A program made the translations under genes and the position numbers. From the NCBI GenBank assembly GCA_023665825.1, contig JAMPDE010000002.1:282011-342456 (forward strand): a stretch of DNA of 60,446 nt. Reading direction: 5' to 3'. The DNA is from Alistipes senegalensis. Lineage in GTDB: Bacteria; Bacteroidota; Bacteroidia; Bacteroidales; Rikenellaceae. A model generated the notes under the pieces. It had not been told where the DNA came from. It did no database searches and worked only from the letters and a program-made list of their open reading frames with translations. Below, one piece after another: positions 1 to 60,446 of the stretch (positions are counted from its first letter, which is position 1; each line of letters opens with the position of its first letter).

Positions 1-327
1 GTCGGGTTCGTCGACCACCTTGTGAATGGAGGTGAGCAGGCGGTTCATGTCGATCGGCTTGGTGAGGTAGTCGCGCGCACCGCTGCGCACGGCGGCGACG
101 GCCGAGTCGATGGTGCCCTCGCCCGCGAGGACGATGAACGGCACGCCCGTATCGGAAATCCGCTCGGTCGAATCGGCCAGTATGACGTCGAACGGGATTT
201 TCTCGCACATCCGGGTCGCGACGGTCTCGTCTTCGGCCGCTTCGGTCGAGAAACCCTCGTACTCCAACCGCTCGCGCAGAATGTTTCGCATACTTTTTGA
301 ATGGTCGAGAATTAAAACTTTTGCCAT
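1..327 (-). CDS. Response regulator receiver domain, N-terminal part (gene runs off window)
   Basis: The first 109 codons of a gene on the minus strand, starting at the ATG at 327, encode a CheY-like receiver domain: [14 protein letters not shown] at the start, a likely phosphoacceptor D52 in VILADS, and the conserved lysine K90 in DYLTKPID. The position of KPID and the following SIHKVV resemble NtrC-family regulators, so a sigma-54-activating ATPase domain may follow outside the window; that is inference. Several points are odd. The acidic pair is D8-H9 rather than D-D/E. The conserved Ser/Thr position is A68 (VLAGEG). The stretch between D52 and that position is about a dozen residues shorter than usual. 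The receiver may therefore respond atypically or not be phosphorylated. The open frame is clean and there is no sign of a frameshift in the part visible. Confidence 0.8.
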
Positions 328-330
328 AGC

Positions 331-359
331 TTGTTTTTCCTGAATTTTTCCTACATTTG
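331..359 (+). promoter_or_regulatory. Bacteroidota-type promoter upstream of the DUF4290 gene
   Basis: TTG at 331-333, an 18-bp spacer and TACATTTG at 352-359 match the Bacteroidota -33/-7 consensus (TTTG, about 19 bp, TAnnTTTG). It reads rightward, away from the response regulator, and would give a leader of about 200 nt before the DUF4290 start at 566. Nothing else is recognisable in 360-565. Confidence 0.5.
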
Positions 360-565
360 TCGGCGTAATCGACTGAATTCCCGTTCTGCCGCGCCGTCCG
401 AAGCAGGGGTTCATCCACGGCAAAGATAATTTTTTCCGCCTGCTCGCACCAAATCCGGCCGTCGGCGGAAAAATCGCGAAACGATGTTGTAACGGCCTAT
501 CGCCAGCACCCGCACGGAACACTCCGGCGACCGCATACGATACGGTCCGATTATCCGAAAACCTT

Positions 566-1249
566 ATGAAAAAGAATTACAATTACACCCGACGCAAGTT
601 GTTCCTGCCCGAATACGGACGGCACATCCACGAGATGATCGACTCGCTGTCGAAGATCGAAGACCGCCACGAACGCAACCGGCAGGCACGCGCCGTGATC
701 GCCGTCATGGGCAACCTCTTCCCGCTGCTGCGCGACACGGCCGATTTTACCCATAAACTCTGGGATCATCTCTTTATCATGTCTGATTTTCAGCTCGATG
801 TCGATTCGCCCTACCCGCAGCCTTCGCGTCAGGAACTGGTCATGACGCCCCACCGGATGCGCTACTCGCAGCATCGCATCGGCTACAAGCACTACGGCAA
901 GTACGTCGAACAGATGATCCGCCAGCTGGGCCATGCACACGACCCCAGAACGGTATCGCAGACGGTGGACAATCTGGCCCGCTACATGCGTGCGAAAAGC
1001 TACGAGTACAATCAGGATTACCCGAACAACGAGGTGATCGTCCGGGACATCGAACGGATCTCCGAAGGTGCTATAAAAATCGATGAACAGACCTTGAATA
1101 AGTTCCGAAACGACCATAAACAGCACTTTTCGGCACGTCCGCAGCGGGGACCGCAGCGTCCGCAGCAGCGCTCGCAGCACAACCGCAACCAGCAGCGCAA
1201 CCGCAATTTTCAGAAAAACAACGGCCAGCGCCGCAATTCTTCGCGCTAA
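566..1249 (+). CDS. DUF4290 family protein
   Basis: This 227-residue soluble protein matches the DUF4290 family, which is restricted to Bacteroidota and has no assigned biochemical role. The conserved region covers roughly residues 5-175 (for example [41 protein letters not shown]). The last 45 residues are low complexity, rich in Arg, Gln and Asn, and would be strongly basic and disordered, which could suit nucleic acid or ribosome contact; this is inference. The start ATG at 566 is chosen because the family begins close to the [12 protein letters not shown] motif. It is the first gene of a rightward run with the TlpA-like lipoprotein, lpxH, thyA and folA. Confidence 0.85.
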
Positions 1250-1309
1250 ATGTTCGCGTTGTCGAAGAAAAAAAGTATCTTCGTTGAAAATTCTTTTCAA
1301 CCCGAATTC

Positions 1310-2452
1310 ATGAACAGATTCACCGTTACGTTTTTTGCGGTCGCCGCGCTCGCGTTGGGCGGCTGCCGTTCGTCGAAAGTCGTCGTTTCGGGCCGTTTCG
1401 TCGGAACCGACGCGGCGACCGTCTATCTGGAGCAGGTCACGCCGTTGGCGCAGACCGTCATCGACTCCGCGACGCTCGATGCCGGAGGGAACTATCTCTT
1501 CCGGCTGAAAACGGCTCCGCAATCTCCTGCGCTCTATCATGTCGTCTACAACGGCGAGCGCATTCCGCTTTTCCTTGCGGCGGGCGACCGGCTGACGGTC
1601 GGTTCGGTCGGCAACGTCGTGCGCAACTACACGGTCGAAGGCTCCGAAGAGTCGGAACTCCTGCGGCAGTTCTACCAAGCGTTCGTCGGAGGCGCGCAGA
1701 ACCTCGACAAACTCGCCGGCCGCATCTCGAAAGCCGGGCTTTCGGAGCAGGAGCGGCAGGCGCTCATCAAGGAGTACACGGCCGAGTATTACCGCATCCG
1801 CCGCGAGCAGCTGCGCTTCATCGTCGAACACAAATCCTCGCTGGCGGCGGTTTACGCCCTCTATCAGCGGCTGCCGGGCGATACCTATCTGTTCAACGGC
1901 GACAGCGACGTGGTCTACTACCGTACGGTGGCCGAAGCCCTCGAACAGAGCTATCCCGAATCGCCCTACCTGCAATCGCTGCTGGCCGAAATCACCCGCA
2001 TGGATGCGCGTATCAGCCTGTCGTCGAACATCACCGAGACGGGGTATCCCGATTTGGAGATGGCCGATATCTACGGCAAGAAAATCCGCTTGTCGTCGCT
2101 CTTGGGCAAGGTCGTGCTGCTCGATTTCTGGTCGGCCGAACTGGGCAACAGCAATGCGCTCAATGCCGAGCTCAAAGAGATTTACGACGAATACCGCAAT
2201 GCCGATACGCCGTTCGAGGTCTATCAGGTGGCGATCGATACGTCCAAACCGTTGTGGATCACCGCCGTGCAGGAGCAGCAGCTGCCTTGGATTTCGGTGA
2301 GCGACCTGCGCGGCCGGGCATCGAGTTCGCTGGGCATGTACAACGTGCAGAAGCTGCCGGCCAATTTCCTCATCGACAAGGAGGGCACGCTCGTCGCCCG
2401 CGACATCTACGGCAAGACGCTGGATGCCAAACTCCGGCAGCTGACCCGATAA
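1310..2452 (+). CDS. TlpA-like thioredoxin-fold lipoprotein with DUF4369 N-terminus, CXXC lost
   Basis: A 380-residue predicted lipoprotein. The start at 1310 gives MNRFTVTF followed by a hydrophobic stretch and the lipobox ALGGC; an in-frame upstream codon at 1250 would place 20 polar residues ahead of the signal peptide and is less likely. Residues about 20-110 resemble the DUF4369 domain found at the N-terminus of many Bacteroidota disulfide-exchange proteins. Residues about 240-380 form an AhpC/TSA-TlpA thioredoxin fold (LLGKVVLLDFWSAEL...YQVAIDTS...LPANFLIDKEG). The redox motif normally reads W-C-x-x-C after DFW; here it is DFWSAELGNS with no cysteine, so it cannot act as a classical thiol oxidoreductase. 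A binding, chaperone or stress-related role is possible but not shown. A weak promoter-like TATCTTCG lies at 1276-1283. Confidence 0.75.
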   Translation: MNRFTVTFFAVAALALGGCRSSKVVVSGRFVGTDAATVYLEQVTPLAQTVIDSATLDAGGNYLFRLKTAPQSPALYHVVYNGERIPLFLAAGDRLTVGSVGNVVRNYTVEGSEESELLRQFYQAFVGGAQNLDKLAGRISKAGLSEQERQALIKEYTAEYYRIRREQLRFIVEHKSSLAAVYALYQRLPGDTYLFNGDSDVVYYRTVAEALEQSYPESPYLQSLLAEITRMDARISLSSNITETGYPDLEMADIYGKKIRLSSLLGKVVLLDFWSAELGNSNALNAELKEIYDEYRNADTPFEVYQVAIDTSKPLWITAVQEQQLPWISVSDLRGRASSSLGMYNVQKLPANFLIDKEGTLVARDIYGKTLDAKLRQLTR

Positions 2453-2529
2453 CGCGCAGCGAGGCACGCGGCGGGAGGATTCCGGCCGCAAGCCCCGCAC
2501 CCGCCTAAACCCCGCACACGTCGCAATTT

Positions 2530-3312
2530 ATGACAGAAAACGCACGACATAACGGTGCCGGACGCATCTATTTCGCCGCCGACGTCCATTTGGGCGGCGG
2601 CGATGCGGCGTTCGCACGCGAGAACGAACGGCGGTTCGTGGCGTGGCTCGACCGTGCGGCGGCCGATGCCGAAGCCATCGTGCTGTTGGGCGACATCTTC
2701 GATTTTTGGTTCGAGTACCGCCGTGTCGTGCCCAAAGGCTTCGTCCGCACGTTGGCCAAACTGGCCGAATTGACCGAACGCGGCATTCGCGTCCTCTTTT
2801 TCACGGGCAATCACGACATGTGGGTGCGCGATTATTTCGGGCGCGAGTGCGGCGTGGAGGTTTACACGGCACCGCAAGTGTTGGAACTCAACGGACAGTG
2901 GATTTTCGTGGCGCACGGCGACCACATGGGCGTCGGCCGCGAACCGCGCCTGCTGAACCGGATTTTCCGGTCGCGCACGTTGCGCTGGCTCTTTTCGTGG
3001 CTCGTGCATCCCGACTGGGCGATGCGCTTCGGCTTGTGGTGGAGCGGTCTTTCGCGCAAGTCGCACGCCGGGTCGGAGGGATTCGACGAATCGCTCACCG
3101 AACCGCTCGTTAGTTTCGCCCGACACTATGCCAAGAGCCACGAAGTCGACCACTTCGTTTTCGGGCACATGCACTTCCCGCGCGATTATCGCGACGGCGC
3201 GTTGCACACGGTACACTTGGGCGGCTGGGAAAAATGTCCGTCCTACGCCGTGCTCGACGAAACCGGCACACTCACTCTCGAAATGCTCACTCCCGAAACG
3301 CCCGACCGATGA
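2530..3312 (+). CDS. lpxH: UDP-2,3-diacylglucosamine diphosphatase
   Basis: A 260-residue calcineurin-like phosphoesterase that matches LpxH, which hydrolyses UDP-2,3-diacylglucosamine to lipid X in lipid A synthesis at the inner face of the cytoplasmic membrane. All metal-binding motifs of the family are visible: D18-x-H20 (AADVHLGG), GDIFDFWFE near residue 53, GNHDMW near 93, HGDHMG near 129 and GHMH near 207. Length is close to the usual 240-260. Its TGA stop overlaps the ATG of thyA (ATGA at 3309-3312), indicating translational coupling with a functionally unrelated nucleotide gene. A short non-coding gap (2453-2529) separates it from the preceding lipoprotein gene and shows no clear promoter. 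Confidence 0.9.
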
Positions 3313-4208
3313 AACAATACCAAGACCTCTTGCAGCGCATCCTGACCGAAGGCGTCGTGCGCGGCGACCGCACGGGAACGGGCACCAAAGGGGTGTTCGG
3401 GCATCAGATGCGGTTCGACCTGCGCGAGGGTTTTCCGCTGCTGACTACGAAGAAAGTCTTTCTGAAAGGGGTCATCCACGAGCTGTTGTGGTTCCTGCGC
3501 GGCGACACCAATATCAAGTATTTGACCGACAATGGCGTACACATCTGGGACAACGACGCCTATCGTTACTATACCGAACTATGCGCACGCGACGGGGTGC
3601 AGGCGTTCGACCGCGATGCGTTCCTGCAAGCCGTGCACGACGAGGCCGAATCGCCTGTTGCGGGGTACCGTTTCGGCGACCTTAACCACGTCTACGGCTA
3701 TCAGTGGCGGTCGTGGCCCGCGCCGAACGGCGGGAGCATCGACCAGCTGGCGCAGGCGGTGGGACTTATCCGCACCAATCCCGAATCGCGCCGCATCCTC
3801 GTGTCGGCGTGGAACGTGGCCGAAGTGGCCGACATGGCCCTGCCGCCGTGCCACGTGCTGTTCCAGTTCTACGTGGCCGACGGTCGGCTTTCGTGCCAGC
3901 TGTACCAGCGGAGTGCCGATACGTTTCTCGGCGTGCCGTTCAATATCGCGTCGTACGCCCTGCTCACGATGATGACGGCGCAGGTCTGCGGTCTCGAAGC
4001 GGGGGAGTTCATCCATACGCTCGGCGATACGCACCTCTACCTCAACCATTTGGAGCAGGCTCGCGAGCAGCTTTCGCGCACGCCGCGCCCGTTGCCCCGC
4101 ATGCGGTTGAATCCGGCCGTGAAGTCGTTGTTCGACTTCCGGTACGAAGATTTCACGTTGGAAGGTTACGACCCCTATCCGGCTATCAAAGCCCCGATGT
4201 CGTTCTGA
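3309..4208 (+). CDS. thyA: Thymidylate synthase
   Basis: A 299-residue protein converting dUMP to dTMP with methylene-tetrahydrofolate. The catalytic cysteine is C181 in [12 protein letters not shown]; the folate and dUMP binding motifs [10 protein letters not shown] near the N-terminus and [17 protein letters not shown] are intact, and the end PMSF is close to the standard PIAV-type terminus. It is longer than the 264-residue E. coli enzyme because of an insertion between the [11 protein letters not shown] and YGYQWRSW motifs, as in several other bacterial enzymes. The ATG at 3309 overlaps the lpxH stop by four bases. folA follows after 15 bp, so the enzyme that regenerates its cofactor is co-transcribed. 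Confidence 0.95.
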
Positions 4209-4223
4209 TTTTTATTCTGCACC

Positions 4224-4703
4224 ATGATTTCCATGATCGTTGCCGTTGCGGAAAACGGCGTAATCGGCGACCGGAACGCGCTTTTGTGGCACATCGCGGA
4301 AGACCTGCGGCGGTTCAAGACGCTGACGACGGGTCATCCGGTCGTCATGGGCCGCAAGACCTACGAATCGCTCGGCCGTCCGCTGCCCAACCGCCGCAAC
4401 GTGGTCATCACGCGCCGCGACGTGGAAATCGCGGGCTGCGAGGTCGTCCATTCGCTCGACGAGGCGTTGGCACTCTTTCCGGCCGACGAAGAGGTGTTCA
4501 TCATCGGCGGCGCACAGATTTATGCCGAAGCCCTGCCCGTCGCCGACCGGTTCTATCTGACGCGCGTGCACCATAATTACGAGGGCGATACCCGTTTCCC
4601 CGACTGGAATCCGGCCGAATGGCGGCTCACCGAAGCGGAATCCGTCCCCTGCGGCGCGGAATATCCCTATCCCTTTACGTTCGAGGTCTACGAGCGGCGG
4701 TAG
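4224..4703 (+). CDS. folA: Dihydrofolate reductase
   Basis: A 159-residue enzyme reducing dihydrofolate to tetrahydrofolate with NADPH. Family signatures are in order: MISMIVAVAENGVIG at the N-terminus, LLWHIAEDLRRFK with the substrate-binding acidic residue, VVMGRKTYESLGRPLPNR, and VFIIGGAQIYAEAL (NADPH-binding Gly-Gly). Length equals the usual 155-165 residues. It follows thyA by 15 bp and closes the rightward run starting at 566. Its last 16 bp overlap the 3' end of the convergent gene at 4688-5200, so no room exists for a free-standing terminator between the two. Confidence 0.95.
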   Translation: MISMIVAVAENGVIGDRNALLWHIAEDLRRFKTLTTGHPVVMGRKTYESLGRPLPNRRNVVITRRDVEIAGCEVVHSLDEALALFPADEEVFIIGGAQIYAEALPVADRFYLTRVHHNYEGDTRFPDWNPAEWRLTEAESVPCGAEYPYPFTFEVYERR

Positions 4704-5200
4704 CGGCCGTTCGCGTTTGAATCCAGCTCTTTTAACGGGTGACGCGTATAATAGTAGGTGCTCTCGTAGGTTTCGCCGCGCAGGTTTTCGCGTCGGATGA
4801 CCAACACGAGCTCCGAACGGGTCAGTTTTTCGATGCGGTATTCGTCGTTTTCCCATTCGTTCGACCTCACGAGCGTATCGTCGGCCAATGCCCAGTGATA
4901 ATAGCTCGCATGGACGATTCGCGAGCCCTCGTGTTTCATCTCGATGCAGCCGAAACCGCCCGCATCGAACAATACGGTGATATAGATGTCGTGGTCATCG
5001 GTCGGAAAATCCACCGTCCATGCGTCGTCCGTTTCGAGGTCGACGTTGTGCGCATGGTATTGTCGGAGGAACCATTCGCCCGTGATGTTTTCGACGGTTC
5101 GGGGGCGTTCGCCATGCAGGTAGATGTGCCACCCCGAAAAGAATCCCGCCGCCGCAACGACGAGCAATGCGGCCGCAAGCCAGTAAATCCGTTTTTTCAT
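4688..5200 (-). CDS. Small membrane-anchored protein of unknown function
   Basis: I do not recognise a family for this 170-residue protein. It begins MKKRIYWLAAALLVVAAAG, a single hydrophobic segment that acts as an uncleaved anchor or signal peptide with no lipobox, and the remainder looks exported: ENITGEWFLRQY, DAWTVDFPTDD, IYITVLFDAGGFGCIEM, YHWALADDTL, ELVLVIRRENLRGE, STYYYTR. The alternating beta pattern with an ITGEW opening is reminiscent of lipocalin-like small beta-barrel domains common in Bacteroidota; this is a guess from pattern only. It converges on folA with a 16-bp overlap. A minus-strand promoter-like element at 5461-5491 lies well upstream and could drive it. Confidence 0.65.
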   Translation of the reverse strand: MKKRIYWLAAALLVVAAAGFFSGWHIYLHGERPRTVENITGEWFLRQYHAHNVDLETDDAWTVDFPTDDHDIYITVLFDAGGFGCIEMKHEGSRIVHASYYHWALADDTLVRSNEWENDEYRIEKLTRSELVLVIRRENLRGETYESTYYYTRHPLKELDSNANGRYRRS

Positions 5201-5318
5201 CGATTAAGTGAGCTTTTCGCTTGTCGTGCGGCCCCGCCACGACTATTTATAAAAATAGGAAAGCGTGGTGCCGTAAACTTATTCAATGAATACGGGTCGT
5301 AGGAGATACCTCGATGAA

Positions 5319-5393
5319 TTAAATAAGCAACAGCTCCACGCCCATACCCCATTCGAGGTACGACGTGGAAAGATGTCCGCTTATTCTCTTCAT
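5319..5393 (-). CDS. Possible 24-residue leader peptide or small protein
   Basis: An ATG at 5393 opens 24 codons ending in TAA at 5319: MKRISGHLSTSY followed by LEWGMGVELLLI. A promoter-like element (5461-5490, minus) would place its start codon about 60 nt into a transcript. Downstream on the same strand is the inverted repeat at 5237-5268 and then the membrane-protein gene starting at 5200, an arrangement compatible with a leader peptide plus attenuator, but no matching antiterminator was worked out. A longer in-frame extension reaches back over the hdr start and is implausible. The reading frame could simply be chance. Confidence 0.25.
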   Translation of the reverse strand: MKRISGHLSTSYLEWGMGVELLLI

Positions 5394-5460
5394 CTTGAAT
5401 TTCCTACGTTCGTATTCAGAGAACAAACTTACACTTTCCGTGTAGTCAGTATGTCGTGTA

Positions 5461-5490
5461 CAAAAGTAGCCATAATTTCGGGAAATCAAA
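5461..5490 (-). promoter_or_regulatory. Minus-strand promoter-like element
   Basis: Read on the minus strand, TTTG (5487-5490), an 18-bp spacer and TACTTTTG (5461-5468) fit the Bacteroidota promoter consensus. It would transcribe toward the tiny ORF at 5393 and the membrane-protein gene at 5200. Confidence 0.45.
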
Positions 5491-5557
5491 ATTCCGCGAC
5501 CGGAAAACGTTACCGAAATTAGGTATTTATACCACCCCGCGAACCGCACGGAATCCC

Positions 5558-5565
5558 TACCTTTG
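5558..5565 (+). promoter_or_regulatory. -7 promoter box of the hdr-like operon
   Basis: TACCTTTG matches TAnnTTTG and ends 24 bp before the first hdr ATG at 5590. No convincing TTTG -33 element was found at the expected distance, so activity may depend on an activator. Confidence 0.5.
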
Positions 5566-5589
5566 CCACCGCAAAGGTTTTTTCGTGCG

Positions 5590-6285
5590 ATGGCAAAATA
5601 CTTCGATATGCTGATGGAGGACGTGCGGTTCCGCGAGGGGCTGCATGCCTGCATGAATTGCGGTGTCTGTACGGGCGTCTGTCCGGCGGCGGAGTTCTAC
5701 AACTACGACCCGCGCCAAATCGTCAGCATCGTCCAGACGCGCGACGAGGAGGCCATCGAACAACTGCTGAAAGGCGATACGATCTGGTTCTGCGGCGAGT
5801 GCATGTCGTGCCGGCCGCGTTGTCCGCGCGGCAATACGCCCGGATACGTCATCCAAGCCCTGCGCACGCTGTCGCAGAAACTGGGCTTCTTCGTCGAAAG
5901 CGAAAAGGGCCGCCAGCAGCTGGCCTTGAAACGCACCATCGGCGAAAACATCCTCCGCACGGGCTATTGTCTCGTGCCGAAACTGGTGAAACCCGAACTG
6001 CATCCCGAACAAGGGCCCGTGTGGCAGTGGATTTACGACCACGACCGCGAAGTATTCGCTTGTTTCACGCCGGTTTACGGAAGCGAAGGGGCGGGCGCAT
6101 TGCGCCGTATCGACGACGAATCGCTCGACGAAATCCGCCGGATTTTCGACGAGAGCGGCGGCACCGAGATGTTCGACACCATCGAACAGCACTCCGACCG
6201 CAAGGCCCGCGAAATGGGCTACGAGCAGGGCGCGGACGACCGCTACATGATGGACGTATTCCAGAAAAACAGCATCGAACCATGA
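5590..6285 (+). CDS. Heterodisulfide reductase subunit C-like ferredoxin protein (HdrC1)
   Basis: A 231-residue iron-sulfur protein related to HdrC, the electron-transfer subunit that passes electrons from HdrA to HdrB. Two [4Fe-4S] motifs are complete: C21-C24-C27-C31 (CMNCGVCTGVCP) and C68-C71-C74-C78 (CGECMSCRPRCPRG). The C-terminal 100 residues extend beyond minimal HdrC. The ATG at 5590 is chosen because an in-frame TTG at 5563 lies inside the -7 promoter box. The stop overlaps the next ATG by four bases (6282-6285), so HdrC1 and HdrB are probably made in equal amounts. It is the first gene of a five-gene operon whose order matches the sulfur-oxidation type sHdr clusters (C1-B1-A-C2-B2). 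Confidence 0.85.
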   Translation: MAKYFDMLMEDVRFREGLHACMNCGVCTGVCPAAEFYNYDPRQIVSIVQTRDEEAIEQLLKGDTIWFCGECMSCRPRCPRGNTPGYVIQALRTLSQKLGFFVESEKGRQQLALKRTIGENILRTGYCLVPKLVKPELHPEQGPVWQWIYDHDREVFACFTPVYGSEGAGALRRIDDESLDEIRRIFDESGGTEMFDTIEQHSDRKAREMGYEQGADDRYMMDVFQKNSIEP

Positions 6286-7367
6286 AACGCAACAGCTGGC
6301 AGGATTACCAGAAACAGATAGCCGACGACCGCTACTACTATGCGCGCAGCTGCATCCGTCAGAATTTTTTTCCGGGCAGCGAGCGGGCGTTCATCGACAT
6401 CCTGACCCGCGATTTGGGCAAGGATTTGCTCGATGACCCGAAACATTCGTCGTGCACGGGCATCGGCTACCATTCGGACATCGTGCCGCTGGAAACGATC
6501 ATGACGGTCGTCGCGCGACAGTTCGCGCTGATGAACGAGGCGGGCTACGAGAATTTCGTGACGTCGTGCATCACCTCGTTCGGCATCTACACCGAAATCC
6601 TCGCCACGTGGGAGGAGTTTCCCGAGACCGAAGAGCGCACGCGCGAATACCTGCGCAAGGCGACGGGTCGCGAATTCACGAAGCCGGCGAGCCTCGCCCA
6701 CACGTCGGACATCGTGTTCCACTTCCGCGACGACATCGCGGCGCGGGCCAAGCGTCGGCTGGTGAATGCCGCGACGGGCGAACCGCTGCGCGTGGTGGAG
6801 CACATCGGCTGCCACTATGCCAAAATTTTCCCGAAGTCGGGCATCGGCGGTTCGGAATTCCCCTACGTGCTGGCCGGCATGGTCGAGGCATGGGGCGGCG
6901 AGTGCGTCGACTATCCTGAACGCCGCCACTGCTGCGGATTCGGGTTCCGCAACTATCTGGTGCAGGCCAATCGCGGCTACTCGATCGCCAATTCGCACAA
7001 GAAATTGGAGAGCATGGCCCCCTACAAACCCGATTTCATCGTGGCCAACTGTCCGGGCTGCGCCATGTTCCTCGACAAGTGGCAATACACCATCGCCGAG
7101 ATGGAGGGCACGACGTTCGGCGAAAACGGACACGGCATTCCGGTGCTGACCTACGAGGAGATGGCCGGGCTGGTCTTGGGCTACGACCCTTGGGAGCTGG
7201 GGATGCAGATGCACCAAGTCGACGTCGAACCGCTGTTGGACAAGATGGGCGTGGACTACGACCCGGCGGCGAAGTACTTGGGACGCAACGGAAAATTCAT
7301 CGGCAAACCCGACACGGCGGCGGTGAACTGCGGCCAGTCGGAACTGCTATACGATATCAAGGAATGA
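6282..7367 (+). CDS. Heterodisulfide reductase subunit B-like protein (HdrB1)
   Basis: A 361-residue protein with the two-fold CCG-domain plan of HdrB. The C-terminal CCG motif is complete: C177 (HIGCHYAK), C217-C218 (HCCGFGF) and C257-x-x-C260 (NCPGC), able to ligate a noncubane [4Fe-4S] cluster. The N-terminal copy is degenerate: C24, then S57-C58 where CC is expected, and C96-x-x-S99 where CxxC is expected, so only one noncubane cluster is likely. In methanogens HdrB reduces the CoM-CoB heterodisulfide; this organism would not have that substrate, so the natural acceptor is unknown. Four-base overlaps join it to the genes on both sides. Confidence 0.8.
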   Translation: MKRNSWQDYQKQIADDRYYYARSCIRQNFFPGSERAFIDILTRDLGKDLLDDPKHSSCTGIGYHSDIVPLETIMTVVARQFALMNEAGYENFVTSCITSFGIYTEILATWEEFPETEERTREYLRKATGREFTKPASLAHTSDIVFHFRDDIAARAKRRLVNAATGEPLRVVEHIGCHYAKIFPKSGIGGSEFPYVLAGMVEAWGGECVDYPERRHCCGFGFRNYLVQANRGYSIANSHKKLESMAPYKPDFIVANCPGCAMFLDKWQYTIAEMEGTTFGENGHGIPVLTYEEMAGLVLGYDPWELGMQMHQVDVEPLLDKMGVDYDPAAKYLGRNGKFIGKPDTAAVNCGQSELLYDIKE

Positions 7368-8371
7368 AAAAGGCAATCGTCATAGGCGGCGGCCCTGCGG
7401 GGATGCAAACGGCCCTGCAACTGGCCCGGCGCGGCATCGAACCGGTCATCGTGGAGCGCGAAAACGCTTTGGGCGGCAAACTGCGCAACTGGCACCGGTT
7501 GTTCCCGTCGTTCACGCCCGCAACGGACGTGCTGGCCGAACTGCGCCGCCGCGTCGACGAACAAGGTATCGAAGTGCATCTTTCGACCGACGTCGAAAGT
7601 TTCACTGCCCGGTCGGTGAAATTGGCCGACGGCCGGACGTTGGCGTGCGATGCGGTGGTCGTCACGACGGGTTTCACGCTGTTCGACGCCCGCATCAAGG
7701 AGGAGTACGGCTACGGCATCTACGACAACGTGCTTACGTCGGCCGACCTCGAACGGATGTTCAACGAGGGGCGCGTGGCCAAAACCGACGGCTCGCAGCC
7801 GCGCCGCATCGCCTTTCTGCACTGCGTGGGCTCGCGCGACGAGAAGGTCTGCCAGCAGCACTGCTCGCGCGCGTGCTGCGTGACGGGCGTCAAGCAGGCC
7901 ATCGAAACGAAACGCCTGCTGCCCGAAGCCGACGTGTTCAATTTCTATATGGACATCCGCATGTTCGGGCCGGGCTACGAGGAGCTTTACCGCGAAGCGC
8001 AGCAGCAATACGGCATCCACTTCGTGCGGGGACGCATCTCCGAAGCGGCGCCGGCTCACGACGGGCGGATCCGCATCAAGGCCGAAGACACGTTGACCGG
8101 ACGTCCGCTGCGCATGAGCGTCGATTTGCTCGTGCTGCTCATCGGCATGCGGGCCAACGACACCAACGCCGCCTTCGCGGCGGGTGCGGGGCTGACCCGC
8201 GCGGCAAGCGGATTCCTGCAACCGGAAAACCTCTTTCTCGGCAACGTGCGGAGCGGGGTCGAAGGCATTTTCTATGCGGGTGCCGTCACGGCCCCGAAGA
8301 CCATCGGCGAAACGGTCTGCGAAGCGATTGCGGCGGCCGATGCGGCGGCCGAGTACTTATTGAGAAAGTAA
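7364..8371 (+). CDS. Heterodisulfide reductase subunit A-like flavoprotein, short form
   Basis: A 335-residue FAD protein. The dinucleotide-binding motif IGGGPAGMQTALQLARRG starts at residue 6, and a second conserved block near the C-terminus (FYAGAVTAPKTIGETV) closes the FAD site. The cysteine cluster C154, C163, C167, C171-C172 (CVGSRD...CQQHCSRACC) is the characteristic HdrA iron-sulfur motif. Methanogen HdrA is about twice as long, with inserted ferredoxin domains; the short form seen here resembles the HdrA of sHdr complexes. A direct role in flavin-based electron bifurcation is therefore uncertain. The gene starts inside the stop of HdrB (ATGA) and is followed after 10 bp by HdrC2. Confidence 0.85.
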   Translation: MKKAIVIGGGPAGMQTALQLARRGIEPVIVERENALGGKLRNWHRLFPSFTPATDVLAELRRRVDEQGIEVHLSTDVESFTARSVKLADGRTLACDAVVVTTGFTLFDARIKEEYGYGIYDNVLTSADLERMFNEGRVAKTDGSQPRRIAFLHCVGSRDEKVCQQHCSRACCVTGVKQAIETKRLLPEADVFNFYMDIRMFGPGYEELYREAQQQYGIHFVRGRISEAAPAHDGRIRIKAEDTLTGRPLRMSVDLLVLLIGMRANDTNAAFAAGAGLTRAASGFLQPENLFLGNVRSGVEGIFYAGAVTAPKTIGETVCEAIAAADAAAEYLLRK

Positions 8372-8381
8372 CATCACGCGC

Positions 8382-8717
8382 ATGGCAGCCATCAATTTCG
8401 GATACACGATTTCCCAACCGCGTGCGATCGACATCGACCGCAATAACCTGCGCAAGAGCGACGAGATTCTGCACGAGATGCCCGAACTGCAAACCTGCAT
8501 CGGCTGCGGAAGCTGCACGGCGGTCTGCACGGCGGGCAACCTGACGGAATTCAACTTCCGCAAGGTGCACACGCTGGTGCGTCGCGGCGAGTATCAGGGT
8601 GCTTACGAGGAGATGAACAAGTGCATGCTCTGCGGCAAGTGCCGGCTGGTCTGTCCGCGCGGCATCAACACGCGGGGCGTGATTTTGTTGATTAAACGAA
8701 AATTAGGGGATTTTTAA
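8382..8717 (+). CDS. Heterodisulfide reductase subunit C-like ferredoxin (HdrC2)
   Basis: A 111-residue minimal HdrC with two complete [4Fe-4S] motifs: C39-C42-C45-C49 (CIGCGSCTAVC) and C81-C84-C87-C91 (CMLCGKCRLVCPRG). Its small size contrasts with the 231-residue HdrC1 encoded at the start of the operon, and the two are clearly not recent duplicates. It sits between the HdrA-like flavoprotein and the membrane-bound Fe-S reductase, with 8 bp to the latter, which suggests it carries electrons between them. Confidence 0.85.
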   Translation: MAAINFGYTISQPRAIDIDRNNLRKSDEILHEMPELQTCIGCGSCTAVCTAGNLTEFNFRKVHTLVRRGEYQGAYEEMNKCMLCGKCRLVCPRGINTRGVILLIKRKLGDF

Positions 8718-8725
8718 CACGCGTA

Positions 8726-10513
8726 ATGGAGTTTTTCGCACCGTTCTGTATCCCGTTCATCGTCGGAGCCTGCGTGATGTTCGTCACGCTGGCGTGCAAG
8801 TGGGGCCTTTGGCTCTACCGGTTGCCCCGTGCCGACAAGATGCGCATCGTGCGCGGCATCCCGACGCGGGCGACGCTCGATGCCGCAGGCGAAGTCGTCT
8901 GCGAATCGCTGCTGCACCGCCGCATTTTCCGCATCAACCCCGTTCTGGGATACATGCACATGTCGCTGGCTTTCGGATGGTTCCTGCTGATTTCGGTGGG
9001 GTGGCTCGAAACGCTGGCCTACATGGGTTTGCGCTGGGTGCCGTTGCAGGGGCATGTCTTTTTCCGTTACTTCGCTACCGGTTTGCCCCACAAACCGGTC
9101 TTCGCGTTCGTCATGGACTTGCTACTGTTGTTCGTGCTGTCGGGCGTGGCGTTGGCTTGGGGCAAACGCTTCTTCTCCAAGCGGATGGGCATGCGCCGCA
9201 CGACGAAACACGTGCTGGGCGACCGCATCGCGCTGTCGGCCCTGTGGTTCGTCTTTCCGGCCCGACTGCTCGCCGAAAGCACCACCTGCGCCCTCTACGG
9301 CGGCGGCAGCTTCCTGACCGGTTCGCTCGGCGCATGGATGTCCGGTTTTCTTTCGGCGGCGACGTTGCAGACCCTCGAAACCGGCACGTGGTGGTTCTAT
9401 TCGTCGTGTTTGGGCATCTTCTTCGTGGCGTTGCCGTTCTCGCGCTACATGCACATATTCACCGAGATACCGTTGATTTTCCTACGACGGTACCGGTTGC
9501 GTTCGGGAGAACGCGAGAGCTCCTACGACCGGTTCCAAGTCGATGCCTGTTCGCGGTGCGGCATCTGCATCGACCCCTGCCAGTTGCAAAGCGTGCTCGG
9601 TGTGAACGACGTGCAGTCGGTCTATTTCCTGCGCGACCGGCGTTACGGCATGTTGCGCTCCGAAGTGGCCGACAACTGCCTGCTGTGCGGGCGTTGTGCG
9701 CAGCGTTGCCCTGTGCAGATCGACCTCAATACCCTGCGCGTCAACTCGCGCGACACGCTGCACGGTATTCCGGCAGGACGGCGTTACGACTATCTGAAAA
9801 CGGCCGATCCCTCGTCGGGCGAAGGGAAAGTGGGGTATTTTGCCGGTTGCATGACCCTGCTGACGCCCCGCACGCTCGCGGCGATGGAAACGATTTTCCA
9901 TGCGGCAGGCGAGGAGGTCTGGTGGGCCGACCGCGAGGGGGGCATCTGCTGCGGCCGTCCGCTGAAACTGGCCGGCGAAACCGAAGCAGCGCACCGGATG
10001 ATGGAATCCAACACGGCATTGTTCCGCAAGCACGGCATCACGACGTTGGTCACGTCGTGTCCCATTTGTCTGAAAGTCTTTCGCGAGGATTACGCCCTCG
10101 ACGGCATCGAGGTGCTCCACCATTCGCAGTATATCCTGCGCCTGATGCAATCGGGGCGGTTGAACGTCGCACAGAGTACGGCTCGGTTCACCTATCATGA
10201 CCCGTGCGAGCTGGGACGCGGCAGCGGCATCTACGACGAGCCCCGCGCGGTCATCGAGGCGGTGGGTTTGTTGCTCGAACCGGCCGACACGCGCGAAAAC
10301 GCGCTTTGTTGCGGGTCGTCGGTGGCCAATACTGCCATTACGGACGGTCAGCAGCTGCAAATTGCCCGCTCGGTAACGGCGGAACTCGAAGCGACCGGTG
10401 CCGAAACCATCGTTACCGCGTGCCCGCTCTGTAAAAAGGCGCTTGCACGCGGTGCGTCGCAGGCCGCAGTCTGCGATTTGTCCGAAATCGTCGCGGAAGC
10501 CCTCTCGAAGTAG
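8726..10513 (+). CDS. Membrane-anchored HdrD/HdrB-like iron-sulfur reductase with NarI/HdrE-like domain
   Basis: A 595-residue fusion. The first 260 residues hold several membrane segments (FIVGACVMFVTLACKWGLW, YMHMSLAFGWFLLISVGWL, FVMDLLLLFVLSGVALAW, WWFYSSCLGIFFVALPF) with membrane histidines suitable for haem b, like NarI or HdrE. Then come two ferredoxin motifs, C275-C278-C281-C285 and C318-C321-C324-C328, and two complete CCG domains: C375...C408-C409...C445/C448 and C494...C528-C529...C566/C569. This is the HdrDE layout in one chain and could link quinones to the soluble Hdr subunits. Unlike HdrB1, both noncubane cluster sites are intact. It is the last gene of the operon and is followed by the strong terminator at 10533-10568. 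Confidence 0.85.
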   Translation: MEFFAPFCIPFIVGACVMFVTLACKWGLWLYRLPRADKMRIVRGIPTRATLDAAGEVVCESLLHRRIFRINPVLGYMHMSLAFGWFLLISVGWLETLAYMGLRWVPLQGHVFFRYFATGLPHKPVFAFVMDLLLLFVLSGVALAWGKRFFSKRMGMRRTTKHVLGDRIALSALWFVFPARLLAESTTCALYGGGSFLTGSLGAWMSGFLSAATLQTLETGTWWFYSSCLGIFFVALPFSRYMHIFTEIPLIFLRRYRLRSGERESSYDRFQVDACSRCGICIDPCQLQSVLGVNDVQSVYFLRDRRYGMLRSEVADNCLLCGRCAQRCPVQIDLNTLRVNSRDTLHGIPAGRRYDYLKTADPSSGEGKVGYFAGCMTLLTPRTLAAMETIFHAAGEEVWWADREGGICCGRPLKLAGETEAAHRMMESNTALFRKHGITTLVTSCPICLKVFREDYALDGIEVLHHSQYILRLMQSGRLNVAQSTARFTYHDPCELGRGSGIYDEPRAVIEAVGLLLEPADTRENALCCGSSVANTAITDGQQLQIARSVTAELEATGAETIVTACPLCKKALARGASQAAVCDLSEIVAEALSK

Positions 10514-10532
10514 ATTTGTTCCGGTGTAGGAT

Positions 10533-10568
10533 AAAAAAGAGGTCAGACATTCGTCTGACCTCTTTTTT
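10533..10568. terminator. Bidirectional intrinsic terminator between the hdr operon and tRNA-fMet
   Basis: A perfect 16-bp inverted repeat (10533-10548 and 10553-10568) around the loop ATTC, with a run of A on the left and T on the right, so the hairpin ends in a U tract on both strands. It ends the hdr operon on the plus strand and the tRNA on the minus strand. Confidence 0.9.
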
Positions 10569-10570
10569 AG

Positions 10571-10643
<73 letters not shown>

Positions 10644-10687
10644 ATGTAACATCGGCGTCGGAATTATTCCGATTGCTTTTGCAAGTG

Positions 10688-10719
10688 CAAAGATAATACG
10701 AATTTTTCGTATCGCCAAA
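10688..10719 (-). promoter_or_regulatory. Promoter of tRNA-fMet
   Basis: Read on the minus strand: TTTG (10716-10719), a 20-bp spacer and TATCTTTG (10688-10695), a full match to the Bacteroidota consensus. The predicted start is near 10683, giving a 5' leader of about 40 nt before the mature tRNA end at 10643. Confidence 0.8.
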
Positions 10720-10725
10720 TAAAAA

Positions 10726-11310
10726 TCAACGCCGATGCGATTTTTTCGGATTTTTTCGCACCGACCATCCGAAATGCCCGAGCGCATCGCCCAATGCGAA
10801 ATACTCGCCGTGCGAATAGACGATCGGGTCGGCTTGCTCCAAGCAGAACCGGCCGGTCGCCGGATCGATCAATGCGGCATCCACCTGTACGTGAACCACA
10901 TCGGCGAGGAACATGTCGTGCGAACCCAGCGGGACTACCTGCTTCACGCGGCATTCGATATTCACGGGCGACTGTTCGATGATCGGCGCGGCGACTTCGG
11001 CTGCAGGCAGCGGCGTGAGCCCCGTTTCGCGGAATTTGTCGTAGTCGCGTCCCGACCGGACGCCGCACCAGTCCGTCGCCCGCGCCAGTTCGCGCGTGGT
11101 GAGGTTGATGACGAATTCGCCCGTCCGCCGGATGATGTCGTAGGAGTGCCGTTCGGGCCGCACCGAGATATAGCACATCGGCGGGTCGCTGCAAATAGTG
11201 CCCGTCCACGCGACGGTCAGCAGATTGTATTCTTCGGGTGTTCCGCCGCAGCTGACCAACACCGCAGGCAGCGGATAGAGCACCGTGCCGGGTTTCCAAT
11301 GCGCTTTCAT
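10726..11310 (-). CDS. Flavin reductase family (FMN-binding split-barrel) protein
   Basis: A 194-residue protein of the flavin reductase-like family, which binds FMN in a split barrel. Typical motifs are the opening KPGTVLYPLPAVLVSCGG, the core YNLLTVAWTGTICSDPPM, SVRPERHSYDIIRRTGEFVINL, and the SHDMFLADVVHV strand. Bacteroidota encode several such proteins; substrates are mostly unassigned. Start ATG at 11310: on the minus strand TATCTTCG (11315-11322) lies only 4 nt upstream, leaving almost no 5' leader. The 3' end overlaps the tRNA promoter region but not the tRNA. It is a single gene, divergent from the recombinase gene at 11471. Confidence 0.85.
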   Translation of the reverse strand: MKAHWKPGTVLYPLPAVLVSCGGTPEEYNLLTVAWTGTICSDPPMCYISVRPERHSYDIIRRTGEFVINLTTRELARATDWCGVRSGRDYDKFRETGLTPLPAAEVAAPIIEQSPVNIECRVKQVVPLGSHDMFLADVVHVQVDAALIDPATGRFCLEQADPIVYSHGEYFALGDALGHFGWSVRKNPKKSHRR

Positions 11311-11435
11311 GGCGCGAAGATACGAATTTTTTATTAGCGCGATAGACCGTTACCATGTTTCGGACGGTTCCTGCGCCGTTTAGCGCAGCAGGCCGCTTTA
11401 CGGTTCGGTACGTCGTCTTCGCTCCCGACTGCTTG

Positions 11436-11467
11436 TTTGCATTTTTTTGTGAGGCGTAGTATCTTTG
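11436..11467 (+). promoter_or_regulatory. Promoter directly abutting the xerC start codon
   Basis: TTTG (11436-11439), a 20-bp spacer and TATCTTTG (11460-11467) match the consensus fully. The ATG begins at 11471, only 3 nt after the box, so transcription should start at or next to the start codon. Confidence 0.75.
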
Positions 11468-11470
11468 CGT

Positions 11471-12424
11471 ATGCTCGAACGTTTCATACGCTTTCTGGAA
11501 GCTGAACGCCGCTTCTCGCCGCTGACGGTGCGCAACTACCGGCGCGATATCGAACGGTTCCTGCAATGGCTCGGAATCGCCGACGGACAGCCGGAAGATG
11601 GTTCGGAAAAGAGCCCGGAAAAAAGGCTGGCGGAGGAGCGGGAAGCCCTGCGCCGCGTTAAGACTGAAGACATCCGGGAATGGATCATCTACCGCACGGA
11701 ACACGACGGGGTGAGCGCGCGTTCGATGAATCGCGAAATCTCGTCGTTGCGGGCGCTGTTCCACTGGCTTCAGAAAAACGGCGAGGTCGAGCGCAATGTC
11801 GTCAAACCCATCGCTTCGCTGCGTACCTCGCGCCGGCTGCCGGCATTCGTGCCCGAAAGCCGTATGACGACGGTCGTCGAACACTGCGAGGAAGAACCCG
11901 CCGATTTCGTCGCGGCGCGGGATGCGCTTATCGTGCTGTTGTTCTATACCTGCGGGCTGCGTCTGGCCGAACTGATTGCGGCCGATCGCGACGATTTGTC
12001 GGACGACTGCCGTTCGCTGCGGGTGCACGGCAAAGGCGACAAGGAGCGCATCGTGCCGATACTGGATTTCGTGCGCGAAAAAATTTCGGTCTATACGGAT
12101 GCGATCGACAGGCAGAATTTTTGCAATTCTGCGAAAAAAGCACTATTTTTAACACAGCAAGGAGCGCGGATCTCCCGAAGCACGGTCTACCGCATCGTCC
12201 AGCGCGAGTTGGCGCAGGCGGGCGTGCAGGGGAAAAAGAGCCCGCACGTGTTGCGGCACACGTTCGCGACGCATCTGCTGAACGGCGGGGCGGACATGCG
12301 GGAGATTCAGGAGCTGCTGGGCCATGCCTCGCTGCAAGCGACGCAGGTCTACACGCACAACAGCATCGCGCGCCTGCAAACGGTATACGCAAAGGCCCAC
12401 CCCCGCGAGAAGGGCGGGAAATAA
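11471..12424 (+). CDS. xerC: Tyrosine recombinase of the XerC/XerD type
   Basis: A 317-residue site-specific recombinase, of the type that resolves chromosome dimers at dif. The N-terminal SAM-like core-binding domain starts LERFIRFLEAERRFSPLTVRNYRRDI; the catalytic domain carries R164 (TCGLRLAEL), H259 and R262 (HVLRHTFATHLL), H285 (LGHASL) and the nucleophile Y294 (TQVYTHNS). The N-terminal domain has a charged insertion (around residues 37-65) compared with E. coli XerC. It sits next to housekeeping genes rather than phage or transposon genes, favouring a Xer role over an integrase. The ATG at 11471 agrees with family N-termini although the promoter box ends 3 nt before it. Confidence 0.85.
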   Translation: MLERFIRFLEAERRFSPLTVRNYRRDIERFLQWLGIADGQPEDGSEKSPEKRLAEEREALRRVKTEDIREWIIYRTEHDGVSARSMNREISSLRALFHWLQKNGEVERNVVKPIASLRTSRRLPAFVPESRMTTVVEHCEEEPADFVAARDALIVLLFYTCGLRLAELIAADRDDLSDDCRSLRVHGKGDKERIVPILDFVREKISVYTDAIDRQNFCNSAKKALFLTQQGARISRSTVYRIVQRELAQAGVQGKKSPHVLRHTFATHLLNGGADMREIQELLGHASLQATQVYTHNSIARLQTVYAKAHPREKGGK

Positions 12425-12449
12425 TAATCATTCTCTAAAATCACAGGCT

Positions 12450-12746
12450 ATGAACGTACAGATTCAATCCGTGAAATTCGACGCCGACAAGAAGTTGGTC
12501 GAATTCGTAAACGCCAAAATGGCGAAGCTGGATCGTTTTGCCGAACGCTCGACCGGAGCGGAGGTCATCCTCAAACTCGACAAAGACCACGAGAAAGGGA
12601 ACAAGATCGCCACGATTACGTTGCATATGCCCGGTGAGGATCTGGTGGCCTGCGACCAAGCGAAAAGTTTCGAGGAGGCGGTCGACGAAGCCATCGACGC
12701 GCTGAAACGCCAGTTGGACAAATTCAAGGGAAAGACCGAAAACTGA
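12450..12746 (+). CDS. hpf: Ribosome hibernation promoting factor (HPF/RaiA family)
   Basis: A 98-residue protein of the short HPF/YfiA family, which binds the 30S decoding site and inactivates ribosomes in stationary phase. The beta-alpha-beta-beta-beta-alpha pattern is visible: MNVQIQSVKFDADKKLVEFV, FAERSTGAEVILKLD, KIATITLHMPGEDLVACDQA, SFEEAVDEAIDALKRQLDKF. There is no C-terminal dimerisation domain, so it is the short form. It starts 25 bp after the recombinase stop, with an A-rich upstream stretch, and could be read from the xerC promoter. Two hairpins follow at 12781-12833. Confidence 0.92.
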   Translation: MNVQIQSVKFDADKKLVEFVNAKMAKLDRFAERSTGAEVILKLDKDHEKGNKIATITLHMPGEDLVACDQAKSFEEAVDEAIDALKRQLDKFKGKTEN

Positions 12747-12780
12747 TAACGGAATCCGCTTCCGCAGACCGGTAATATAG

Positions 12781-12833
12781 TCCGACCCTTTCGTCGGATA
12801 GCGACCGGGCGGGGCTGGAAAGCGACCCGCCCG
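12781..12833. terminator. Two hairpins between convergent hpf and thiL
   Basis: TCCGAC/GTCGGA (12781-12798) and a perfect 8-bp stem CGGGCGGG/CCCGCCCG (12806-12833) lie between the convergent ends of hpf and thiL. Neither has a T tract, so termination is inferred from position and GC-rich stems. Confidence 0.45.
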
Positions 12834-12849
12834 ATGCCGCTATCGGGTG

Positions 12850-13887
12850 CTATTTCTGCTTGGAAAATCCCTGCGCTTGCAGCCGGATTTCGCCGCCGTC
12901 GGGCGTCACCATGTGGCACCCTTTGTCGGCCGGCACGATATGGCCGATGACATCGACCAGTCCCAATCGCATGACTTGCTCCTGCATGGCCAGCGGTACG
13001 GTGAACAGCAGTTCGTAGTCTTCGCCGCCGTTCAGTGCCGCGACGACGGGGTCGAGGTGCATTTCGTCGGCCAGCGAGGTGGTTTGTTTGGCCAGCGGGA
13101 TGCGTTCCAGATAGATGCGCGCCCCGCACCCCGAAGCCTTGCACAGTTGCATGAGGTCGCTCGCCAATCCGTCCGACAAGTCGATCATCGACGTCGGGCG
13201 GATTCGCTCTTCGCCCAGCACCGCCACTATATCCATGCGCGGACGGGGTTTCAGGTATTTTTCGAGCAGGTATTCGTATCCGGCGAATTGGGGTTGCGGG
13301 TCGCGCACGTCGTTCAGCACGCGGCGTTCGCGTTCGAGCAGCCGCAGGCCCATGTAGGCCGCTCCGAGATTGCCCGTGATGCAAATCAGGTCGTTTTGTT
13401 GCGCACCGTTGCGGCGGACGACATCTTCCTTTTTCGCATGGCCCAGCGCCGTGACCGAAATGACCAGCCCCGTCATTGAGGCCCGCGTGTCGCCGCCCAC
13501 AAGGTCGACCTCTTGTTCGCGGCATGCGAACGCGATGCCTTCGTAGAGGTCGTCCAGCGCTTCGACCGGCAGTTTGGCCGACACGCCGAGCGACACGGTA
13601 ATCTGCGACGGCAGGGCGTTCATGGCGAGAATATCGCTGATTCCGGCCGTCACGACCTTGTAGCCGAGATGTTTCAACGGAAAATAGGTCAGGTCGAAAT
13701 CGACCCCCTCGAAAAACGTGTCGGTCGTGCACAGCATCGTTTCGCCCGCAGGGGGAGCGATGACGGCGGCGTCGTCGCCGATGCCGACGAGCGTCGAGGC
13801 GTCGCGGGCGGTGAATTTGCCGGCGAGCCGGTCGATCAGTCCGAACTGTCCGAGTTCGGCGATTTCCGTACGTTTTTTCCCTTCCAT
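12850..13887 (-). CDS. thiL: Thiamine-monophosphate kinase
   Basis: A 345-residue member of the ThiL/PurM fold, which phosphorylates thiamine monophosphate to thiamine diphosphate with ATP. Recognisable motifs are the N-terminal TEIAELGQFGLIDRL, the metal/ATP-binding VGIGDDAAVIAP, TTDTFFEGVDFDL, the GGDTRAS loop, SMIDLSDGLASDL and NGGEDYELLFTV. Length is typical (320-350). It is transcribed alone, converging on hpf. No TPP riboswitch was recognised in the 306-bp region ahead of it. The other neighbour, adk, is divergent. Confidence 0.93.
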   Translation of the reverse strand: MEGKKRTEIAELGQFGLIDRLAGKFTARDASTLVGIGDDAAVIAPPAGETMLCTTDTFFEGVDFDLTYFPLKHLGYKVVTAGISDILAMNALPSQITVSLGVSAKLPVEALDDLYEGIAFACREQEVDLVGGDTRASMTGLVISVTALGHAKKEDVVRRNGAQQNDLICITGNLGAAYMGLRLLERERRVLNDVRDPQPQFAGYEYLLEKYLKPRPRMDIVAVLGEERIRPTSMIDLSDGLASDLMQLCKASGCGARIYLERIPLAKQTTSLADEMHLDPVVAALNGGEDYELLFTVPLAMQEQVMRLGLVDVIGHIVPADKGCHMVTPDGGEIRLQAQGFSKQK

Positions 13888-14193
13888 TTTTTTTCTAAAA
13901 TAGGCTTGCTTCTTTTTTTGCTTGTTAGCTTTCCTCGTTCGCCACGCGGCGTTAAAAACGCCGTTCTAAACGTGGCAGACCGTTTCTGTGCTGCTGGCAG
14001 CCGCCCTCACTGCTTTGCTGAAAACCGTAACGGCGCAACGGCTTTCCGAAGCTCGATAACCGACCGTCGCACTTAAAACCCGCTTGAAAAGCGGGTTAAT
14101 GAAAATTTTTACAAATTTAGCGAAATCCGTGCGTTTTTCAAAAATTTGGGCTAATTTTGCGTTCGATCAGGTTTATTCGATAGAAGTATCGCT
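13888..14193. other. 306-bp divergent intergenic region with nested hairpins
   Basis: The region between thiL (minus) and adk (plus) contains T-rich tracts next to thiL, a perfect palindrome CGGCGTT-AAA-AACGCCG nested inside CCACG/CGTGG (about 13940-13978), and a 9-bp perfect hairpin AACCCGCTT-GAA-AAGCGGGTT at 14077-14097. The adk promoter box is at 14152-14159. The hairpins have no assigned gene to terminate, so their role is unclear. No ORF or RNA family is recognisable. Confidence 0.5.
14152..14159 (+). promoter_or_regulatory. -7 box upstream of adk
   Basis: TAATTTTG fits TAnnTTTG and lies 34 bp before the adk ATG. The -33 element is weak. Confidence 0.5.
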
Positions 14194-14766
14194 ATGAAAA
14201 TCATCGTCTTATTCGGAGCGCCCGGCTGCGGCAAAGGAACGCAGGCCCAGCGGCTGAAAGAACATTACGGAATCGAACACGTCTCGACGGGCGAAGTCAT
14301 CCGTTCGGAGATTCGGCGCGGCACGGAGCTCGGCCGCAGCATGGAGCATTACATCAGCACGGGCCAGCTGGCGCCCGACGAGGTGGTCATCGGCATGATT
14401 GCCAACTACGTGGCCGAACACAAGGACGCCGAAGGGTGCATTTTCGACGGATTTCCCCGCACGACGGTGCAGGCGCAGGAGTTCGACAGAATTCTGGCGA
14501 AGCACGGGTTGTCGGTCGATACGATGATCGACATCCGCGTGCCGGAGGAGGAGCTGGTGCGCCGCATTCTGTTGCGCGGCAAGGATTCGGGCCGCGCCGA
14601 CGATGCGTCGGAGGAGGTCATCCGCGACCGGTTGTCGGTCTATCACGGGCAGACTGCCGTCGTATCCGATTTCTATTCGGCGCAGAACAAGTACGCTTCG
14701 GTGGACGGTCTGGGTACGATGGACGAGGTGTTCGGCCGTATCACGGAGATCGTGGACAAACTCTGA
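14194..14766 (+). CDS. adk: Adenylate kinase (short form)
   Basis: A 190-residue kinase interconverting ATP, ADP and AMP. The P-loop GAPGCGKGTQAQ is at residues 8-19, the AMP-binding region has HVSTGEVIRSE and DGFPRTTVQAQEF, and the LID region is the short type (ILLRGKDSGRADD) without zinc cysteines, as expected for a 190-residue form. It has its own promoter box and is followed after 60 bp by the small cysteine-containing protein gene, which also has a separate promoter-like sequence. Confidence 0.95.
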   Translation: MKIIVLFGAPGCGKGTQAQRLKEHYGIEHVSTGEVIRSEIRRGTELGRSMEHYISTGQLAPDEVVIGMIANYVAEHKDAEGCIFDGFPRTTVQAQEFDRILAKHGLSVDTMIDIRVPEEELVRRILLRGKDSGRADDASEEVIRDRLSVYHGQTAVVSDFYSAQNKYASVDGLGTMDEVFGRITEIVDKL

Positions 14767-14785
14767 CACGCGTTTTTGTACGTTA

Positions 14786-14819
14786 TTTGCAACGGAAAGG
14801 CAGTATAATGCTAAATTTC
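14786..14819 (+). promoter_or_regulatory. Promoter-like sequence for the 70-residue protein
   Basis: TTTG (14786-14789), a 22-bp spacer and TAAATTTC (14812-14819), one base off the -7 consensus. The ATG at 14827 is only 7 nt downstream of the box. A TATAAT at 14804-14809 is also present. Confidence 0.4.
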
Positions 14820-14826
14820 CGTAGCC

Positions 14827-15039
14827 ATGAACAACGACAAAACGAAATGCGATCCCTGCGAACGGGATTTTCAGAAAAATCTGAACGACATTATCCGGGA
14901 GGGGCAGGCTCCGAAAGGCGCAGACCACGACGCCTGCGAAAAAGAGCTGAAAAAGGCATTCGGGGCTGAAACCGGTGCGTCGCAACCCTCCGGTTCGACG
15001 ACGCGGACATCCGACGAATCGAAAACGGAGCGGCAGTAA
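14827..15039 (+). CDS. Small soluble hypothetical protein, 70 residues
   Basis: I do not recognise a family. The protein is hydrophilic, with three cysteines (CDPC near residue 8-11 and C37), a predicted helical middle (DFQKNLNDIIREG, CEKELKKAFGAE) and a Ser/Thr-rich, probably disordered tail of about 20 residues. The existence of a promoter-like sequence directly ahead and a strong terminator directly after (15061-15089) supports a real monocistronic gene. The CxxC could bind a metal ion or be redox active, but one more ligand would be needed for a zinc site, so this is speculative. Confidence 0.6.
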   Translation: MNNDKTKCDPCERDFQKNLNDIIREGQAPKGADHDACEKELKKAFGAETGASQPSGSTTRTSDESKTERQ

Positions 15040-15060
15040 ATTCCGCATCATACTTTTTTG

Positions 15061-15089
15061 AAGGCCGGCGTATTTTCGCCGGCCTTTTT
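15061..15089 (+). terminator. Intrinsic terminator after the 70-residue protein
   Basis: A perfect 10-bp stem AAGGCCGGCG/CGCCGGCCTT (15061-15070, 15077-15086) with loop TATTTT and a trailing T run. It precedes the cardiolipin synthase gene and argues against the longer in-frame start for that gene at 15058. Confidence 0.85.
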
Positions 15090-15120
15090 CGTTTCGGCCG
15101 AATGGCACGGAGTGTGCCTT

Positions 15121-16482
15121 ATGGTCGGAACCATGCGCCTCGCTCTCTTGATTCACCTGTTATGGGTCGCTGCGACGCTCCCCGTCGTGACGCGGCAGCA
15201 CCGGTCGCCCGCTTCGGCGGGGGCTTGGCTTGCCGTCATCGCCCTGCTGCCGTTGTTCGGGACGTTGCTTTATCTGCTGGCCGGAGTTCGCACGCGCATC
15301 CGAATCGTTTCGCCCGTCGGCACGAAGCCGCACGAACGTGTCGGTGACCGGCTCGAACGCATCATCCGCACCGGTTGCGGCACGCGAATCACGCTCCGCA
15401 ACCGCGTGCAGCTGCTCCATAACGGCAACAACGCTTTCACGGCGCTGATTGCAGCCCTGCAACGTGCGACGCAGAGCATCCACATGGAATACTACATCTT
15501 CCGCGACGACCGCATCGGCCGCACCATCGCCGACATTCTGACGCGCAAGGCGCGCGGCGGACTCGAAGTGCGGGTCATCTACGATGCCGTCGGGTCGTGG
15601 GGCATGCACGGTGCGTTGTTCGACGGCATGCGGCGCGCGGGGATCGAAGTCCGGCCTTTCGGGCCGTTGCGCTTTCCTTACTTCACGCCCCGCAGCACGC
15701 GACGCAATCACCGCAAGATAGTCGTTACGGACGGAAAAATCGCTTTTCTGGGTGGCATAAACATTGCAAAGTACTACCTCGACGGCGACGACATGGGCAA
15801 ATGGCGCGACGAACACCTGCGAATTGAGGGCGACGCCGTAGCCGATTTGCAAAGGCTTTTTCTGTCCGATTGGGCGCACGTCGGCGGTGCACGGCTCGAT
15901 GCGGCCCGTTACATCGCCCGTCACGCCGTTCGGCAGCGGCTTCCGCTCCAAGCGGCATGGGCCGGTGAGGGGCCGACGCGGACGACCCTTGCCGATGCCT
16001 TTGTGACGGCCGTCATGCAGGCCCGCGAGCGGATACGCATCTGCACGCCCTATTTCCTGCCGCCCGACCTGCTGCTGGATGCCTTGCGGATGGCTTCGCG
16101 CAGCGGCATACGGGTGGAAATCATGCTTCCCACGTGCAGCGATTCGACGTTCGCCGATCGGATTGCCGATACCTACGTCGAAGATATGCTCGATGCGGGA
16201 ATCGCGGTTTATTGTTACGAAAACGGTTTCCTGCATGCCAAACTGTTCCTCGTGGACGACTGCCTCGCGTCGGTCGGCACGGCCAACATGGACTATCGCA
16301 GTCTGGCGGACAACTGGGAGGTGACGATGTTCATCCGCGACCCGCAGACCGTCGCCGAGCTTTCGGCGACCTTCGACCGCGACCTCGCATCCTGCCGCCG
16401 AATCACCCGCGCGACATGGCATCCCTCTGCTTGGCGACGCGTGCTCGGCAACGTCCTGCGTCTCGCTTCGCCCCTGATGTAA
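15121..16482 (+). CDS. cls: Cardiolipin synthase (phospholipase D family)
   Basis: A 453-residue membrane enzyme that makes cardiolipin from phosphatidylglycerol. Two N-terminal membrane segments (LALLIHLLWVAATLPVV and WLAVIALLPLFGTLLYLLAG) precede two PLD domains with complete HxKxxxxD motifs, HRKIVVTD followed by the GGINIAKYY box, and HAKLFLVDD followed by GTANMDYRS. Starts at 15121 and 15133 (MRLALLIH) are both plausible; the in-frame opening at 15058 runs through the terminator and is rejected. No clear promoter box was found between the terminator and the start. Confidence 0.88.
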   Translation: MVGTMRLALLIHLLWVAATLPVVTRQHRSPASAGAWLAVIALLPLFGTLLYLLAGVRTRIRIVSPVGTKPHERVGDRLERIIRTGCGTRITLRNRVQLLHNGNNAFTALIAALQRATQSIHMEYYIFRDDRIGRTIADILTRKARGGLEVRVIYDAVGSWGMHGALFDGMRRAGIEVRPFGPLRFPYFTPRSTRRNHRKIVVTDGKIAFLGGINIAKYYLDGDDMGKWRDEHLRIEGDAVADLQRLFLSDWAHVGGARLDAARYIARHAVRQRLPLQAAWAGEGPTRTTLADAFVTAVMQARERIRICTPYFLPPDLLLDALRMASRSGIRVEIMLPTCSDSTFADRIADTYVEDMLDAGIAVYCYENGFLHAKLFLVDDCLASVGTANMDYRSLADNWEVTMFIRDPQTVAELSATFDRDLASCRRITRATWHPSAWRRVLGNVLRLASPLM

Positions 16483-16529
16483 GACCCTCGTCGCGCCCGA
16501 TTGCGCGGCGATTTAATACCGTTTATTTT

Positions 16530-17141
16530 ATGAAAAAATTCTTTCTTACGCTCATCATCGCCGCACTCGCTTGCGGTTCGGCATCGGCCCGACGGCTGCA
16601 AGCCGGTTTGCGCGGCGGTGTGACTGCTACCGACTATCGGTTTTCGCCCGTCGTCATCGACGGTACGCGCTTCACGGCCGGTTCGACCCGTGCCGGTTTC
16701 GAGACGGGCTTCGTCCTGCGGCTGAATCTCTCGAAACACCTCCACCTGCAATCGGAGCTCGATTACGGGTTTATTAATTATTCGGTGCATGCCGCTAACA
16801 CGAATTTGCGCACAAACGTGCGGCTGCGCTCCGAACGGCTCGAAGTACCCGTGCAGCTGGGCCTGCAATTCGGCGCGCTGCGCTTGTTCGGCGGTGCCTC
16901 GTTCCGGTTGCATACCTCGTTGCACAGCTCGCACACCGACCTGTTGAAAGTGAAATTTTCCGAGAAACCCGCGTGGCTGGGCGGCGTCGGACTGAACATC
17001 GGCAAGTTTTTCTTCGATGCCCGCGTGCAGGGGCCTTGCGTCTCGAAAAACCGCGATACGTTCATTTCGCGCGGCGTCGCCCGCCAAGTCCGCGTCCGCA
17101 ACGATCTGGTCTGGTCGGGCTCGATCGGGTTTTTCTTCTGA
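16530..17141 (+). CDS. Small outer-membrane beta-barrel protein
   Basis: A 203-residue secreted protein. The signal peptide MKKFFLTLIIAALACGSASA is followed by alternating amphipathic strands typical of the porin/OmpW-like outer-membrane barrels of Bacteroidota: GLRGGVTATDY, FETGFVLRLNLSKHLHLQSELDYGF, LEVPVQLGLQFGALRLFGGASF, WLGGVGLNIGKFFFDARVQG, ending in an aromatic IGFFF, the usual BamA recognition end. About eight strands can be counted. Function is not deducible. It follows the cardiolipin synthase gene by 47 bp and converges on the DUF4435 gene. Confidence 0.75.
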   Translation: MKKFFLTLIIAALACGSASARRLQAGLRGGVTATDYRFSPVVIDGTRFTAGSTRAGFETGFVLRLNLSKHLHLQSELDYGFINYSVHAANTNLRTNVRLRSERLEVPVQLGLQFGALRLFGGASFRLHTSLHSSHTDLLKVKFSEKPAWLGGVGLNIGKFFFDARVQGPCVSKNRDTFISRGVARQVRVRNDLVWSGSIGFFF

Positions 17142-17216
17142 CAGCCCTCGCTGCTCCGACGGCACGAAGGGCGCAGAAACGTCGCAAAGCGTATGGAGCG
17201 TCCTTCGCGCTTAAAA

Positions 17217-17233
17217 CCCCGTTCTTAACGGGG
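17217..17233. terminator. Hairpin between convergent barrel and DUF4435 genes
   Basis: A perfect 7-bp stem CCCCGTT/AACGGGG with loop CTT, preceded by TTAAAA on the plus strand (an A/T run follows the stem when read on the minus strand). It directly abuts the DUF4435 stop. Confidence 0.55.
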
Positions 17234-18334
17234 CTACATATTGCTCTCGTAGAGATGGCGCATGACGGTGAAATAGGCCGGATCCCGGATTTCGCCGCGC
17301 TTGTACATGCCGCCGACCACCAGCCGGACATAGCGCAGCAGACTGCGTTGCAGGCATTTGTACAGCGGACAGTTCATGTAGTTCTCGTGGTCGAGCAGCA
17401 CATCGCGCACGGGCCGCAGCGAATTGGTGTAGTTGGACATTTCGTTGCGCAGGGCCATGCCCGTTTTGGTCGAGGCGGCGATTTTCGCGATCGACATCGC
17501 CCGCAGTTTTTCGCACACCGTGTTCAGCAGCACCATCACTACGTTGTCCATCAGCGTGTGGCCGTGCATGAAAAGATAGGCGTTTTCGCGCGTCACGCCG
17601 CGTTCGCCGAGCTGCCGCTCGAATTCGCGCATCGGTTCGAGCATCTGCGGATTGCGGGCGGCGAGCATCTGTTCGCGTTTGGCGACGTTGCGGGCGAGCC
17701 ACGCCAACGTTTCGGCTCCGTTGTCGCGTATGTCCAGAAAATTGATCCGCACGGACGACTTGAAATCGCACAGCGGAAAGACGTTTACCGTGTCCAGCTG
17801 GGCCGAAAAGGCGTACCACACGAACAGCGGATAGATCGTCCGCGAATAGTCGTGCATGAAGCGCACGAAGTCGAAGATGCGCGTGTCGTTCTTCGTCGCC
17901 TTGACGCAGACGTTGTGCAGGGCCGGCGCGTAGCACAGATAGTTTTCGGTGGCGTACGTGAAGGTGTGGAACACGTATTTCGAGCCGTTCACGACGCGCG
18001 ACTGGGGCGTGCGGTCGGCGAACAGATAGTCGAAGTCCGAGTCCATGCACAGCAGCAGTTGTTCGGATGCCTGCGGAACCATGTTCAGCAGCACTTTTTT
18101 GCCTTTGGGGAGGTCGTCGCGGTCGGGCACCGAAATTTCGAAGCGCAGATAGGGCGTGCGGAAATGGTCGAAGATACCGCGCCAGAAAGCCACGTCCTCG
18201 TAGCCCTCGACATAGACTTCGACCACCCGTTGCTGGGGGTCGGCCGGAAGCGGTCGGGGGAGTTCTTCGGGGCGGGGCACACGGCGGTAGGCACTGTTGT
18301 TCTGCCGCCGTTTTTCGCGATTCTTCTTGGTCAT
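17234..18334 (-). CDS. DUF4435 domain protein (TOPRIM-like)
   Basis: A 366-residue soluble protein. After a basic N-terminus (MTKKNREKRRQNN) comes VEVYVEGYEDVAFWRGIFD, then LLLCMDSDFDYLF and FHTFTYATENYLC: the E...D-x-D pattern and the later T-x-x-EN motif are those of the DUF4435 family, related to the TOPRIM fold of OLD-type nucleases. Members often occur next to AAA/ABC-type ATPases in possible defence systems; here no ATPase is adjacent, so the gene stands alone. Function is not established. On the minus strand, TATCTTTG (18342-18349) ends 7 nt before the ATG at 18334, leaving almost no leader. Confidence 0.7.
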   Translation of the reverse strand: MTKKNREKRRQNNSAYRRVPRPEELPRPLPADPQQRVVEVYVEGYEDVAFWRGIFDHFRTPYLRFEISVPDRDDLPKGKKVLLNMVPQASEQLLLCMDSDFDYLFADRTPQSRVVNGSKYVFHTFTYATENYLCYAPALHNVCVKATKNDTRIFDFVRFMHDYSRTIYPLFVWYAFSAQLDTVNVFPLCDFKSSVRINFLDIRDNGAETLAWLARNVAKREQMLAARNPQMLEPMREFERQLGERGVTRENAYLFMHGHTLMDNVVMVLLNTVCEKLRAMSIAKIAASTKTGMALRNEMSNYTNSLRPVRDVLLDHENYMNCPLYKCLQRSLLRYVRLVVGGMYKRGEIRDPAYFTVMRHLYESNM

Positions 18335-18341
18335 GGCAGAA

Positions 18342-18349
18342 CAAAGATA
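18342..18349 (-). promoter_or_regulatory. -7 promoter box of the DUF4435 gene
   Basis: TATCTTTG on the minus strand, 7 nt upstream of the ATG at 18334. The -33 region is poor. Confidence 0.55.
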
Positions 18350-18461
18350 GGCAATAATCGGAAAGGCGAAGTCTGAAATCGGAAAATTTTACGTGGCTTC
18401 GGATTTTCGCATCTTCAAACGGTATATTGCCGCTTTTATCGGTTACCGGTGCTATTCGGCA

Positions 18462-18492
18462 ATACGCCCGACCGAATTTCGGCCGGGCGTAT
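18462..18492. terminator. Long hairpin downstream of glycan operon A
   Basis: A near-perfect inverted repeat, ATACGCCCG/CGGGCGTAT with inner CCGAA/TTCGG, lies 60 bp beyond the stop of the beta-galactosidase gene. No T tract follows, so it may act as a mRNA-stabilising or factor-dependent terminator. The rest of 18350-18550 shows nothing recognisable. Confidence 0.5.
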
Positions 18493-18550
18493 CGGGGATG
18501 TTTGCTATGCTTTCTGCGGCTTGTGTCAGGACAGCGGAAATGGCAGGGGC

Positions 18551-23399
<4,849 letters not shown>

Positions 23400-23403
<4 letters not shown>

Positions 23404-25994
23404 AGTTTTAGGGTTGTCATTTCTGGATTGAGGGCCATACATTCGATGTGGTTCAGTACCTCTGCGGCATCTTCCGGCGTCGCAAGCGTGATGCTCCGGC
23501 TTTCGCCCGGCAGGAGGTCGAAATAGTTGTCTGAAAAGATTCCCGCCGTACCCTTGTAGTGCAGGGTGAAGTTTTTCGCCAGTTTGTCGCTGCTCACCGT
23601 AATCCGGCAGGTCTCTGCTTCCGGCTTCTCGGCGCGGATACGGACCGTTGCGGCCGGAAGTGCGGCGTTTTTCATCGTCTCGAAGTACTGCAAGACCCGG
23701 TAAACGCCCTTTTCGGATTGAAATTCGCAGACCAGTATCACGTTGCGGGAGTCTGTGCCGGCCAAATAATCATGCACGCCGTACCGGAGTACACGTTGCG
23801 ATGCAGCGGCTCCGGCGGTGACGGGAACGGTATTGCTTTTCAGTTCGTTTCCTGAAAAATCCGTCAACGTGAGCTTCAGTACGCCCCGCAGCTGCTTCCG
23901 CAGGTCGGAAACGACGAAAATATCGAGCGAGTCGCCTTGTATGCAGGGCGAGACGATGACCGGTTCGCACGCTTTTTTTATAAAATAGTGCATGGCTTTC
24001 CACCGGCCGTAGTAGTCGATTCCCGACCAACTGGCGCAGGGCCATACGTCGTTGAGCTGCCAGATGAGCGACCCCATGCAATAGGGCATGTTGCGCCGGT
24101 GCGCCTCCATCGCTGTCTTCATCCCTTCGGCCTGCATCAACTGGCTGAGATAGAGCGTGCGAGCGAAATCGTCGTCGCGCAGGTAGGATCGATCGACATA
24201 TTCCAGCATGCGGGCGTCTCCCTTTTTCTGGTCTCCCTGATGCGACTTCATGGAAGGAGAGGCGAGACGGCGCTCCCCTTCGGGGATGAACCGCTCGACC
24301 GACGAGAGTTCGGGGTAGGATTGGAGCCCGTATTCCGATGTGAAACGGGCGATCTGGGTATCGTAAGCCGTTATGGGGTCGCCTTTGTGCCAAACGTCCC
24401 AGTTGTGTACGTCGCCGTAGCGCCAGCGATTCGCCGTGTCGAGGCCCCAGCCTTGTGAAGGTGACGAATGCCAGTAGGGAACGGTGCCGCCGCAAAGACT
24501 GTCTACGACACCGGGCAGGATATTTCGGAATAAGATTTCGTTTACGCGGTCGAATTGTTCGGCCTCTGCTTCCGTATAGAATTTGCGGAACCGGCTGTTG
24601 CGTTTGTCATGAGGTTTCCACGCTACATCTATTTCGTTGTTGCCGCACCAGAGAACAAGTGACGGGTGGTTGCGCAGCCGGCGTACGTTGTCTTCGGCTT
24701 CGGCCCGGATGTCGGCATAGATTTGCGCCGAACCGGGATACATGTTGCAGGCGAAGACGAAGTCCTGCCATACCATGATGCCGTACCGGTCACACATCTC
24801 GTAGAAGTCGTCCGATTCATACGTGCCGCCGCCCCAGACACGCAGCATGTTCATATTGGCTTCGGCGGCACTCCGCACCAGAAATTCCGTTTTCTCCCGC
24901 GAAATTCGGGACAGAAAGGCATCGGCCGGCACATAGTTGGAGCCTTTGCAGAATACCGGAATACCGTTCACCTCGAAGCCGAAACTGCGTCCGCGACCGT
25001 CCGCATCGTCGCGGCAGCAAAGCGAGACGGTTCGTATGCCGCTCTTGACAGCCGTGCGGTCGAGCTCCTTTCCTTCTTTTTCCAGTACGAGCTCCACGTC
25101 GTAGAGGTAGGGTTCTCCCATTCCGTTGGGGTACCACAATCGCGGGGAGGGAACGTCGAACCGCTCTTCGATGGCATGCGCTCCCGCATCCAATGTCTTG
25201 TCTGCGGTAAGGATGGTCTTCCCGTTCAGCAGGATACGGATCCGGTAGTTGCCGGACACATCCGTCCGCAGTGCGATTGATGCGCTCATCTGCGCTTTCC
25301 GCTGCTCGATCGAGCGGGTGCGGATGTGGAAATCCTCCACACGGGCCTCGTTCCACGCTTCGAGTACGACCGGATGCCACAACCCGGAGGTTACATAGCG
25401 CGGTGCCAAGTCCCAGCCGTACTGGTAGCCCGGCTTGCGCGTGAAAACGCTTACCTTGTTGGGACCCAGTCCGCCCAATGCACTGAGGTCGTTGTTGGCG
25501 GTGAGACGGCTGCCGTAGGCCGTCATGTTGTTGAGCCCCTGCATGACAGGAGAGTGAAACACGATGTGCAGACGGTTGTTCCGGGATTTCAGCAATCCTT
25601 TGACGTCGCTTTTCCATGTGCGGAACATATTGCCTGTACGGTGGAGCAGTTCGCCGTTCAGCCGGATGTCGGCATAGCAGTCCACTCCTTCAAAGACGAG
25701 TCGCACGTTGTCGTACGAGAGTAGTTCGGGGGAGTCGAAGGTGCAGCTGTATTCCCAATCGACTTTGTCGATCCATTGCAGGTCGTTTTGGTTGCTGCCG
25801 TAGAACGGATCGGGAATCCGCCCGTTTGCCAGCAGGTCGGTATGCACGGTTCCGGGTACTTCGGCCGGAAGCCATTCGCCGATTCCGTATTGCCGGAATT
25901 TCCATTCTCGGTTCAGTTCGGTGCGCCCTGCGGCTGAAATCCGGTTTCCTGCGGCGGCAGCCAGAATCCATAGGATCAAGAAAAGTCTGTTCAT
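23400..25994 (-). CDS. GH2 beta-mannosidase-like enzyme, secreted
   Basis: An 864-residue GH2 enzyme. It begins MNRLFLILWILAAAAGNRIS (signal peptide); the in-frame start at 26090 would run through promoter sequence. Beta-mannosidase hallmarks are WDLAPRYVTSGLWHPV, MLRVWGGGTYESDDFYE, GIMVWQDFVFACNMYP, the acid/base E454 in CGNNEIDV and the nucleophile E554 in FTSEYGLQSYPE, followed by YCMGSLIWQLNDVWPCASW. It probably removes non-reducing beta-mannose from periplasmic oligosaccharides; the family also contains a few enzymes of other specificity. First gene of operon A, with a -7 box at 26017-26024 and the shared 14-bp element at 26059-26072 upstream. Confidence 0.88.
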
Positions 25995-26016
25995 CGGTTG
26001 TCGGATTGGGTTGTCG

Positions 26017-26024
26017 CAAACATA
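26017..26024 (-). promoter_or_regulatory. -7 promoter box of glycan operon A
   Basis: TATGTTTG on the minus strand, 22 nt upstream of the GH2 ATG at 25994. The -33 region has no TTTG at the expected spacing, consistent with an activator-dependent promoter. Confidence 0.55.
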
Positions 26025-26058
26025 ACTCAAACGATCTAGAATGACGGTCAGCGATCCG

Positions 26059-26072
26059 TCAAAAAATAACAC
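26059..26072 (-). promoter_or_regulatory. Shared 14-bp element, copy 1 (candidate HTCS operator)
   Basis: GTGTTATTTTTTGA on the minus strand. The same 14 bases occur at 48469-48482 ahead of operon B. In both, exactly 34 bp separate the element from the -7 box, placing it just upstream of the -33 position, where an activator would contact RNA polymerase. ATCG recurs at the same place inside both spacers. Confidence 0.6.
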
Positions 26073-26204
26073 ATTGCCCGGCTTCGGCAAATTTCGGATA
26101 CCGAAAATGCGCCTTTGCCGTCTCTGATAGTTTTAGACGAATCCGTGCTTCGGGAATCGCCTGAAAATTCGTAGTATTGCTGTCAGGACAAAACATATGC
26201 AGCT

Positions 26205-27266
26205 ATGAAAACAAAACGTCTTTCGAGATTTCTGATGATTGCGGCACTGGTGTTCGGCTGTGGGAATCCGTATGCGGAGGAGCGGCCGGATATATTGTGG
26301 TTTGCGACCGAAGATGCGCATTCTTATGATTTCGGCCGTTGCGGCAACGGGTGTTTCGCTACGCCGCCCGTGATGGACGGTTCGGACGGCTCCGCCGTCT
26401 CCGCCGAATCGCCGCTGTTTACTTTCGGAGTTGTTACCGACGTGCATTATTCGAGTGTCAAAGAGACGTGGGCGGCTCGTCATTATACCGAATCTGAAGA
26501 GAAACTTCGGGAGGCGGTCGCGACGTTCAACCGTGCACATGTCGATTTCGTGGTGTCGCTGGGCGATATGATCGACGGCGATGTCGGGAGCTACGCGGTG
26601 ATTCGGCCGATCTTGGAGCAGTCCGCAGCTCCCGTCTACAAAATTTTGGGAAATCACGATTATCTGGAGCCGTACGGTTCCGAAGAGCAGCGGCACGTGT
26701 TGGAGGTGCTCGGCATTTCCGACCCTTATTTCTCCGTGTCGAGGAACGGGTATCGGTTGCTATTTCTCGACAGCAACGATCTTTCGGTGTATGCCCGTGC
26801 AAAGGATTCGCCGGAGTACGAAGAGGCGGTCGCTCTCCTTGATTCGTTGAAGCGATCCGGTGCGGCGAACGCCCGGCAGTACAACGGTGCGATCGGAAAG
26901 GCGCAGCGGGCGTGGCTCGTTCGGGAGTTGTCCGCTGCCGAGAGCAGGGGTGAGCGGGTGATTTGCTTCGCCCATATGCCGCTCATGCCGCCGGCAGGTC
27001 AGTTTACATTGTGGAATAATATGCAGATTGCCGCCCTGTTGCAAAAATACGCTTGTGTCCGGGCATTTCTCGCAGGTCATCATCACAAAGGGGGTGTTGC
27101 CCGTTTCGGTTCCGTTCTGCATTTCACCTTTCAAGGCATGATCGAAGGGCTGGATAACCATTATGCGATCGTCGAGGTTTATCCTGAAAAATTCGTAATT
27201 CGCGGATATGGCGTTCAACCGGACGAAACGATCTGCTGGCTGCAGACGACCGCTCCGCATGATTGA
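26205..27266 (+). CDS. Secreted metallophosphoesterase with a sulfatase-like N-terminal segment
   Basis: A 353-residue protein in two parts. Residues about 65-345 are a calcineurin-like phosphoesterase with complete motifs: VVTDVHY, SLGDMIDG, GNHDYL, CFAHMPLM and GHHHKGG. The pattern (RHYTESEEKLREAVATFN) resembles Mn-dependent ADP-ribose/CDP-alcohol diphosphatase-like enzymes. Residues 27-58, after a signal peptide with possible lipobox VFGC, read RPDILWFATEDAHSYDFG followed by RCGNGCFATPPVMDG, which looks like the start of an S1 sulfatase (RPNILW..ED....YG...TPN.D) cut before its active site. The gene appears to be a fusion left by deletion. It is divergent from operon A and the only gene of its transcript, ending at the terminator at 27280-27304. 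Confidence 0.75.
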   Translation: MKTKRLSRFLMIAALVFGCGNPYAEERPDILWFATEDAHSYDFGRCGNGCFATPPVMDGSDGSAVSAESPLFTFGVVTDVHYSSVKETWAARHYTESEEKLREAVATFNRAHVDFVVSLGDMIDGDVGSYAVIRPILEQSAAPVYKILGNHDYLEPYGSEEQRHVLEVLGISDPYFSVSRNGYRLLFLDSNDLSVYARAKDSPEYEEAVALLDSLKRSGAANARQYNGAIGKAQRAWLVRELSAAESRGERVICFAHMPLMPPAGQFTLWNNMQIAALLQKYACVRAFLAGHHHKGGVARFGSVLHFTFQGMIEGLDNHYAIVEVYPEKFVIRGYGVQPDETICWLQTTAPHD

Positions 27267-27279
27267 TATGCACATGAAA

Positions 27280-27304
27280 AAGGGAGGAACTCGTTTCCTC
27301 CCTT
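27280..27304. terminator. Bidirectional hairpin terminator
   Basis: A perfect 10-bp stem AAGGGAGGAA/TTCCTCCCTT (27280-27289, 27295-27304), loop CTCGT, preceded by A residues. It lies between the convergent ends of the metallophosphoesterase gene and operon B. Confidence 0.75.
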
Positions 27305-27324
27305 CTGATTTCGCGTTGGCCGCA

Positions 27325-29568
27325 TTATAGATTCAGAATCGTGTCGAGCGGCAGGTCAGCGCTGGAACTTCCTGCCTGCAGTACGAATTCACCTTGTTCC
27401 AGTTTCCAATCGTGGGACTCGGTATCCCAAAACGAAAAACTGCGGCGGTCCAGCTCCAGCGTCACCGTTTTGCTTTCGCCCGGTTCCAGTGTCACTTTGG
27501 TAAAGGCTTTCAGCTCTTTTTCCGGTCGTTCGACGCTGCTCCGGGTGTCGGAGACATAGAGTTGAACGATCTCTTTTCCGGCTCGGCTTCCGTCGTTTTT
27601 GACGCGTACCGTTACCAGAACTCTGCCTTCGTCCTCCATCCGGTTTTCGCAGACGATACTTTCATAGGTGAACGTTGTGTACGACAGTCCGTAGCCGAAG
27701 GGGAAGACGTATGGAATGCGATGCTTGTCGTACCATCTGTATCCGATGAAAACGCCTTCCGAATAGGGTACGTCGATCGTCTCGCCCGGGCGTATGTGAT
27801 TGGAAAAGCCCTTTACCGAGTCCTGTTTCCAGCCGAGCCAGTAATTTTTGTATTGGTTGTTGCCATGCCAGTAGGGCTTGCCGCCGATGTGGTTGAATCG
27901 CGGAGCGGGCGAATCGTCGAAGTTCCGTTCGACAGTGAACGGAAGTTTTCCCGAGAAGTTTTCTCGGCCGGAAAGCAGTGCCGCCAGTGCCGTCCCCCGT
28001 TCCTGCCCGAGAAAATAACACCAGACAACGCCCCGTACGTCTTTCAGCCAATCCATCGGCATCACGTTGCAGGCATTGATCAGCACGATGACGTTCTTGT
28101 TGAGTCTGGCCGTCTCCCGCAGCCGTTCGAGCTGGTCGGAGGGTTCTTCGTAGGGGATGTCCCGTCCTTCGCCTGCCGGTTTGTTGAGGCGGAAAAGCAC
28201 TACGTCGGCCTTGCGGATCGTCTCCCTGTCGGGATCGGTTTGGCAAATGAGATCGTCGCCGTAGACGGATCTCAATCCCTGTTCGTAGCTTACGTGGTCG
28301 TATCCCGTCACGAAGCCGCTGCCCGTTCCGCTATGAATTTCGTCGGTGCCGGTCAGCAGAATGCGCTGTCCCGGTTTCAGCGGCAAGATGTTGCGTTGGT
28401 TCTTGAGCAGCACCATCGCTTCCGCAGCGCACTGTGCTGCAATGGCTTTGTGCTTGTCGAAACGGGCGAAAAGCGACGGATCGTTGAAATCCCTGTCGTA
28501 AATTCCCATTTCAAAGAGCGCGTACAGGGTGGGGTAGATCATCCGTTCCAGCAAGGCTTCCACTTCGGCCTTGCGCTCCGCCGAAGCGGCGGTTTCGCGC
28601 AGGATGTACTCCCGGAACGTGGCGTTTTCGGGCATGAGCAGCGTTTCGCCCGACGTCAGCACCAGATGCTGCAGCTGCGGATAGTAGCCTGTATTCTGCC
28701 AGTCGGTCATGGCCATGCCCTTGAATCCGTACTCTCGGCGAAGTATGTCGGTGATCAGCGGTTTGTTCATCGGGCAGGGCAGGCCGTTGGTGAGGTTGTT
28801 GCCTGTCATTATGCCGAGACAGCCGGCTTCGGCGATCATCCGTTCCCATGGGAGCAGATAGATCTCGCGTAGGGTCCGTTCGTCGATCATGCTGTTGGCG
28901 ATGTGGCGGCAGAAGTCCTGATCGTTACCCAGAAAATGTTTGGGCGTGGCGATGATGCCGTTGTGCTGCAGCCCCTTGACATAGGCTGCGGCTATGACGG
29001 AGGTGAGCAGGGGATCTTCGCCCATGTACTCGAAATTCCGTCCGCCGACTGATAGCCGTTGGATATTGGCACCGGGCCCCAGCAGAATATCTACGCCGAG
29101 TGCCCTGCATTCTTCGGCCAGATTGCGCGACATCTCGGTCGCGAGCGCGGGGTTCCATGTCGAAGCCAGCGGCAGCATGCCGGGGAAGGAGGTGCTTTTG
29201 TCTTTCACCAGCGTCGTTTGCAGGCGAATGCCCTGTGAAGCGTCGGCCATCGAGACCGGACGCACGCCCAGACGGGGTATGCCGGCTATCATGAAGCGGT
29301 TCCAGCCGCCCGTTAAACGTAATTTTTCCTCGAAGTTCATGCGGCGGATCAAATCTGCGGCACGTTCCGAAGCCGGAAACGATGGGTCGGCATAAATAGC
29401 GCCGCGTATGACGGAATCGGCTTTGGCGAGCGGTTTGAGCGTGGCGATGTCGACGGCTACCATGCCGGGGGAATAGGCATTTTCGCTCTTTTTCCGATCC
29501 GGTGCGGCGTGGGTCGGCAGTCCGGCCGAAAGGAGCAGTAAGGCAAGGGAGGCGATTAGGCGTTTCAT
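27325..29568 (-). CDS. GH3 glycoside hydrolase, secreted
   Basis: A 747-residue GH3 enzyme with signal peptide MKRLIASLALLLLSAGLPTHA. The N-terminal TIM barrel (about 60-340) holds the nucleophile D289 in MAMTDWQNTG and the substrate-binding GGRNFEYMGEDP and ATPKHFLGNDQ (Lys-His) motifs; the alpha/beta sandwich follows (about 370-570), and a C-terminal fibronectin-III-like domain ends with LEPGESKTVTLELD. Typical specificities are beta-glucosidase or beta-xylosidase; the NDQDFCRHIANS region differs from the BglX-like GH3 encoded at 51785, so the two probably cleave different linkages. Last gene of operon B, 42 bp after the sulfatase gene. Confidence 0.87.
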   Translation of the reverse strand: MKRLIASLALLLLSAGLPTHAAPDRKKSENAYSPGMVAVDIATLKPLAKADSVIRGAIYADPSFPASERAADLIRRMNFEEKLRLTGGWNRFMIAGIPRLGVRPVSMADASQGIRLQTTLVKDKSTSFPGMLPLASTWNPALATEMSRNLAEECRALGVDILLGPGANIQRLSVGGRNFEYMGEDPLLTSVIAAAYVKGLQHNGIIATPKHFLGNDQDFCRHIANSMIDERTLREIYLLPWERMIAEAGCLGIMTGNNLTNGLPCPMNKPLITDILRREYGFKGMAMTDWQNTGYYPQLQHLVLTSGETLLMPENATFREYILRETAASAERKAEVEALLERMIYPTLYALFEMGIYDRDFNDPSLFARFDKHKAIAAQCAAEAMVLLKNQRNILPLKPGQRILLTGTDEIHSGTGSGFVTGYDHVSYEQGLRSVYGDDLICQTDPDRETIRKADVVLFRLNKPAGEGRDIPYEEPSDQLERLRETARLNKNVIVLINACNVMPMDWLKDVRGVVWCYFLGQERGTALAALLSGRENFSGKLPFTVERNFDDSPAPRFNHIGGKPYWHGNNQYKNYWLGWKQDSVKGFSNHIRPGETIDVPYSEGVFIGYRWYDKHRIPYVFPFGYGLSYTTFTYESIVCENRMEDEGRVLVTVRVKNDGSRAGKEIVQLYVSDTRSSVERPEKELKAFTKVTLEPGESKTVTLELDRRSFSFWDTESHDWKLEQGEFVLQAGSSSADLPLDTILNL

Positions 29569-29610
29569 TTCTTGATGTTCGGGTTGAATGGTTGATAATT
29601 GCGGCGGAAC

Positions 29611-31068
29611 CTACATCGCTCCGTTCGCCTGACCGAAGTTGAACAGCGGGGAGGGAATACGGGCCGTACGCATGATTTCTGCAATTTTCTGCACGATTTC
29701 AGGGTGCTCGTCCGCTACGTTGCGATCTTCGTGAATGTCGGTCGAGAGGTCGTACAGCTCGATGGGGCCTTCGGGATTTTTGCCGACGTTGAGCCGGATG
29801 CCCTTCCAGTTGCCTGTCCGGACTGCGATTTTGCCGCCGTTTTCGTGGAACTCCCAATAAAGATATTCGTGTTCCCGTTGTCCTTTTTCGCCGAACAGCG
29901 TCGGGAGTATCGAAATGCCGTCCACGTCTGCCGGAATCTCTGCACCTGCCATGTCGGCGAAGGTAGGAAGCACGTCCCAGAACGCCGATACGAAGTCCGT
30001 CCGAGTCCCTTCGGCGATCAGGCCGGGACACCGTGCTATCATCGGTACGCGGATTCCTCCTTCGTACATGTCGCGTTTGATGCCGCGCAGCGGCCCGTAG
30101 CTGTCGAAGAAGTCGGGATCGGCACCCCCTTCGCGATGCGGCCCGTTATCGCTCGTGAAGACGATGATCGTCCGCTTGCGTAGACCGAGACTGTCGATCA
30201 GCTGCGTCACTTCGCCTACATAACGGTCCAAACGGGTAATCATCGCGGCGAATGACGCTCGCGGTTCGGCCTGCGAGCAGTAGTGTATCGGATGCTTCCC
30301 TTCGGGCGAGTAGTCGCCGCTCTTCGCCGTATAGGGCTTCTCTTCGAACCGGCCCCGATACGCTTCGATGATTTCGTCTTCGGGAACCAGCAGTTCGGCG
30401 TGGGGCAGCGTGTATGCGAGGAATGCGAAGAATTTCCGATCCTTGTTCCGGCGGATGAAGTCGAGCGTCCGGTGCTGAATGATGTCGTGGGAGTATTGGG
30501 CCGTATGGGCCAGATCGTTGCCGTCGAGCAGGATTTTTTCGCGGTTGTGCCAGAGGTGGGTGGGGTAGTATTTATGGGCGAGCGCCTGACAGTTGTAGCC
30601 GAAGAATTCGTCGAATCCCTGATAGGTGGGATCGCCTTCCGACCCGGGCGAACCGAGCCCCCATTTGCCGAACGTTCCCGTTGCGTAGCCCGCCTGCCGG
30701 AACATTTTTCCCAGCGTATAGGTGCCGGACGGAATGGGGTGCTGGCCTTCCGCACCGTCGTCGCCGGTACCTCCTTTGTTTCCGCGTATGGGCGTGTGCC
30801 CCGTGTGCTGGCCCGTCATCAGTGCCGAGCGTGACGGTGCGCTCACCGTACAGCCCGCGTAATGCTGCGTGAACAGCATTCCTTCGGCGGCCAGCCGGTC
30901 GATATTGGGGGTATGGATTTTGGTCTGGCCGTAACAGCCGAGATCTCCGTAGCCGAGATCGTCGGCCAGAATGTAGACGACATTCAGGTCTTTCGCCCGG
31001 CTCTTCTGTTGCATACAGCCCGACAGAATGCCCATCGAGGCTGCGGTAAGGATCAGTTGGTTTTTCAT
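29611..31068 (-). CDS. Sulfatase lipoprotein (family S1, serine-type)
   Basis: A 485-residue sulfatase with lipobox (SMGILSGC at residues 11-18), so likely membrane-anchored. Metal-binding start VVYILADDLGYGDLGCYGQ; active site S76-A-P-S-R (TVSAPSRSALMTG), the serine form needing anSME. Further motifs: KWGLGSPGSEGDP, FLAYTLPHAELLVP, DRYVGEVTQLIDSLG, VFTSDNGPHREGGAD, RGIKRDMYEGGIRVPMIA. The overall pattern is that of arylsulfatase A-like enzymes acting on galactose or N-acetylgalactosamine sulfates, but I cannot fix the subfamily. Only 3 bp separate its start from the stop of the HTCS gene. Confidence 0.88.
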   Translation of the reverse strand: MKNQLILTAASMGILSGCMQQKSRAKDLNVVYILADDLGYGDLGCYGQTKIHTPNIDRLAAEGMLFTQHYAGCTVSAPSRSALMTGQHTGHTPIRGNKGGTGDDGAEGQHPIPSGTYTLGKMFRQAGYATGTFGKWGLGSPGSEGDPTYQGFDEFFGYNCQALAHKYYPTHLWHNREKILLDGNDLAHTAQYSHDIIQHRTLDFIRRNKDRKFFAFLAYTLPHAELLVPEDEIIEAYRGRFEEKPYTAKSGDYSPEGKHPIHYCSQAEPRASFAAMITRLDRYVGEVTQLIDSLGLRKRTIIVFTSDNGPHREGGADPDFFDSYGPLRGIKRDMYEGGIRVPMIARCPGLIAEGTRTDFVSAFWDVLPTFADMAGAEIPADVDGISILPTLFGEKGQREHEYLYWEFHENGGKIAVRTGNWKGIRLNVGKNPEGPIELYDLSTDIHEDRNVADEHPEIVQKIAEIMRTARIPSPLFNFGQANGAM

Positions 31069-31071
31069 AGG

Positions 31072-34000
31072 TTACTCATTGTTATGTTCGTTGTGATGTT
31101 GTTTGGCGTATACTTTCGGTGTCACGCCGAATACTTCCCGGAAGCACATCGAGAAGTAGGAGCGGTGGTTGAACCCCACCTCGTACATGGCGTCGGTGAC
31201 CGATATGCCTTTGACGCGCAAAAGCTGGGCGGCTTTCTTGAGCCGGATTTCCCGGATGAAGGCATTGACGTTCAGTCCCGTGATGGCCTTTACCTTGCGG
31301 TAAAAGTTCACATGGCTCACGGCCAATTTGTCGCATAGGAACGGAATGTTCAGGTCGGGATCGGCCATGTTCTCTTCGATCAGTGCCACCACCTTGCGGA
31401 TGAATAGTTCATCGGGCGACTGCCGTTCGACCGAGGCGATATTGACTGTATCGCGCCGCAGGCTGTCGCGCAGACGACAACGTTGGGTGAGGATATTGTC
31501 CACCCGGCGCAGGAGTACCCGCAGGTTGAACGGTTTGCCGATATATTCGTCGGCTCCGGCGTCGAAACCTTCGATGATGTGCTCTTCGGCCGTACGTGCC
31601 GTGAGCAGGATTACCGAGATATGGTTCAGCACGAAGTCGTTCTTGATCCTGCGGCATAACTCCACGCCGCTCATGCCTGTAAGCATCACGTCGGAAATCA
31701 CCAGATCGGGCATGGTTTCGTTCACGAGCTTCCAGCCGTTCTCCGCGTCTTCGACAGCGATGACGCGGTAGCTTTTTTCCAGTTCGGCTTTGAGGTAGGA
31801 GCGCATGTCCTCGTTGTCTTCGACCAGCAGCACCGTGAATTCGTGCCCGGAGCGGAGGCTTGCTTCCGGTTCGGCCGGAAACGGATCTGCAGTCTCCGTA
31901 CTCCCGGATTCGGCCGGGTCGTAGTCGGCTTCGTTGACGATCGGGAGCGTCACGATGAAAGTCGTACCCTGTTTGTCTCGGCTCATGACCTCGATGTGTC
32001 CGTGATGCAGCTCGACGAACTCCTTGACGATCATCAAGCCGATTCCCGTACCGCGTGTTCCGAGTCCGGTGTGCTCTTCGACCTGATAGAAACGTTCGAA
32101 TATGTGCGGGAGGTCGCCGTCGGGAATTCCGATGCCCGTGTCGGCCACCATCACTTCGATGTCTTCGGTGTCCTTACGCCGGAGGCTGACGAGCACCTGC
32201 CCCTCTTCGGGGGTGAATTTGATGGCATTGGAGAGGAGGTTGACGAAGATCTTGTCGATTTTATCGGGGTCGAAATCCATTACGAGCCGTTCTTCGCCCG
32301 ATTCGAACAGCAGGGAGATTCGCTTTTTCTGGGCCAGTTCGCTGAACGACCGGCAGATTCCCCGCAGGGTCGTGACGATGTCTTCCGATACGGGGTTGAG
32401 TTTCATTTTCTGATTCTCGACCTTGCGGAAATCGAGTATCTGGTTCACGAGCCGTAGCAGGCGCAGGGCGTTCTGCTTGATGATCCGCAGATTGTTCACC
32501 TTTTCAGGGTCCATCTCGGTGTCGAGCAACGTTTCGACGGGGCTGATAATCAGGCTCAACGGTGTGCGGAAATCATGGGATATGTTGGTGAAGAATTGCA
32601 GTTTCAATCGATTGACGCTTTCGATTTTTTCGCGTTCGAGCTTCTCTTTTTGGAGTTCGTCTTCGGCCTGTCGGCGTTTGCGGGTGATCGAGTTCAGGTA
32701 GTAGGCTGCGATTGCAACGGTCAGGAGATAGATCAGATAAGCCCACCATGCGGCCCACCACGGAGGCGTGATCGTAATATCGAAACTCAGTTCGTTCGAC
32801 GCCGGTACCCCGTCGCTGCTCACAGCTGCGACCCGCAGGGTGTAGTGTCCCGGAGCCAGTTTTGTATATTCGACATAGGGAGACGTGCCCGTCACGGTTT
32901 TCCAGTTTTCGTCGTAGCCTTCGAGCTTGTAGGTGTAGCGGGTGAGCGACGGAGTAGAGTAGTCGAGCATGGCGAAGCAGATCGACAGTATGTTCTGGTT
33001 GTAGGGCAATTTCAGCCGTTTCAGTTCTTGCACCGGAGTTTCGCATAGCCCGTACTCCGCGATCGTGCGGTTGTCGATGCGGATGTCGGTGATGTAGAGC
33101 GGTGCTCTCTCTTTCTTGGGGATGACGTCGGCCCGGCTGAGTTGCAGGTAGCAGTCCAGACCGAATACGAGCACGTTGTTTCCGTGAGAGACCGAGACCG
33201 GAAAGATCGCGTTGCGCCGGTCGAACCAGTGGTTCAGCGAGAACATCTTGGAGGTCTGCGACAGTACGTCGTAGCAGGTTACGCCTTGTTGCGTGGTAAA
33301 CCACAAAAGCCCCGAATCATCGCTGTTGATGGTATAGACCGCTTCCGAAGTTTCGCAATCGGATATGTGCCGGAACGCATCGGATGCGGCGTCGTAAAGA
33401 TCCAGCCCCTTGTCCGTTCCCACCCATAATCGGTGGGTGTTGGGGTCGACGAATAGGCAGAGAATCACGTCGGAACCCAGCGTCGAGGGGTCGTCTTGGG
33501 CCGAAAGATACCGTTTGTGGCTGCCTGTTTGCTTGTCGTAGCGCACCAGACCGCTGCCCGGTGTTCCGTGCCAAACGTAGTTTTCATCCACGACCATTGA
33601 TTCGATCGGTTCGCCCGTGCGGACAAGGCTGTCTGCAACGGGCCCGAACTGACGGGTTGAAGCGTCGAACGCATAATCGATGATCTGCATCCGGCCCATC
33701 GCGTCACTGACATACATTTTGCCTGCGGAGTCCTGCATCACGGCATAAATGTATTTGAGCCGGTCGCGCAGGCGCGATTGAATCGGCACCTCCCGGTTCC
33801 GCCGGGTATCGTAGCAGACCAATCCTTCGGCTGTCCCGATCCACAGAATGTCGTTGTCGTCGAGCGAAAGGCTTTTGACGAAGTTGTATGTTCCGACTAC
33901 GGCGTTCGAAAGATTGATCCACTGCATCCGGTTCTGTTCCGGTTCGTAGACCGACAACCCGAACCGCGATCCGAGCCACAGCCGGCCGGAGCGATCTATC

Positions 34001-35088
34001 TGGGCGGCGAATACCGAGATGCCCACGTATGGATTTCCGCTGGCTTCCGAGAGATCGAAACTGGTAAACGAGGGTGCGCCCGCATCGTAACAGGCGATGC
34101 CCCCTTCGGTGCCCAGCCAAACGATGTTGCTCCGGTCCTTGAAGATCGACCAGACGATGTTGTTGGGAAGCGAATGGATGTTTTTAGGATCGTAGCCGTA
34201 GCCTGTGAACGAACCTTTGTCGAAGATCATCAGTCCTTCTTCGCTCCCGAGCCACACCTCGCTGCCGACCACGCACATCGTTTTGACCGTGTTGTTCGTC
34301 ATTTGCTTGTTCCGTGCCTTTTCGTGCAGCGTATAGGTGAGCGTGGACTTTTCGAGTTCACAGAATCCCGTCTGCGTGCCGATCAGAAGTATATTCGGAT
34401 CGATTGGCGACAGTTGCATGGAGAGAACCAGATTGTTGAGCGGCAGCCGGATCCGATCCGTTTTGAGGTTGACGCTGGACCATTGCCCCGTGCGCTTGTT
34501 CAGGCGGCTTACGCCGTCGAACGTGCCGACGAACAGATAATCGTCGTCGACGTAGATCGCCCGGACGATGTCGTGTACGAGACCGCTGTTGCAGGTGTTG
34601 TAACAACTGATACTGCCGGTGGTCCGGTCGAGCCGGAACAGCCCGATGCTGGTTCCCACCCAGAGCAACGAATCCTCCTCGATCATCGTACGGATATTCT
34701 GCTCGTTGATGGTCCGCGCCGGTGCGTAGGGCGTAAGGACGTCCTTTTCCGGTACATAGATGTTGATTCCTTTTTCGGTTCCGACCAGCAGACTTCCGTC
34801 TGCGGACGAAAGCAGGCAGTTGACCCGTGAGTCGCTCAACGACTGCGGATTGTCCTGAGAATGCTGATAATGGCGGATCGTCTTGCCGTCGTAACGGTCG
34901 AGTCCGTTTTCGGTACCGAACCACATGTATCCGGCGCGATCCTGCGTAATGGTATAGACGTAGTTGCTGCTCAGTCCGTCCACTACGGAGAGCGTCTCCA
35001 TGTTCAGCGGTCGGCTCTGGTTGCCGCCGCTGGCCGGAGGAACTGCCGCCAGCGACAGAAGCGAAAAACATATCCATTTTCCAGACAT
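31072..35088 (-). CDS. Hybrid two-component system regulator (HTCS)
   Basis: A 1338-residue one-protein sensor and regulator. After the signal peptide MSGKWICFSLLSLAAVPPAS, the periplasmic part (to about 780) consists of two seven-bladed propellers made of repeats such as MWFGTENGLDRYDG and LLWVGTSIGLFRLD, then the Y_Y_Y domain (SYTYKLEGYDENWK-like, ending GHYTLRVAAVS). A membrane segment near residue 785 (YLIYLLTVAIAAYYL) leads to HisKA with its histidine in NISHDFRTPLS near 838, HATPase (LLSNAIKFTPEEG, near 950), a receiver with D near 1131 (LVISDVML) and an AraC-type HTH at about 1240-1338. Start 35088 is chosen; the open frame continues upstream only inside the neighbouring gene. It lies inside operon B, so it should be autoregulated. 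Confidence 0.93.
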   Translation of the reverse strand: MSGKWICFSLLSLAAVPPASGGNQSRPLNMETLSVVDGLSSNYVYTITQDRAGYMWFGTENGLDRYDGKTIRHYQHSQDNPQSLSDSRVNCLLSSADGSLLVGTEKGINIYVPEKDVLTPYAPARTINEQNIRTMIEEDSLLWVGTSIGLFRLDRTTGSISCYNTCNSGLVHDIVRAIYVDDDYLFVGTFDGVSRLNKRTGQWSSVNLKTDRIRLPLNNLVLSMQLSPIDPNILLIGTQTGFCELEKSTLTYTLHEKARNKQMTNNTVKTMCVVGSEVWLGSEEGLMIFDKGSFTGYGYDPKNIHSLPNNIVWSIFKDRSNIVWLGTEGGIACYDAGAPSFTSFDLSEASGNPYVGISVFAAQIDRSGRLWLGSRFGLSVYEPEQNRMQWINLSNAVVGTYNFVKSLSLDDNDILWIGTAEGLVCYDTRRNREVPIQSRLRDRLKYIYAVMQDSAGKMYVSDAMGRMQIIDYAFDASTRQFGPVADSLVRTGEPIESMVVDENYVWHGTPGSGLVRYDKQTGSHKRYLSAQDDPSTLGSDVILCLFVDPNTHRLWVGTDKGLDLYDAASDAFRHISDCETSEAVYTINSDDSGLLWFTTQQGVTCYDVLSQTSKMFSLNHWFDRRNAIFPVSVSHGNNVLVFGLDCYLQLSRADVIPKKERAPLYITDIRIDNRTIAEYGLCETPVQELKRLKLPYNQNILSICFAMLDYSTPSLTRYTYKLEGYDENWKTVTGTSPYVEYTKLAPGHYTLRVAAVSSDGVPASNELSFDITITPPWWAAWWAYLIYLLTVAIAAYYLNSITRKRRQAEDELQKEKLEREKIESVNRLKLQFFTNISHDFRTPLSLIISPVETLLDTEMDPEKVNNLRIIKQNALRLLRLVNQILDFRKVENQKMKLNPVSEDIVTTLRGICRSFSELAQKKRISLLFESGEERLVMDFDPDKIDKIFVNLLSNAIKFTPEEGQVLVSLRRKDTEDIEVMVADTGIGIPDGDLPHIFERFYQVEEHTGLGTRGTGIGLMIVKEFVELHHGHIEVMSRDKQGTTFIVTLPIVNEADYDPAESGSTETADPFPAEPEASLRSGHEFTVLLVEDNEDMRSYLKAELEKSYRVIAVEDAENGWKLVNETMPDLVISDVMLTGMSGVELCRRIKNDFVLNHISVILLTARTAEEHIIEGFDAGADEYIGKPFNLRVLLRRVDNILTQRCRLRDSLRRDTVNIASVERQSPDELFIRKVVALIEENMADPDLNIPFLCDKLAVSHVNFYRKVKAITGLNVNAFIREIRLKKAAQLLRVKGISVTDAMYEVGFNHRSYFSMCFREVFGVTPKVYAKQHHNEHNNE

Positions 35089-35102
35089 CGGATTCCAATG
35101 GT

Positions 35103-36209
35103 TTATTTCATCCAGACGGGCGCGGCATAGGCTGTCGGCGCCTCCGATGAAGCAGTGTAAACTTTCAGATAGTAATATCTCTGCCCACGAGGCACTTGTA
35201 CTTTCCAGTCGACGCGGTGTGCGGAGAAGGTTTCCGAAGCGACGATGCGGTCGTCTTCGCCGATGATTTCGATGCGCACGATGCGGTCCGAAACGTCGGA
35301 TTCGTCCGGGTCGAAGACCTCGATCTCGAAGGTTAGCTTGTTGGCCGAAGTTCGGATTTCGGAGCCCATTGCGTGGTTGTCGACATAATAGAGCAACTGC
35401 AGGTTTTTGTCGTAGGTGGCGTAGGTGCGTCCTGCGGCCATCGCTTCGAGTAGGGATTCCCGCGTCAGTTTCTTGGCTGCAATCCCTGTGCGGGGCTGCC
35501 ATGTGGCGATTGGCTTGGTTGCATGATTGTCGCATCCGGCGACGGGCGACACTTTCCAGCCTTTCGCGAGTGCCGCAAGAAACGATTCGTAGTAATCGTT
35601 CGTGCCGTTGATCAGTTCGATGAGTCTGATATGCGGGCGGGCCTGCTCGTTGTAGCAGGCGAAACCGCTGTACTGATCTTTTCCCGGATGGTTCATCGAT
35701 ACGATTGCGCCGGCATTCGCCGCTTCGGCCAGCCAATTGTGGAAATAGGGCATGTCGATACCTTCAGCCAGCGCGTCGAGGTAGGTCGATGAATTGTATA
35801 CGTTCTGGTGACCTTTGGCGCCGGGTCCGTTGTTTTCCGAATGTTCGTATCCCCGAATAGCGACGAACGAAGCGTCGGTGGAGGCTTCGGCAGCGGCTTG
35901 CAGGTGCTCCCAAGCCTGCGGCGTATAGGATTCGTACTGCGAATGATCGGTGATGCAGTAAAAATCGTATCCGTTGGCTTTAGCCAGCCGGAAATGATTT
36001 TCGACGCTGTTTTCATCGGTCTGGACCGCATCTCCAGAGTAACGGCAATGGGCGTGGGTGTTTCCCAGAAAGATCCGGTAACGCTCTTTTTCTGCGGGAA
36101 CGGGTTCGTTGTTGCCCGGCGGTCTTTTATCGGGTGTGGGCGCATCGTCTCCGCAGCCGCAGCACAAGCATACGGCCATCAGACAGCTTATCCATTTTTT
36201 CAGCGACAT
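35103..36209 (-). CDS. PHP-domain (CehA/McbA-like) lipoprotein hydrolase, copy 2
   Basis: A 368-residue predicted lipoprotein (LCCGCG lipobox; a Pro-rich linker TPDKRPPGNNEPVP follows). The PHP metal-binding motifs are present: FLGNTHAHCRYSGD, YDFYCITDHSQYES, IRGYEHSENNG, SMNHPG, and GCDNHATKP. The PHP fold holds phosphoesterases (polymerase exonuclease, histidinol phosphatase) as well as CehA/McbA-type ester and carbamate hydrolases, so the bond cleaved is unknown. A C-terminal beta-sandwich (LTFEIEVFDPDESD...APVWMK) ends the protein. It is a close tandem paralogue of the next gene (36223-37308) with HNWLAEA/HNWLAQP and GWKVSPVAGCDNH in common. 14 bp separate it from the HTCS gene. Confidence 0.8.
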   Translation of the reverse strand: MSLKKWISCLMAVCLCCGCGDDAPTPDKRPPGNNEPVPAEKERYRIFLGNTHAHCRYSGDAVQTDENSVENHFRLAKANGYDFYCITDHSQYESYTPQAWEHLQAAAEASTDASFVAIRGYEHSENNGPGAKGHQNVYNSSTYLDALAEGIDMPYFHNWLAEAANAGAIVSMNHPGKDQYSGFACYNEQARPHIRLIELINGTNDYYESFLAALAKGWKVSPVAGCDNHATKPIATWQPRTGIAAKKLTRESLLEAMAAGRTYATYDKNLQLLYYVDNHAMGSEIRTSANKLTFEIEVFDPDESDVSDRIVRIEIIGEDDRIVASETFSAHRVDWKVQVPRGQRYYYLKVYTASSEAPTAYAAPVWMK

Positions 36210-36222
36210 GTCTGCGGCGGTA

Positions 36223-37308
36223 TTAAGGTTCTACCCAGACCGGTGCGGCGTAAGCCACCGGCGTTTCCGGTTTGGAGGCGTTGTAGACCAAGACGAAATA
36301 ACACTTTTCTCCTGCCGGAACGACCGGTTTCCACCGCACTTCGTGGGAATCGAAATCGGCACCGGCCACGACCGTTCCACTGCTGTCGACGACTTCGATC
36401 CGCGTGATGGCTTGGTTGGCCCGCTCTATATCAGGATCGGATACTGCGATATCGAATTTATATTTCCGGGCCTCTTTGATATCCGACCCCATGACCTTGC
36501 CGTTTACATGGTAAACGACGCTTAGATTTTTGTCGAGCGTAGCGAACGTGCGGCGTGCTGTCATGGCTTCCAGTATGCCTGCGGGAGTCATTTCCGTGAC
36601 GAGCAGACCGGTACGGGCGTTCCATTTGGAAATTCCCTCCCAGCCGTGATTGTCGCAGCCTGCGACGGGGGATACTTTCCAGCCTTTGGCGAGGGCGTTC
36701 AGAAATGATGGGTAGAATTTCGTTCGGTTGCCGTTGATCAGTTCGATCAGTTTCATGCGGCTGCGCATCGCCTCGTTGTAGCAGTGGAAATCGTTATAGG
36801 CATCCTTCTGCGGATGATTGAAGCAGACGATCGCATCGGCCTGTTCGGGTTGGGCGAGCCAGTTGTGGAAGTATTCGATGCTCACGCTGTCGGCCATCGC
36901 ATTGAGGTAGTCCGACGAATTGTAGACATTCATGTGTCCCCGACCGTCTGGGCCGTCGTTTTCCGAGTGCTCGTATCCGCGCAGTGCGACGAACGAGGCG
37001 TCGGTGGCAGCTTCGGCCGCGGCTTTTACGGCGGCCCATGCGTCAGGCGTGTAGACCGGATATTGCGAGTGGTCGGTTACGAAGTAGAAATCGTACCCGT
37101 TCTCTTTGGCCAGTTTGTAGTGGCTTTCGACCGAGTTTTTCGGATCGAGGGAAAGTCCTTTCTTGGCGCGGAAGATGGCGATGTCGCCCGAATAGTTACA
37201 ATGGGCGTGCGTATTTCCGAAGCAGACCTTGTATTCCGGCGTTCTGGCCGGTGCCTGAATGGCGGCCGCCAGCAGGACGATCGAGCAAAAGACGGTGTAT
37301 TTTTTCAT
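36223..37308 (-). CDS. PHP-domain (CehA/McbA-like) secreted hydrolase, copy 1
   Basis: A 361-residue protein with a cleavable-type signal peptide (MKKYTVFCSIVLLAAAIQAPA) and no lipobox, unlike its tandem paralogue. PHP motifs: CFGNTHAHCNYSGD, FYFVTDHSQYPVY, LRGYEHSENDGPDG, CFNHPQKDAY, and VAGCDNHGWEG. There is a short insertion after the first motif (IFRAKKGLSLDPKN) relative to copy 2. The pair probably represents one duplicated activity in two places: soluble periplasmic (this copy) and membrane- or surface-anchored (copy 2). Gaps of 13 and 18 bp place it firmly in operon B. Confidence 0.8.
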   Translation of the reverse strand: MKKYTVFCSIVLLAAAIQAPARTPEYKVCFGNTHAHCNYSGDIAIFRAKKGLSLDPKNSVESHYKLAKENGYDFYFVTDHSQYPVYTPDAWAAVKAAAEAATDASFVALRGYEHSENDGPDGRGHMNVYNSSDYLNAMADSVSIEYFHNWLAQPEQADAIVCFNHPQKDAYNDFHCYNEAMRSRMKLIELINGNRTKFYPSFLNALAKGWKVSPVAGCDNHGWEGISKWNARTGLLVTEMTPAGILEAMTARRTFATLDKNLSVVYHVNGKVMGSDIKEARKYKFDIAVSDPDIERANQAITRIEVVDSSGTVVAGADFDSHEVRWKPVVPAGEKCYFVLVYNASKPETPVAYAAPVWVEP

Positions 37309-37326
37309 GACGATATTTTTAATGTG

Positions 37327-38781
37327 TTATAAATAGATGAATGTCAGCGAAAAAGGCGCGAGCAATACGCTTTCCGCCTTTTTTTTGCATACTGGTTCAT
37401 GTTCGAGCGAAAGCCGGTCGGCCGATATGCAAAATCGCTCGACTCCCACCCGTTTTTTACGGGCGGCGAGCTGGCCTCCGACAGCCGCTTCGACTGCGAA
37501 ATCGTTTTTATTGAGGAGACACAGCGCAATTCTCCCCGCGGCGGCATCCCGAACGGCGATACTCAACATTTTCTCCGGTACGGGAGTTACCGTATATTCG
37601 ACCAGTTCATTTCCTTGAAAGGTGCCGAAAATTTTCATGATTTCACTCGTCGGATGCGGTTTGCCGGTCTTTTTGTCGAAAAAACTTCGGAATCCGAACT
37701 CGCTGTCCCAAAACAAGGGCCAGAACGTAGCCATATCGAGTCCTCCCTGCATGAACTGTATCATCATTTCGGCTTGTATGAGCGCACTCTGATCGGGAGT
37801 GAGGCGGGGATCTGCGGATTTTTTTCCGGGACCGACGTTCCATTCGAGACTAGCCAGCTGGACATGCGGTACTTCGTTGCGGGCCGCGATTTCTCGGAAC
37901 CGTTCGATTTCGCTGGCATACGAATCGCCCAGAAATACGCCGCAGGGCGTTTTTGCGAGCCATTCGTTCCATGACGCCGTGCCCCACATGCAGTACCAGT
38001 GCACGTCGATGATGTCGATGTTGCGCCCCGCTACGGCAAACAGTTCGTCGTATTGGCGGGCATGTTTACGGAACGTGGCGTGCCAGTTGGCGATGATTTT
38101 GATGTCGGGATCGAATTCCTTCATGCGCGGGACGAAGGCGTTGATCATCTCGCCGTATCTGGCCGGAGTCACTGCTCCGCCGTTGCAGTCGTGCATGTAA
38201 GGTTCGTTGCCCAAGAACCAGTATTTCACCTTGAAGCCTTTGTCCCGACAGTATTTCATTAGGCGGAGTGCTTCTTGCACGCTCTCCTCTACCCGGTTCC
38301 ACCGGAATCCCGAGTTGATGTTGATGCCCAGAAGCGGTTCGGCTCCCGTTCGGCGTACGAGCGCCATGTATTCGTCTATGTCCATGAACTCTTCCGGCGG
38401 ACGGTTCCGGGCGGTGTCGTACTGCGGATCCCACAGATCCTCCCAGCCGTTTCCCGTCGGGTGTTCCCAATGGAAATAGGTGTTTACCGTACCGCCCGGG
38501 TAGCGCAGGAAGCCGGGACGGACATCACGGATCGCTTTCTCCAGTACGCCCGAACGCCATAGGGAGTCGGGATTCTTGGCGTAGACGATATTGAATCCCA
38601 GCAGCCGGTCGCTCACGGTGCGCTCCGAGATTTTGTCGAGCTGAACCGTTATCCGGGCCGCATCGCGTACGGCCGCTTTTGCCGGAGCCTGCGCCGTGTT
38701 CTGTGCAGCTCCGGGAAGGGCCGCCGCCATATTGAGGGTGGCGGCCCATACGGAACATTTCAATAACAGATTCTTATTCAT
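37327..38781 (-). CDS. GH51/GH39-like clan-A glycoside hydrolase, secreted
   Basis: A 484-residue enzyme with signal peptide MNKNLLLKCSVWAATLNMAA. The TIM-barrel motifs of GH51-type arabinofuranosidases can be followed: RLLGFNIVYAKN, GFLRYPGGTVNTYFHW, LLGININSGF, the acid/base E193 in WFLGNEPYMHD and the nucleophile E313 in LASLEWNVGPG, with a C-terminal beta-sandwich (about 390-484). Sequence is distant from classical GH51, so the exact family and specificity are open (alpha-L-arabinofuranosidase, beta-glucanase or another retaining activity). A divergent relative is encoded at 48681-50138. It follows susD directly (6 bp). Confidence 0.72.
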   Translation of the reverse strand: MNKNLLLKCSVWAATLNMAAALPGAAQNTAQAPAKAAVRDAARITVQLDKISERTVSDRLLGFNIVYAKNPDSLWRSGVLEKAIRDVRPGFLRYPGGTVNTYFHWEHPTGNGWEDLWDPQYDTARNRPPEEFMDIDEYMALVRRTGAEPLLGININSGFRWNRVEESVQEALRLMKYCRDKGFKVKYWFLGNEPYMHDCNGGAVTPARYGEMINAFVPRMKEFDPDIKIIANWHATFRKHARQYDELFAVAGRNIDIIDVHWYCMWGTASWNEWLAKTPCGVFLGDSYASEIERFREIAARNEVPHVQLASLEWNVGPGKKSADPRLTPDQSALIQAEMMIQFMQGGLDMATFWPLFWDSEFGFRSFFDKKTGKPHPTSEIMKIFGTFQGNELVEYTVTPVPEKMLSIAVRDAAAGRIALCLLNKNDFAVEAAVGGQLAARKKRVGVERFCISADRLSLEHEPVCKKKAESVLLAPFSLTFIYL

Positions 38782-38787
38782 AACCTT

Positions 38788-40707
38788 TTACTCTTCGATG
38801 CTCCAGCCCGGATTTTGTTCCAGCAGCGGACTTTTGTTCATTTCCTTTTCCTGAATGGGGAATAGGTAAAACTTCTCTTTCCATGTTTTGGTTATCAGCT
38901 CCTCTACGCCGAAGGTGAGTTTGCTGCCCGATTTGGTGATGATCTGCTTGTAAATCGTGACGGGCGAACGCATTTTCCAGCGGTTCAGGTCGAAGAAACG
39001 CTGCTCTTCCTGAAAAAATTCGATCCAGCGTTCATGGATGATGCGCTTGCGCATTTCGCTCTGTCCGAGTCCTGCGGGCAGCGGCGAGATGCTTTTGCCG
39101 GCAGCCGCTTTGGGCATGCCTACGGGCCATTTGAAGTCCTGCATGTTGTAATTCGGGAACTTCGCGCGTTCGCGTACCAGATTGACCGCCTCGCGCGCTG
39201 ACATGGGATACCCGGCCGGCACCGCATCGGGGTCGCCGAAGGCTTCGTTTACCGCTTCGGCGTAATTGAGCAGGATCTCGGCGTAGCGGAAAATGATGAA
39301 GTTGTGATTCACTTTCAGTATTGTGCCGTATCCGGTGATGTTCGCCCATGCGTCGAGGAACTTGCGGTTGAAGAACCCCGTGCAGTAGAAACCTTTGGCT
39401 GTGGCGTCGTGGGTGCCGCCGACGTACGACTCGAATTTCGGCGTATCGGTGGCCGTCGTGCCCCGGGCGGGCCACGGCTCGCCGTTGTACCAGACCGACT
39501 GGTAGAAACGCGGATCGCGGTTCACATAGGGATTCTGGGGGTCGAAGCCGCTTTCAGGATCGGTTCCGTTTGTCTCATGGAGTTGTAGCAGCTTGTCGAG
39601 ACCGAGCAGATGGGTCGAAACCACATTGCCTTGTTCGTCGAGTTTGACGACCTCGTATTCGGCTACGGTATTCAAGGTGGGGAAGTTGTTCAGCACGCCA
39701 AATGCGTAGTTGAACAACTGGCCGGGAAGACAGTTTCGTTCGAGTCGGACGGCGAACTGATCCTGTTGGTAGGCCAGAATGATTTCGGGACTGTAGCGGC
39801 GGAGAAACAGATCTTCGTAATCGCCGTAACGTTCGGGATCGGTACTTTGGTGCAAGGCGTAGCCGTGGGTGTTTTCGAGGAAATACTTGGCCGCTTCGGC
39901 TGCGATTTTCCACTTTTCGGCATTGTATTCGCCTCGAAAAGCACTGCCGGCGGGATTCTGCATGTCGTTGAATAGCGGGCTGGCTGCCAGGAGGCGTACG
40001 CGGGAAATCAGTGCGTAGCAGGCGCCTTTGGTGGCGCGTCCCCATTCCGAGTCCGCGTATTCGTCCACATGGGGCAGGTCGTCTGCGGCCTGCATCGCTT
40101 CGGAACAGATGAATTCGACTACTTCATCGAATTCGGCGCGTGCTCCGTGCAACTCTGCTGCATCGTCGGGTCCGAGTACACGGGTTACGATGGGTACGCC
40201 GCCGTAGAATTTCAACAGTTCGTAGTAGAACAATGCGCGCAGGAAACGGGCTTCACCTTTCATTCGCGTGCGTACGCCCTCGTCGATGAACGGTTCGGGG
40301 GAGTCGGGAATTTCGTCGGCATGCTCCAGAAAACGGCATGCCGCACGAATCGCCGTATAGTATTTTTCCCAAGGATCGTAGTTGAGAAGCATGTCGGTCG
40401 TCGCCCATGCTCCGACGCTCATTTTATAAGCATTGTCCCAGTTGGCCTTCCAGATGCCTTCATCGACGGCATTGCCGAGGAACCCGCCCGAATCGTTGCT
40501 CCCGAAAACCATGAATCCGTCGTTCATGCTTTTGTAGATATTGCTCAAAAACCATGTGGCATTGTAGGGATCGCTGAAGACCATGTTTTCGTAGATGTCG
40601 TTCGACTCCTCTTTGTCCAGTAGGCTCGAACTGTCTTCGCAGCCCACGACGCCCGACAAGAGAGCCAGTGCACATATGATACCGTATTTGTTTATTTTCG
40701 TAGCCAT
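38788..40707 (-). CDS. SusD/RagB-type glycan-binding lipoprotein (second pair)
   Basis: A 639-residue surface lipoprotein; lipobox LSGVVGC at residues 17-23. SusD family features: N-terminal TPR-rich part (ATWFLSNIYKSMNDGF, GEARFLRALFYYELLKFYGGVPIVTRVL), then FRYAEILLNYAEAVNEAFGD, the C-terminal ERWIEFFQEEQRFFDLNRWK and the ending SPLLEQNPGW. It is longer than SusD (about 550). It would form the lid on the SusC barrel encoded directly upstream (12 bp gap) and capture glycan at the cell surface. The preceding pair at 43763-48349 is a separate transporter, so operon B encodes two. Confidence 0.93.
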   Translation of the reverse strand: MATKINKYGIICALALLSGVVGCEDSSSLLDKEESNDIYENMVFSDPYNATWFLSNIYKSMNDGFMVFGSNDSGGFLGNAVDEGIWKANWDNAYKMSVGAWATTDMLLNYDPWEKYYTAIRAACRFLEHADEIPDSPEPFIDEGVRTRMKGEARFLRALFYYELLKFYGGVPIVTRVLGPDDAAELHGARAEFDEVVEFICSEAMQAADDLPHVDEYADSEWGRATKGACYALISRVRLLAASPLFNDMQNPAGSAFRGEYNAEKWKIAAEAAKYFLENTHGYALHQSTDPERYGDYEDLFLRRYSPEIILAYQQDQFAVRLERNCLPGQLFNYAFGVLNNFPTLNTVAEYEVVKLDEQGNVVSTHLLGLDKLLQLHETNGTDPESGFDPQNPYVNRDPRFYQSVWYNGEPWPARGTTATDTPKFESYVGGTHDATAKGFYCTGFFNRKFLDAWANITGYGTILKVNHNFIIFRYAEILLNYAEAVNEAFGDPDAVPAGYPMSAREAVNLVRERAKFPNYNMQDFKWPVGMPKAAAGKSISPLPAGLGQSEMRKRIIHERWIEFFQEEQRFFDLNRWKMRSPVTIYKQIITKSGSKLTFGVEELITKTWKEKFYLFPIQEKEMNKSPLLEQNPGWSIEE

Positions 40708-40719
40708 TGCTGGTATGGA

Positions 40720-43700
40720 TTAGAAGTTAATGTTGATACCGAAATTCCACATCTTCATCTGCGGGTAGAAATAGCCTGTTTCATCCCCCATTTCGGGATC
40801 GAAGTTCTTGATCTCCGAGAATGTCAACAGGTTGTTGCCGCCCACGTAGATGCGTATGGAGTTCAGCCCGATGAACCGGAGCTGCCGTTTGTTGAATGTG
40901 TAGCCGATTTCGATGCTTTTGAGCCGGAGATAATCGCCCTTTTTCAGATAGAATGTATTGGTGCACTGGTTGTGCTTGTTCGTAGTGCTTGACAGACGCG
41001 GGTATTTGATCGTCTCCCCGTTCTGCCAGCGCTCTTCGGTCCAGCGGTAGAGATGGATGTCTTGGAAGCGGTTGCGTTCGCGCACCGGTTCGTAGAGCGA
41101 CTTGGTCATCAGTTTGCTGTTGCCGCCGGCACCCTGCCACATCATGCTGAAATCGAAATTCCGAAAGCTCAGGCCGAACGTGAAGTTGTAGACGAAACGC
41201 GGTATCTTCGACCGCCCGATAGGGCCTTCGTCGAACGAGTCGATCACTCCGTCGTCGTTGCGGTCCCAGTACATGAAGTCGCCCGGTTGTACGGGATATT
41301 GAGGTTGCGGCAGGTCGGGATTCAGCACGCGTAGGCCGTCGATCGTGGTGAAGTCGTCGGGCAGGTAGTAGCGCAGGACCGTGTGGCCGAAATACTGGCC
41401 GATCGGTTTGCCGGTCTGACGCAGATATTCGTATTTGGGCTCGACTTCGTCCTTGTAGAGCACCTTGTTTTTCGAGTAGGAGAACATGCCCGATACGAAC
41501 CAGCTGAAATTCCGGTTCACGACGTCGCGGTATCCGGCTTCGATTTCAAAACCTTCGTTGCGGACCTTGCCGAGATTCTCCTTGGCCGTGCCGACGCCGA
41601 GTATCTGGGGCGTTGTGTTGCGCGAGATGAAGATCTTTTCGCGGTCTTCGCGGAAGATGTCGGCGTTCAGTGTCAGCTTGTCGAAGAAGGTCAGGTCGAT
41701 ACCGACGTTGGTCTTCTTGCCGATTTCCCATGTGACGTTTGTGTTGCCGAGCGCCCCTTCGGACAGGGTGGGCATCCCTCCGAAACCGTTGTCCTTGCCG
41801 AAGAAGTAATTCCCGTTCTTGTCGTAGGTTTGCAGGTATAGGAAGCGGTCCGACCCGATCTTGTCGTTGCCGACCTCGCCGTAGGAGGCGCGCAGTTTCA
41901 TGAAGGTGATGAAAGGCAGCGACCGCTGTATGAATCCTTCGTTGGAGAGGACGTAACCGAGTGCGAACGATGGGAAGAAATCGTAGCGGTGTCCCTTGTC
42001 GAATTGGTCGGAGCCGTTGTAGCCCAGATTCACTTCGGCGAGGTACTTGCTCTTGTAGGCATAGGTCGCACGGGCCGCATACCCCAGAAACGCACGCGGA
42101 AGCACGGCATTGTTATTTTCTTTGGTCTGCGTGTATACTGCCATGGCCGTGACGGCATGGTCGCCGAAAGTGCGGTCGTAGTTGATTCCTACCTCGATAT
42201 TGGTCCGGCGGCGGTGCCCTTTGCCCGACAGGGAAGTGATCGAGGGGGCGCTTTCTTCTTTGGCAAGCGTTTTTTCCGTGTCGCTGACATACCGGTATGT
42301 AGGCGGTCGGTAGCTGACTTTCGTGCCGTCGTCGTAGTAACTGTTGAAACTTACCAAACCGCGTGCGGAGAGGCCTTTGGTCACGAAATCCAGTTTTTGG
42401 TGCAGTTTGACCGTGCCTTCCAGACTATTGGAGGCGAGGCGCGAATAGCCCCAGTCGCTGAGCATGGCCATCAGGTTCTCCGCTTCGTTATCCGAACTGG
42501 CACCGTAAGAGCCGTCGGGAAGCAGGTAAGGGTAGGACATCGGGGGCGTTTCGTACATCATCGAGAATATCAGGTTGTCGTTGAGACCCTGACTGTTGTT
42601 CTGCTTTTGGTCGAGACGTCCGTTGAGATCGAGGCTCAGCTCGGTGGTCTTCGTCAGCGAGAAGTCGAGGTTGGCCCGGAGGTTGATGCGTTTGAAATTG
42701 GCGTTCGACGGATATTTGCCGTTGAACTGCCGGTAGATGCCTTCCTGCGAAAGTCCGTTCAGCGCCACATAATAGCGTACGTTGTCCGTACCGCCGCGCA
42801 CGTTGACGTTGAGCTTGTGCATCGGTGTCGTTTTGCGCAAGAAATCCTTTACATAGTCGTTGTCGGGATGGGTGTAGGGCGAATCACCCAGCCGGTAGTG
42901 TTCGATGTCCTCTTCGGTGAATGCAGGGCGTGCGCCGTCGTTGGCGAGCGATTCGTTGCGCAACACTGCGTGGTCGTATGATCCGAGAAAAGTCGGGAGG
43001 CGGGTCGGCTGCTGCAGCGTGAAAGTATAGTTCATGTTGAACTTCGGAGCACCTTTCGAACCGCGTTTGGTCGTAATCAGGATTACGCCGTTGGCACCGC
43101 GCACACCGTAGACGGCAGTCGCCGAAGCATCTTTGAGTACGGAGAGCTGCGCAATATCTTCCGGGTCGACCTGCGAATAGTCGCGTTCGACGCCGTCGAC
43201 CAGTACCAGCGGGGCCGAATCGCCGCTCATCGTGGCGATACCTCGCACATAGATCTCGGCGTCGTCGCTTCCCGGACGGCCCGAAGGCACGGTAAACGTC
43301 ACACCGGCCACTTTGCCGGCCAGTGCCGTACTCAGATTGGGGCTTCCCATCTGTTTGAGCTCTTCGGAAGTGGTCGAGGAGATGGCTCCTACCACGCTCT
43401 GCTTTTTCTGTACGCCGTAACCTACGACCACGACCTCCTCCACGTTGGTTGCGGAAGGTTCCATGTCGATGAGCATCGGTCGGGTCGTAATTTCGAGAAT
43501 TCGGGTGATGTAACCGATGTAAGAGGCTTGAATCGTGCTTCGCGCGTTCTTTACGTTCATCGAGAACTGCCCTTGCGAGTCGGTGACCGTACCGTTGGTG
43601 AAGTTGTCCGTCTCGACGATGCTCACACCCACCATCGGTTGGTTCAGCTCGTCCACGACCGTACCCGATACGGAGACCGGCTGGGCATGGAGCGTGCCGA

Positions 43701-43743
43701 GCGAAATCAAAATCGTTGCAAATAAAGCTATTGTCTTTTTCAT
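40720..43743 (-). CDS. SusC/RagA-type TonB-dependent glycan transporter (second pair)
   Basis: A 1007-residue outer-membrane transporter. Signal peptide MKKTIALFATILISLGTLHA, carboxypeptidase-D-like regulatory domain (VSGTVVDELNQPMVGVSI ... ARSTIQASYIGY), TonB-box region EEVVVVGYG, plug (about 115-230) with the SusC-specific SVLKDASATAVYGVRGANG, then the 22-strand barrel ending MKMWNFGININF. Length is normal for SusC. It would import oligosaccharides with energy from TonB-ExbBD, together with SusD encoded 12 bp downstream. Third gene of operon B, 19 bp after the first susD. Confidence 0.95.
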   Translation of the reverse strand: MKKTIALFATILISLGTLHAQPVSVSGTVVDELNQPMVGVSIVETDNFTNGTVTDSQGQFSMNVKNARSTIQASYIGYITRILEITTRPMLIDMEPSATNVEEVVVVGYGVQKKQSVVGAISSTTSEELKQMGSPNLSTALAGKVAGVTFTVPSGRPGSDDAEIYVRGIATMSGDSAPLVLVDGVERDYSQVDPEDIAQLSVLKDASATAVYGVRGANGVILITTKRGSKGAPKFNMNYTFTLQQPTRLPTFLGSYDHAVLRNESLANDGARPAFTEEDIEHYRLGDSPYTHPDNDYVKDFLRKTTPMHKLNVNVRGGTDNVRYYVALNGLSQEGIYRQFNGKYPSNANFKRINLRANLDFSLTKTTELSLDLNGRLDQKQNNSQGLNDNLIFSMMYETPPMSYPYLLPDGSYGASSDNEAENLMAMLSDWGYSRLASNSLEGTVKLHQKLDFVTKGLSARGLVSFNSYYDDGTKVSYRPPTYRYVSDTEKTLAKEESAPSITSLSGKGHRRRTNIEVGINYDRTFGDHAVTAMAVYTQTKENNNAVLPRAFLGYAARATYAYKSKYLAEVNLGYNGSDQFDKGHRYDFFPSFALGYVLSNEGFIQRSLPFITFMKLRASYGEVGNDKIGSDRFLYLQTYDKNGNYFFGKDNGFGGMPTLSEGALGNTNVTWEIGKKTNVGIDLTFFDKLTLNADIFREDREKIFISRNTTPQILGVGTAKENLGKVRNEGFEIEAGYRDVVNRNFSWFVSGMFSYSKNKVLYKDEVEPKYEYLRQTGKPIGQYFGHTVLRYYLPDDFTTIDGLRVLNPDLPQPQYPVQPGDFMYWDRNDDGVIDSFDEGPIGRSKIPRFVYNFTFGLSFRNFDFSMMWQGAGGNSKLMTKSLYEPVRERNRFQDIHLYRWTEERWQNGETIKYPRLSSTTNKHNQCTNTFYLKKGDYLRLKSIEIGYTFNKRQLRFIGLNSIRIYVGGNNLLTFSEIKNFDPEMGDETGYFYPQMKMWNFGININF

Positions 43744-43762
43744 GGATTTTATCTCTTATAAT

Positions 43763-45505
43763 TTACCATAACGGGTTGTTGCTTTTGATGGCGGAGTTGT
43801 TCACCACATCGCCGTTAGGAATCGGATAGAGGTAGAATTTGGGAGAGAACTGCCGGCTGCCCGCATTTTCCACGATCCGGTAGGAGAAAGCATCGCCGTT
43901 TTTGGTGATCTGCATGCCCCGAATGTTTTCGCTCAATACTTCGTCAGCGATTTTCCAGCGTTTCACGTCGTAATAGCGGTGGTCTTCGAATGCCAGTTCG
44001 ACCCGACGCTCCCGACGGATGGCGGCACGCATCGCTTCGGTGTCACCTTCGGCGGCATCCACATCGCTCTGCGAGGGGCGGAGTACGCGGCTGCGCACCG
44101 CTTTCAGCGCGTCGCGTGCCGTCAGACCGCATCCCAGCGGGTCGACGTCGGGCCCGTAAGCTTCATTGACGGCTTCGGCGTAGTCGAGCAGCAGTTCCGC
44201 ATAGCGGAACAGCGGAAAACAGTGGTTGGTGTTCGTGGGTGTTCCTGAAATCACTACTTCACTGCCGCAGAATTTGGACATGTAATACCCTGTCCGGGTC
44301 GAGGTGTTGGTGTTGTTGTGCGCTCCGCCCTGAAAGGTCTCGATCGTCGTGCCGTTCCAGTTCTGCCCGTTGTGGAAAATGCTGGCATAGAAACGCGGAT
44401 CGCGGTTGTCATAGGGATTCGTTCGGTCGTAAAGACTTTCGGGATCGTCGATCGGCAGGCCGGTTACCGTTCCGTAGGCGTCGACCATTTGTTGCGAAGG
44501 GCTCGTCAACCCCTTGCCGTTGGGAATGCCCACCGGGAAATTCTGGATCTCGACGCGGTTGCCGACTTTCGACGTGCGGGGCAGAATCAGTTCTTTGTTG
44601 CCGGAGATCACCGTGAAAAGTTTCCGGTAGTTGGCCGAGCCGTTGGTAATCACCTGTTCGTCCTTGTCCGTCTCCGCGATGGGGCTGGGCTTGTAGATGT
44701 CGTAATCGCCCAGTTTGATCACTTCGGCTGCGGCTGTTGCGGCGTACTCCCAGCGTTTCTGGTCGTAGGAACCGTAGCAGATGAATTCGTTGTCGCTGCC
44801 GTCGTATCCTTTGCCGTTGTAGAGCGGGCTGGCCGCATAAAGCAGCAGACGGGCTTTGAGGGCGAGCGCGGCACCTTTCGATGCGCGGCCGAAATTGACA
44901 TTGTTCGGTGCCGGCAGGTCCGTATACGCTTCGTCGCACAGCTCGGCGATGTAATCCACGCAATCAGCGAATGATGAGCGGGGCACGTTCAGATCCTCCG
45001 AAAGCTCGTACCTCCGGTCGATGAGCGGCACGCCGCCGTAGCGCTTGACCAGCTCGAAGTAGAAAAACGCTTTCAGAAATTTCAGTTCGGCTTGAAGCTG
45101 GAGCTTCAGATCGCGGTTGGCTTCGGGTAGTTTTTCGAGCCCGACGATGCCGATGTTGGCATCGCGGATGAATTTGTAGTTATTTTCCCAACAGCCGTCG
45201 GGATTGTTTTTTCGGGGCGTGAGCGAACCGTCGGTCAAAAAGACGATCGAAGAGCCCGGTACGGTTATCATGGCTTCGTCCGATGCCGAGGCGAGCATGG
45301 CTCCGTCTACGCGGTTGTAGCCGTTTTCGTCGGATTTGTCGAACGGAAGTCCCAGATAGACTCCGAGAACGTATCCTTCGGCTTTCTTGTCGTTCGAGAA
45401 GACAAAGTCGGAATCGTATTTGTCGAACGGCATCTCTTCGAAATCGCAGGAGACAACCGTCGCAACGAGGAACAGAAGCGAGATATATTTGAAAATGGTT
45501 TTCAT
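43763..45505 (-). CDS. SusD/RagB-type glycan-binding lipoprotein (first pair)
   Basis: A 580-residue lipoprotein with lipobox VATVVSC at the N-terminus. Family signatures: AELKFLKAFFYFELVKRYGG, RASKGAALALKARLLLYAAS, FRYAELLLDYAEAVNEAYGP, RRERRVELAFEDHRYYDVKRWK and the C-terminal NSAIKSNNPLW. Length is that of standard SusD. It shares little detailed sequence with the second SusD (38788-40707), so the pairs probably recognise different ligands or different parts of one glycan. Partner of the atypical SusC encoded 12 bp upstream. Confidence 0.94.
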   Translation of the reverse strand: MKTIFKYISLLFLVATVVSCDFEEMPFDKYDSDFVFSNDKKAEGYVLGVYLGLPFDKSDENGYNRVDGAMLASASDEAMITVPGSSIVFLTDGSLTPRKNNPDGCWENNYKFIRDANIGIVGLEKLPEANRDLKLQLQAELKFLKAFFYFELVKRYGGVPLIDRRYELSEDLNVPRSSFADCVDYIAELCDEAYTDLPAPNNVNFGRASKGAALALKARLLLYAASPLYNGKGYDGSDNEFICYGSYDQKRWEYAATAAAEVIKLGDYDIYKPSPIAETDKDEQVITNGSANYRKLFTVISGNKELILPRTSKVGNRVEIQNFPVGIPNGKGLTSPSQQMVDAYGTVTGLPIDDPESLYDRTNPYDNRDPRFYASIFHNGQNWNGTTIETFQGGAHNNTNTSTRTGYYMSKFCGSEVVISGTPTNTNHCFPLFRYAELLLDYAEAVNEAYGPDVDPLGCGLTARDALKAVRSRVLRPSQSDVDAAEGDTEAMRAAIRRERRVELAFEDHRYYDVKRWKIADEVLSENIRGMQITKNGDAFSYRIVENAGSRQFSPKFYLYPIPNGDVVNNSAIKSNNPLW

Positions 45506-45517
45506 GGCTCGGCAGGT

Positions 45518-48349
45518 TTAGAATGATATGTTGAGACCCATGCAGACGGTCCGCTGCAAAGGATAGACGGTTCCCGTCATGGTCGTTTCCGGGTCGAGAA
45601 TGTCGATCTTGTCGGAGGTGAAGAGGTTCGTTGCGGAGACATAAATGCGCAGGTTCTTCAGCCAGACGGTTTTTGCGGCGCGGGCGGGCAGCGTATAACC
45701 CAGTTCGACGCTTTTCAGACGCAGATAGGAGGCGTCGCGGAGCCAGTAGTCAGAGTTCGGGCCTCGGTTGTTGCCGTCGTTGCCCGTCAGGCTGAGACGG
45801 GGGTATTTGGCTGTCAGGCGGGTGTCGATGCCGTTGGCGGGATCATAGGCCCAGCGGTCGAGGTGATGCTCCATCACGTTGCCCTTTCCGTCGGGACGGA
45901 ATTCCCAGTAGACGTATCCGCCCAGTTTTTTCTGTACGTTGCCCACACCTTGAAATGCGACGTTCAGATCGAAGCCGCGATAGTTCAGGTCGATGCCGAA
46001 TCCGTAAACGTATTCGGGGATGTCGCCGTAACCGAGATAGGTGCGGTCGTCTTCGTTGATATAGCCGTCTTTGCTCAGGTCCAGATAGCGGATGTCGCCG
46101 GGGTTGTAGGTGCCGTAGGTCTGCGTCGCATGGTCGGCGATCTCGGCGTAGTCGAAGAAGAGCCCGTCGGATTTCAGGCCGAACGAAGAGTTGATCGGAT
46201 AGCCTGTCTTTTTATTGAAGCGATAGGTCGCATCGGTTTCCTGCATCTCTTTCACGCGGTTGCGGGCGAAGCTGAAATTTCCGTAGACCGAGTAGCCTAA
46301 CTTGCCGATGCGCGACGTGTAGTCGGTGGCGATCTCGAATCCGCTGTTTGTCATGCGGCCTATGTTATTCTTGATCGACCCGCGAACGCCGATGATGTCG
46401 GGGATGCTTGCCTGTCCGATGATCAGGTGGTCGTTGTTTTCGTAAAAGCCGTCGACCGACAGGGACCATTTGTCTTTGAACATCCGTATGTCCACTCCGA
46501 CATTGGTCTTGTGCGAACGTTCGGCCATGATGTTGTTCACGCCGACCTGCGATTCCCGGAATCCCTGCATCGAGGCGAGCGACTGTCCTTGGAGGTAGGT
46601 GCTGCCGAGCGAACTGAAGAACGAGCTTTTCTGGAAATAGCTGATGTTGGTGTCGTTGCCCGAAACTCCGTAGGAAGCCCTCAATTTGAGGAAACTGATG
46701 AATGTTTTGTTTTTCAGGAAGTTTTCTTCGGAAATGATCCAGCCGGCGGAGACCGAAGGGAAGACGTTGTAGCCGTTTCCGCCGATTTGCTCGCTGCCCT
46801 GACAGGCGATGGTGAAGTCGGCGATGTAGCGGCGTTTGAAATCGTAGTGGGCGTAGGCGAACAGCCCTTTGTAGATATGGGGCATGATCTTGCCGTTGCC
46901 GGATTCGTTGTTGTAGTTGATGAATATCCGGCCCGAAAGATTATGATTACCGAACGACCGGGCGTAGTCGAGTCCCGCCTGCAAGTCCAGTGTGCGGTAG
47001 TTGTTCGAGAAACTGTTGTCGTTTTTTTGGGTGGCGGGGTTTTTCGTTCCCTGCTGGTTGTTGAGGCTGCCGTCGTACACCACGAATCCGACGTTGCGGT
47101 TGATGGCCTGCTCGAAATAGCTGTCGAATGAGAACGAACCGAAAACCGAGAGCCCCCGCGTGATGAAGTCTAGCTTGTGGTCGAGTTTCAGCGTGGCGTA
47201 GTTGGAACGGGTCTGGAAGATCGAGTATCCGCTGTTGTTGAGCAATCCGTAAGGGTTGTTGAGGTATTGGGAGGTGCCGCTGAGCGATCCGTCTTCGTTA
47301 AAGATCGGGTGGGCGTTGGGAGGCGTCTGCGTCAATGCATTCAGAATACGGGATGTGCTGTTTGAATAGGCGCCCGGGTAATTCCATTTGGACATCAGCG
47401 ACGCGATGTCGAGACCGATGACGAACCGTTCGGTGACGTTTACGTCGACGTTGCCCCGTAGCGAATAATTCTCGTAGCTGGCGTTGGTCTTGTAGGTGTT
47501 GGCGCTCTTGTCCACGTTGTAGAGTCCCGAATTGTCCACGTATCCTACGGAGGCGTAGTAGCGTACGCGTTCCGTACCGCCCCGTACGCTTACGTTGTAG
47601 CGCTGCACGACGGAAAATTTTTTCATGAATTCGTCCATCCAGTCGACATCGGGATAGTTGTAGGGGTCGTCGCCACGGAGGTAGGCGTCGAGCGCATACC
47701 GGTCGTATTTGGGCGATCCGCCGTCGTTGACCGCCGCTTCGTTATAGAGGCGTGCGTAGTTGTACGATCCGAGATATTTCGGCAGGCGTGTCGGAGTATG
47801 AAACCCTACTCCGGCGTCGAGACTTACCGTCAGGGGTTGCATGCGGCCATGCTTCGTCGTGATCAGCACGACACCGTTCGCTCCCCGCAGACCATAAAGG
47901 GCGGTCGCTGCGGCGTCTTTCAGAATCGTAATCGATTCGATGTCGGCCGGAGAGATTCGGTTGGCATCTTTGCGCACGTAACCGTCCACCAGAATGGCGG
48001 CCTGCCGGGAGTCGGACGAGATGCTCCGAAGTCCCCGTATGTACATCGAATTGGATTCGATGCCCAGTTCTCCGTCGTGCTGGATGCCCAGAAATCCGGT
48101 CACCCGCCCGTTGAGCAGGTTCGTCCGGTTGATTCCGGGCAGGTATTCCAGTTGCCAGCCCCCGATGGAAGATACGGCGGCCGTAGTCAGATCCTTGTCG
48201 GACGCATGGTAGGGCGATACCATGACCGTGTTCGCTTTTACCGCGAGCGAGTCTGGCACGGCGGCAGCCGCTTCCGGAGCATACATCGGAGACAGACTCG
48301 CCAGAAGGAGACCGGCACATGTCAAATCTTTGAGTCGAGATACTCTCAT
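45518..48349 (-). CDS. SusC-type TonB-dependent transporter lacking the N-terminal regulatory domain (first pair)
   Basis: A 943-residue outer-membrane transporter and first gene of operon B. The start at 48349 gives the signal peptide MRVSRLKDLTCAGLLLASLS; the open frame extends to 48439 through promoter sequence. Unlike the second SusC it has no carboxypeptidase-D-like domain and no VVVVGYG box: about 30 residues after the signal peptide (VKANTVMVSPYHASDKDL) the plug begins, with MYIRGLRSISSDSRQAAIL and TILKDAAATALYGLRGANG intact. The barrel is complete and ends MGLNISF. TVMVSPY may stand in for the TonB box, or coupling may differ. The partner SusD follows after 12 bp. Confidence 0.9.
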   Translation of the reverse strand: MRVSRLKDLTCAGLLLASLSPMYAPEAAAAVPDSLAVKANTVMVSPYHASDKDLTTAAVSSIGGWQLEYLPGINRTNLLNGRVTGFLGIQHDGELGIESNSMYIRGLRSISSDSRQAAILVDGYVRKDANRISPADIESITILKDAAATALYGLRGANGVVLITTKHGRMQPLTVSLDAGVGFHTPTRLPKYLGSYNYARLYNEAAVNDGGSPKYDRYALDAYLRGDDPYNYPDVDWMDEFMKKFSVVQRYNVSVRGGTERVRYYASVGYVDNSGLYNVDKSANTYKTNASYENYSLRGNVDVNVTERFVIGLDIASLMSKWNYPGAYSNSTSRILNALTQTPPNAHPIFNEDGSLSGTSQYLNNPYGLLNNSGYSIFQTRSNYATLKLDHKLDFITRGLSVFGSFSFDSYFEQAINRNVGFVVYDGSLNNQQGTKNPATQKNDNSFSNNYRTLDLQAGLDYARSFGNHNLSGRIFINYNNESGNGKIMPHIYKGLFAYAHYDFKRRYIADFTIACQGSEQIGGNGYNVFPSVSAGWIISEENFLKNKTFISFLKLRASYGVSGNDTNISYFQKSSFFSSLGSTYLQGQSLASMQGFRESQVGVNNIMAERSHKTNVGVDIRMFKDKWSLSVDGFYENNDHLIIGQASIPDIIGVRGSIKNNIGRMTNSGFEIATDYTSRIGKLGYSVYGNFSFARNRVKEMQETDATYRFNKKTGYPINSSFGLKSDGLFFDYAEIADHATQTYGTYNPGDIRYLDLSKDGYINEDDRTYLGYGDIPEYVYGFGIDLNYRGFDLNVAFQGVGNVQKKLGGYVYWEFRPDGKGNVMEHHLDRWAYDPANGIDTRLTAKYPRLSLTGNDGNNRGPNSDYWLRDASYLRLKSVELGYTLPARAAKTVWLKNLRIYVSATNLFTSDKIDILDPETTMTGTVYPLQRTVCMGLNISF

Positions 48350-48426
48350 AAGAAAAGTTTTTGGGTTAATAGTTTGGTTGTCGTTGGTTCGGGTTGCGGT
48401 TTGTTCCGTATAAAGCGACCCGTTCG

Positions 48427-48434
48427 CAAAATTC
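48427..48434 (-). promoter_or_regulatory. -7-like box of glycan operon B
   Basis: GAATTTTG on the minus strand differs from TAnnTTTG by one base. It is followed by CGA exactly as at the operon A box (26017-26024) and sits at the same distance from the shared 14-bp element. Confidence 0.45.
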
Positions 48435-48468
48435 ATCAATTCGATTGTTAGAAAAGACTACATTTTCT

Positions 48469-48482
48469 TCAAAAAATAACAC
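48469..48482 (-). promoter_or_regulatory. Shared 14-bp element, copy 2 (candidate HTCS operator)
   Basis: GTGTTATTTTTTGA on the minus strand, identical to 26059-26072, with the same 34-bp gap to the -7-like box. It stands 120 bp upstream of the first susC ATG, in front of the operon that encodes the HTCS. Confidence 0.6.
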
Positions 48483-48625
48483 GTCGGAAAAAAGAGCGTG
48501 CGCGGCGAATCGGATGCGGAGGCGGCCGGAACGGGTGCGATATGACGGGAAAGCGGAGAGTGTCTCCGGTTTCGGCTGCGCTATTTTTTGGCGAATTTCT
48601 GCTATTCCGCTTCATTCGGATGCGA

Positions 48626-48633
48626 TATATTTG
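48626..48633 (+). promoter_or_regulatory. -7 promoter box of glycan operon C
   Basis: TATATTTG fits TAnnTTTG and lies 47 bp before the ATG at 48681. No good -33 element and no plus-strand copy of the 14-bp element was seen. Confidence 0.45.
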
Positions 48634-48680
48634 TAAACACGGAATCAAGACGGAAAAACACCCCTTAAAACGATAACCTT

Positions 48681-50138
48681 ATGGCCAGAACGATTACCCT
48701 TGTCTTATTGCTGGGACTTTTGTCCTGCTGTTCGTCGGGCAAAGACGACGTGCGAAAAGGAGGCGGGAGCAAACCCGACCCTGACCCCGATGCCGTCGGC
48801 TTGACGTTTTCGCAGGAAAGCAAATCGATTTCGGACAACATCTTCGGGTACAACACCCAGTCCATCAAAGGTCCGGGATGGGACAAGGCGGAGTTCATCA
48901 ACCGGATTGCGGAACTCGATCCGGGCAATTTCCGTTATCCGGGAGGAACCGTCGGCAATTTCTGGGATTGGCGTACGGGTTATTACAACGAGATCGGAAA
49001 AACGGTGAACGTGATTGCCCCTTCGTCGGCCGGACCGCTTCCCTACAAGCTGGAGCATGTCAAAATGGTCTACGACCGCACGGGTGCGGCTCCCGTTTTT
49101 CTGATAAACATGCTTACCTCTACTTATGAGGAGCAGCTGGCGATGCTCAAATACGCGCAATCTATCGGTCTGCCGGTAGCGTACATCGAGATGGGTAACG
49201 AGTATTATCTGGACGACCACCCGGAAAAATACAATTACCTGACGAAGTTTCCCGAAACGACCGATTATACTGATCTGTGCCGTGTGTGGGCCGCCGGTTT
49301 TCGGAAGGAGTTTCCCGAAGCCCGAATCGCGATGATCGGCGTCAATTCGCCTGCTTCATGGACTAAACGCCCCCGTGCGCGGGAGTGGAATACGGTCGTG
49401 ATGAACCACATGCAGGGGATCGAATGCGATGCCATGACTATCCATATCTACCCGAAGAATGCGTTGTCCTCGCCGACTCCTTACGACATGATCGGGCAGA
49501 CGCTCGCTTCGGTCGCACAGGGAAAGGTGCTCGATGCCTCGATCGATTCCCGATACAAGCTGTGGGTTACCGAATACAATTTCGAGTCGGGTTCTAATCC
49601 GTTTCCCGGCCAGTGGGTGCATGGATTGGCCGCAACGCTCATGAGTGCGCAGTTGATCGCCACGCCCCGCGTGGAACTGATCTGCTTCTTCAATCTGACG
49701 GCAGGCAAGAGCGCGTCCGCGATTTTCGACGCCGACGTTTCGATTGCGGGCGCGACTGCCCCCAAATATGCGTTGAGTGCGACGGGCGAAGGTTTGAAAA
49801 TGCTATCCAAAGCGCAGCGGGGTGCCGTCACGGTCAAAACGGTTCGCTTTTCCGAAAATCCGCAGATTGAAACGCAGAAACACGGCAAAATCAATTCGCT
49901 GTACGGTTATCTGTTCGGCGGCGATGCTTCACGGCTTTTGCTCATAAATCTCGGCTCCGAAGCGAAAACCGTAAAGACGGACGGGCTCGGATTCGCGGCC
50001 GTTTCGTTTGAACAGGTTGCGGCCGGTTCGCCCGAAACTCCCGTGACGGGTCCTTCGTCGCTGGTGCGGCTTTCCCGCACGGTGGACGCCTCGAAACAGG
50101 TTGTCTTGAGGCCCTACTCCATTACCGTGATCCGATAA
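48681..50138 (+). CDS. GH51/GH39-like clan-A hydrolase, lipoprotein
   Basis: A 485-residue lipoprotein (MARTITLVLLLGLLSCCSSG; acidic-Pro linker KPDPDPDAVG). The barrel motifs parallel those of the enzyme at 37327: IFGYNTQSIKG, GNFRYPGGTVGNFWDW, APVFLINMLTST, acid/base E174 in YIEMGNEYYLDD and nucleophile E298 in LWVTEYNFESG, with a C-terminal beta domain carrying VLRPYSITVIR. Lipidation suggests anchoring, probably at the cell surface, where an endo-acting enzyme would start degradation; this is inference. First gene of operon C, divergent from susC. Specificity not predictable. Confidence 0.72.
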   Translation: MARTITLVLLLGLLSCCSSGKDDVRKGGGSKPDPDPDAVGLTFSQESKSISDNIFGYNTQSIKGPGWDKAEFINRIAELDPGNFRYPGGTVGNFWDWRTGYYNEIGKTVNVIAPSSAGPLPYKLEHVKMVYDRTGAAPVFLINMLTSTYEEQLAMLKYAQSIGLPVAYIEMGNEYYLDDHPEKYNYLTKFPETTDYTDLCRVWAAGFRKEFPEARIAMIGVNSPASWTKRPRAREWNTVVMNHMQGIECDAMTIHIYPKNALSSPTPYDMIGQTLASVAQGKVLDASIDSRYKLWVTEYNFESGSNPFPGQWVHGLAATLMSAQLIATPRVELICFFNLTAGKSASAIFDADVSIAGATAPKYALSATGEGLKMLSKAQRGAVTVKTVRFSENPQIETQKHGKINSLYGYLFGGDASRLLLINLGSEAKTVKTDGLGFAAVSFEQVAAGSPETPVTGPSSLVRLSRTVDASKQVVLRPYSITVIR

Positions 50139-50177
50139 TTGCTATCAACCTATATTAATCTAATACAACCCGAACAG

Positions 50178-51638
50178 ATGAAAACACGTACGAAACAAAT
50201 TCTCTCGGCGCTCGTCTTTCTATCGGCTTTGACCGGATGTAAGATCGAGGATCCCGATTTCTTCGTGCCGGAGGTGGCTTTTGTCGCCACCGAAAAAGAA
50301 GTGGTATTCGACCCTGCGGGAGGAACCGAGTCGTTCTCCGTCGAGTCCAATTGCGACTGGTCCGTCTCTTGCCCGGCCGAGTGGGTAACCCTTTCTGTGG
50401 AAACCGGCGACCGGAACGGTACGGTGGAGATCGTCGTCGAACCCACGAAACTGCCGCGCAAGACCACTGTAACCCTCTATTCAAACGAAGTAGAGTCCCG
50501 TACTTCGGTCATCTCTATCGTCCAAAACGGCGTCGTGGAGATCAGCTCCGTATCGGCGCCGATTGTTTCGGACTTCGTTTCCGCATCGGGTACGACCGCA
50601 ACGCTGCGAGCGATATACAGCGGTATATCCATAGCCGAAAGCGATGCGATAACGGCCGGATTCATCTTGACACTTCATTCGGGGGAGGGTACGGCGGTCG
50701 AAGTGCCGGCAACCGTCGATAGGGCCGCCGAGACTTTCCGTGCCGAGTTGACGGAACTTATCCAAAACGAGACCTACGATTGCGTGGCATGGGCCCGACT
50801 CAATGACGATCCGAAAGTTTGCGGAGAGCCGGCGTCCTTTACTCCGATTCTGTTGCCGACCGAGTTGAAATCGGTTGGTGCGACGATCGTCTCCGGGCAG
50901 AATTCCGAGACGGGTACGACCGCTACGCTCGAAAGCAGTTACGTGGCTGTTTCGCTGGGCAGCGAGGATGTCGTTACCGCAGGTTTCACATTGACGTCCG
51001 ACGGCGGTGCGCCGTTTGAGATTCCGGCGGTAGTCGATGCCGAAAACAGTGCGTTCAAGGCCGATGCGACGGGATTGGTAGCCGACACGGATTACACCTG
51101 CATTGCATGGGCTTGTCTCAACGGAGGTGAGCGCGTCGAGGGCCTTCCGACGACCTTCCGTCCGACCGAGTCCAAACCCGTGACGATCGTGGCGGACTTT
51201 TCGAGCAACGCATTGTGGGGGCTGCCCGAAAGCAATTCGTCTATGGAGCAAAAAGAAGTCTCCGTTACGGATGAAGACGGATATACATGGAAAATTTTCG
51301 GCGGCTGCATTGCCGACGGCTGTCTGTGGCTGGCATGCCAGAGCAAAAAGAGTTTCAACGGGTATGTCATCCTGCCGCAACTGAATGACAAGACCGTCAA
51401 GTCGATCAGTTTCCCGAACGACGGTAAGAGCCCGTCGGGCAAGGCTCGCATTACAATCTCCGTAAGCGAAGACGGCGGAAGCAGTTTTACTCCGCTGCCC
51501 GGTTGCATTCAGGTAGCGTGCGGAACTTTCAAGCTCTCGGACCAGAAACCCGGAAGCATCTACAAGGTCGAGAATGTGGATGCCAGCGGAACCAATGGTT
51601 ACTCGAAAACCGTCAAACTGACGATAGAAGCCGAATAA
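50178..51638 (+). CDS. BACON-domain surface glycan-binding-type lipoprotein
   Basis: A 486-residue lipoprotein, starting at 50178 (MKTRTKQILSALVFLSALTGC). Residues about 30-117 are a BACON domain (ESNCDWSVSCPAEWVTLSV ... VISIVQNG). Two tandem repeats of about 105 residues follow, each with GTTATL near the start, DAITAGF/DVVTAGF and a YDCVAWARLN/YTCIAWACLN strand, resembling fibronectin-III-like modules. The last 150 residues (from VTIVADFSSNALWG) form a further beta-sandwich, possibly carbohydrate binding. No catalytic motif is seen. The position between the lipoprotein hydrolase and the GH3 suggests a surface binding protein that serves operon C, which lacks its own susD. Confidence 0.7.
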   Translation: MKTRTKQILSALVFLSALTGCKIEDPDFFVPEVAFVATEKEVVFDPAGGTESFSVESNCDWSVSCPAEWVTLSVETGDRNGTVEIVVEPTKLPRKTTVTLYSNEVESRTSVISIVQNGVVEISSVSAPIVSDFVSASGTTATLRAIYSGISIAESDAITAGFILTLHSGEGTAVEVPATVDRAAETFRAELTELIQNETYDCVAWARLNDDPKVCGEPASFTPILLPTELKSVGATIVSGQNSETGTTATLESSYVAVSLGSEDVVTAGFTLTSDGGAPFEIPAVVDAENSAFKADATGLVADTDYTCIAWACLNGGERVEGLPTTFRPTESKPVTIVADFSSNALWGLPESNSSMEQKEVSVTDEDGYTWKIFGGCIADGCLWLACQSKKSFNGYVILPQLNDKTVKSISFPNDGKSPSGKARITISVSEDGGSSFTPLPGCIQVACGTFKLSDQKPGSIYKVENVDASGTNGYSKTVKLTIEAE

Positions 51639-51784
51639 ACGGCCTGCGGTCAACGGCAAGGGAGAGCGCGAAGTTCTCCTTTGTCGTTTGTGCCGCCCCG
51701 GAAATGAAACAAGCAGTTCTCGGATTCCGAACGTTTCCTGCAAACGGAACTCGTTGTGTTTGACGAACTCGAAAAAAATCTGTC

Positions 51785-53935
51785 ATGAAAACCTTTCTAT
51801 TGACTGTGGCTGCCTGCGGTTTATTGCTGACCGGTACGGCCAAAGAACCTCTTTACCGGGATGCCTCCGCACCGCTTGCCAAACGGGTGGACGACTTGTT
51901 GTCGCGGATGACCCTCCGTGAGAAATTGGGACAACTGTCCCAACCGCTTTACCGGTCGGACGATACGACGCTCGATGCACGCATAGCCTGCGGCGAAGTC
52001 GGGTCGTTGGTGGTGGCTCACGGTTCTCCGCTCGTGCCTGCGGAGCGAGACCGGTTGCAGCGCATCGCGGTGGAGCGAAGCCGACTCGGAATCCCTGTCC
52101 TGTTCGGATTCGATGTCATTCACGGCTATCGCACCATCTTTCCCATTCCGCTGGGCATTGCGGCTTCGTGGAACCCGGATCTTGCCGAAGCGTCAGCCCG
52201 GATTGCGGCATCGGAAGCGTCGGCTTGCGGTGTTGACCTCACTTTCAGCCCGATGGTGGATGTGGCACGCGATCCGCGCTGGGGCCGTATCTCCGAGGGT
52301 TCGGGGGAGGACGTATTGCTCAATGCCGTTTTCGGGGCGGCCCTCGTTCGCGGCTATCAGGGCGACGATCCTTCGCAACAGGGACGGATCGGGGCTTGTG
52401 TCAAGCATTTCGTCGGTTACGGTGCCGCATTGGGCGGCCGCGACTATCAATTCGCCGAATTGTCGGAGCGTGCTTTGCGCGAAACCTATCTGCCGCCTTT
52501 CAAAGCTTGCGTCGATGCAGGTGCAGTAAGTGTCATGTCGGCTTTCAACGATATTTCCGGCACGCCGGCTTCCGCCAACGCGCTGACGCTGGACCGGATT
52601 CTCCGAAAAGAGTGGGGATTTGATGGGTTTGTGCTCAGTGACTGGAATGCCGTGACGGAATTGCAGGAGCACGGGATAGCTGCCGACGGAGCCGAAGCGG
52701 CCGTCAAGGCACTGACTGCCGGTGTAGATGTGGAGATGACGTCGAATCTCTATCTCACGACCCTCGAACGGATGATCCGTGAAAGACGTTTGCCCGTAGT
52801 GCTTGTCGATCGGGCCGTCCGGGCTGTCTTGCGGGTCAAATTCCGACTGGGGCTTTTCGACCGTCCTTTCCGCAGCCACCCCGAACCGGACCGGATGCTG
52901 TTGACGCCCGAAGCCCGCCGTACGGCTCGGGAATTGGCCGCCGAAAGTATGGTGCTGCTGAAAAATGACGGCCTGCTGCCTCTTTCGCCCGACCTGCGGA
53001 GCATCACGGTGACCGGAGAGTGGGCCGTAAGCCGCGATCTTTACGGCTGGTGGGTCGGCATGGGCGATGGCAGGGATGCGGTGACCGTCTGGGAAGGCAT
53101 CCGGAGTCAGGCCGGCGAGGGAACCGACGTGCGGCTGATGTCGCAGTCCCGCAGCCGCAAGAGCGATGTCGCGGTGGTATGTGTCGGAGAAAACGGCTAT
53201 CTGTTCGGCGAGAACAACAACCGGAGCGACATCCGGCTGCCGTACGGACAGGAGCAGCTGATCCGCGAGCTGAAAGAACAGGGGAACAAAGTGGTCGTGG
53301 TTGTATTCAACGGACGACCCCTCGATTTGAGTGCCGTCCTGCCTTATGCCGATGCGTTGCTGATCGCGTGGCATCCGGGAACCGAAGCGGGCAACGCCGT
53401 GGCTGACCTGCTCTTCGGAAAGAGTTCTCCTTCGGGCAAACTCCCAGTCTCGTTCCCCGAATCGGTCGGACAACTGCCGATTTTTTACAGTGACCGTGTC
53501 AGCGGGCGTCCCGGCAACGACCGTTACGTCTGCATGGGTGGCGAACCGCTCTTTCCGTTCGGTTTCGGACTCGGTTACTCGACATTCGGATATTCCGAAT
53601 TGCGGCTGTCGAAATCCGTCGCTGCCCCCGATGAGCAGGTCGTGGCGGAGATTACCGTTACCAATACCGGCAGCATGAAGGCCAAAGAGACGGTACAGTT
53701 GTATTTGCACGACAAAACCGCTTCGTTCACCCGTCCGGCCCGCATGCTGATCGACTTCCGCAAAGTCGAACTGGCTCCGGGCGAAAGCCGCACCGTCTCG
53801 TTCGACGTGACGCCCGGACAACTCGCATTGCTCGATGCGAAGTTCCGTCCGGTCGTCGAAGAGGGCGAGTTTGAAATATCGGCGGGCGGTACGCCTTCCG
53901 AACTGCACGGTTGCATATTGACCATAAAACGATAG
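51785..53935 (+). CDS. GH3 beta-glucosidase-like enzyme, secreted
   Basis: A 716-residue BglX-like enzyme with signal peptide MKTFLLTVAACGLLLTGTAK. Motifs in order: RMTLREKLGQLSQ, PVLFGFDVIHGYRTIFPIPL, DPRWGRISEGSGEDVLL, ACVKHFVGYGA, nucleophile D286 in FVLSDWNAV, then the alpha/beta sandwich with VCVGENGYLFGENNNRSDI and WHPGTEAGNAVADLLFGK, and a fibronectin-III-like C-terminus (LAPGESRTVSFDV). BglX-like members usually release beta-linked glucose. It is the third gene of operon C. The 146 bp upstream contains no clear promoter box. Confidence 0.9.
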   Translation: MKTFLLTVAACGLLLTGTAKEPLYRDASAPLAKRVDDLLSRMTLREKLGQLSQPLYRSDDTTLDARIACGEVGSLVVAHGSPLVPAERDRLQRIAVERSRLGIPVLFGFDVIHGYRTIFPIPLGIAASWNPDLAEASARIAASEASACGVDLTFSPMVDVARDPRWGRISEGSGEDVLLNAVFGAALVRGYQGDDPSQQGRIGACVKHFVGYGAALGGRDYQFAELSERALRETYLPPFKACVDAGAVSVMSAFNDISGTPASANALTLDRILRKEWGFDGFVLSDWNAVTELQEHGIAADGAEAAVKALTAGVDVEMTSNLYLTTLERMIRERRLPVVLVDRAVRAVLRVKFRLGLFDRPFRSHPEPDRMLLTPEARRTARELAAESMVLLKNDGLLPLSPDLRSITVTGEWAVSRDLYGWWVGMGDGRDAVTVWEGIRSQAGEGTDVRLMSQSRSRKSDVAVVCVGENGYLFGENNNRSDIRLPYGQEQLIRELKEQGNKVVVVVFNGRPLDLSAVLPYADALLIAWHPGTEAGNAVADLLFGKSSPSGKLPVSFPESVGQLPIFYSDRVSGRPGNDRYVCMGGEPLFPFGFGLGYSTFGYSELRLSKSVAAPDEQVVAEITVTNTGSMKAKETVQLYLHDKTASFTRPARMLIDFRKVELAPGESRTVSFDVTPGQLALLDAKFRPVVEEGEFEISAGGTPSELHGCILTIKR

Positions 53936-53939
53936 ACGA

Positions 53940-55469
53940 ATGAAGAAAATAATGCAAATGCCGATTATTCCGGTTTGTGCACTGGGTTCGGCGGCCGCTT
54001 TGTGCGCCGGTTGCGGAAAAACACCGGCGGAACGGCCCAATATCATCATAATTTATGCCGACGACGTCGGTTATGGCGATTTCTCCTGCAACGGTTCGCC
54101 CACGATACAGACCCCGAATGTAGACAGGCTGGCCTCCGAAGGCGTTCGTTTCACCAATGCCCACACGACCTCCTCGACCAGTACGCCCGCCCGGTACGGA
54201 CTGTTGACGGGACAATATCCGTGGCGCAAGGAGGGAACGGGCATCGCGGCGGGAAATGCCGGAATGATCATCGCTCCCGAACAGTATACGCTGGCCGACA
54301 TGTTGCGCGGTGTGGGGTACGCCACCGGAGCAGTGGGAAAATGGCATCTGGGTCTGGGCGAGACGGCCCGGCAGGATTGGAACGGCGTCATTACACCGGG
54401 TCTGCGCGACATCGGATTCGATTATTCGTTCATCATGGCCGCTACGGGCGACCGTGTTCCCTGCGTATATATCGAAAACCAGCGTGTCGTCGATCTCGAT
54501 CCGGCAGACCCCATTTCCGTAAGCTATGCCGAACCTTTTGAGGGCGAGCCGACCGGCAGGGACAATCCCGAATTGCTGGCAATGACCCCTTCTCACGGGC
54601 ACGACCAGACCATTGTCAACGGAATTTCCCGCATCGGGTATATGAAAGGCGGTAAGGCGGCCTTGTGGAAAGATGACCGAATCGCCGACCGGATCACGGA
54701 CAAGGCGGTGGAGTTTATCGTCCGAAACCGGGAGCATCCGTTTTTCCTTTACTTCGGAACCAACGATATTCATGTGCCGCGCGTGCCTCATGCCCGGTTT
54801 GCGGGCAAAAGCGGCATGGGTCCGCGCGGTGATGCGATTCTCTCTTTCGATTACTGTCTGGGGCGTGTAATGCGTACGTTAGACAGTCTTGGTATCGCGG
54901 ACAATACGCTGTTGATCGTCAGCAGCGACAACGGGCCGGTCGTCGACGACGGTTATAACGACCGTGCGGTTGAGCTGCTGGGCGATCATCGTCCGTGGGG
55001 CGATTTTCGGGGAGGCAAATACAGCGCTTTTGAAGCGGGAACGCGCGTGCCGATGTTGGTGCGCTGGCATGGACATGTTCCGGCGGGAACCGTGTCGGAC
55101 GCATTGTTGAGCCATATCGACATTTTTGCCTCTTTGGGGGCCTTGTGCGGGGGCGAAATCCCCGAAGGGGCCGCACCCGACAGCCGCAACCACCTCTCTG
55201 CTCTGCTGGGTAGCGGGTCCGACCGGGAGTTTGTCGTAGAGCAGAACGTGAACAACACGCTTTCTATCATCGTCGATGGTTGGAAATATATCGAACCCAG
55301 CAACAGGATGCGGCTTAACCGGCAGACCAACACCGAATTGGGCAACGATACGATGCGGCAGCTCTATGACCTGCGCGAGGATGTCGGCGAACGGCATAAT
55401 CTGGCAGAACAGTACCCTGCAAAGGCCGATTCGCTGCATAATAAATTGGAAAATATCAGAAGACAATGA
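53940..55469 (+). CDS. Sulfatase lipoprotein (family S1, serine-type)
   Basis: A 509-residue sulfatase with a lipobox-like CAGC near residue 22-25 and metal-binding start NIIIIYADDVGYGDFSC. Active site S81-T-P-A-R (STSTPARYGLLTGQ), again the serine form needing anSME. Also KWHLGLGE, FFLYFGTNDIHVPRVPH, LIVSSDNGPVVDDGYND, RGGKYSAFEAGTRVPMLVRW and VDGWKYIEPSNRMR. The downstream DDGYNDRAVELLGDHRPWG insert resembles sulfatases acting on galactose-type residues, a tentative comparison. It starts 4 bp after the GH3 stop and its own stop overlaps the next ATG (ATGA at 55466-55469). Confidence 0.88.
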   Translation: MKKIMQMPIIPVCALGSAAALCAGCGKTPAERPNIIIIYADDVGYGDFSCNGSPTIQTPNVDRLASEGVRFTNAHTTSSTSTPARYGLLTGQYPWRKEGTGIAAGNAGMIIAPEQYTLADMLRGVGYATGAVGKWHLGLGETARQDWNGVITPGLRDIGFDYSFIMAATGDRVPCVYIENQRVVDLDPADPISVSYAEPFEGEPTGRDNPELLAMTPSHGHDQTIVNGISRIGYMKGGKAALWKDDRIADRITDKAVEFIVRNREHPFFLYFGTNDIHVPRVPHARFAGKSGMGPRGDAILSFDYCLGRVMRTLDSLGIADNTLLIVSSDNGPVVDDGYNDRAVELLGDHRPWGDFRGGKYSAFEAGTRVPMLVRWHGHVPAGTVSDALLSHIDIFASLGALCGGEIPEGAAPDSRNHLSALLGSGSDREFVVEQNVNNTLSIIVDGWKYIEPSNRMRLNRQTNTELGNDTMRQLYDLREDVGERHNLAEQYPAKADSLHNKLENIRRQ

Positions 55470-56647
55470 AAAAGGGCATTCCGATCTGTTTTTTCCTGCT
55501 TTGGGCGGAATTGCTTCATGCGGCACTGCCGGGAGTCAAAATCGAGACGAAGCCTTATTTGCAGGCTGTCACCGAAACCGGATTCACGGTTGTTTGGGTC
55601 TCCGATACCGATGCTGTGGCTTGGGTGGAGGTCGCGCCGGACGACGGGAGCGATTTCTATGCGACGGAGCGGCCCCGTTATTATCATTCGGAGCACGGCA
55701 AACGCGCCATCGGCCGTCTGCATCGGGTGCCGGTCACGGGCCTTGAATCGGGAACCCGTTACCGTTACCGCATTTTCACGCAGGGAATTCTCGAAAACGG
55801 CGGCAATAAAGGGGTGATTCGGGGCAGAGTCGCATCCAGCCGGGTCTATAAACACGAGCCTTATTATGCGACTACGCTGGACTCCGACAAGGAGGAAATC
55901 AGTTTCGTCGTCGTGAACGATATTCATGGCAAGGATTCGCTGCTTCGGCGGCTGCTGGGCGATGTGACGGAGCGGAATACCGATTTCGTGGTGATGAACG
56001 GCGATATGACCTCGATGATCGAGTCGGAGGAGCAGCTGCTTGACGGCTATCTGCGATCAGCTTCGGAACTTTTCGCCGGCAATGTGCCGTTCTATTTCGT
56101 ACGGGGCAATCACGAAAATCGGGGTGCTTTTTCCTACCGTGCTTTGGAATACTTTCCGACGCCGACCGGACGGTTTTACTATACGTTCCGACACGGACCT
56201 GCATTTTTCGTGGTGCTGGACTGCGGCGAGGATAAGCCCGACAACGATATCGAGTATTCGGGACTGGCCGATTTCGACCGCTACCGGGAGGTCGAGGCCG
56301 ATTGGTTGAAAGAGGTCGTCGCCAGCGATGAATTCCGTCGGGCGCCGCTGCGGATCGTGCTGATACATATTCCGCCGCTGCATTACGACTGGCACGGAGG
56401 GCGTGAAATACAGCGGCTCTTCATGCTGCTTTTGCAGGGGGCCGGAGTCGATCTCATGTTGTGCGGACATCTGCACGAATCGTTCTATACACCGGCCGGA
56501 GAAGACCGGTACGACTTTCCGGTGCTGATCAACTCCAATCGGGAAAGTGTGCGTGTAGTGCTGAAAGACCGGACAATCGAGGCCGAAATCAAGGATGCTG
56601 CGGGCAAAACCGTCGTCCGGCATGCTATTGTCACCGGCAGCGAGTGA
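55466..56647 (+). CDS. Secreted metallophosphoesterase with N-terminal fibronectin-III-like domain
   Basis: A 393-residue protein: signal peptide (MKKGIPICFFLLWAELLHAA), an N-terminal beta domain (PYLQAVTETGFTVVWVSDT ... GTRYRYRIF, about 28-120) as in purple acid phosphatases, and a calcineurin-like domain (about 145-370) with VVNDIHG, VMNGDMTS, RGNHENRG, VLIHIPPLHYD and LMLCGHLHESF. Such proteins hydrolyse phosphate mono- or diesters; the substrate here is unknown. Four-base overlap with the sulfatase links phosphate-ester and sulfate-ester removal. It is a different subfamily from the metallophosphoesterase at 26205. Last gene of operon C, followed by two hairpins. Confidence 0.82.
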   Translation: MKKGIPICFFLLWAELLHAALPGVKIETKPYLQAVTETGFTVVWVSDTDAVAWVEVAPDDGSDFYATERPRYYHSEHGKRAIGRLHRVPVTGLESGTRYRYRIFTQGILENGGNKGVIRGRVASSRVYKHEPYYATTLDSDKEEISFVVVNDIHGKDSLLRRLLGDVTERNTDFVVMNGDMTSMIESEEQLLDGYLRSASELFAGNVPFYFVRGNHENRGAFSYRALEYFPTPTGRFYYTFRHGPAFFVVLDCGEDKPDNDIEYSGLADFDRYREVEADWLKEVVASDEFRRAPLRIVLIHIPPLHYDWHGGREIQRLFMLLLQGAGVDLMLCGHLHESFYTPAGEDRYDFPVLINSNRESVRVVLKDRTIEAEIKDAAGKTVVRHAIVTGSE

Positions 56648-56658
56648 TTCCTCGTTCC

Positions 56659-56673
56659 CGAGCCTTTGGCTCG
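56659..56673 (+). terminator. Short hairpin after operon C
   Basis: CGAGCC-TTT-GGCTCG, a perfect 6-bp stem 12 bp beyond the operon C stop. No T tract. Confidence 0.45.
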
Positions 56674-56688
56674 TCGAAGATACTCCCG

Positions 56689-56722
56689 CTCGGCAATGCC
56701 AAATTTATTTGGCATTGCCGAG
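56689..56722. repeat. Perfect 16-bp inverted repeat overlapping the yitT promoter
   Basis: Arms 56689-56704 and 56707-56722 are perfectly complementary with only TT between them. As RNA it would be a strong hairpin ending operon C; as DNA it is a 34-bp palindrome whose right arm contains the -33 TTTG (56708-56711) of the next promoter. Confidence 0.8.
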
Positions 56723-56738
56723 CTTATTCGTATCTTTG
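56708..56738 (+). promoter_or_regulatory. Promoter abutting the YitT-family start codon
   Basis: TTTG (56708-56711), a 19-bp spacer and TATCTTTG (56731-56738), an exact consensus promoter. The ATG at 56743 begins 4 nt after the box, so the mRNA should have almost no leader. Confidence 0.8.
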
Positions 56739-56742
56739 CATC

Positions 56743-57732
56743 ATGATTGCGAAAATTTTACTCGATCGAATCGGTTCATGGACGTGGTGGCGTTCGTGGC
56801 TCCTCATTTTCGTGGGTTGTGCCGTCATGGGTTCGGGCTTCGTGCTCTTCATCAACCCTTATAAATTCGTTCCCGGCGGTGTCTACGGCTTGGGTATCGT
56901 GATGCACAACCTCTTCCCCTCCATTCAGGTCGGAACGTTCGGTTACATGTTCGACATTCCGCTGATGGTTATCGCCGTGCTGGTTTTCGGCAGGCAGTTC
57001 GGTACGCGTACTGTCCTCGCCGCGTTGTTTACGCCCGGATACATGAACCTGTTGACGCGGCTGGTCTATCCGACTCCCGAAGCGGTCGAAGCGCTCGACC
57101 CCGCACAATTGTTGGGCGGACGGCTCGATTTGTCGGGCGATCTGTTCCTCGCCTGCCTCATGGGGGCCGTCATCATCGGCGTGGGCATGGGGCTCGTCGT
57201 GCGCCAGCAGGCTACGACGGGCGGCACGGACATCGTGGCCATGCTGTTGCAGAAATTCGCGGGCATCAAGTTTTCGACCGGCATCTTCTTGGCCGACGGA
57301 TTCGTCGTCCTGACCGGTCTGGTCGTCATTGGCTTCGGGCTCGGTATTGAGCAGGCTTCGGGCGAGGGGTGGATGCTGACGCTCTATTCGCTCATCATCA
57401 TTTACACCACCTCGCGCGTCGTGGCGTACATGCTCGACGGTGCGTCGTACGACAAGTTGCTGTTCATCATCAGCGACAATACCGAAGCGCTGAAACAGTT
57501 CATTCTCCACGACCTCGACCGCAGCGCGACCTACATCAAGTCGCGCGGCATGTACACCGGCAACGACCGCGACATGATTTTCTTGGTCGTCAGCCGCAAG
57601 GAGGTGCGGCAGGTGCAGCACAAGATCCGCGAGATAGACCACAAGGCGTTCGTCGTCGTGACCGATGCCTACGATACCTACGGCGAGGGGTTCAAGCCGC
57701 TGCCCGATACGGATACGATTCAGGCGGAATAG
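56743..57732 (+). CDS. YitT family membrane protein (DUF161/DUF2179)
   Basis: A 329-residue inner-membrane protein. Five to six hydrophobic segments lie within residues 15-235 (for example WLLIFVGCAVMGSGFVLFIN, YMFDIPLMVIAVLVFG, LACLMGAVIIGVGMGLVV, FVVLTGLVVIGFGLGIE) with family motifs NPYKFVPGGVYGLGIV and RQQATTGGTDIVAMLL. The C-terminal cytoplasmic DUF2179 domain (about 240-310: LLFIISDNTEALKQFI, YIKSRGMYTGNDRDMIFLVV) is typical. Transport substrate of the family is not established. The start at 56743 is supported by the promoter; the open frame upstream overlaps the preceding gene. miaB follows after 20 bp. Confidence 0.9.
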   Translation: MIAKILLDRIGSWTWWRSWLLIFVGCAVMGSGFVLFINPYKFVPGGVYGLGIVMHNLFPSIQVGTFGYMFDIPLMVIAVLVFGRQFGTRTVLAALFTPGYMNLLTRLVYPTPEAVEALDPAQLLGGRLDLSGDLFLACLMGAVIIGVGMGLVVRQQATTGGTDIVAMLLQKFAGIKFSTGIFLADGFVVLTGLVVIGFGLGIEQASGEGWMLTLYSLIIIYTTSRVVAYMLDGASYDKLLFIISDNTEALKQFILHDLDRSATYIKSRGMYTGNDRDMIFLVVSRKEVRQVQHKIREIDHKAFVVVTDAYDTYGEGFKPLPDTDTIQAE

Positions 57733-57752
57733 TCGAGCAGACCGGACGATTC

Positions 57753-59120
57753 ATGGAAAATCAGCGGATGACCATTCAGAAAAACACGTTGCGCCCCTTG
57801 CAGGGCGACGGCCGCAAGTTGTTCGTCGAGACTTACGGGTGCCAGATGAATGTCGGCGACACCGAAATCGTCGTCTCGGTGATGCAGGCCGAAGGATACG
57901 TCTATACCGACCGCATCGACGAGGCGGACATCATTCTAATAAACACTTGTTCCATTCGCGACAACGCCGAACAGCGTATCTGGGGGCGTTTGGCCGAGAT
58001 GAAGCGGTTGCGCCGCGCCAAACCCGCGCTGTTGGTCGGCATCATCGGGTGCATGGCCGAGCGGTTGAAAGAGAAACTGTTCGAGGGGCCTCACGGTGTC
58101 GATATCGTCGCCGGCCCCGATGCCTACCGCGACCTGCCGCGTCTGGTGCGCGAGGCCGAAGCGGGGCACAAGGGGGTCAACGTGCTCTTGTCGACCGAAG
58201 AAACCTACGCCGAAATCGCTCCCGTGCGGCTCGACCGCAACGGCGTAAGCGCATTCATTTCGATTATGCGCGGTTGCAACAACTTCTGCTCCTATTGCGT
58301 GGTGCCCTACACGCGCGGACGCGAACGGAGCCGCGACGCGGCGACCATCGTCGCCGAAGCGCAGAGCCTTTTCGACAACGGTTACCGCGAGGTGACGCTG
58401 CTCGGTCAGAACGTCAACTCCTACCGCGCCGGCGAGGTTGATTTTCCCGAACTGATGCGCCGCGTGGCCTCCGTTTCGCCGTTGCTGCGCGTGCGGTTCG
58501 CGACGTCGCACCCCAAAGACATGAGTGACCGTCTGTTGGAGGTGATGGCTTCGACGCCCAACATCTGCCGGTCGATTCACCTGCCCGCGCAGTCGGGGGC
58601 TACGTCGATGCTCGACCGTATGAACCGCAAATATACGCGCGAGTGGTATCTCGACCGCATCGCGGCCATCCGCCGTTATATGCCCGATTGCGGCATCACG
58701 ACCGACCTGATTGCGGGCTTTTCGGGCGAGACCGAAGAAGAACACGCCGCCACGCTGTCGTTGATGCGCGAGGTGGGGTACGATTTCGCCTACATGTTCA
58801 AGTATTCCGAACGTCCCGGCACCTTCGCCCAGAAGCACCTGCCCGACGACGTGCCCGACGAGGTGAAATCGCGGCGTCTGTCCGAAATCATCGCCTTGCA
58901 GAATGAACTGGGGCTGGCCAGCTACCGGCGCGACATCGGCCGCGAATACGAAGTGCTGGTCGAGGGAACCTCCAAACGCGATGCCGGCCAGTTGTCGGGC
59001 CGCACGTCGCAGAACAAGACGGTCGTTTTCGATCGCGGTGCGCACGGCGTGGGCGATTACGTTCGGGTGCGCATTACGGGTTGCACGGCGGCGACGCTGT
59101 TCGGCGAGGTGCTCGACTGA
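57753..59120 (+). CDS. miaB: tRNA-2-methylthio-N6-dimethylallyladenosine synthase
   Basis: A 455-residue radical-SAM methylthiotransferase that modifies A37 of tRNAs reading UNN codons. The N-terminal MTTase domain carries three cluster cysteines (ETYGCQMNVGDTE, NTCSIRDNAEQR, IIGCMAERL); the radical-SAM motif is CNNFCSYCVVPYTRGRERS (CxxxCxxC); SIHLPAQSGATSMLDRMNRKY and a C-terminal TRAM domain (EVLVEGTSKRD ... YVRVRITGCTAATLFG) complete it. Starts at 57753 and 57768 are both possible. It is 20 bp after the YitT-family gene, so probably in the same transcript. Confidence 0.94.
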   Translation: MENQRMTIQKNTLRPLQGDGRKLFVETYGCQMNVGDTEIVVSVMQAEGYVYTDRIDEADIILINTCSIRDNAEQRIWGRLAEMKRLRRAKPALLVGIIGCMAERLKEKLFEGPHGVDIVAGPDAYRDLPRLVREAEAGHKGVNVLLSTEETYAEIAPVRLDRNGVSAFISIMRGCNNFCSYCVVPYTRGRERSRDAATIVAEAQSLFDNGYREVTLLGQNVNSYRAGEVDFPELMRRVASVSPLLRVRFATSHPKDMSDRLLEVMASTPNICRSIHLPAQSGATSMLDRMNRKYTREWYLDRIAAIRRYMPDCGITTDLIAGFSGETEEEHAATLSLMREVGYDFAYMFKYSERPGTFAQKHLPDDVPDEVKSRRLSEIIALQNELGLASYRRDIGREYEVLVEGTSKRDAGQLSGRTSQNKTVVFDRGAHGVGDYVRVRITGCTAATLFGEVLD

Positions 59121-59165
59121 CCGCAGTACCCGAAAAATCGGCGGGATGCCGCGAGCGGCCCGCAC

Positions 59166-59179
59166 GATGCGAAAGCATC
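59166..59179 (+). other. GATGC-GAAA-GCATC hairpin in the helicase leader
   Basis: A small 5-bp stem with a GAAA tetraloop lies between miaB and the helicase gene, followed by a very A/T-rich stretch (59190-59216). It may be part of a structured leader or a weak terminator. No clear promoter box was found. Confidence 0.35.
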
Positions 59180-59216
59180 ACAACCGATAGTTTGATTTTT
59201 TACTTATTTAATAAAC

Positions 59217-60446
59217 ATGCGATTCGACGAACTCGATTTGGAGCCTGAAATCCTCGACGGATTGGAAGATATGAATTTCCGGGAGATGACTCCCGTGCAG
59301 GAGAAGACGATTCCCGTCATTCTCGAAGGGCGCGACATCATCGGATGCGCCCAGACCGGTACGGGCAAAACGGCGGCCTATACGCTGCCGCTGCTGAACA
59401 AGCTGCTCGTCGAGGGCAACGAAGACAACGTCGTGAAGTCGCTCATCATCGTCCCGACGCGCGAGCTCGCGCAGCAGATCGACCAGCAGTTTCAGGGTTT
59501 TTCCTATTACCTGCCCGTTTCGACGACCGTCGTGTACGGCGGTGGCGACGGCAAGGGCTGGGACACGCAGAAACGCGGCCTCGTCATGGGGTCGGACGTG
59601 GTGATCGCCACGCCGGGCCGCATGATCGCCCATTTGCAGAACAGCGGCATCGACCTGTCGCACGTCGAATACCTGATTCTCGACGAGGCCGACCGGATGC
59701 TCGACATGGGTTTCAGCGACGACATCATGCACATCGTGTCGTACCTGCCCAAAGAGCGGCAGACTATTCTGTTTTCGGCTACTTTACCGCCCAAAATCCG
59801 CACGCTGGCCAAGACCATCCTGCGCAATCCGGCCGAAGTCAGCATCGCCATTTCCAAACCCAACGAGTCGATCGACCAGTCGGCCTATGTCTGCTACGAG
59901 GCGCAGAAACTGAACATCATCCGCACCCTGTTCGCCGAGCCGAGCGGGTCGAAAACGATCATTTTCTCGTCGTCGAAACTGAAAGTCAAGGAGCTCGCCC
60001 ATACGCTCAAACGGATGAAACTCAACGTCGCCGCCATGCACTCCGATTTGGAGCAGGCGCAGCGTGAGGAGGTGATGCTGGCGTTCAAGAACAACCGTGT
60101 CGACATTCTCGTCGCGACCGACATCGTTTCGCGCGGCATCGACATCGAGGACATCGGGTTGGTCATCAATTACGACGTGCCGCGCGACCCCGAAGATTAC
60201 ATCCACCGCATCGGACGTACCGCGCGCGCCGCCGCGACCGGCAGTGCCATTACGTTCGTCAGCACGGAGGATCAGGGGCGGTTCCACCGCATCGAAAAAC
60301 TTATCGAGCGCGAAATCCGCAAGGCCGATTTGCCCGAAGGGGTGGGCGAGGGACCGACATACGCTCCGGCCGAAACGCGTGGACGTGGTGGTCGCGGAGG
60401 CAGGAGCGGCGGCGGTCGAAGCGGCAGCGGTCGGCGCGGACGTGGC
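59217..60446 (+). CDS. DEAD-box RNA helicase (3' end cut by window)
   Basis: 410 codons of an ATP-dependent RNA helicase, starting at the ATG at 59217 (MRFDELDLEPEILDGLEDMN). All core motifs are present in order: Q motif (FREMTPVQEKTIP), Walker A AQTGTGKTAAY, PTRELAQQ, TPGRM, DEAD (LILDEADRMLDMGF), SAT (ILFSATLPP), then in the second RecA domain TIIFSSSK, VATDIVSRGIDI and YIHRIGRTARA. The visible tail becomes Arg-Gly rich (RGRGGRGGRSGGG), an RNA-binding extension typical of RhlE-type helicases of Bacteroidota involved in ribosome assembly or cold response. The reading frame is open to the last base, so the C-terminus lies outside the window. Confidence 0.93.
   Translation, partial: MRFDELDLEPEILDGLEDMNFREMTPVQEKTIPVILEGRDIIGCAQTGTGKTAAYTLPLLNKLLVEGNEDNVVKSLIIVPTRELAQQIDQQFQGFSYYLPVSTTVVYGGGDGKGWDTQKRGLVMGSDVVIATPGRMIAHLQNSGIDLSHVEYLILDEADRMLDMGFSDDIMHIVSYLPKERQTILFSATLPPKIRTLAKTILRNPAEVSIAISKPNESIDQSAYVCYEAQKLNIIRTLFAEPSGSKTIIFSSSKLKVKELAHTLKRMKLNVAAMHSDLEQAQREEVMLAFKNNRVDILVATDIVSRGIDIEDIGLVINYDVPRDPEDYIHRIGRTARAAATGSAITFVSTEDQGRFHRIEKLIEREIRKADLPEGVGEGPTYAPAETRGRGGRGGRSGGGRSGSGRRGRG

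Follow-up and report, generated by a model that had tools for sequence, protein, structure and literature searches.

A Shared Promoter Element Ahead of Three Glycan Operons, Predicted to Be an HTCS Operator with a 21-bp Direct Repeat, in Alistipes senegalensis

Results

Gene Cluster and Its Shared Promoter Element

An identical 14-bp element, GTGTTATTTTTTGA, precedes two operons of one sulfatase-rich glycan utilisation cluster (Pfam assignments) in the same register relative to a -7-type box, and a related third site faces a divergent operon of this cluster; the observation on the first two sites (A and B) is exact, and chance is excluded as its source. Judged from sequence, it is very probable that the 14-mer is the distal half of an operator of the cluster's HTCS and that sites A, B and C would co-activate three operons, with the HTCS standing in for the -33 promoter element. 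This reading is supported by matches of the same arrangement found in HTCS clusters of other genomes in a gene-blind search and by a 21-bp direct repeat like that of known HTCS operators, and it is further supported by a 21-bp signature located approximately 54 bp ahead of the -7 box near other HTCS genes, where its excess over a small control was not significant. The proposal of the first-pass annotation that one HTCS drives operons A and B was supported for both of them and extended, as a prediction, to operon C. The sites, their uniqueness, their spacing, their occurrence in other clusters and the 21-bp repeat were computed.

The following genes of the cluster were identified in the window, i.e., in the whole stretch of DNA analysed (60,446 nucleotides); the three operons were inferred from close gene spacing.

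17211..25994, minus strand: operon A, four genes
23400-25994, minus strand: GH2 mannosidase-like (operon A, Pfam)
21853-23442, minus strand: sulfatase (operon A, Pfam)
18551-21850, minus strand: GH2 beta-galactosidase-like, LacZ-like (operon A, Pfam)
17211-18806, minus strand: protein without a Pfam match (operon A)
27325..48349, minus strand: operon B
45518-48349, minus strand: SusC (operon B)
43763-45505, minus strand: SusD (operon B)
40720-43743, minus strand: SusC (operon B)
38788-40707, minus strand: SusD (operon B)
37327-38781, minus strand: protein without a Pfam match (operon B)
36223-37308, minus strand: weak DUF3604 match (operon B)
35103-36209, minus strand: ORF, lipoprotein-like by eye (operon B)
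31072-35088, minus strand: HTCS (operon B)
29611-31068, minus strand: sulfatase (operon B)
27325-29568, minus strand: GH3 (operon B)
48681..56647, plus strand: operon C, five genes, divergent from operon B
48681-50138, plus strand: protein without a Pfam match (operon C)
50139-51638, plus strand: BACON (operon C)
51785-53935, plus strand: GH3 (operon C)
53940-55469, plus strand: sulfatase (operon C)
55466-56647, plus strand: purple-acid-phosphatase-like (operon C)
26205..27266, plus strand: metallophosphatase gene behind candidate site D

The ORFs at 35103-36209 and 36223-37308, which stand in tandem ahead of the HTCS gene, may be paralogues.

Sites A, B and C and Candidate D

Base-by-base reading located the 14-mer at 26059-26072 and 48469-48482, both on the minus strand and both inside divergent intergenic regions, with a gap of 34 bp between element and box in each promoter, exactly as given in the first-pass annotation. 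The places of the -7-type boxes were also exact, although box B (GAATTTTG) is one base off the TAnnTTTG consensus. The -33 regions had been described as poor, and no TTTG was seen by eye at the expected -33 place of promoters A and B; the same applied to promoter C. CGA after both boxes and ATCG at spacer positions 24-27, pointed out earlier as common to A and B, are indeed present in these two promoters but are missing from site C and from six foreign sites, and their sharing is probably a coincidence. The earlier description had to be widened in two respects: the exact 14-bp element belongs to an operator longer than 14 bp, and besides the two real sites A and B, a site on the plus strand of the second intergenic region (site C) had been overlooked. 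The features of the sites were as follows.

26059..26072, minus strand: site A, distal half-site GTGTTATTTTTTGA, with extension CGGATCG at 26058-26052
26038..26051, minus strand: site A, weak proximal half-site predicted over the -33 region, at an offset of 21 bp downstream from the distal half
26017..26024, minus strand: promoter A, -7 box TATGTTTG; first gene begins with ATG at 25994
48469..48482, minus strand: site B, distal half-site GTGTTATTTTTTGA
48448..48461, minus strand: site B, predicted proximal half-site GTAGTCTTTTCTAA (10/20 identities, eight-site alignment)
48427..48434, minus strand: promoter B, -7 box GAATTTTG, with 5/6 fixed positions of TAnnTTTG
48578..48591, plus strand: site C, distal half-site GCGCTATTTTTTGG
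48599..48612, plus strand: site C, predicted proximal half-site (7/20 identities, eight-site alignment)
48626..48633, plus strand: promoter C, -7 box TATATTTG, exact TAnnTTTG; ATG at 48681
26124..26137, plus strand: weak candidate site D, CTGATAGTTTTAGA followed by CGAATCC
26172-26179, plus strand: candidate site D, imperfect box TAGTATTG, preceding the metallophosphatase gene at 26205

The half-sites of site A had 7/20 identities, the proximal half being deduced from the eight-site alignment. Site C was detected with a weight matrix and in a scan that allowed degenerate copies of the element 34 bp ahead of a box; its box begins 34 bp after the element and faces the divergent operon starting at 48681. 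A matrix built from four foreign sites alone placed A, B and C at ranks 1-3 of 120,652 window positions (scores of 30.5, 26.6 and 25.7, respectively; next window position 12.6, a gap of 13 bits). This ranking involves some circularity for A and B, whose 14-mer had served to find the foreign sites, whereas that of site C escapes it, since C played no role in the foreign-site search. Candidate D ranked 6 or 8 of 120,652, depending on the training set, and, its box being imperfect, was not accepted as a fourth site but kept as a weak candidate.

No third copy of GTGTTATTTTTTGA was present in the window at two or fewer mismatches. The scan of the genome (2,274,797 bases, 88% complete) revealed only the two exact copies and none with one mismatch (reversed control, 0); the many copies or copies inside genes that the first-pass annotation had named as speaking against its reading were thus absent genome-wide at 0 or 1 mismatch. 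At exactly two mismatches, 14 extra matches were found (16 in total, the reversed control also giving 16), and none of these 14 copies had a TTTG box at the same distance.

The Same Operator in Other Genomes

The pattern TGTTATTTTTTGACNGAA-N29-TAnnTTTG was searched for without regard to genes in 268 genomes of the family with up to three mismatches, which gave nine matches in seven genomes (A, B and seven foreign ones) and no control matches. All four foreign matches with two or fewer mismatches lay in clusters holding an HTCS gene; near the matches with three mismatches (G147, G197 and G239), no HTCS was found in the stretches read. The element, extended to GTGTTATTTTTTGACNGAATC and with the same spacing, was present in HTCS clusters of three related genomes. 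In G013, the site is located ahead of a GH88 gene and a SusC run, with the HTCS 13 kb further on. The G070 sites flank an HTCS: one lies 92 bp beyond the 3' end of the HTCS ORF, and the second, 16 kb away, precedes a GH115/GH43 operon; a weaker G070 site (four mismatches in the 14-mer, exact box) stands ahead of a SusC run. The G214 site precedes a LacZ-like gene (69% identical to its operon A counterpart), which is followed by a GH42-like gene and then by the HTCS. Judging by the Pfam matches, the foreign clusters bearing the sites appear to serve different glycans.

Two broader searches were of limited use. The 14-mer with TTTG at two or fewer mismatches matched in 52 of the 268 genomes but, as a sole search, was mostly noise, since the reversed control also matched in many genomes; the follow-up was confined to matches that had both the extension and a box like TAnnTTTG. 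A covariance model (sequence only, eight sites, 268 genomes) ranked the eight training sites first (E ≤ 4e-7), with a gap before the next match, G072:C15:133404 (E = 0.0017), whose flanks are common with those of a G070 site. For further single sites, the model was rejected, as 193 of the 268 genomes matched at E ≤ 1, which is about chance level. The G072 site (L209 16405, plus strand) is kin of the G070 site, carries ATA where the latter has ATG just past the box, and is possibly a decayed promoter.

It should be added that a matrix scan of 2.17 Mb, comprising HTCS and control stretches, showed further relatives of the operator, lower in score but each with an exact TAnnTTTG box, at additional HTCS loci in G197 and G070; these candidates are to be taken as leads:

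L299, 18414, minus strand: lower-scoring relative
L300, 2928, minus strand: lower-scoring relative
L301, 8033, plus strand: lower-scoring relative
L301, 2936, minus strand: lower-scoring relative
L136, 8226, minus strand: lower-scoring relative
L229, 17351, minus strand: lower-scoring relative
L230, 5562, minus strand: lower-scoring relative

Direct Repeat and Operator Shape

The eight sites aligned without gaps, and the conserved parts were positions 1-14, the extension GACNGAAT and the box. Comparison of the eight sites with themselves peaked at an offset of 21, with 39% identity, whereas the remaining offsets between 14 and 30 gave 15-30%; none of 5000 shuffles reached this value at that offset (p = 0.0008 for the maximum over 17 offsets). 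The repeat is weak in single sites (5-10/20 identities). Assuming that the box is centred at -7 (PMC7366714), the distal half extends from approximately -59 to -46; the proximal half, from approximately -38 to -25, covers the place of the missing -33 element.

The HTCS and Its Relatives

The HTCS gene (31072..35088, minus strand; Pfam Reg_prop, Y_Y_Y, HisKA, HATPase_c, Response_reg and HTH_18) encodes a two-component protein with a propeller sensor (predicted to be periplasmic), a kinase, a receiver and an AraC-type HTH within a single polypeptide. Upstream of the gene, the same gene run holds two SusC and two SusD genes. The statement of the first-pass annotation that it is the only such regulator of the window agreed with the scan of ten further window ORFs, among which no regulator was found (six Pfam-matched and four without a match). 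The listed start, TTG at 35736, is too far upstream, and the alignments of family homologues with the long ORF begin no earlier than residue 197; ATG at 35088 fits, as the preceding ORF ends just before it, at 35103. The over-long ORF of 1554 aa served as the query in the orthologue searches. At E = 1e-200, a search of 61 genomes returned only the genome of origin, and at E = 1e-150, with two candidates scored per genome, no close orthologue was found in the 268 family genomes (29 matched, the best other at 35% identity). A named genome collection gave 21 matching loci and no orthologue (top best-segment identity of 64% at one locus, E = 7e-13). The first SusC (45518-48349) was tried as a footprint anchor and rejected, its best relative being only 39% identical. 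As these searches found no close HTCS orthologue, conservation of the operator was seen at clusters of other HTCS genes and not in a true phylogenetic footprint.

The receiver of the window HTCS carries the motif NHIS, alone among the 80 distinct receiver matches compared, of which 66 have SHIP or CHIP. According to the available part of PMC11253607, the receiver motif is S/CHIP, and departures from it are tied to the loss of an inhibitory contact between the receiver and the DNA-binding domain; in the light of this report, the NHIS motif suggests that the window HTCS may bind DNA unphosphorylated.

Fragments comprising the receiver and the DNA-binding domain of the site-linked foreign HTCSs were 33-46% identical to that of the window, and the DNA-binding domains of the site-linked HTCSs fell into two groups, window with G214 and G070 with G013 (their clustering among 73 domains was not significant, p = 0.059). 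Such divergence would suit a different regulator, AraC-type, one-component or global, that reads the element, with an HTCS nearby because such clusters usually hold one. This is unlikely, since the four foreign matches with two or fewer mismatches sit in HTCS clusters and the repeat spacing equals the HTCS operator spacing given in the accessible text of PMC3878776. A global regulator would be expected to have sites genome-wide, whereas two sites occur at one or fewer mismatches, both in one cluster, and the palindrome of a Crp-like regulator, TATGTTnTAnAACATA (taken from the same part of PMC3878776), had no match in the window at three or fewer mismatches. The sites are rare and narrowly localised, which makes it likelier that the diverged HTCSs have kept their DNA contacts while the rest drifted than that another protein reads the site.

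Enhancer, Duplication and Coincidence

A T-rich element might also be a general UP-like (A+T-rich) enhancer of strong promoters, as its core consists of six T and as the accessible part of PMC7366714 reports that no -33 motif was found in Flavobacterium promoters, so that upstream help may be common. A general element would, however, be common, whereas this one is rare in the genome, and its conservation extends to non-T bases (GACNGAAT) and to a 21-bp repeat, which makes this explanation very unlikely. Coincidence or a recently duplicated promoter fragment is hardly credible: although the pair was picked out in an unguided reading of 60 kb, so that some selection is built in, and 4 of 100 dinucleotide shuffles of the window had at least two matches at two or fewer mismatches, the roughly estimated expectation of a 14-mer shared in one register among 16 promoters (an assumed number) of this composition is about 6e-5, site C and the foreign sites obey the same grammar, and the unlike flanks and spacer of A and B (13/60 identities in the 60 bp upstream, 13/60 in the 60 bp after the box and 12/34 in the spacer, with 5/8 in the box) rule out a recent copy.

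Generality of the 21-bp Signature

Promoter sets were formed from every TAnnTTT(G/A) box before an ORF around HTCS genes. The first set, from which sites of the described class were left out, contained 98 promoters from 27 loci; its strict version, with five loci dropped (four holding the sites themselves, and G072:C15:117-153 kb, which has no HTCS nearby), contained 76, and the second set contained 85 promoters from G226, G068 and G173. The offset of 21 took rank 1 of 28 in the 98, the strict 76 and the 85 promoters (z = 2.9, 2.9 and 3.8, respectively), and in the pooled strict 161 HTCS promoters, none of 300 shuffles reached its value at any offset. The excess peaks approximately 54 bp before the -7 box. 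In 48 control promoters, the offset of 21 ranked 5 of 28 (z = 1.1), and the values at this offset for the 161 HTCS and 48 control promoters (30.2% vs. 28.3%) did not differ significantly (p = 0.13), the control being small, drawn from 20 stretches of one genome (G070) picked away from HTCS matches, and possibly including glycan clusters. In other families, 59 HTCS matches were found in 15 of 23 genomes, and 21 promoters from six loci gave rank 3 of 28 for this offset (z = 1.3).

Sharing of an element in the same register did not emerge as a general trait of the 27 loci: at least 12/16 identities were found in 3 of 219 within-locus pairs versus 46 of 5330 between-locus pairs. The two best within-locus pairs were the G070 pair and the window pair (A with C); B is missing among these candidates because its box is off consensus. 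As a separate observation, paired promoters with a different 21-bp repeat occur at another HTCS locus of the genome that holds the window, in G000:C22 at about 359-395 kb (L201, L202; HTCS locus at about 378 kb), and a similar promoter pair occurs in G070:C5 at about 2573-2609 kb (L213, L214). This repeat is of the TGACGAAAATTAC / TGATAAAAAATCC type, and its distance to the box is roughly that of the operator described above.

It is conceivable, although this falls somewhat short of being probable, that the HTCS promoters of the family share one grammar, namely a 21-bp repeat with its proximal half replacing the -33 element and a fixed distance to the box, and that HTCSs differing in their sensors and target glycans, with clearly diverged DNA-binding domains, use nearly the same operator, so that operators of different glycan clusters could be swapped or cross-read.

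Discussion

The arrangement of the sites is consistent with the following course of events. On meeting its glycan through the periplasmic sensor, the HTCS would phosphorylate the receiver of its own chain. An HTCS dimer would then place its AraC-type domains on two half-sites that are 21 bp apart and face the same side of the DNA, the distal half being conserved and strong and the proximal half weak and lying over the missing -33 element. The bound HTCS would bring RNA polymerase, carrying the primary sigma factor, to the TAnnTTTG-like box 34 bp downstream of the 14-mer, so that sites A, B and C would turn on operons A, B and C together. We infer both the binding and activation by the HTCS and its role as a substitute for the -33 element. 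Since the HTCS gene lies inside operon B, the HTCS would probably raise its own level once induced (positive feedback), an internal promoter being possible.

At the araBAD promoter of E. coli, AraC occupies the direct half-sites I1 and I2, which are 21 bp apart, the proximal one being weaker and touching the -35 region. The predicted operator resembles these sites in having two direct half-sites 21 bp apart, with the weaker proximal one at the -35/-33 place; unlike AraC, the HTCS is membrane-bound and activated by phosphorylation, and another sigma factor is involved.

As far as the available part of PMC3878776 (Ravcheev et al. 2013) goes, HTCS operators of B. thetaiotaomicron (16 HTCSs) are direct repeats with two conserved sites, 21 bp on average, several operons of one locus share an HTCS motif (e.g., HTCS_Hep and HTCS_Rgu-1), and for 20 of the 36 HTCSs of this species the operator was unpredicted in 2013. 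The cluster described here resembles those regulons in its AraC-type HTCS beside susC/susD, its 21-bp repeat and its several operons per locus, whereas it differs in its unequal half-sites, of which one is close to perfect and the other poor. The fixed distance of 34 bp to the -7 box is not discussed for the B. thetaiotaomicron regulons in the accessible portion of that paper, the main text of which has no occurrence of "transcription start", and no statement of a fixed distance between an HTCS half-site and a -7 box was found in the accessible part of the literature searched, which left most subscription journals outside. The fixed register of half-sites and box may therefore be new.

Sigma-ABfr promoters of Bacteroides have TAnnTTTG at -7 and TTTG at -33, according to the available part of PMC7366714. 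Promoters A and C agree with them exactly in the -7 box and promoter B in 5/6 fixed positions; all three differ from them, as judged by eye, in having no TTTG at -33.

Shared HTCS operators are a known kind of control, and the geometry found here is unusually clear. Many glycan clusters of Bacteroidota are switched by HTCSs, and the present cluster offers three predicted sites located with single-base precision. Should this register prove general, it would become possible to predict the targets of HTCSs in uncultured bacteria from their sequences and to design synthetic promoters responsive to glycans by rule.
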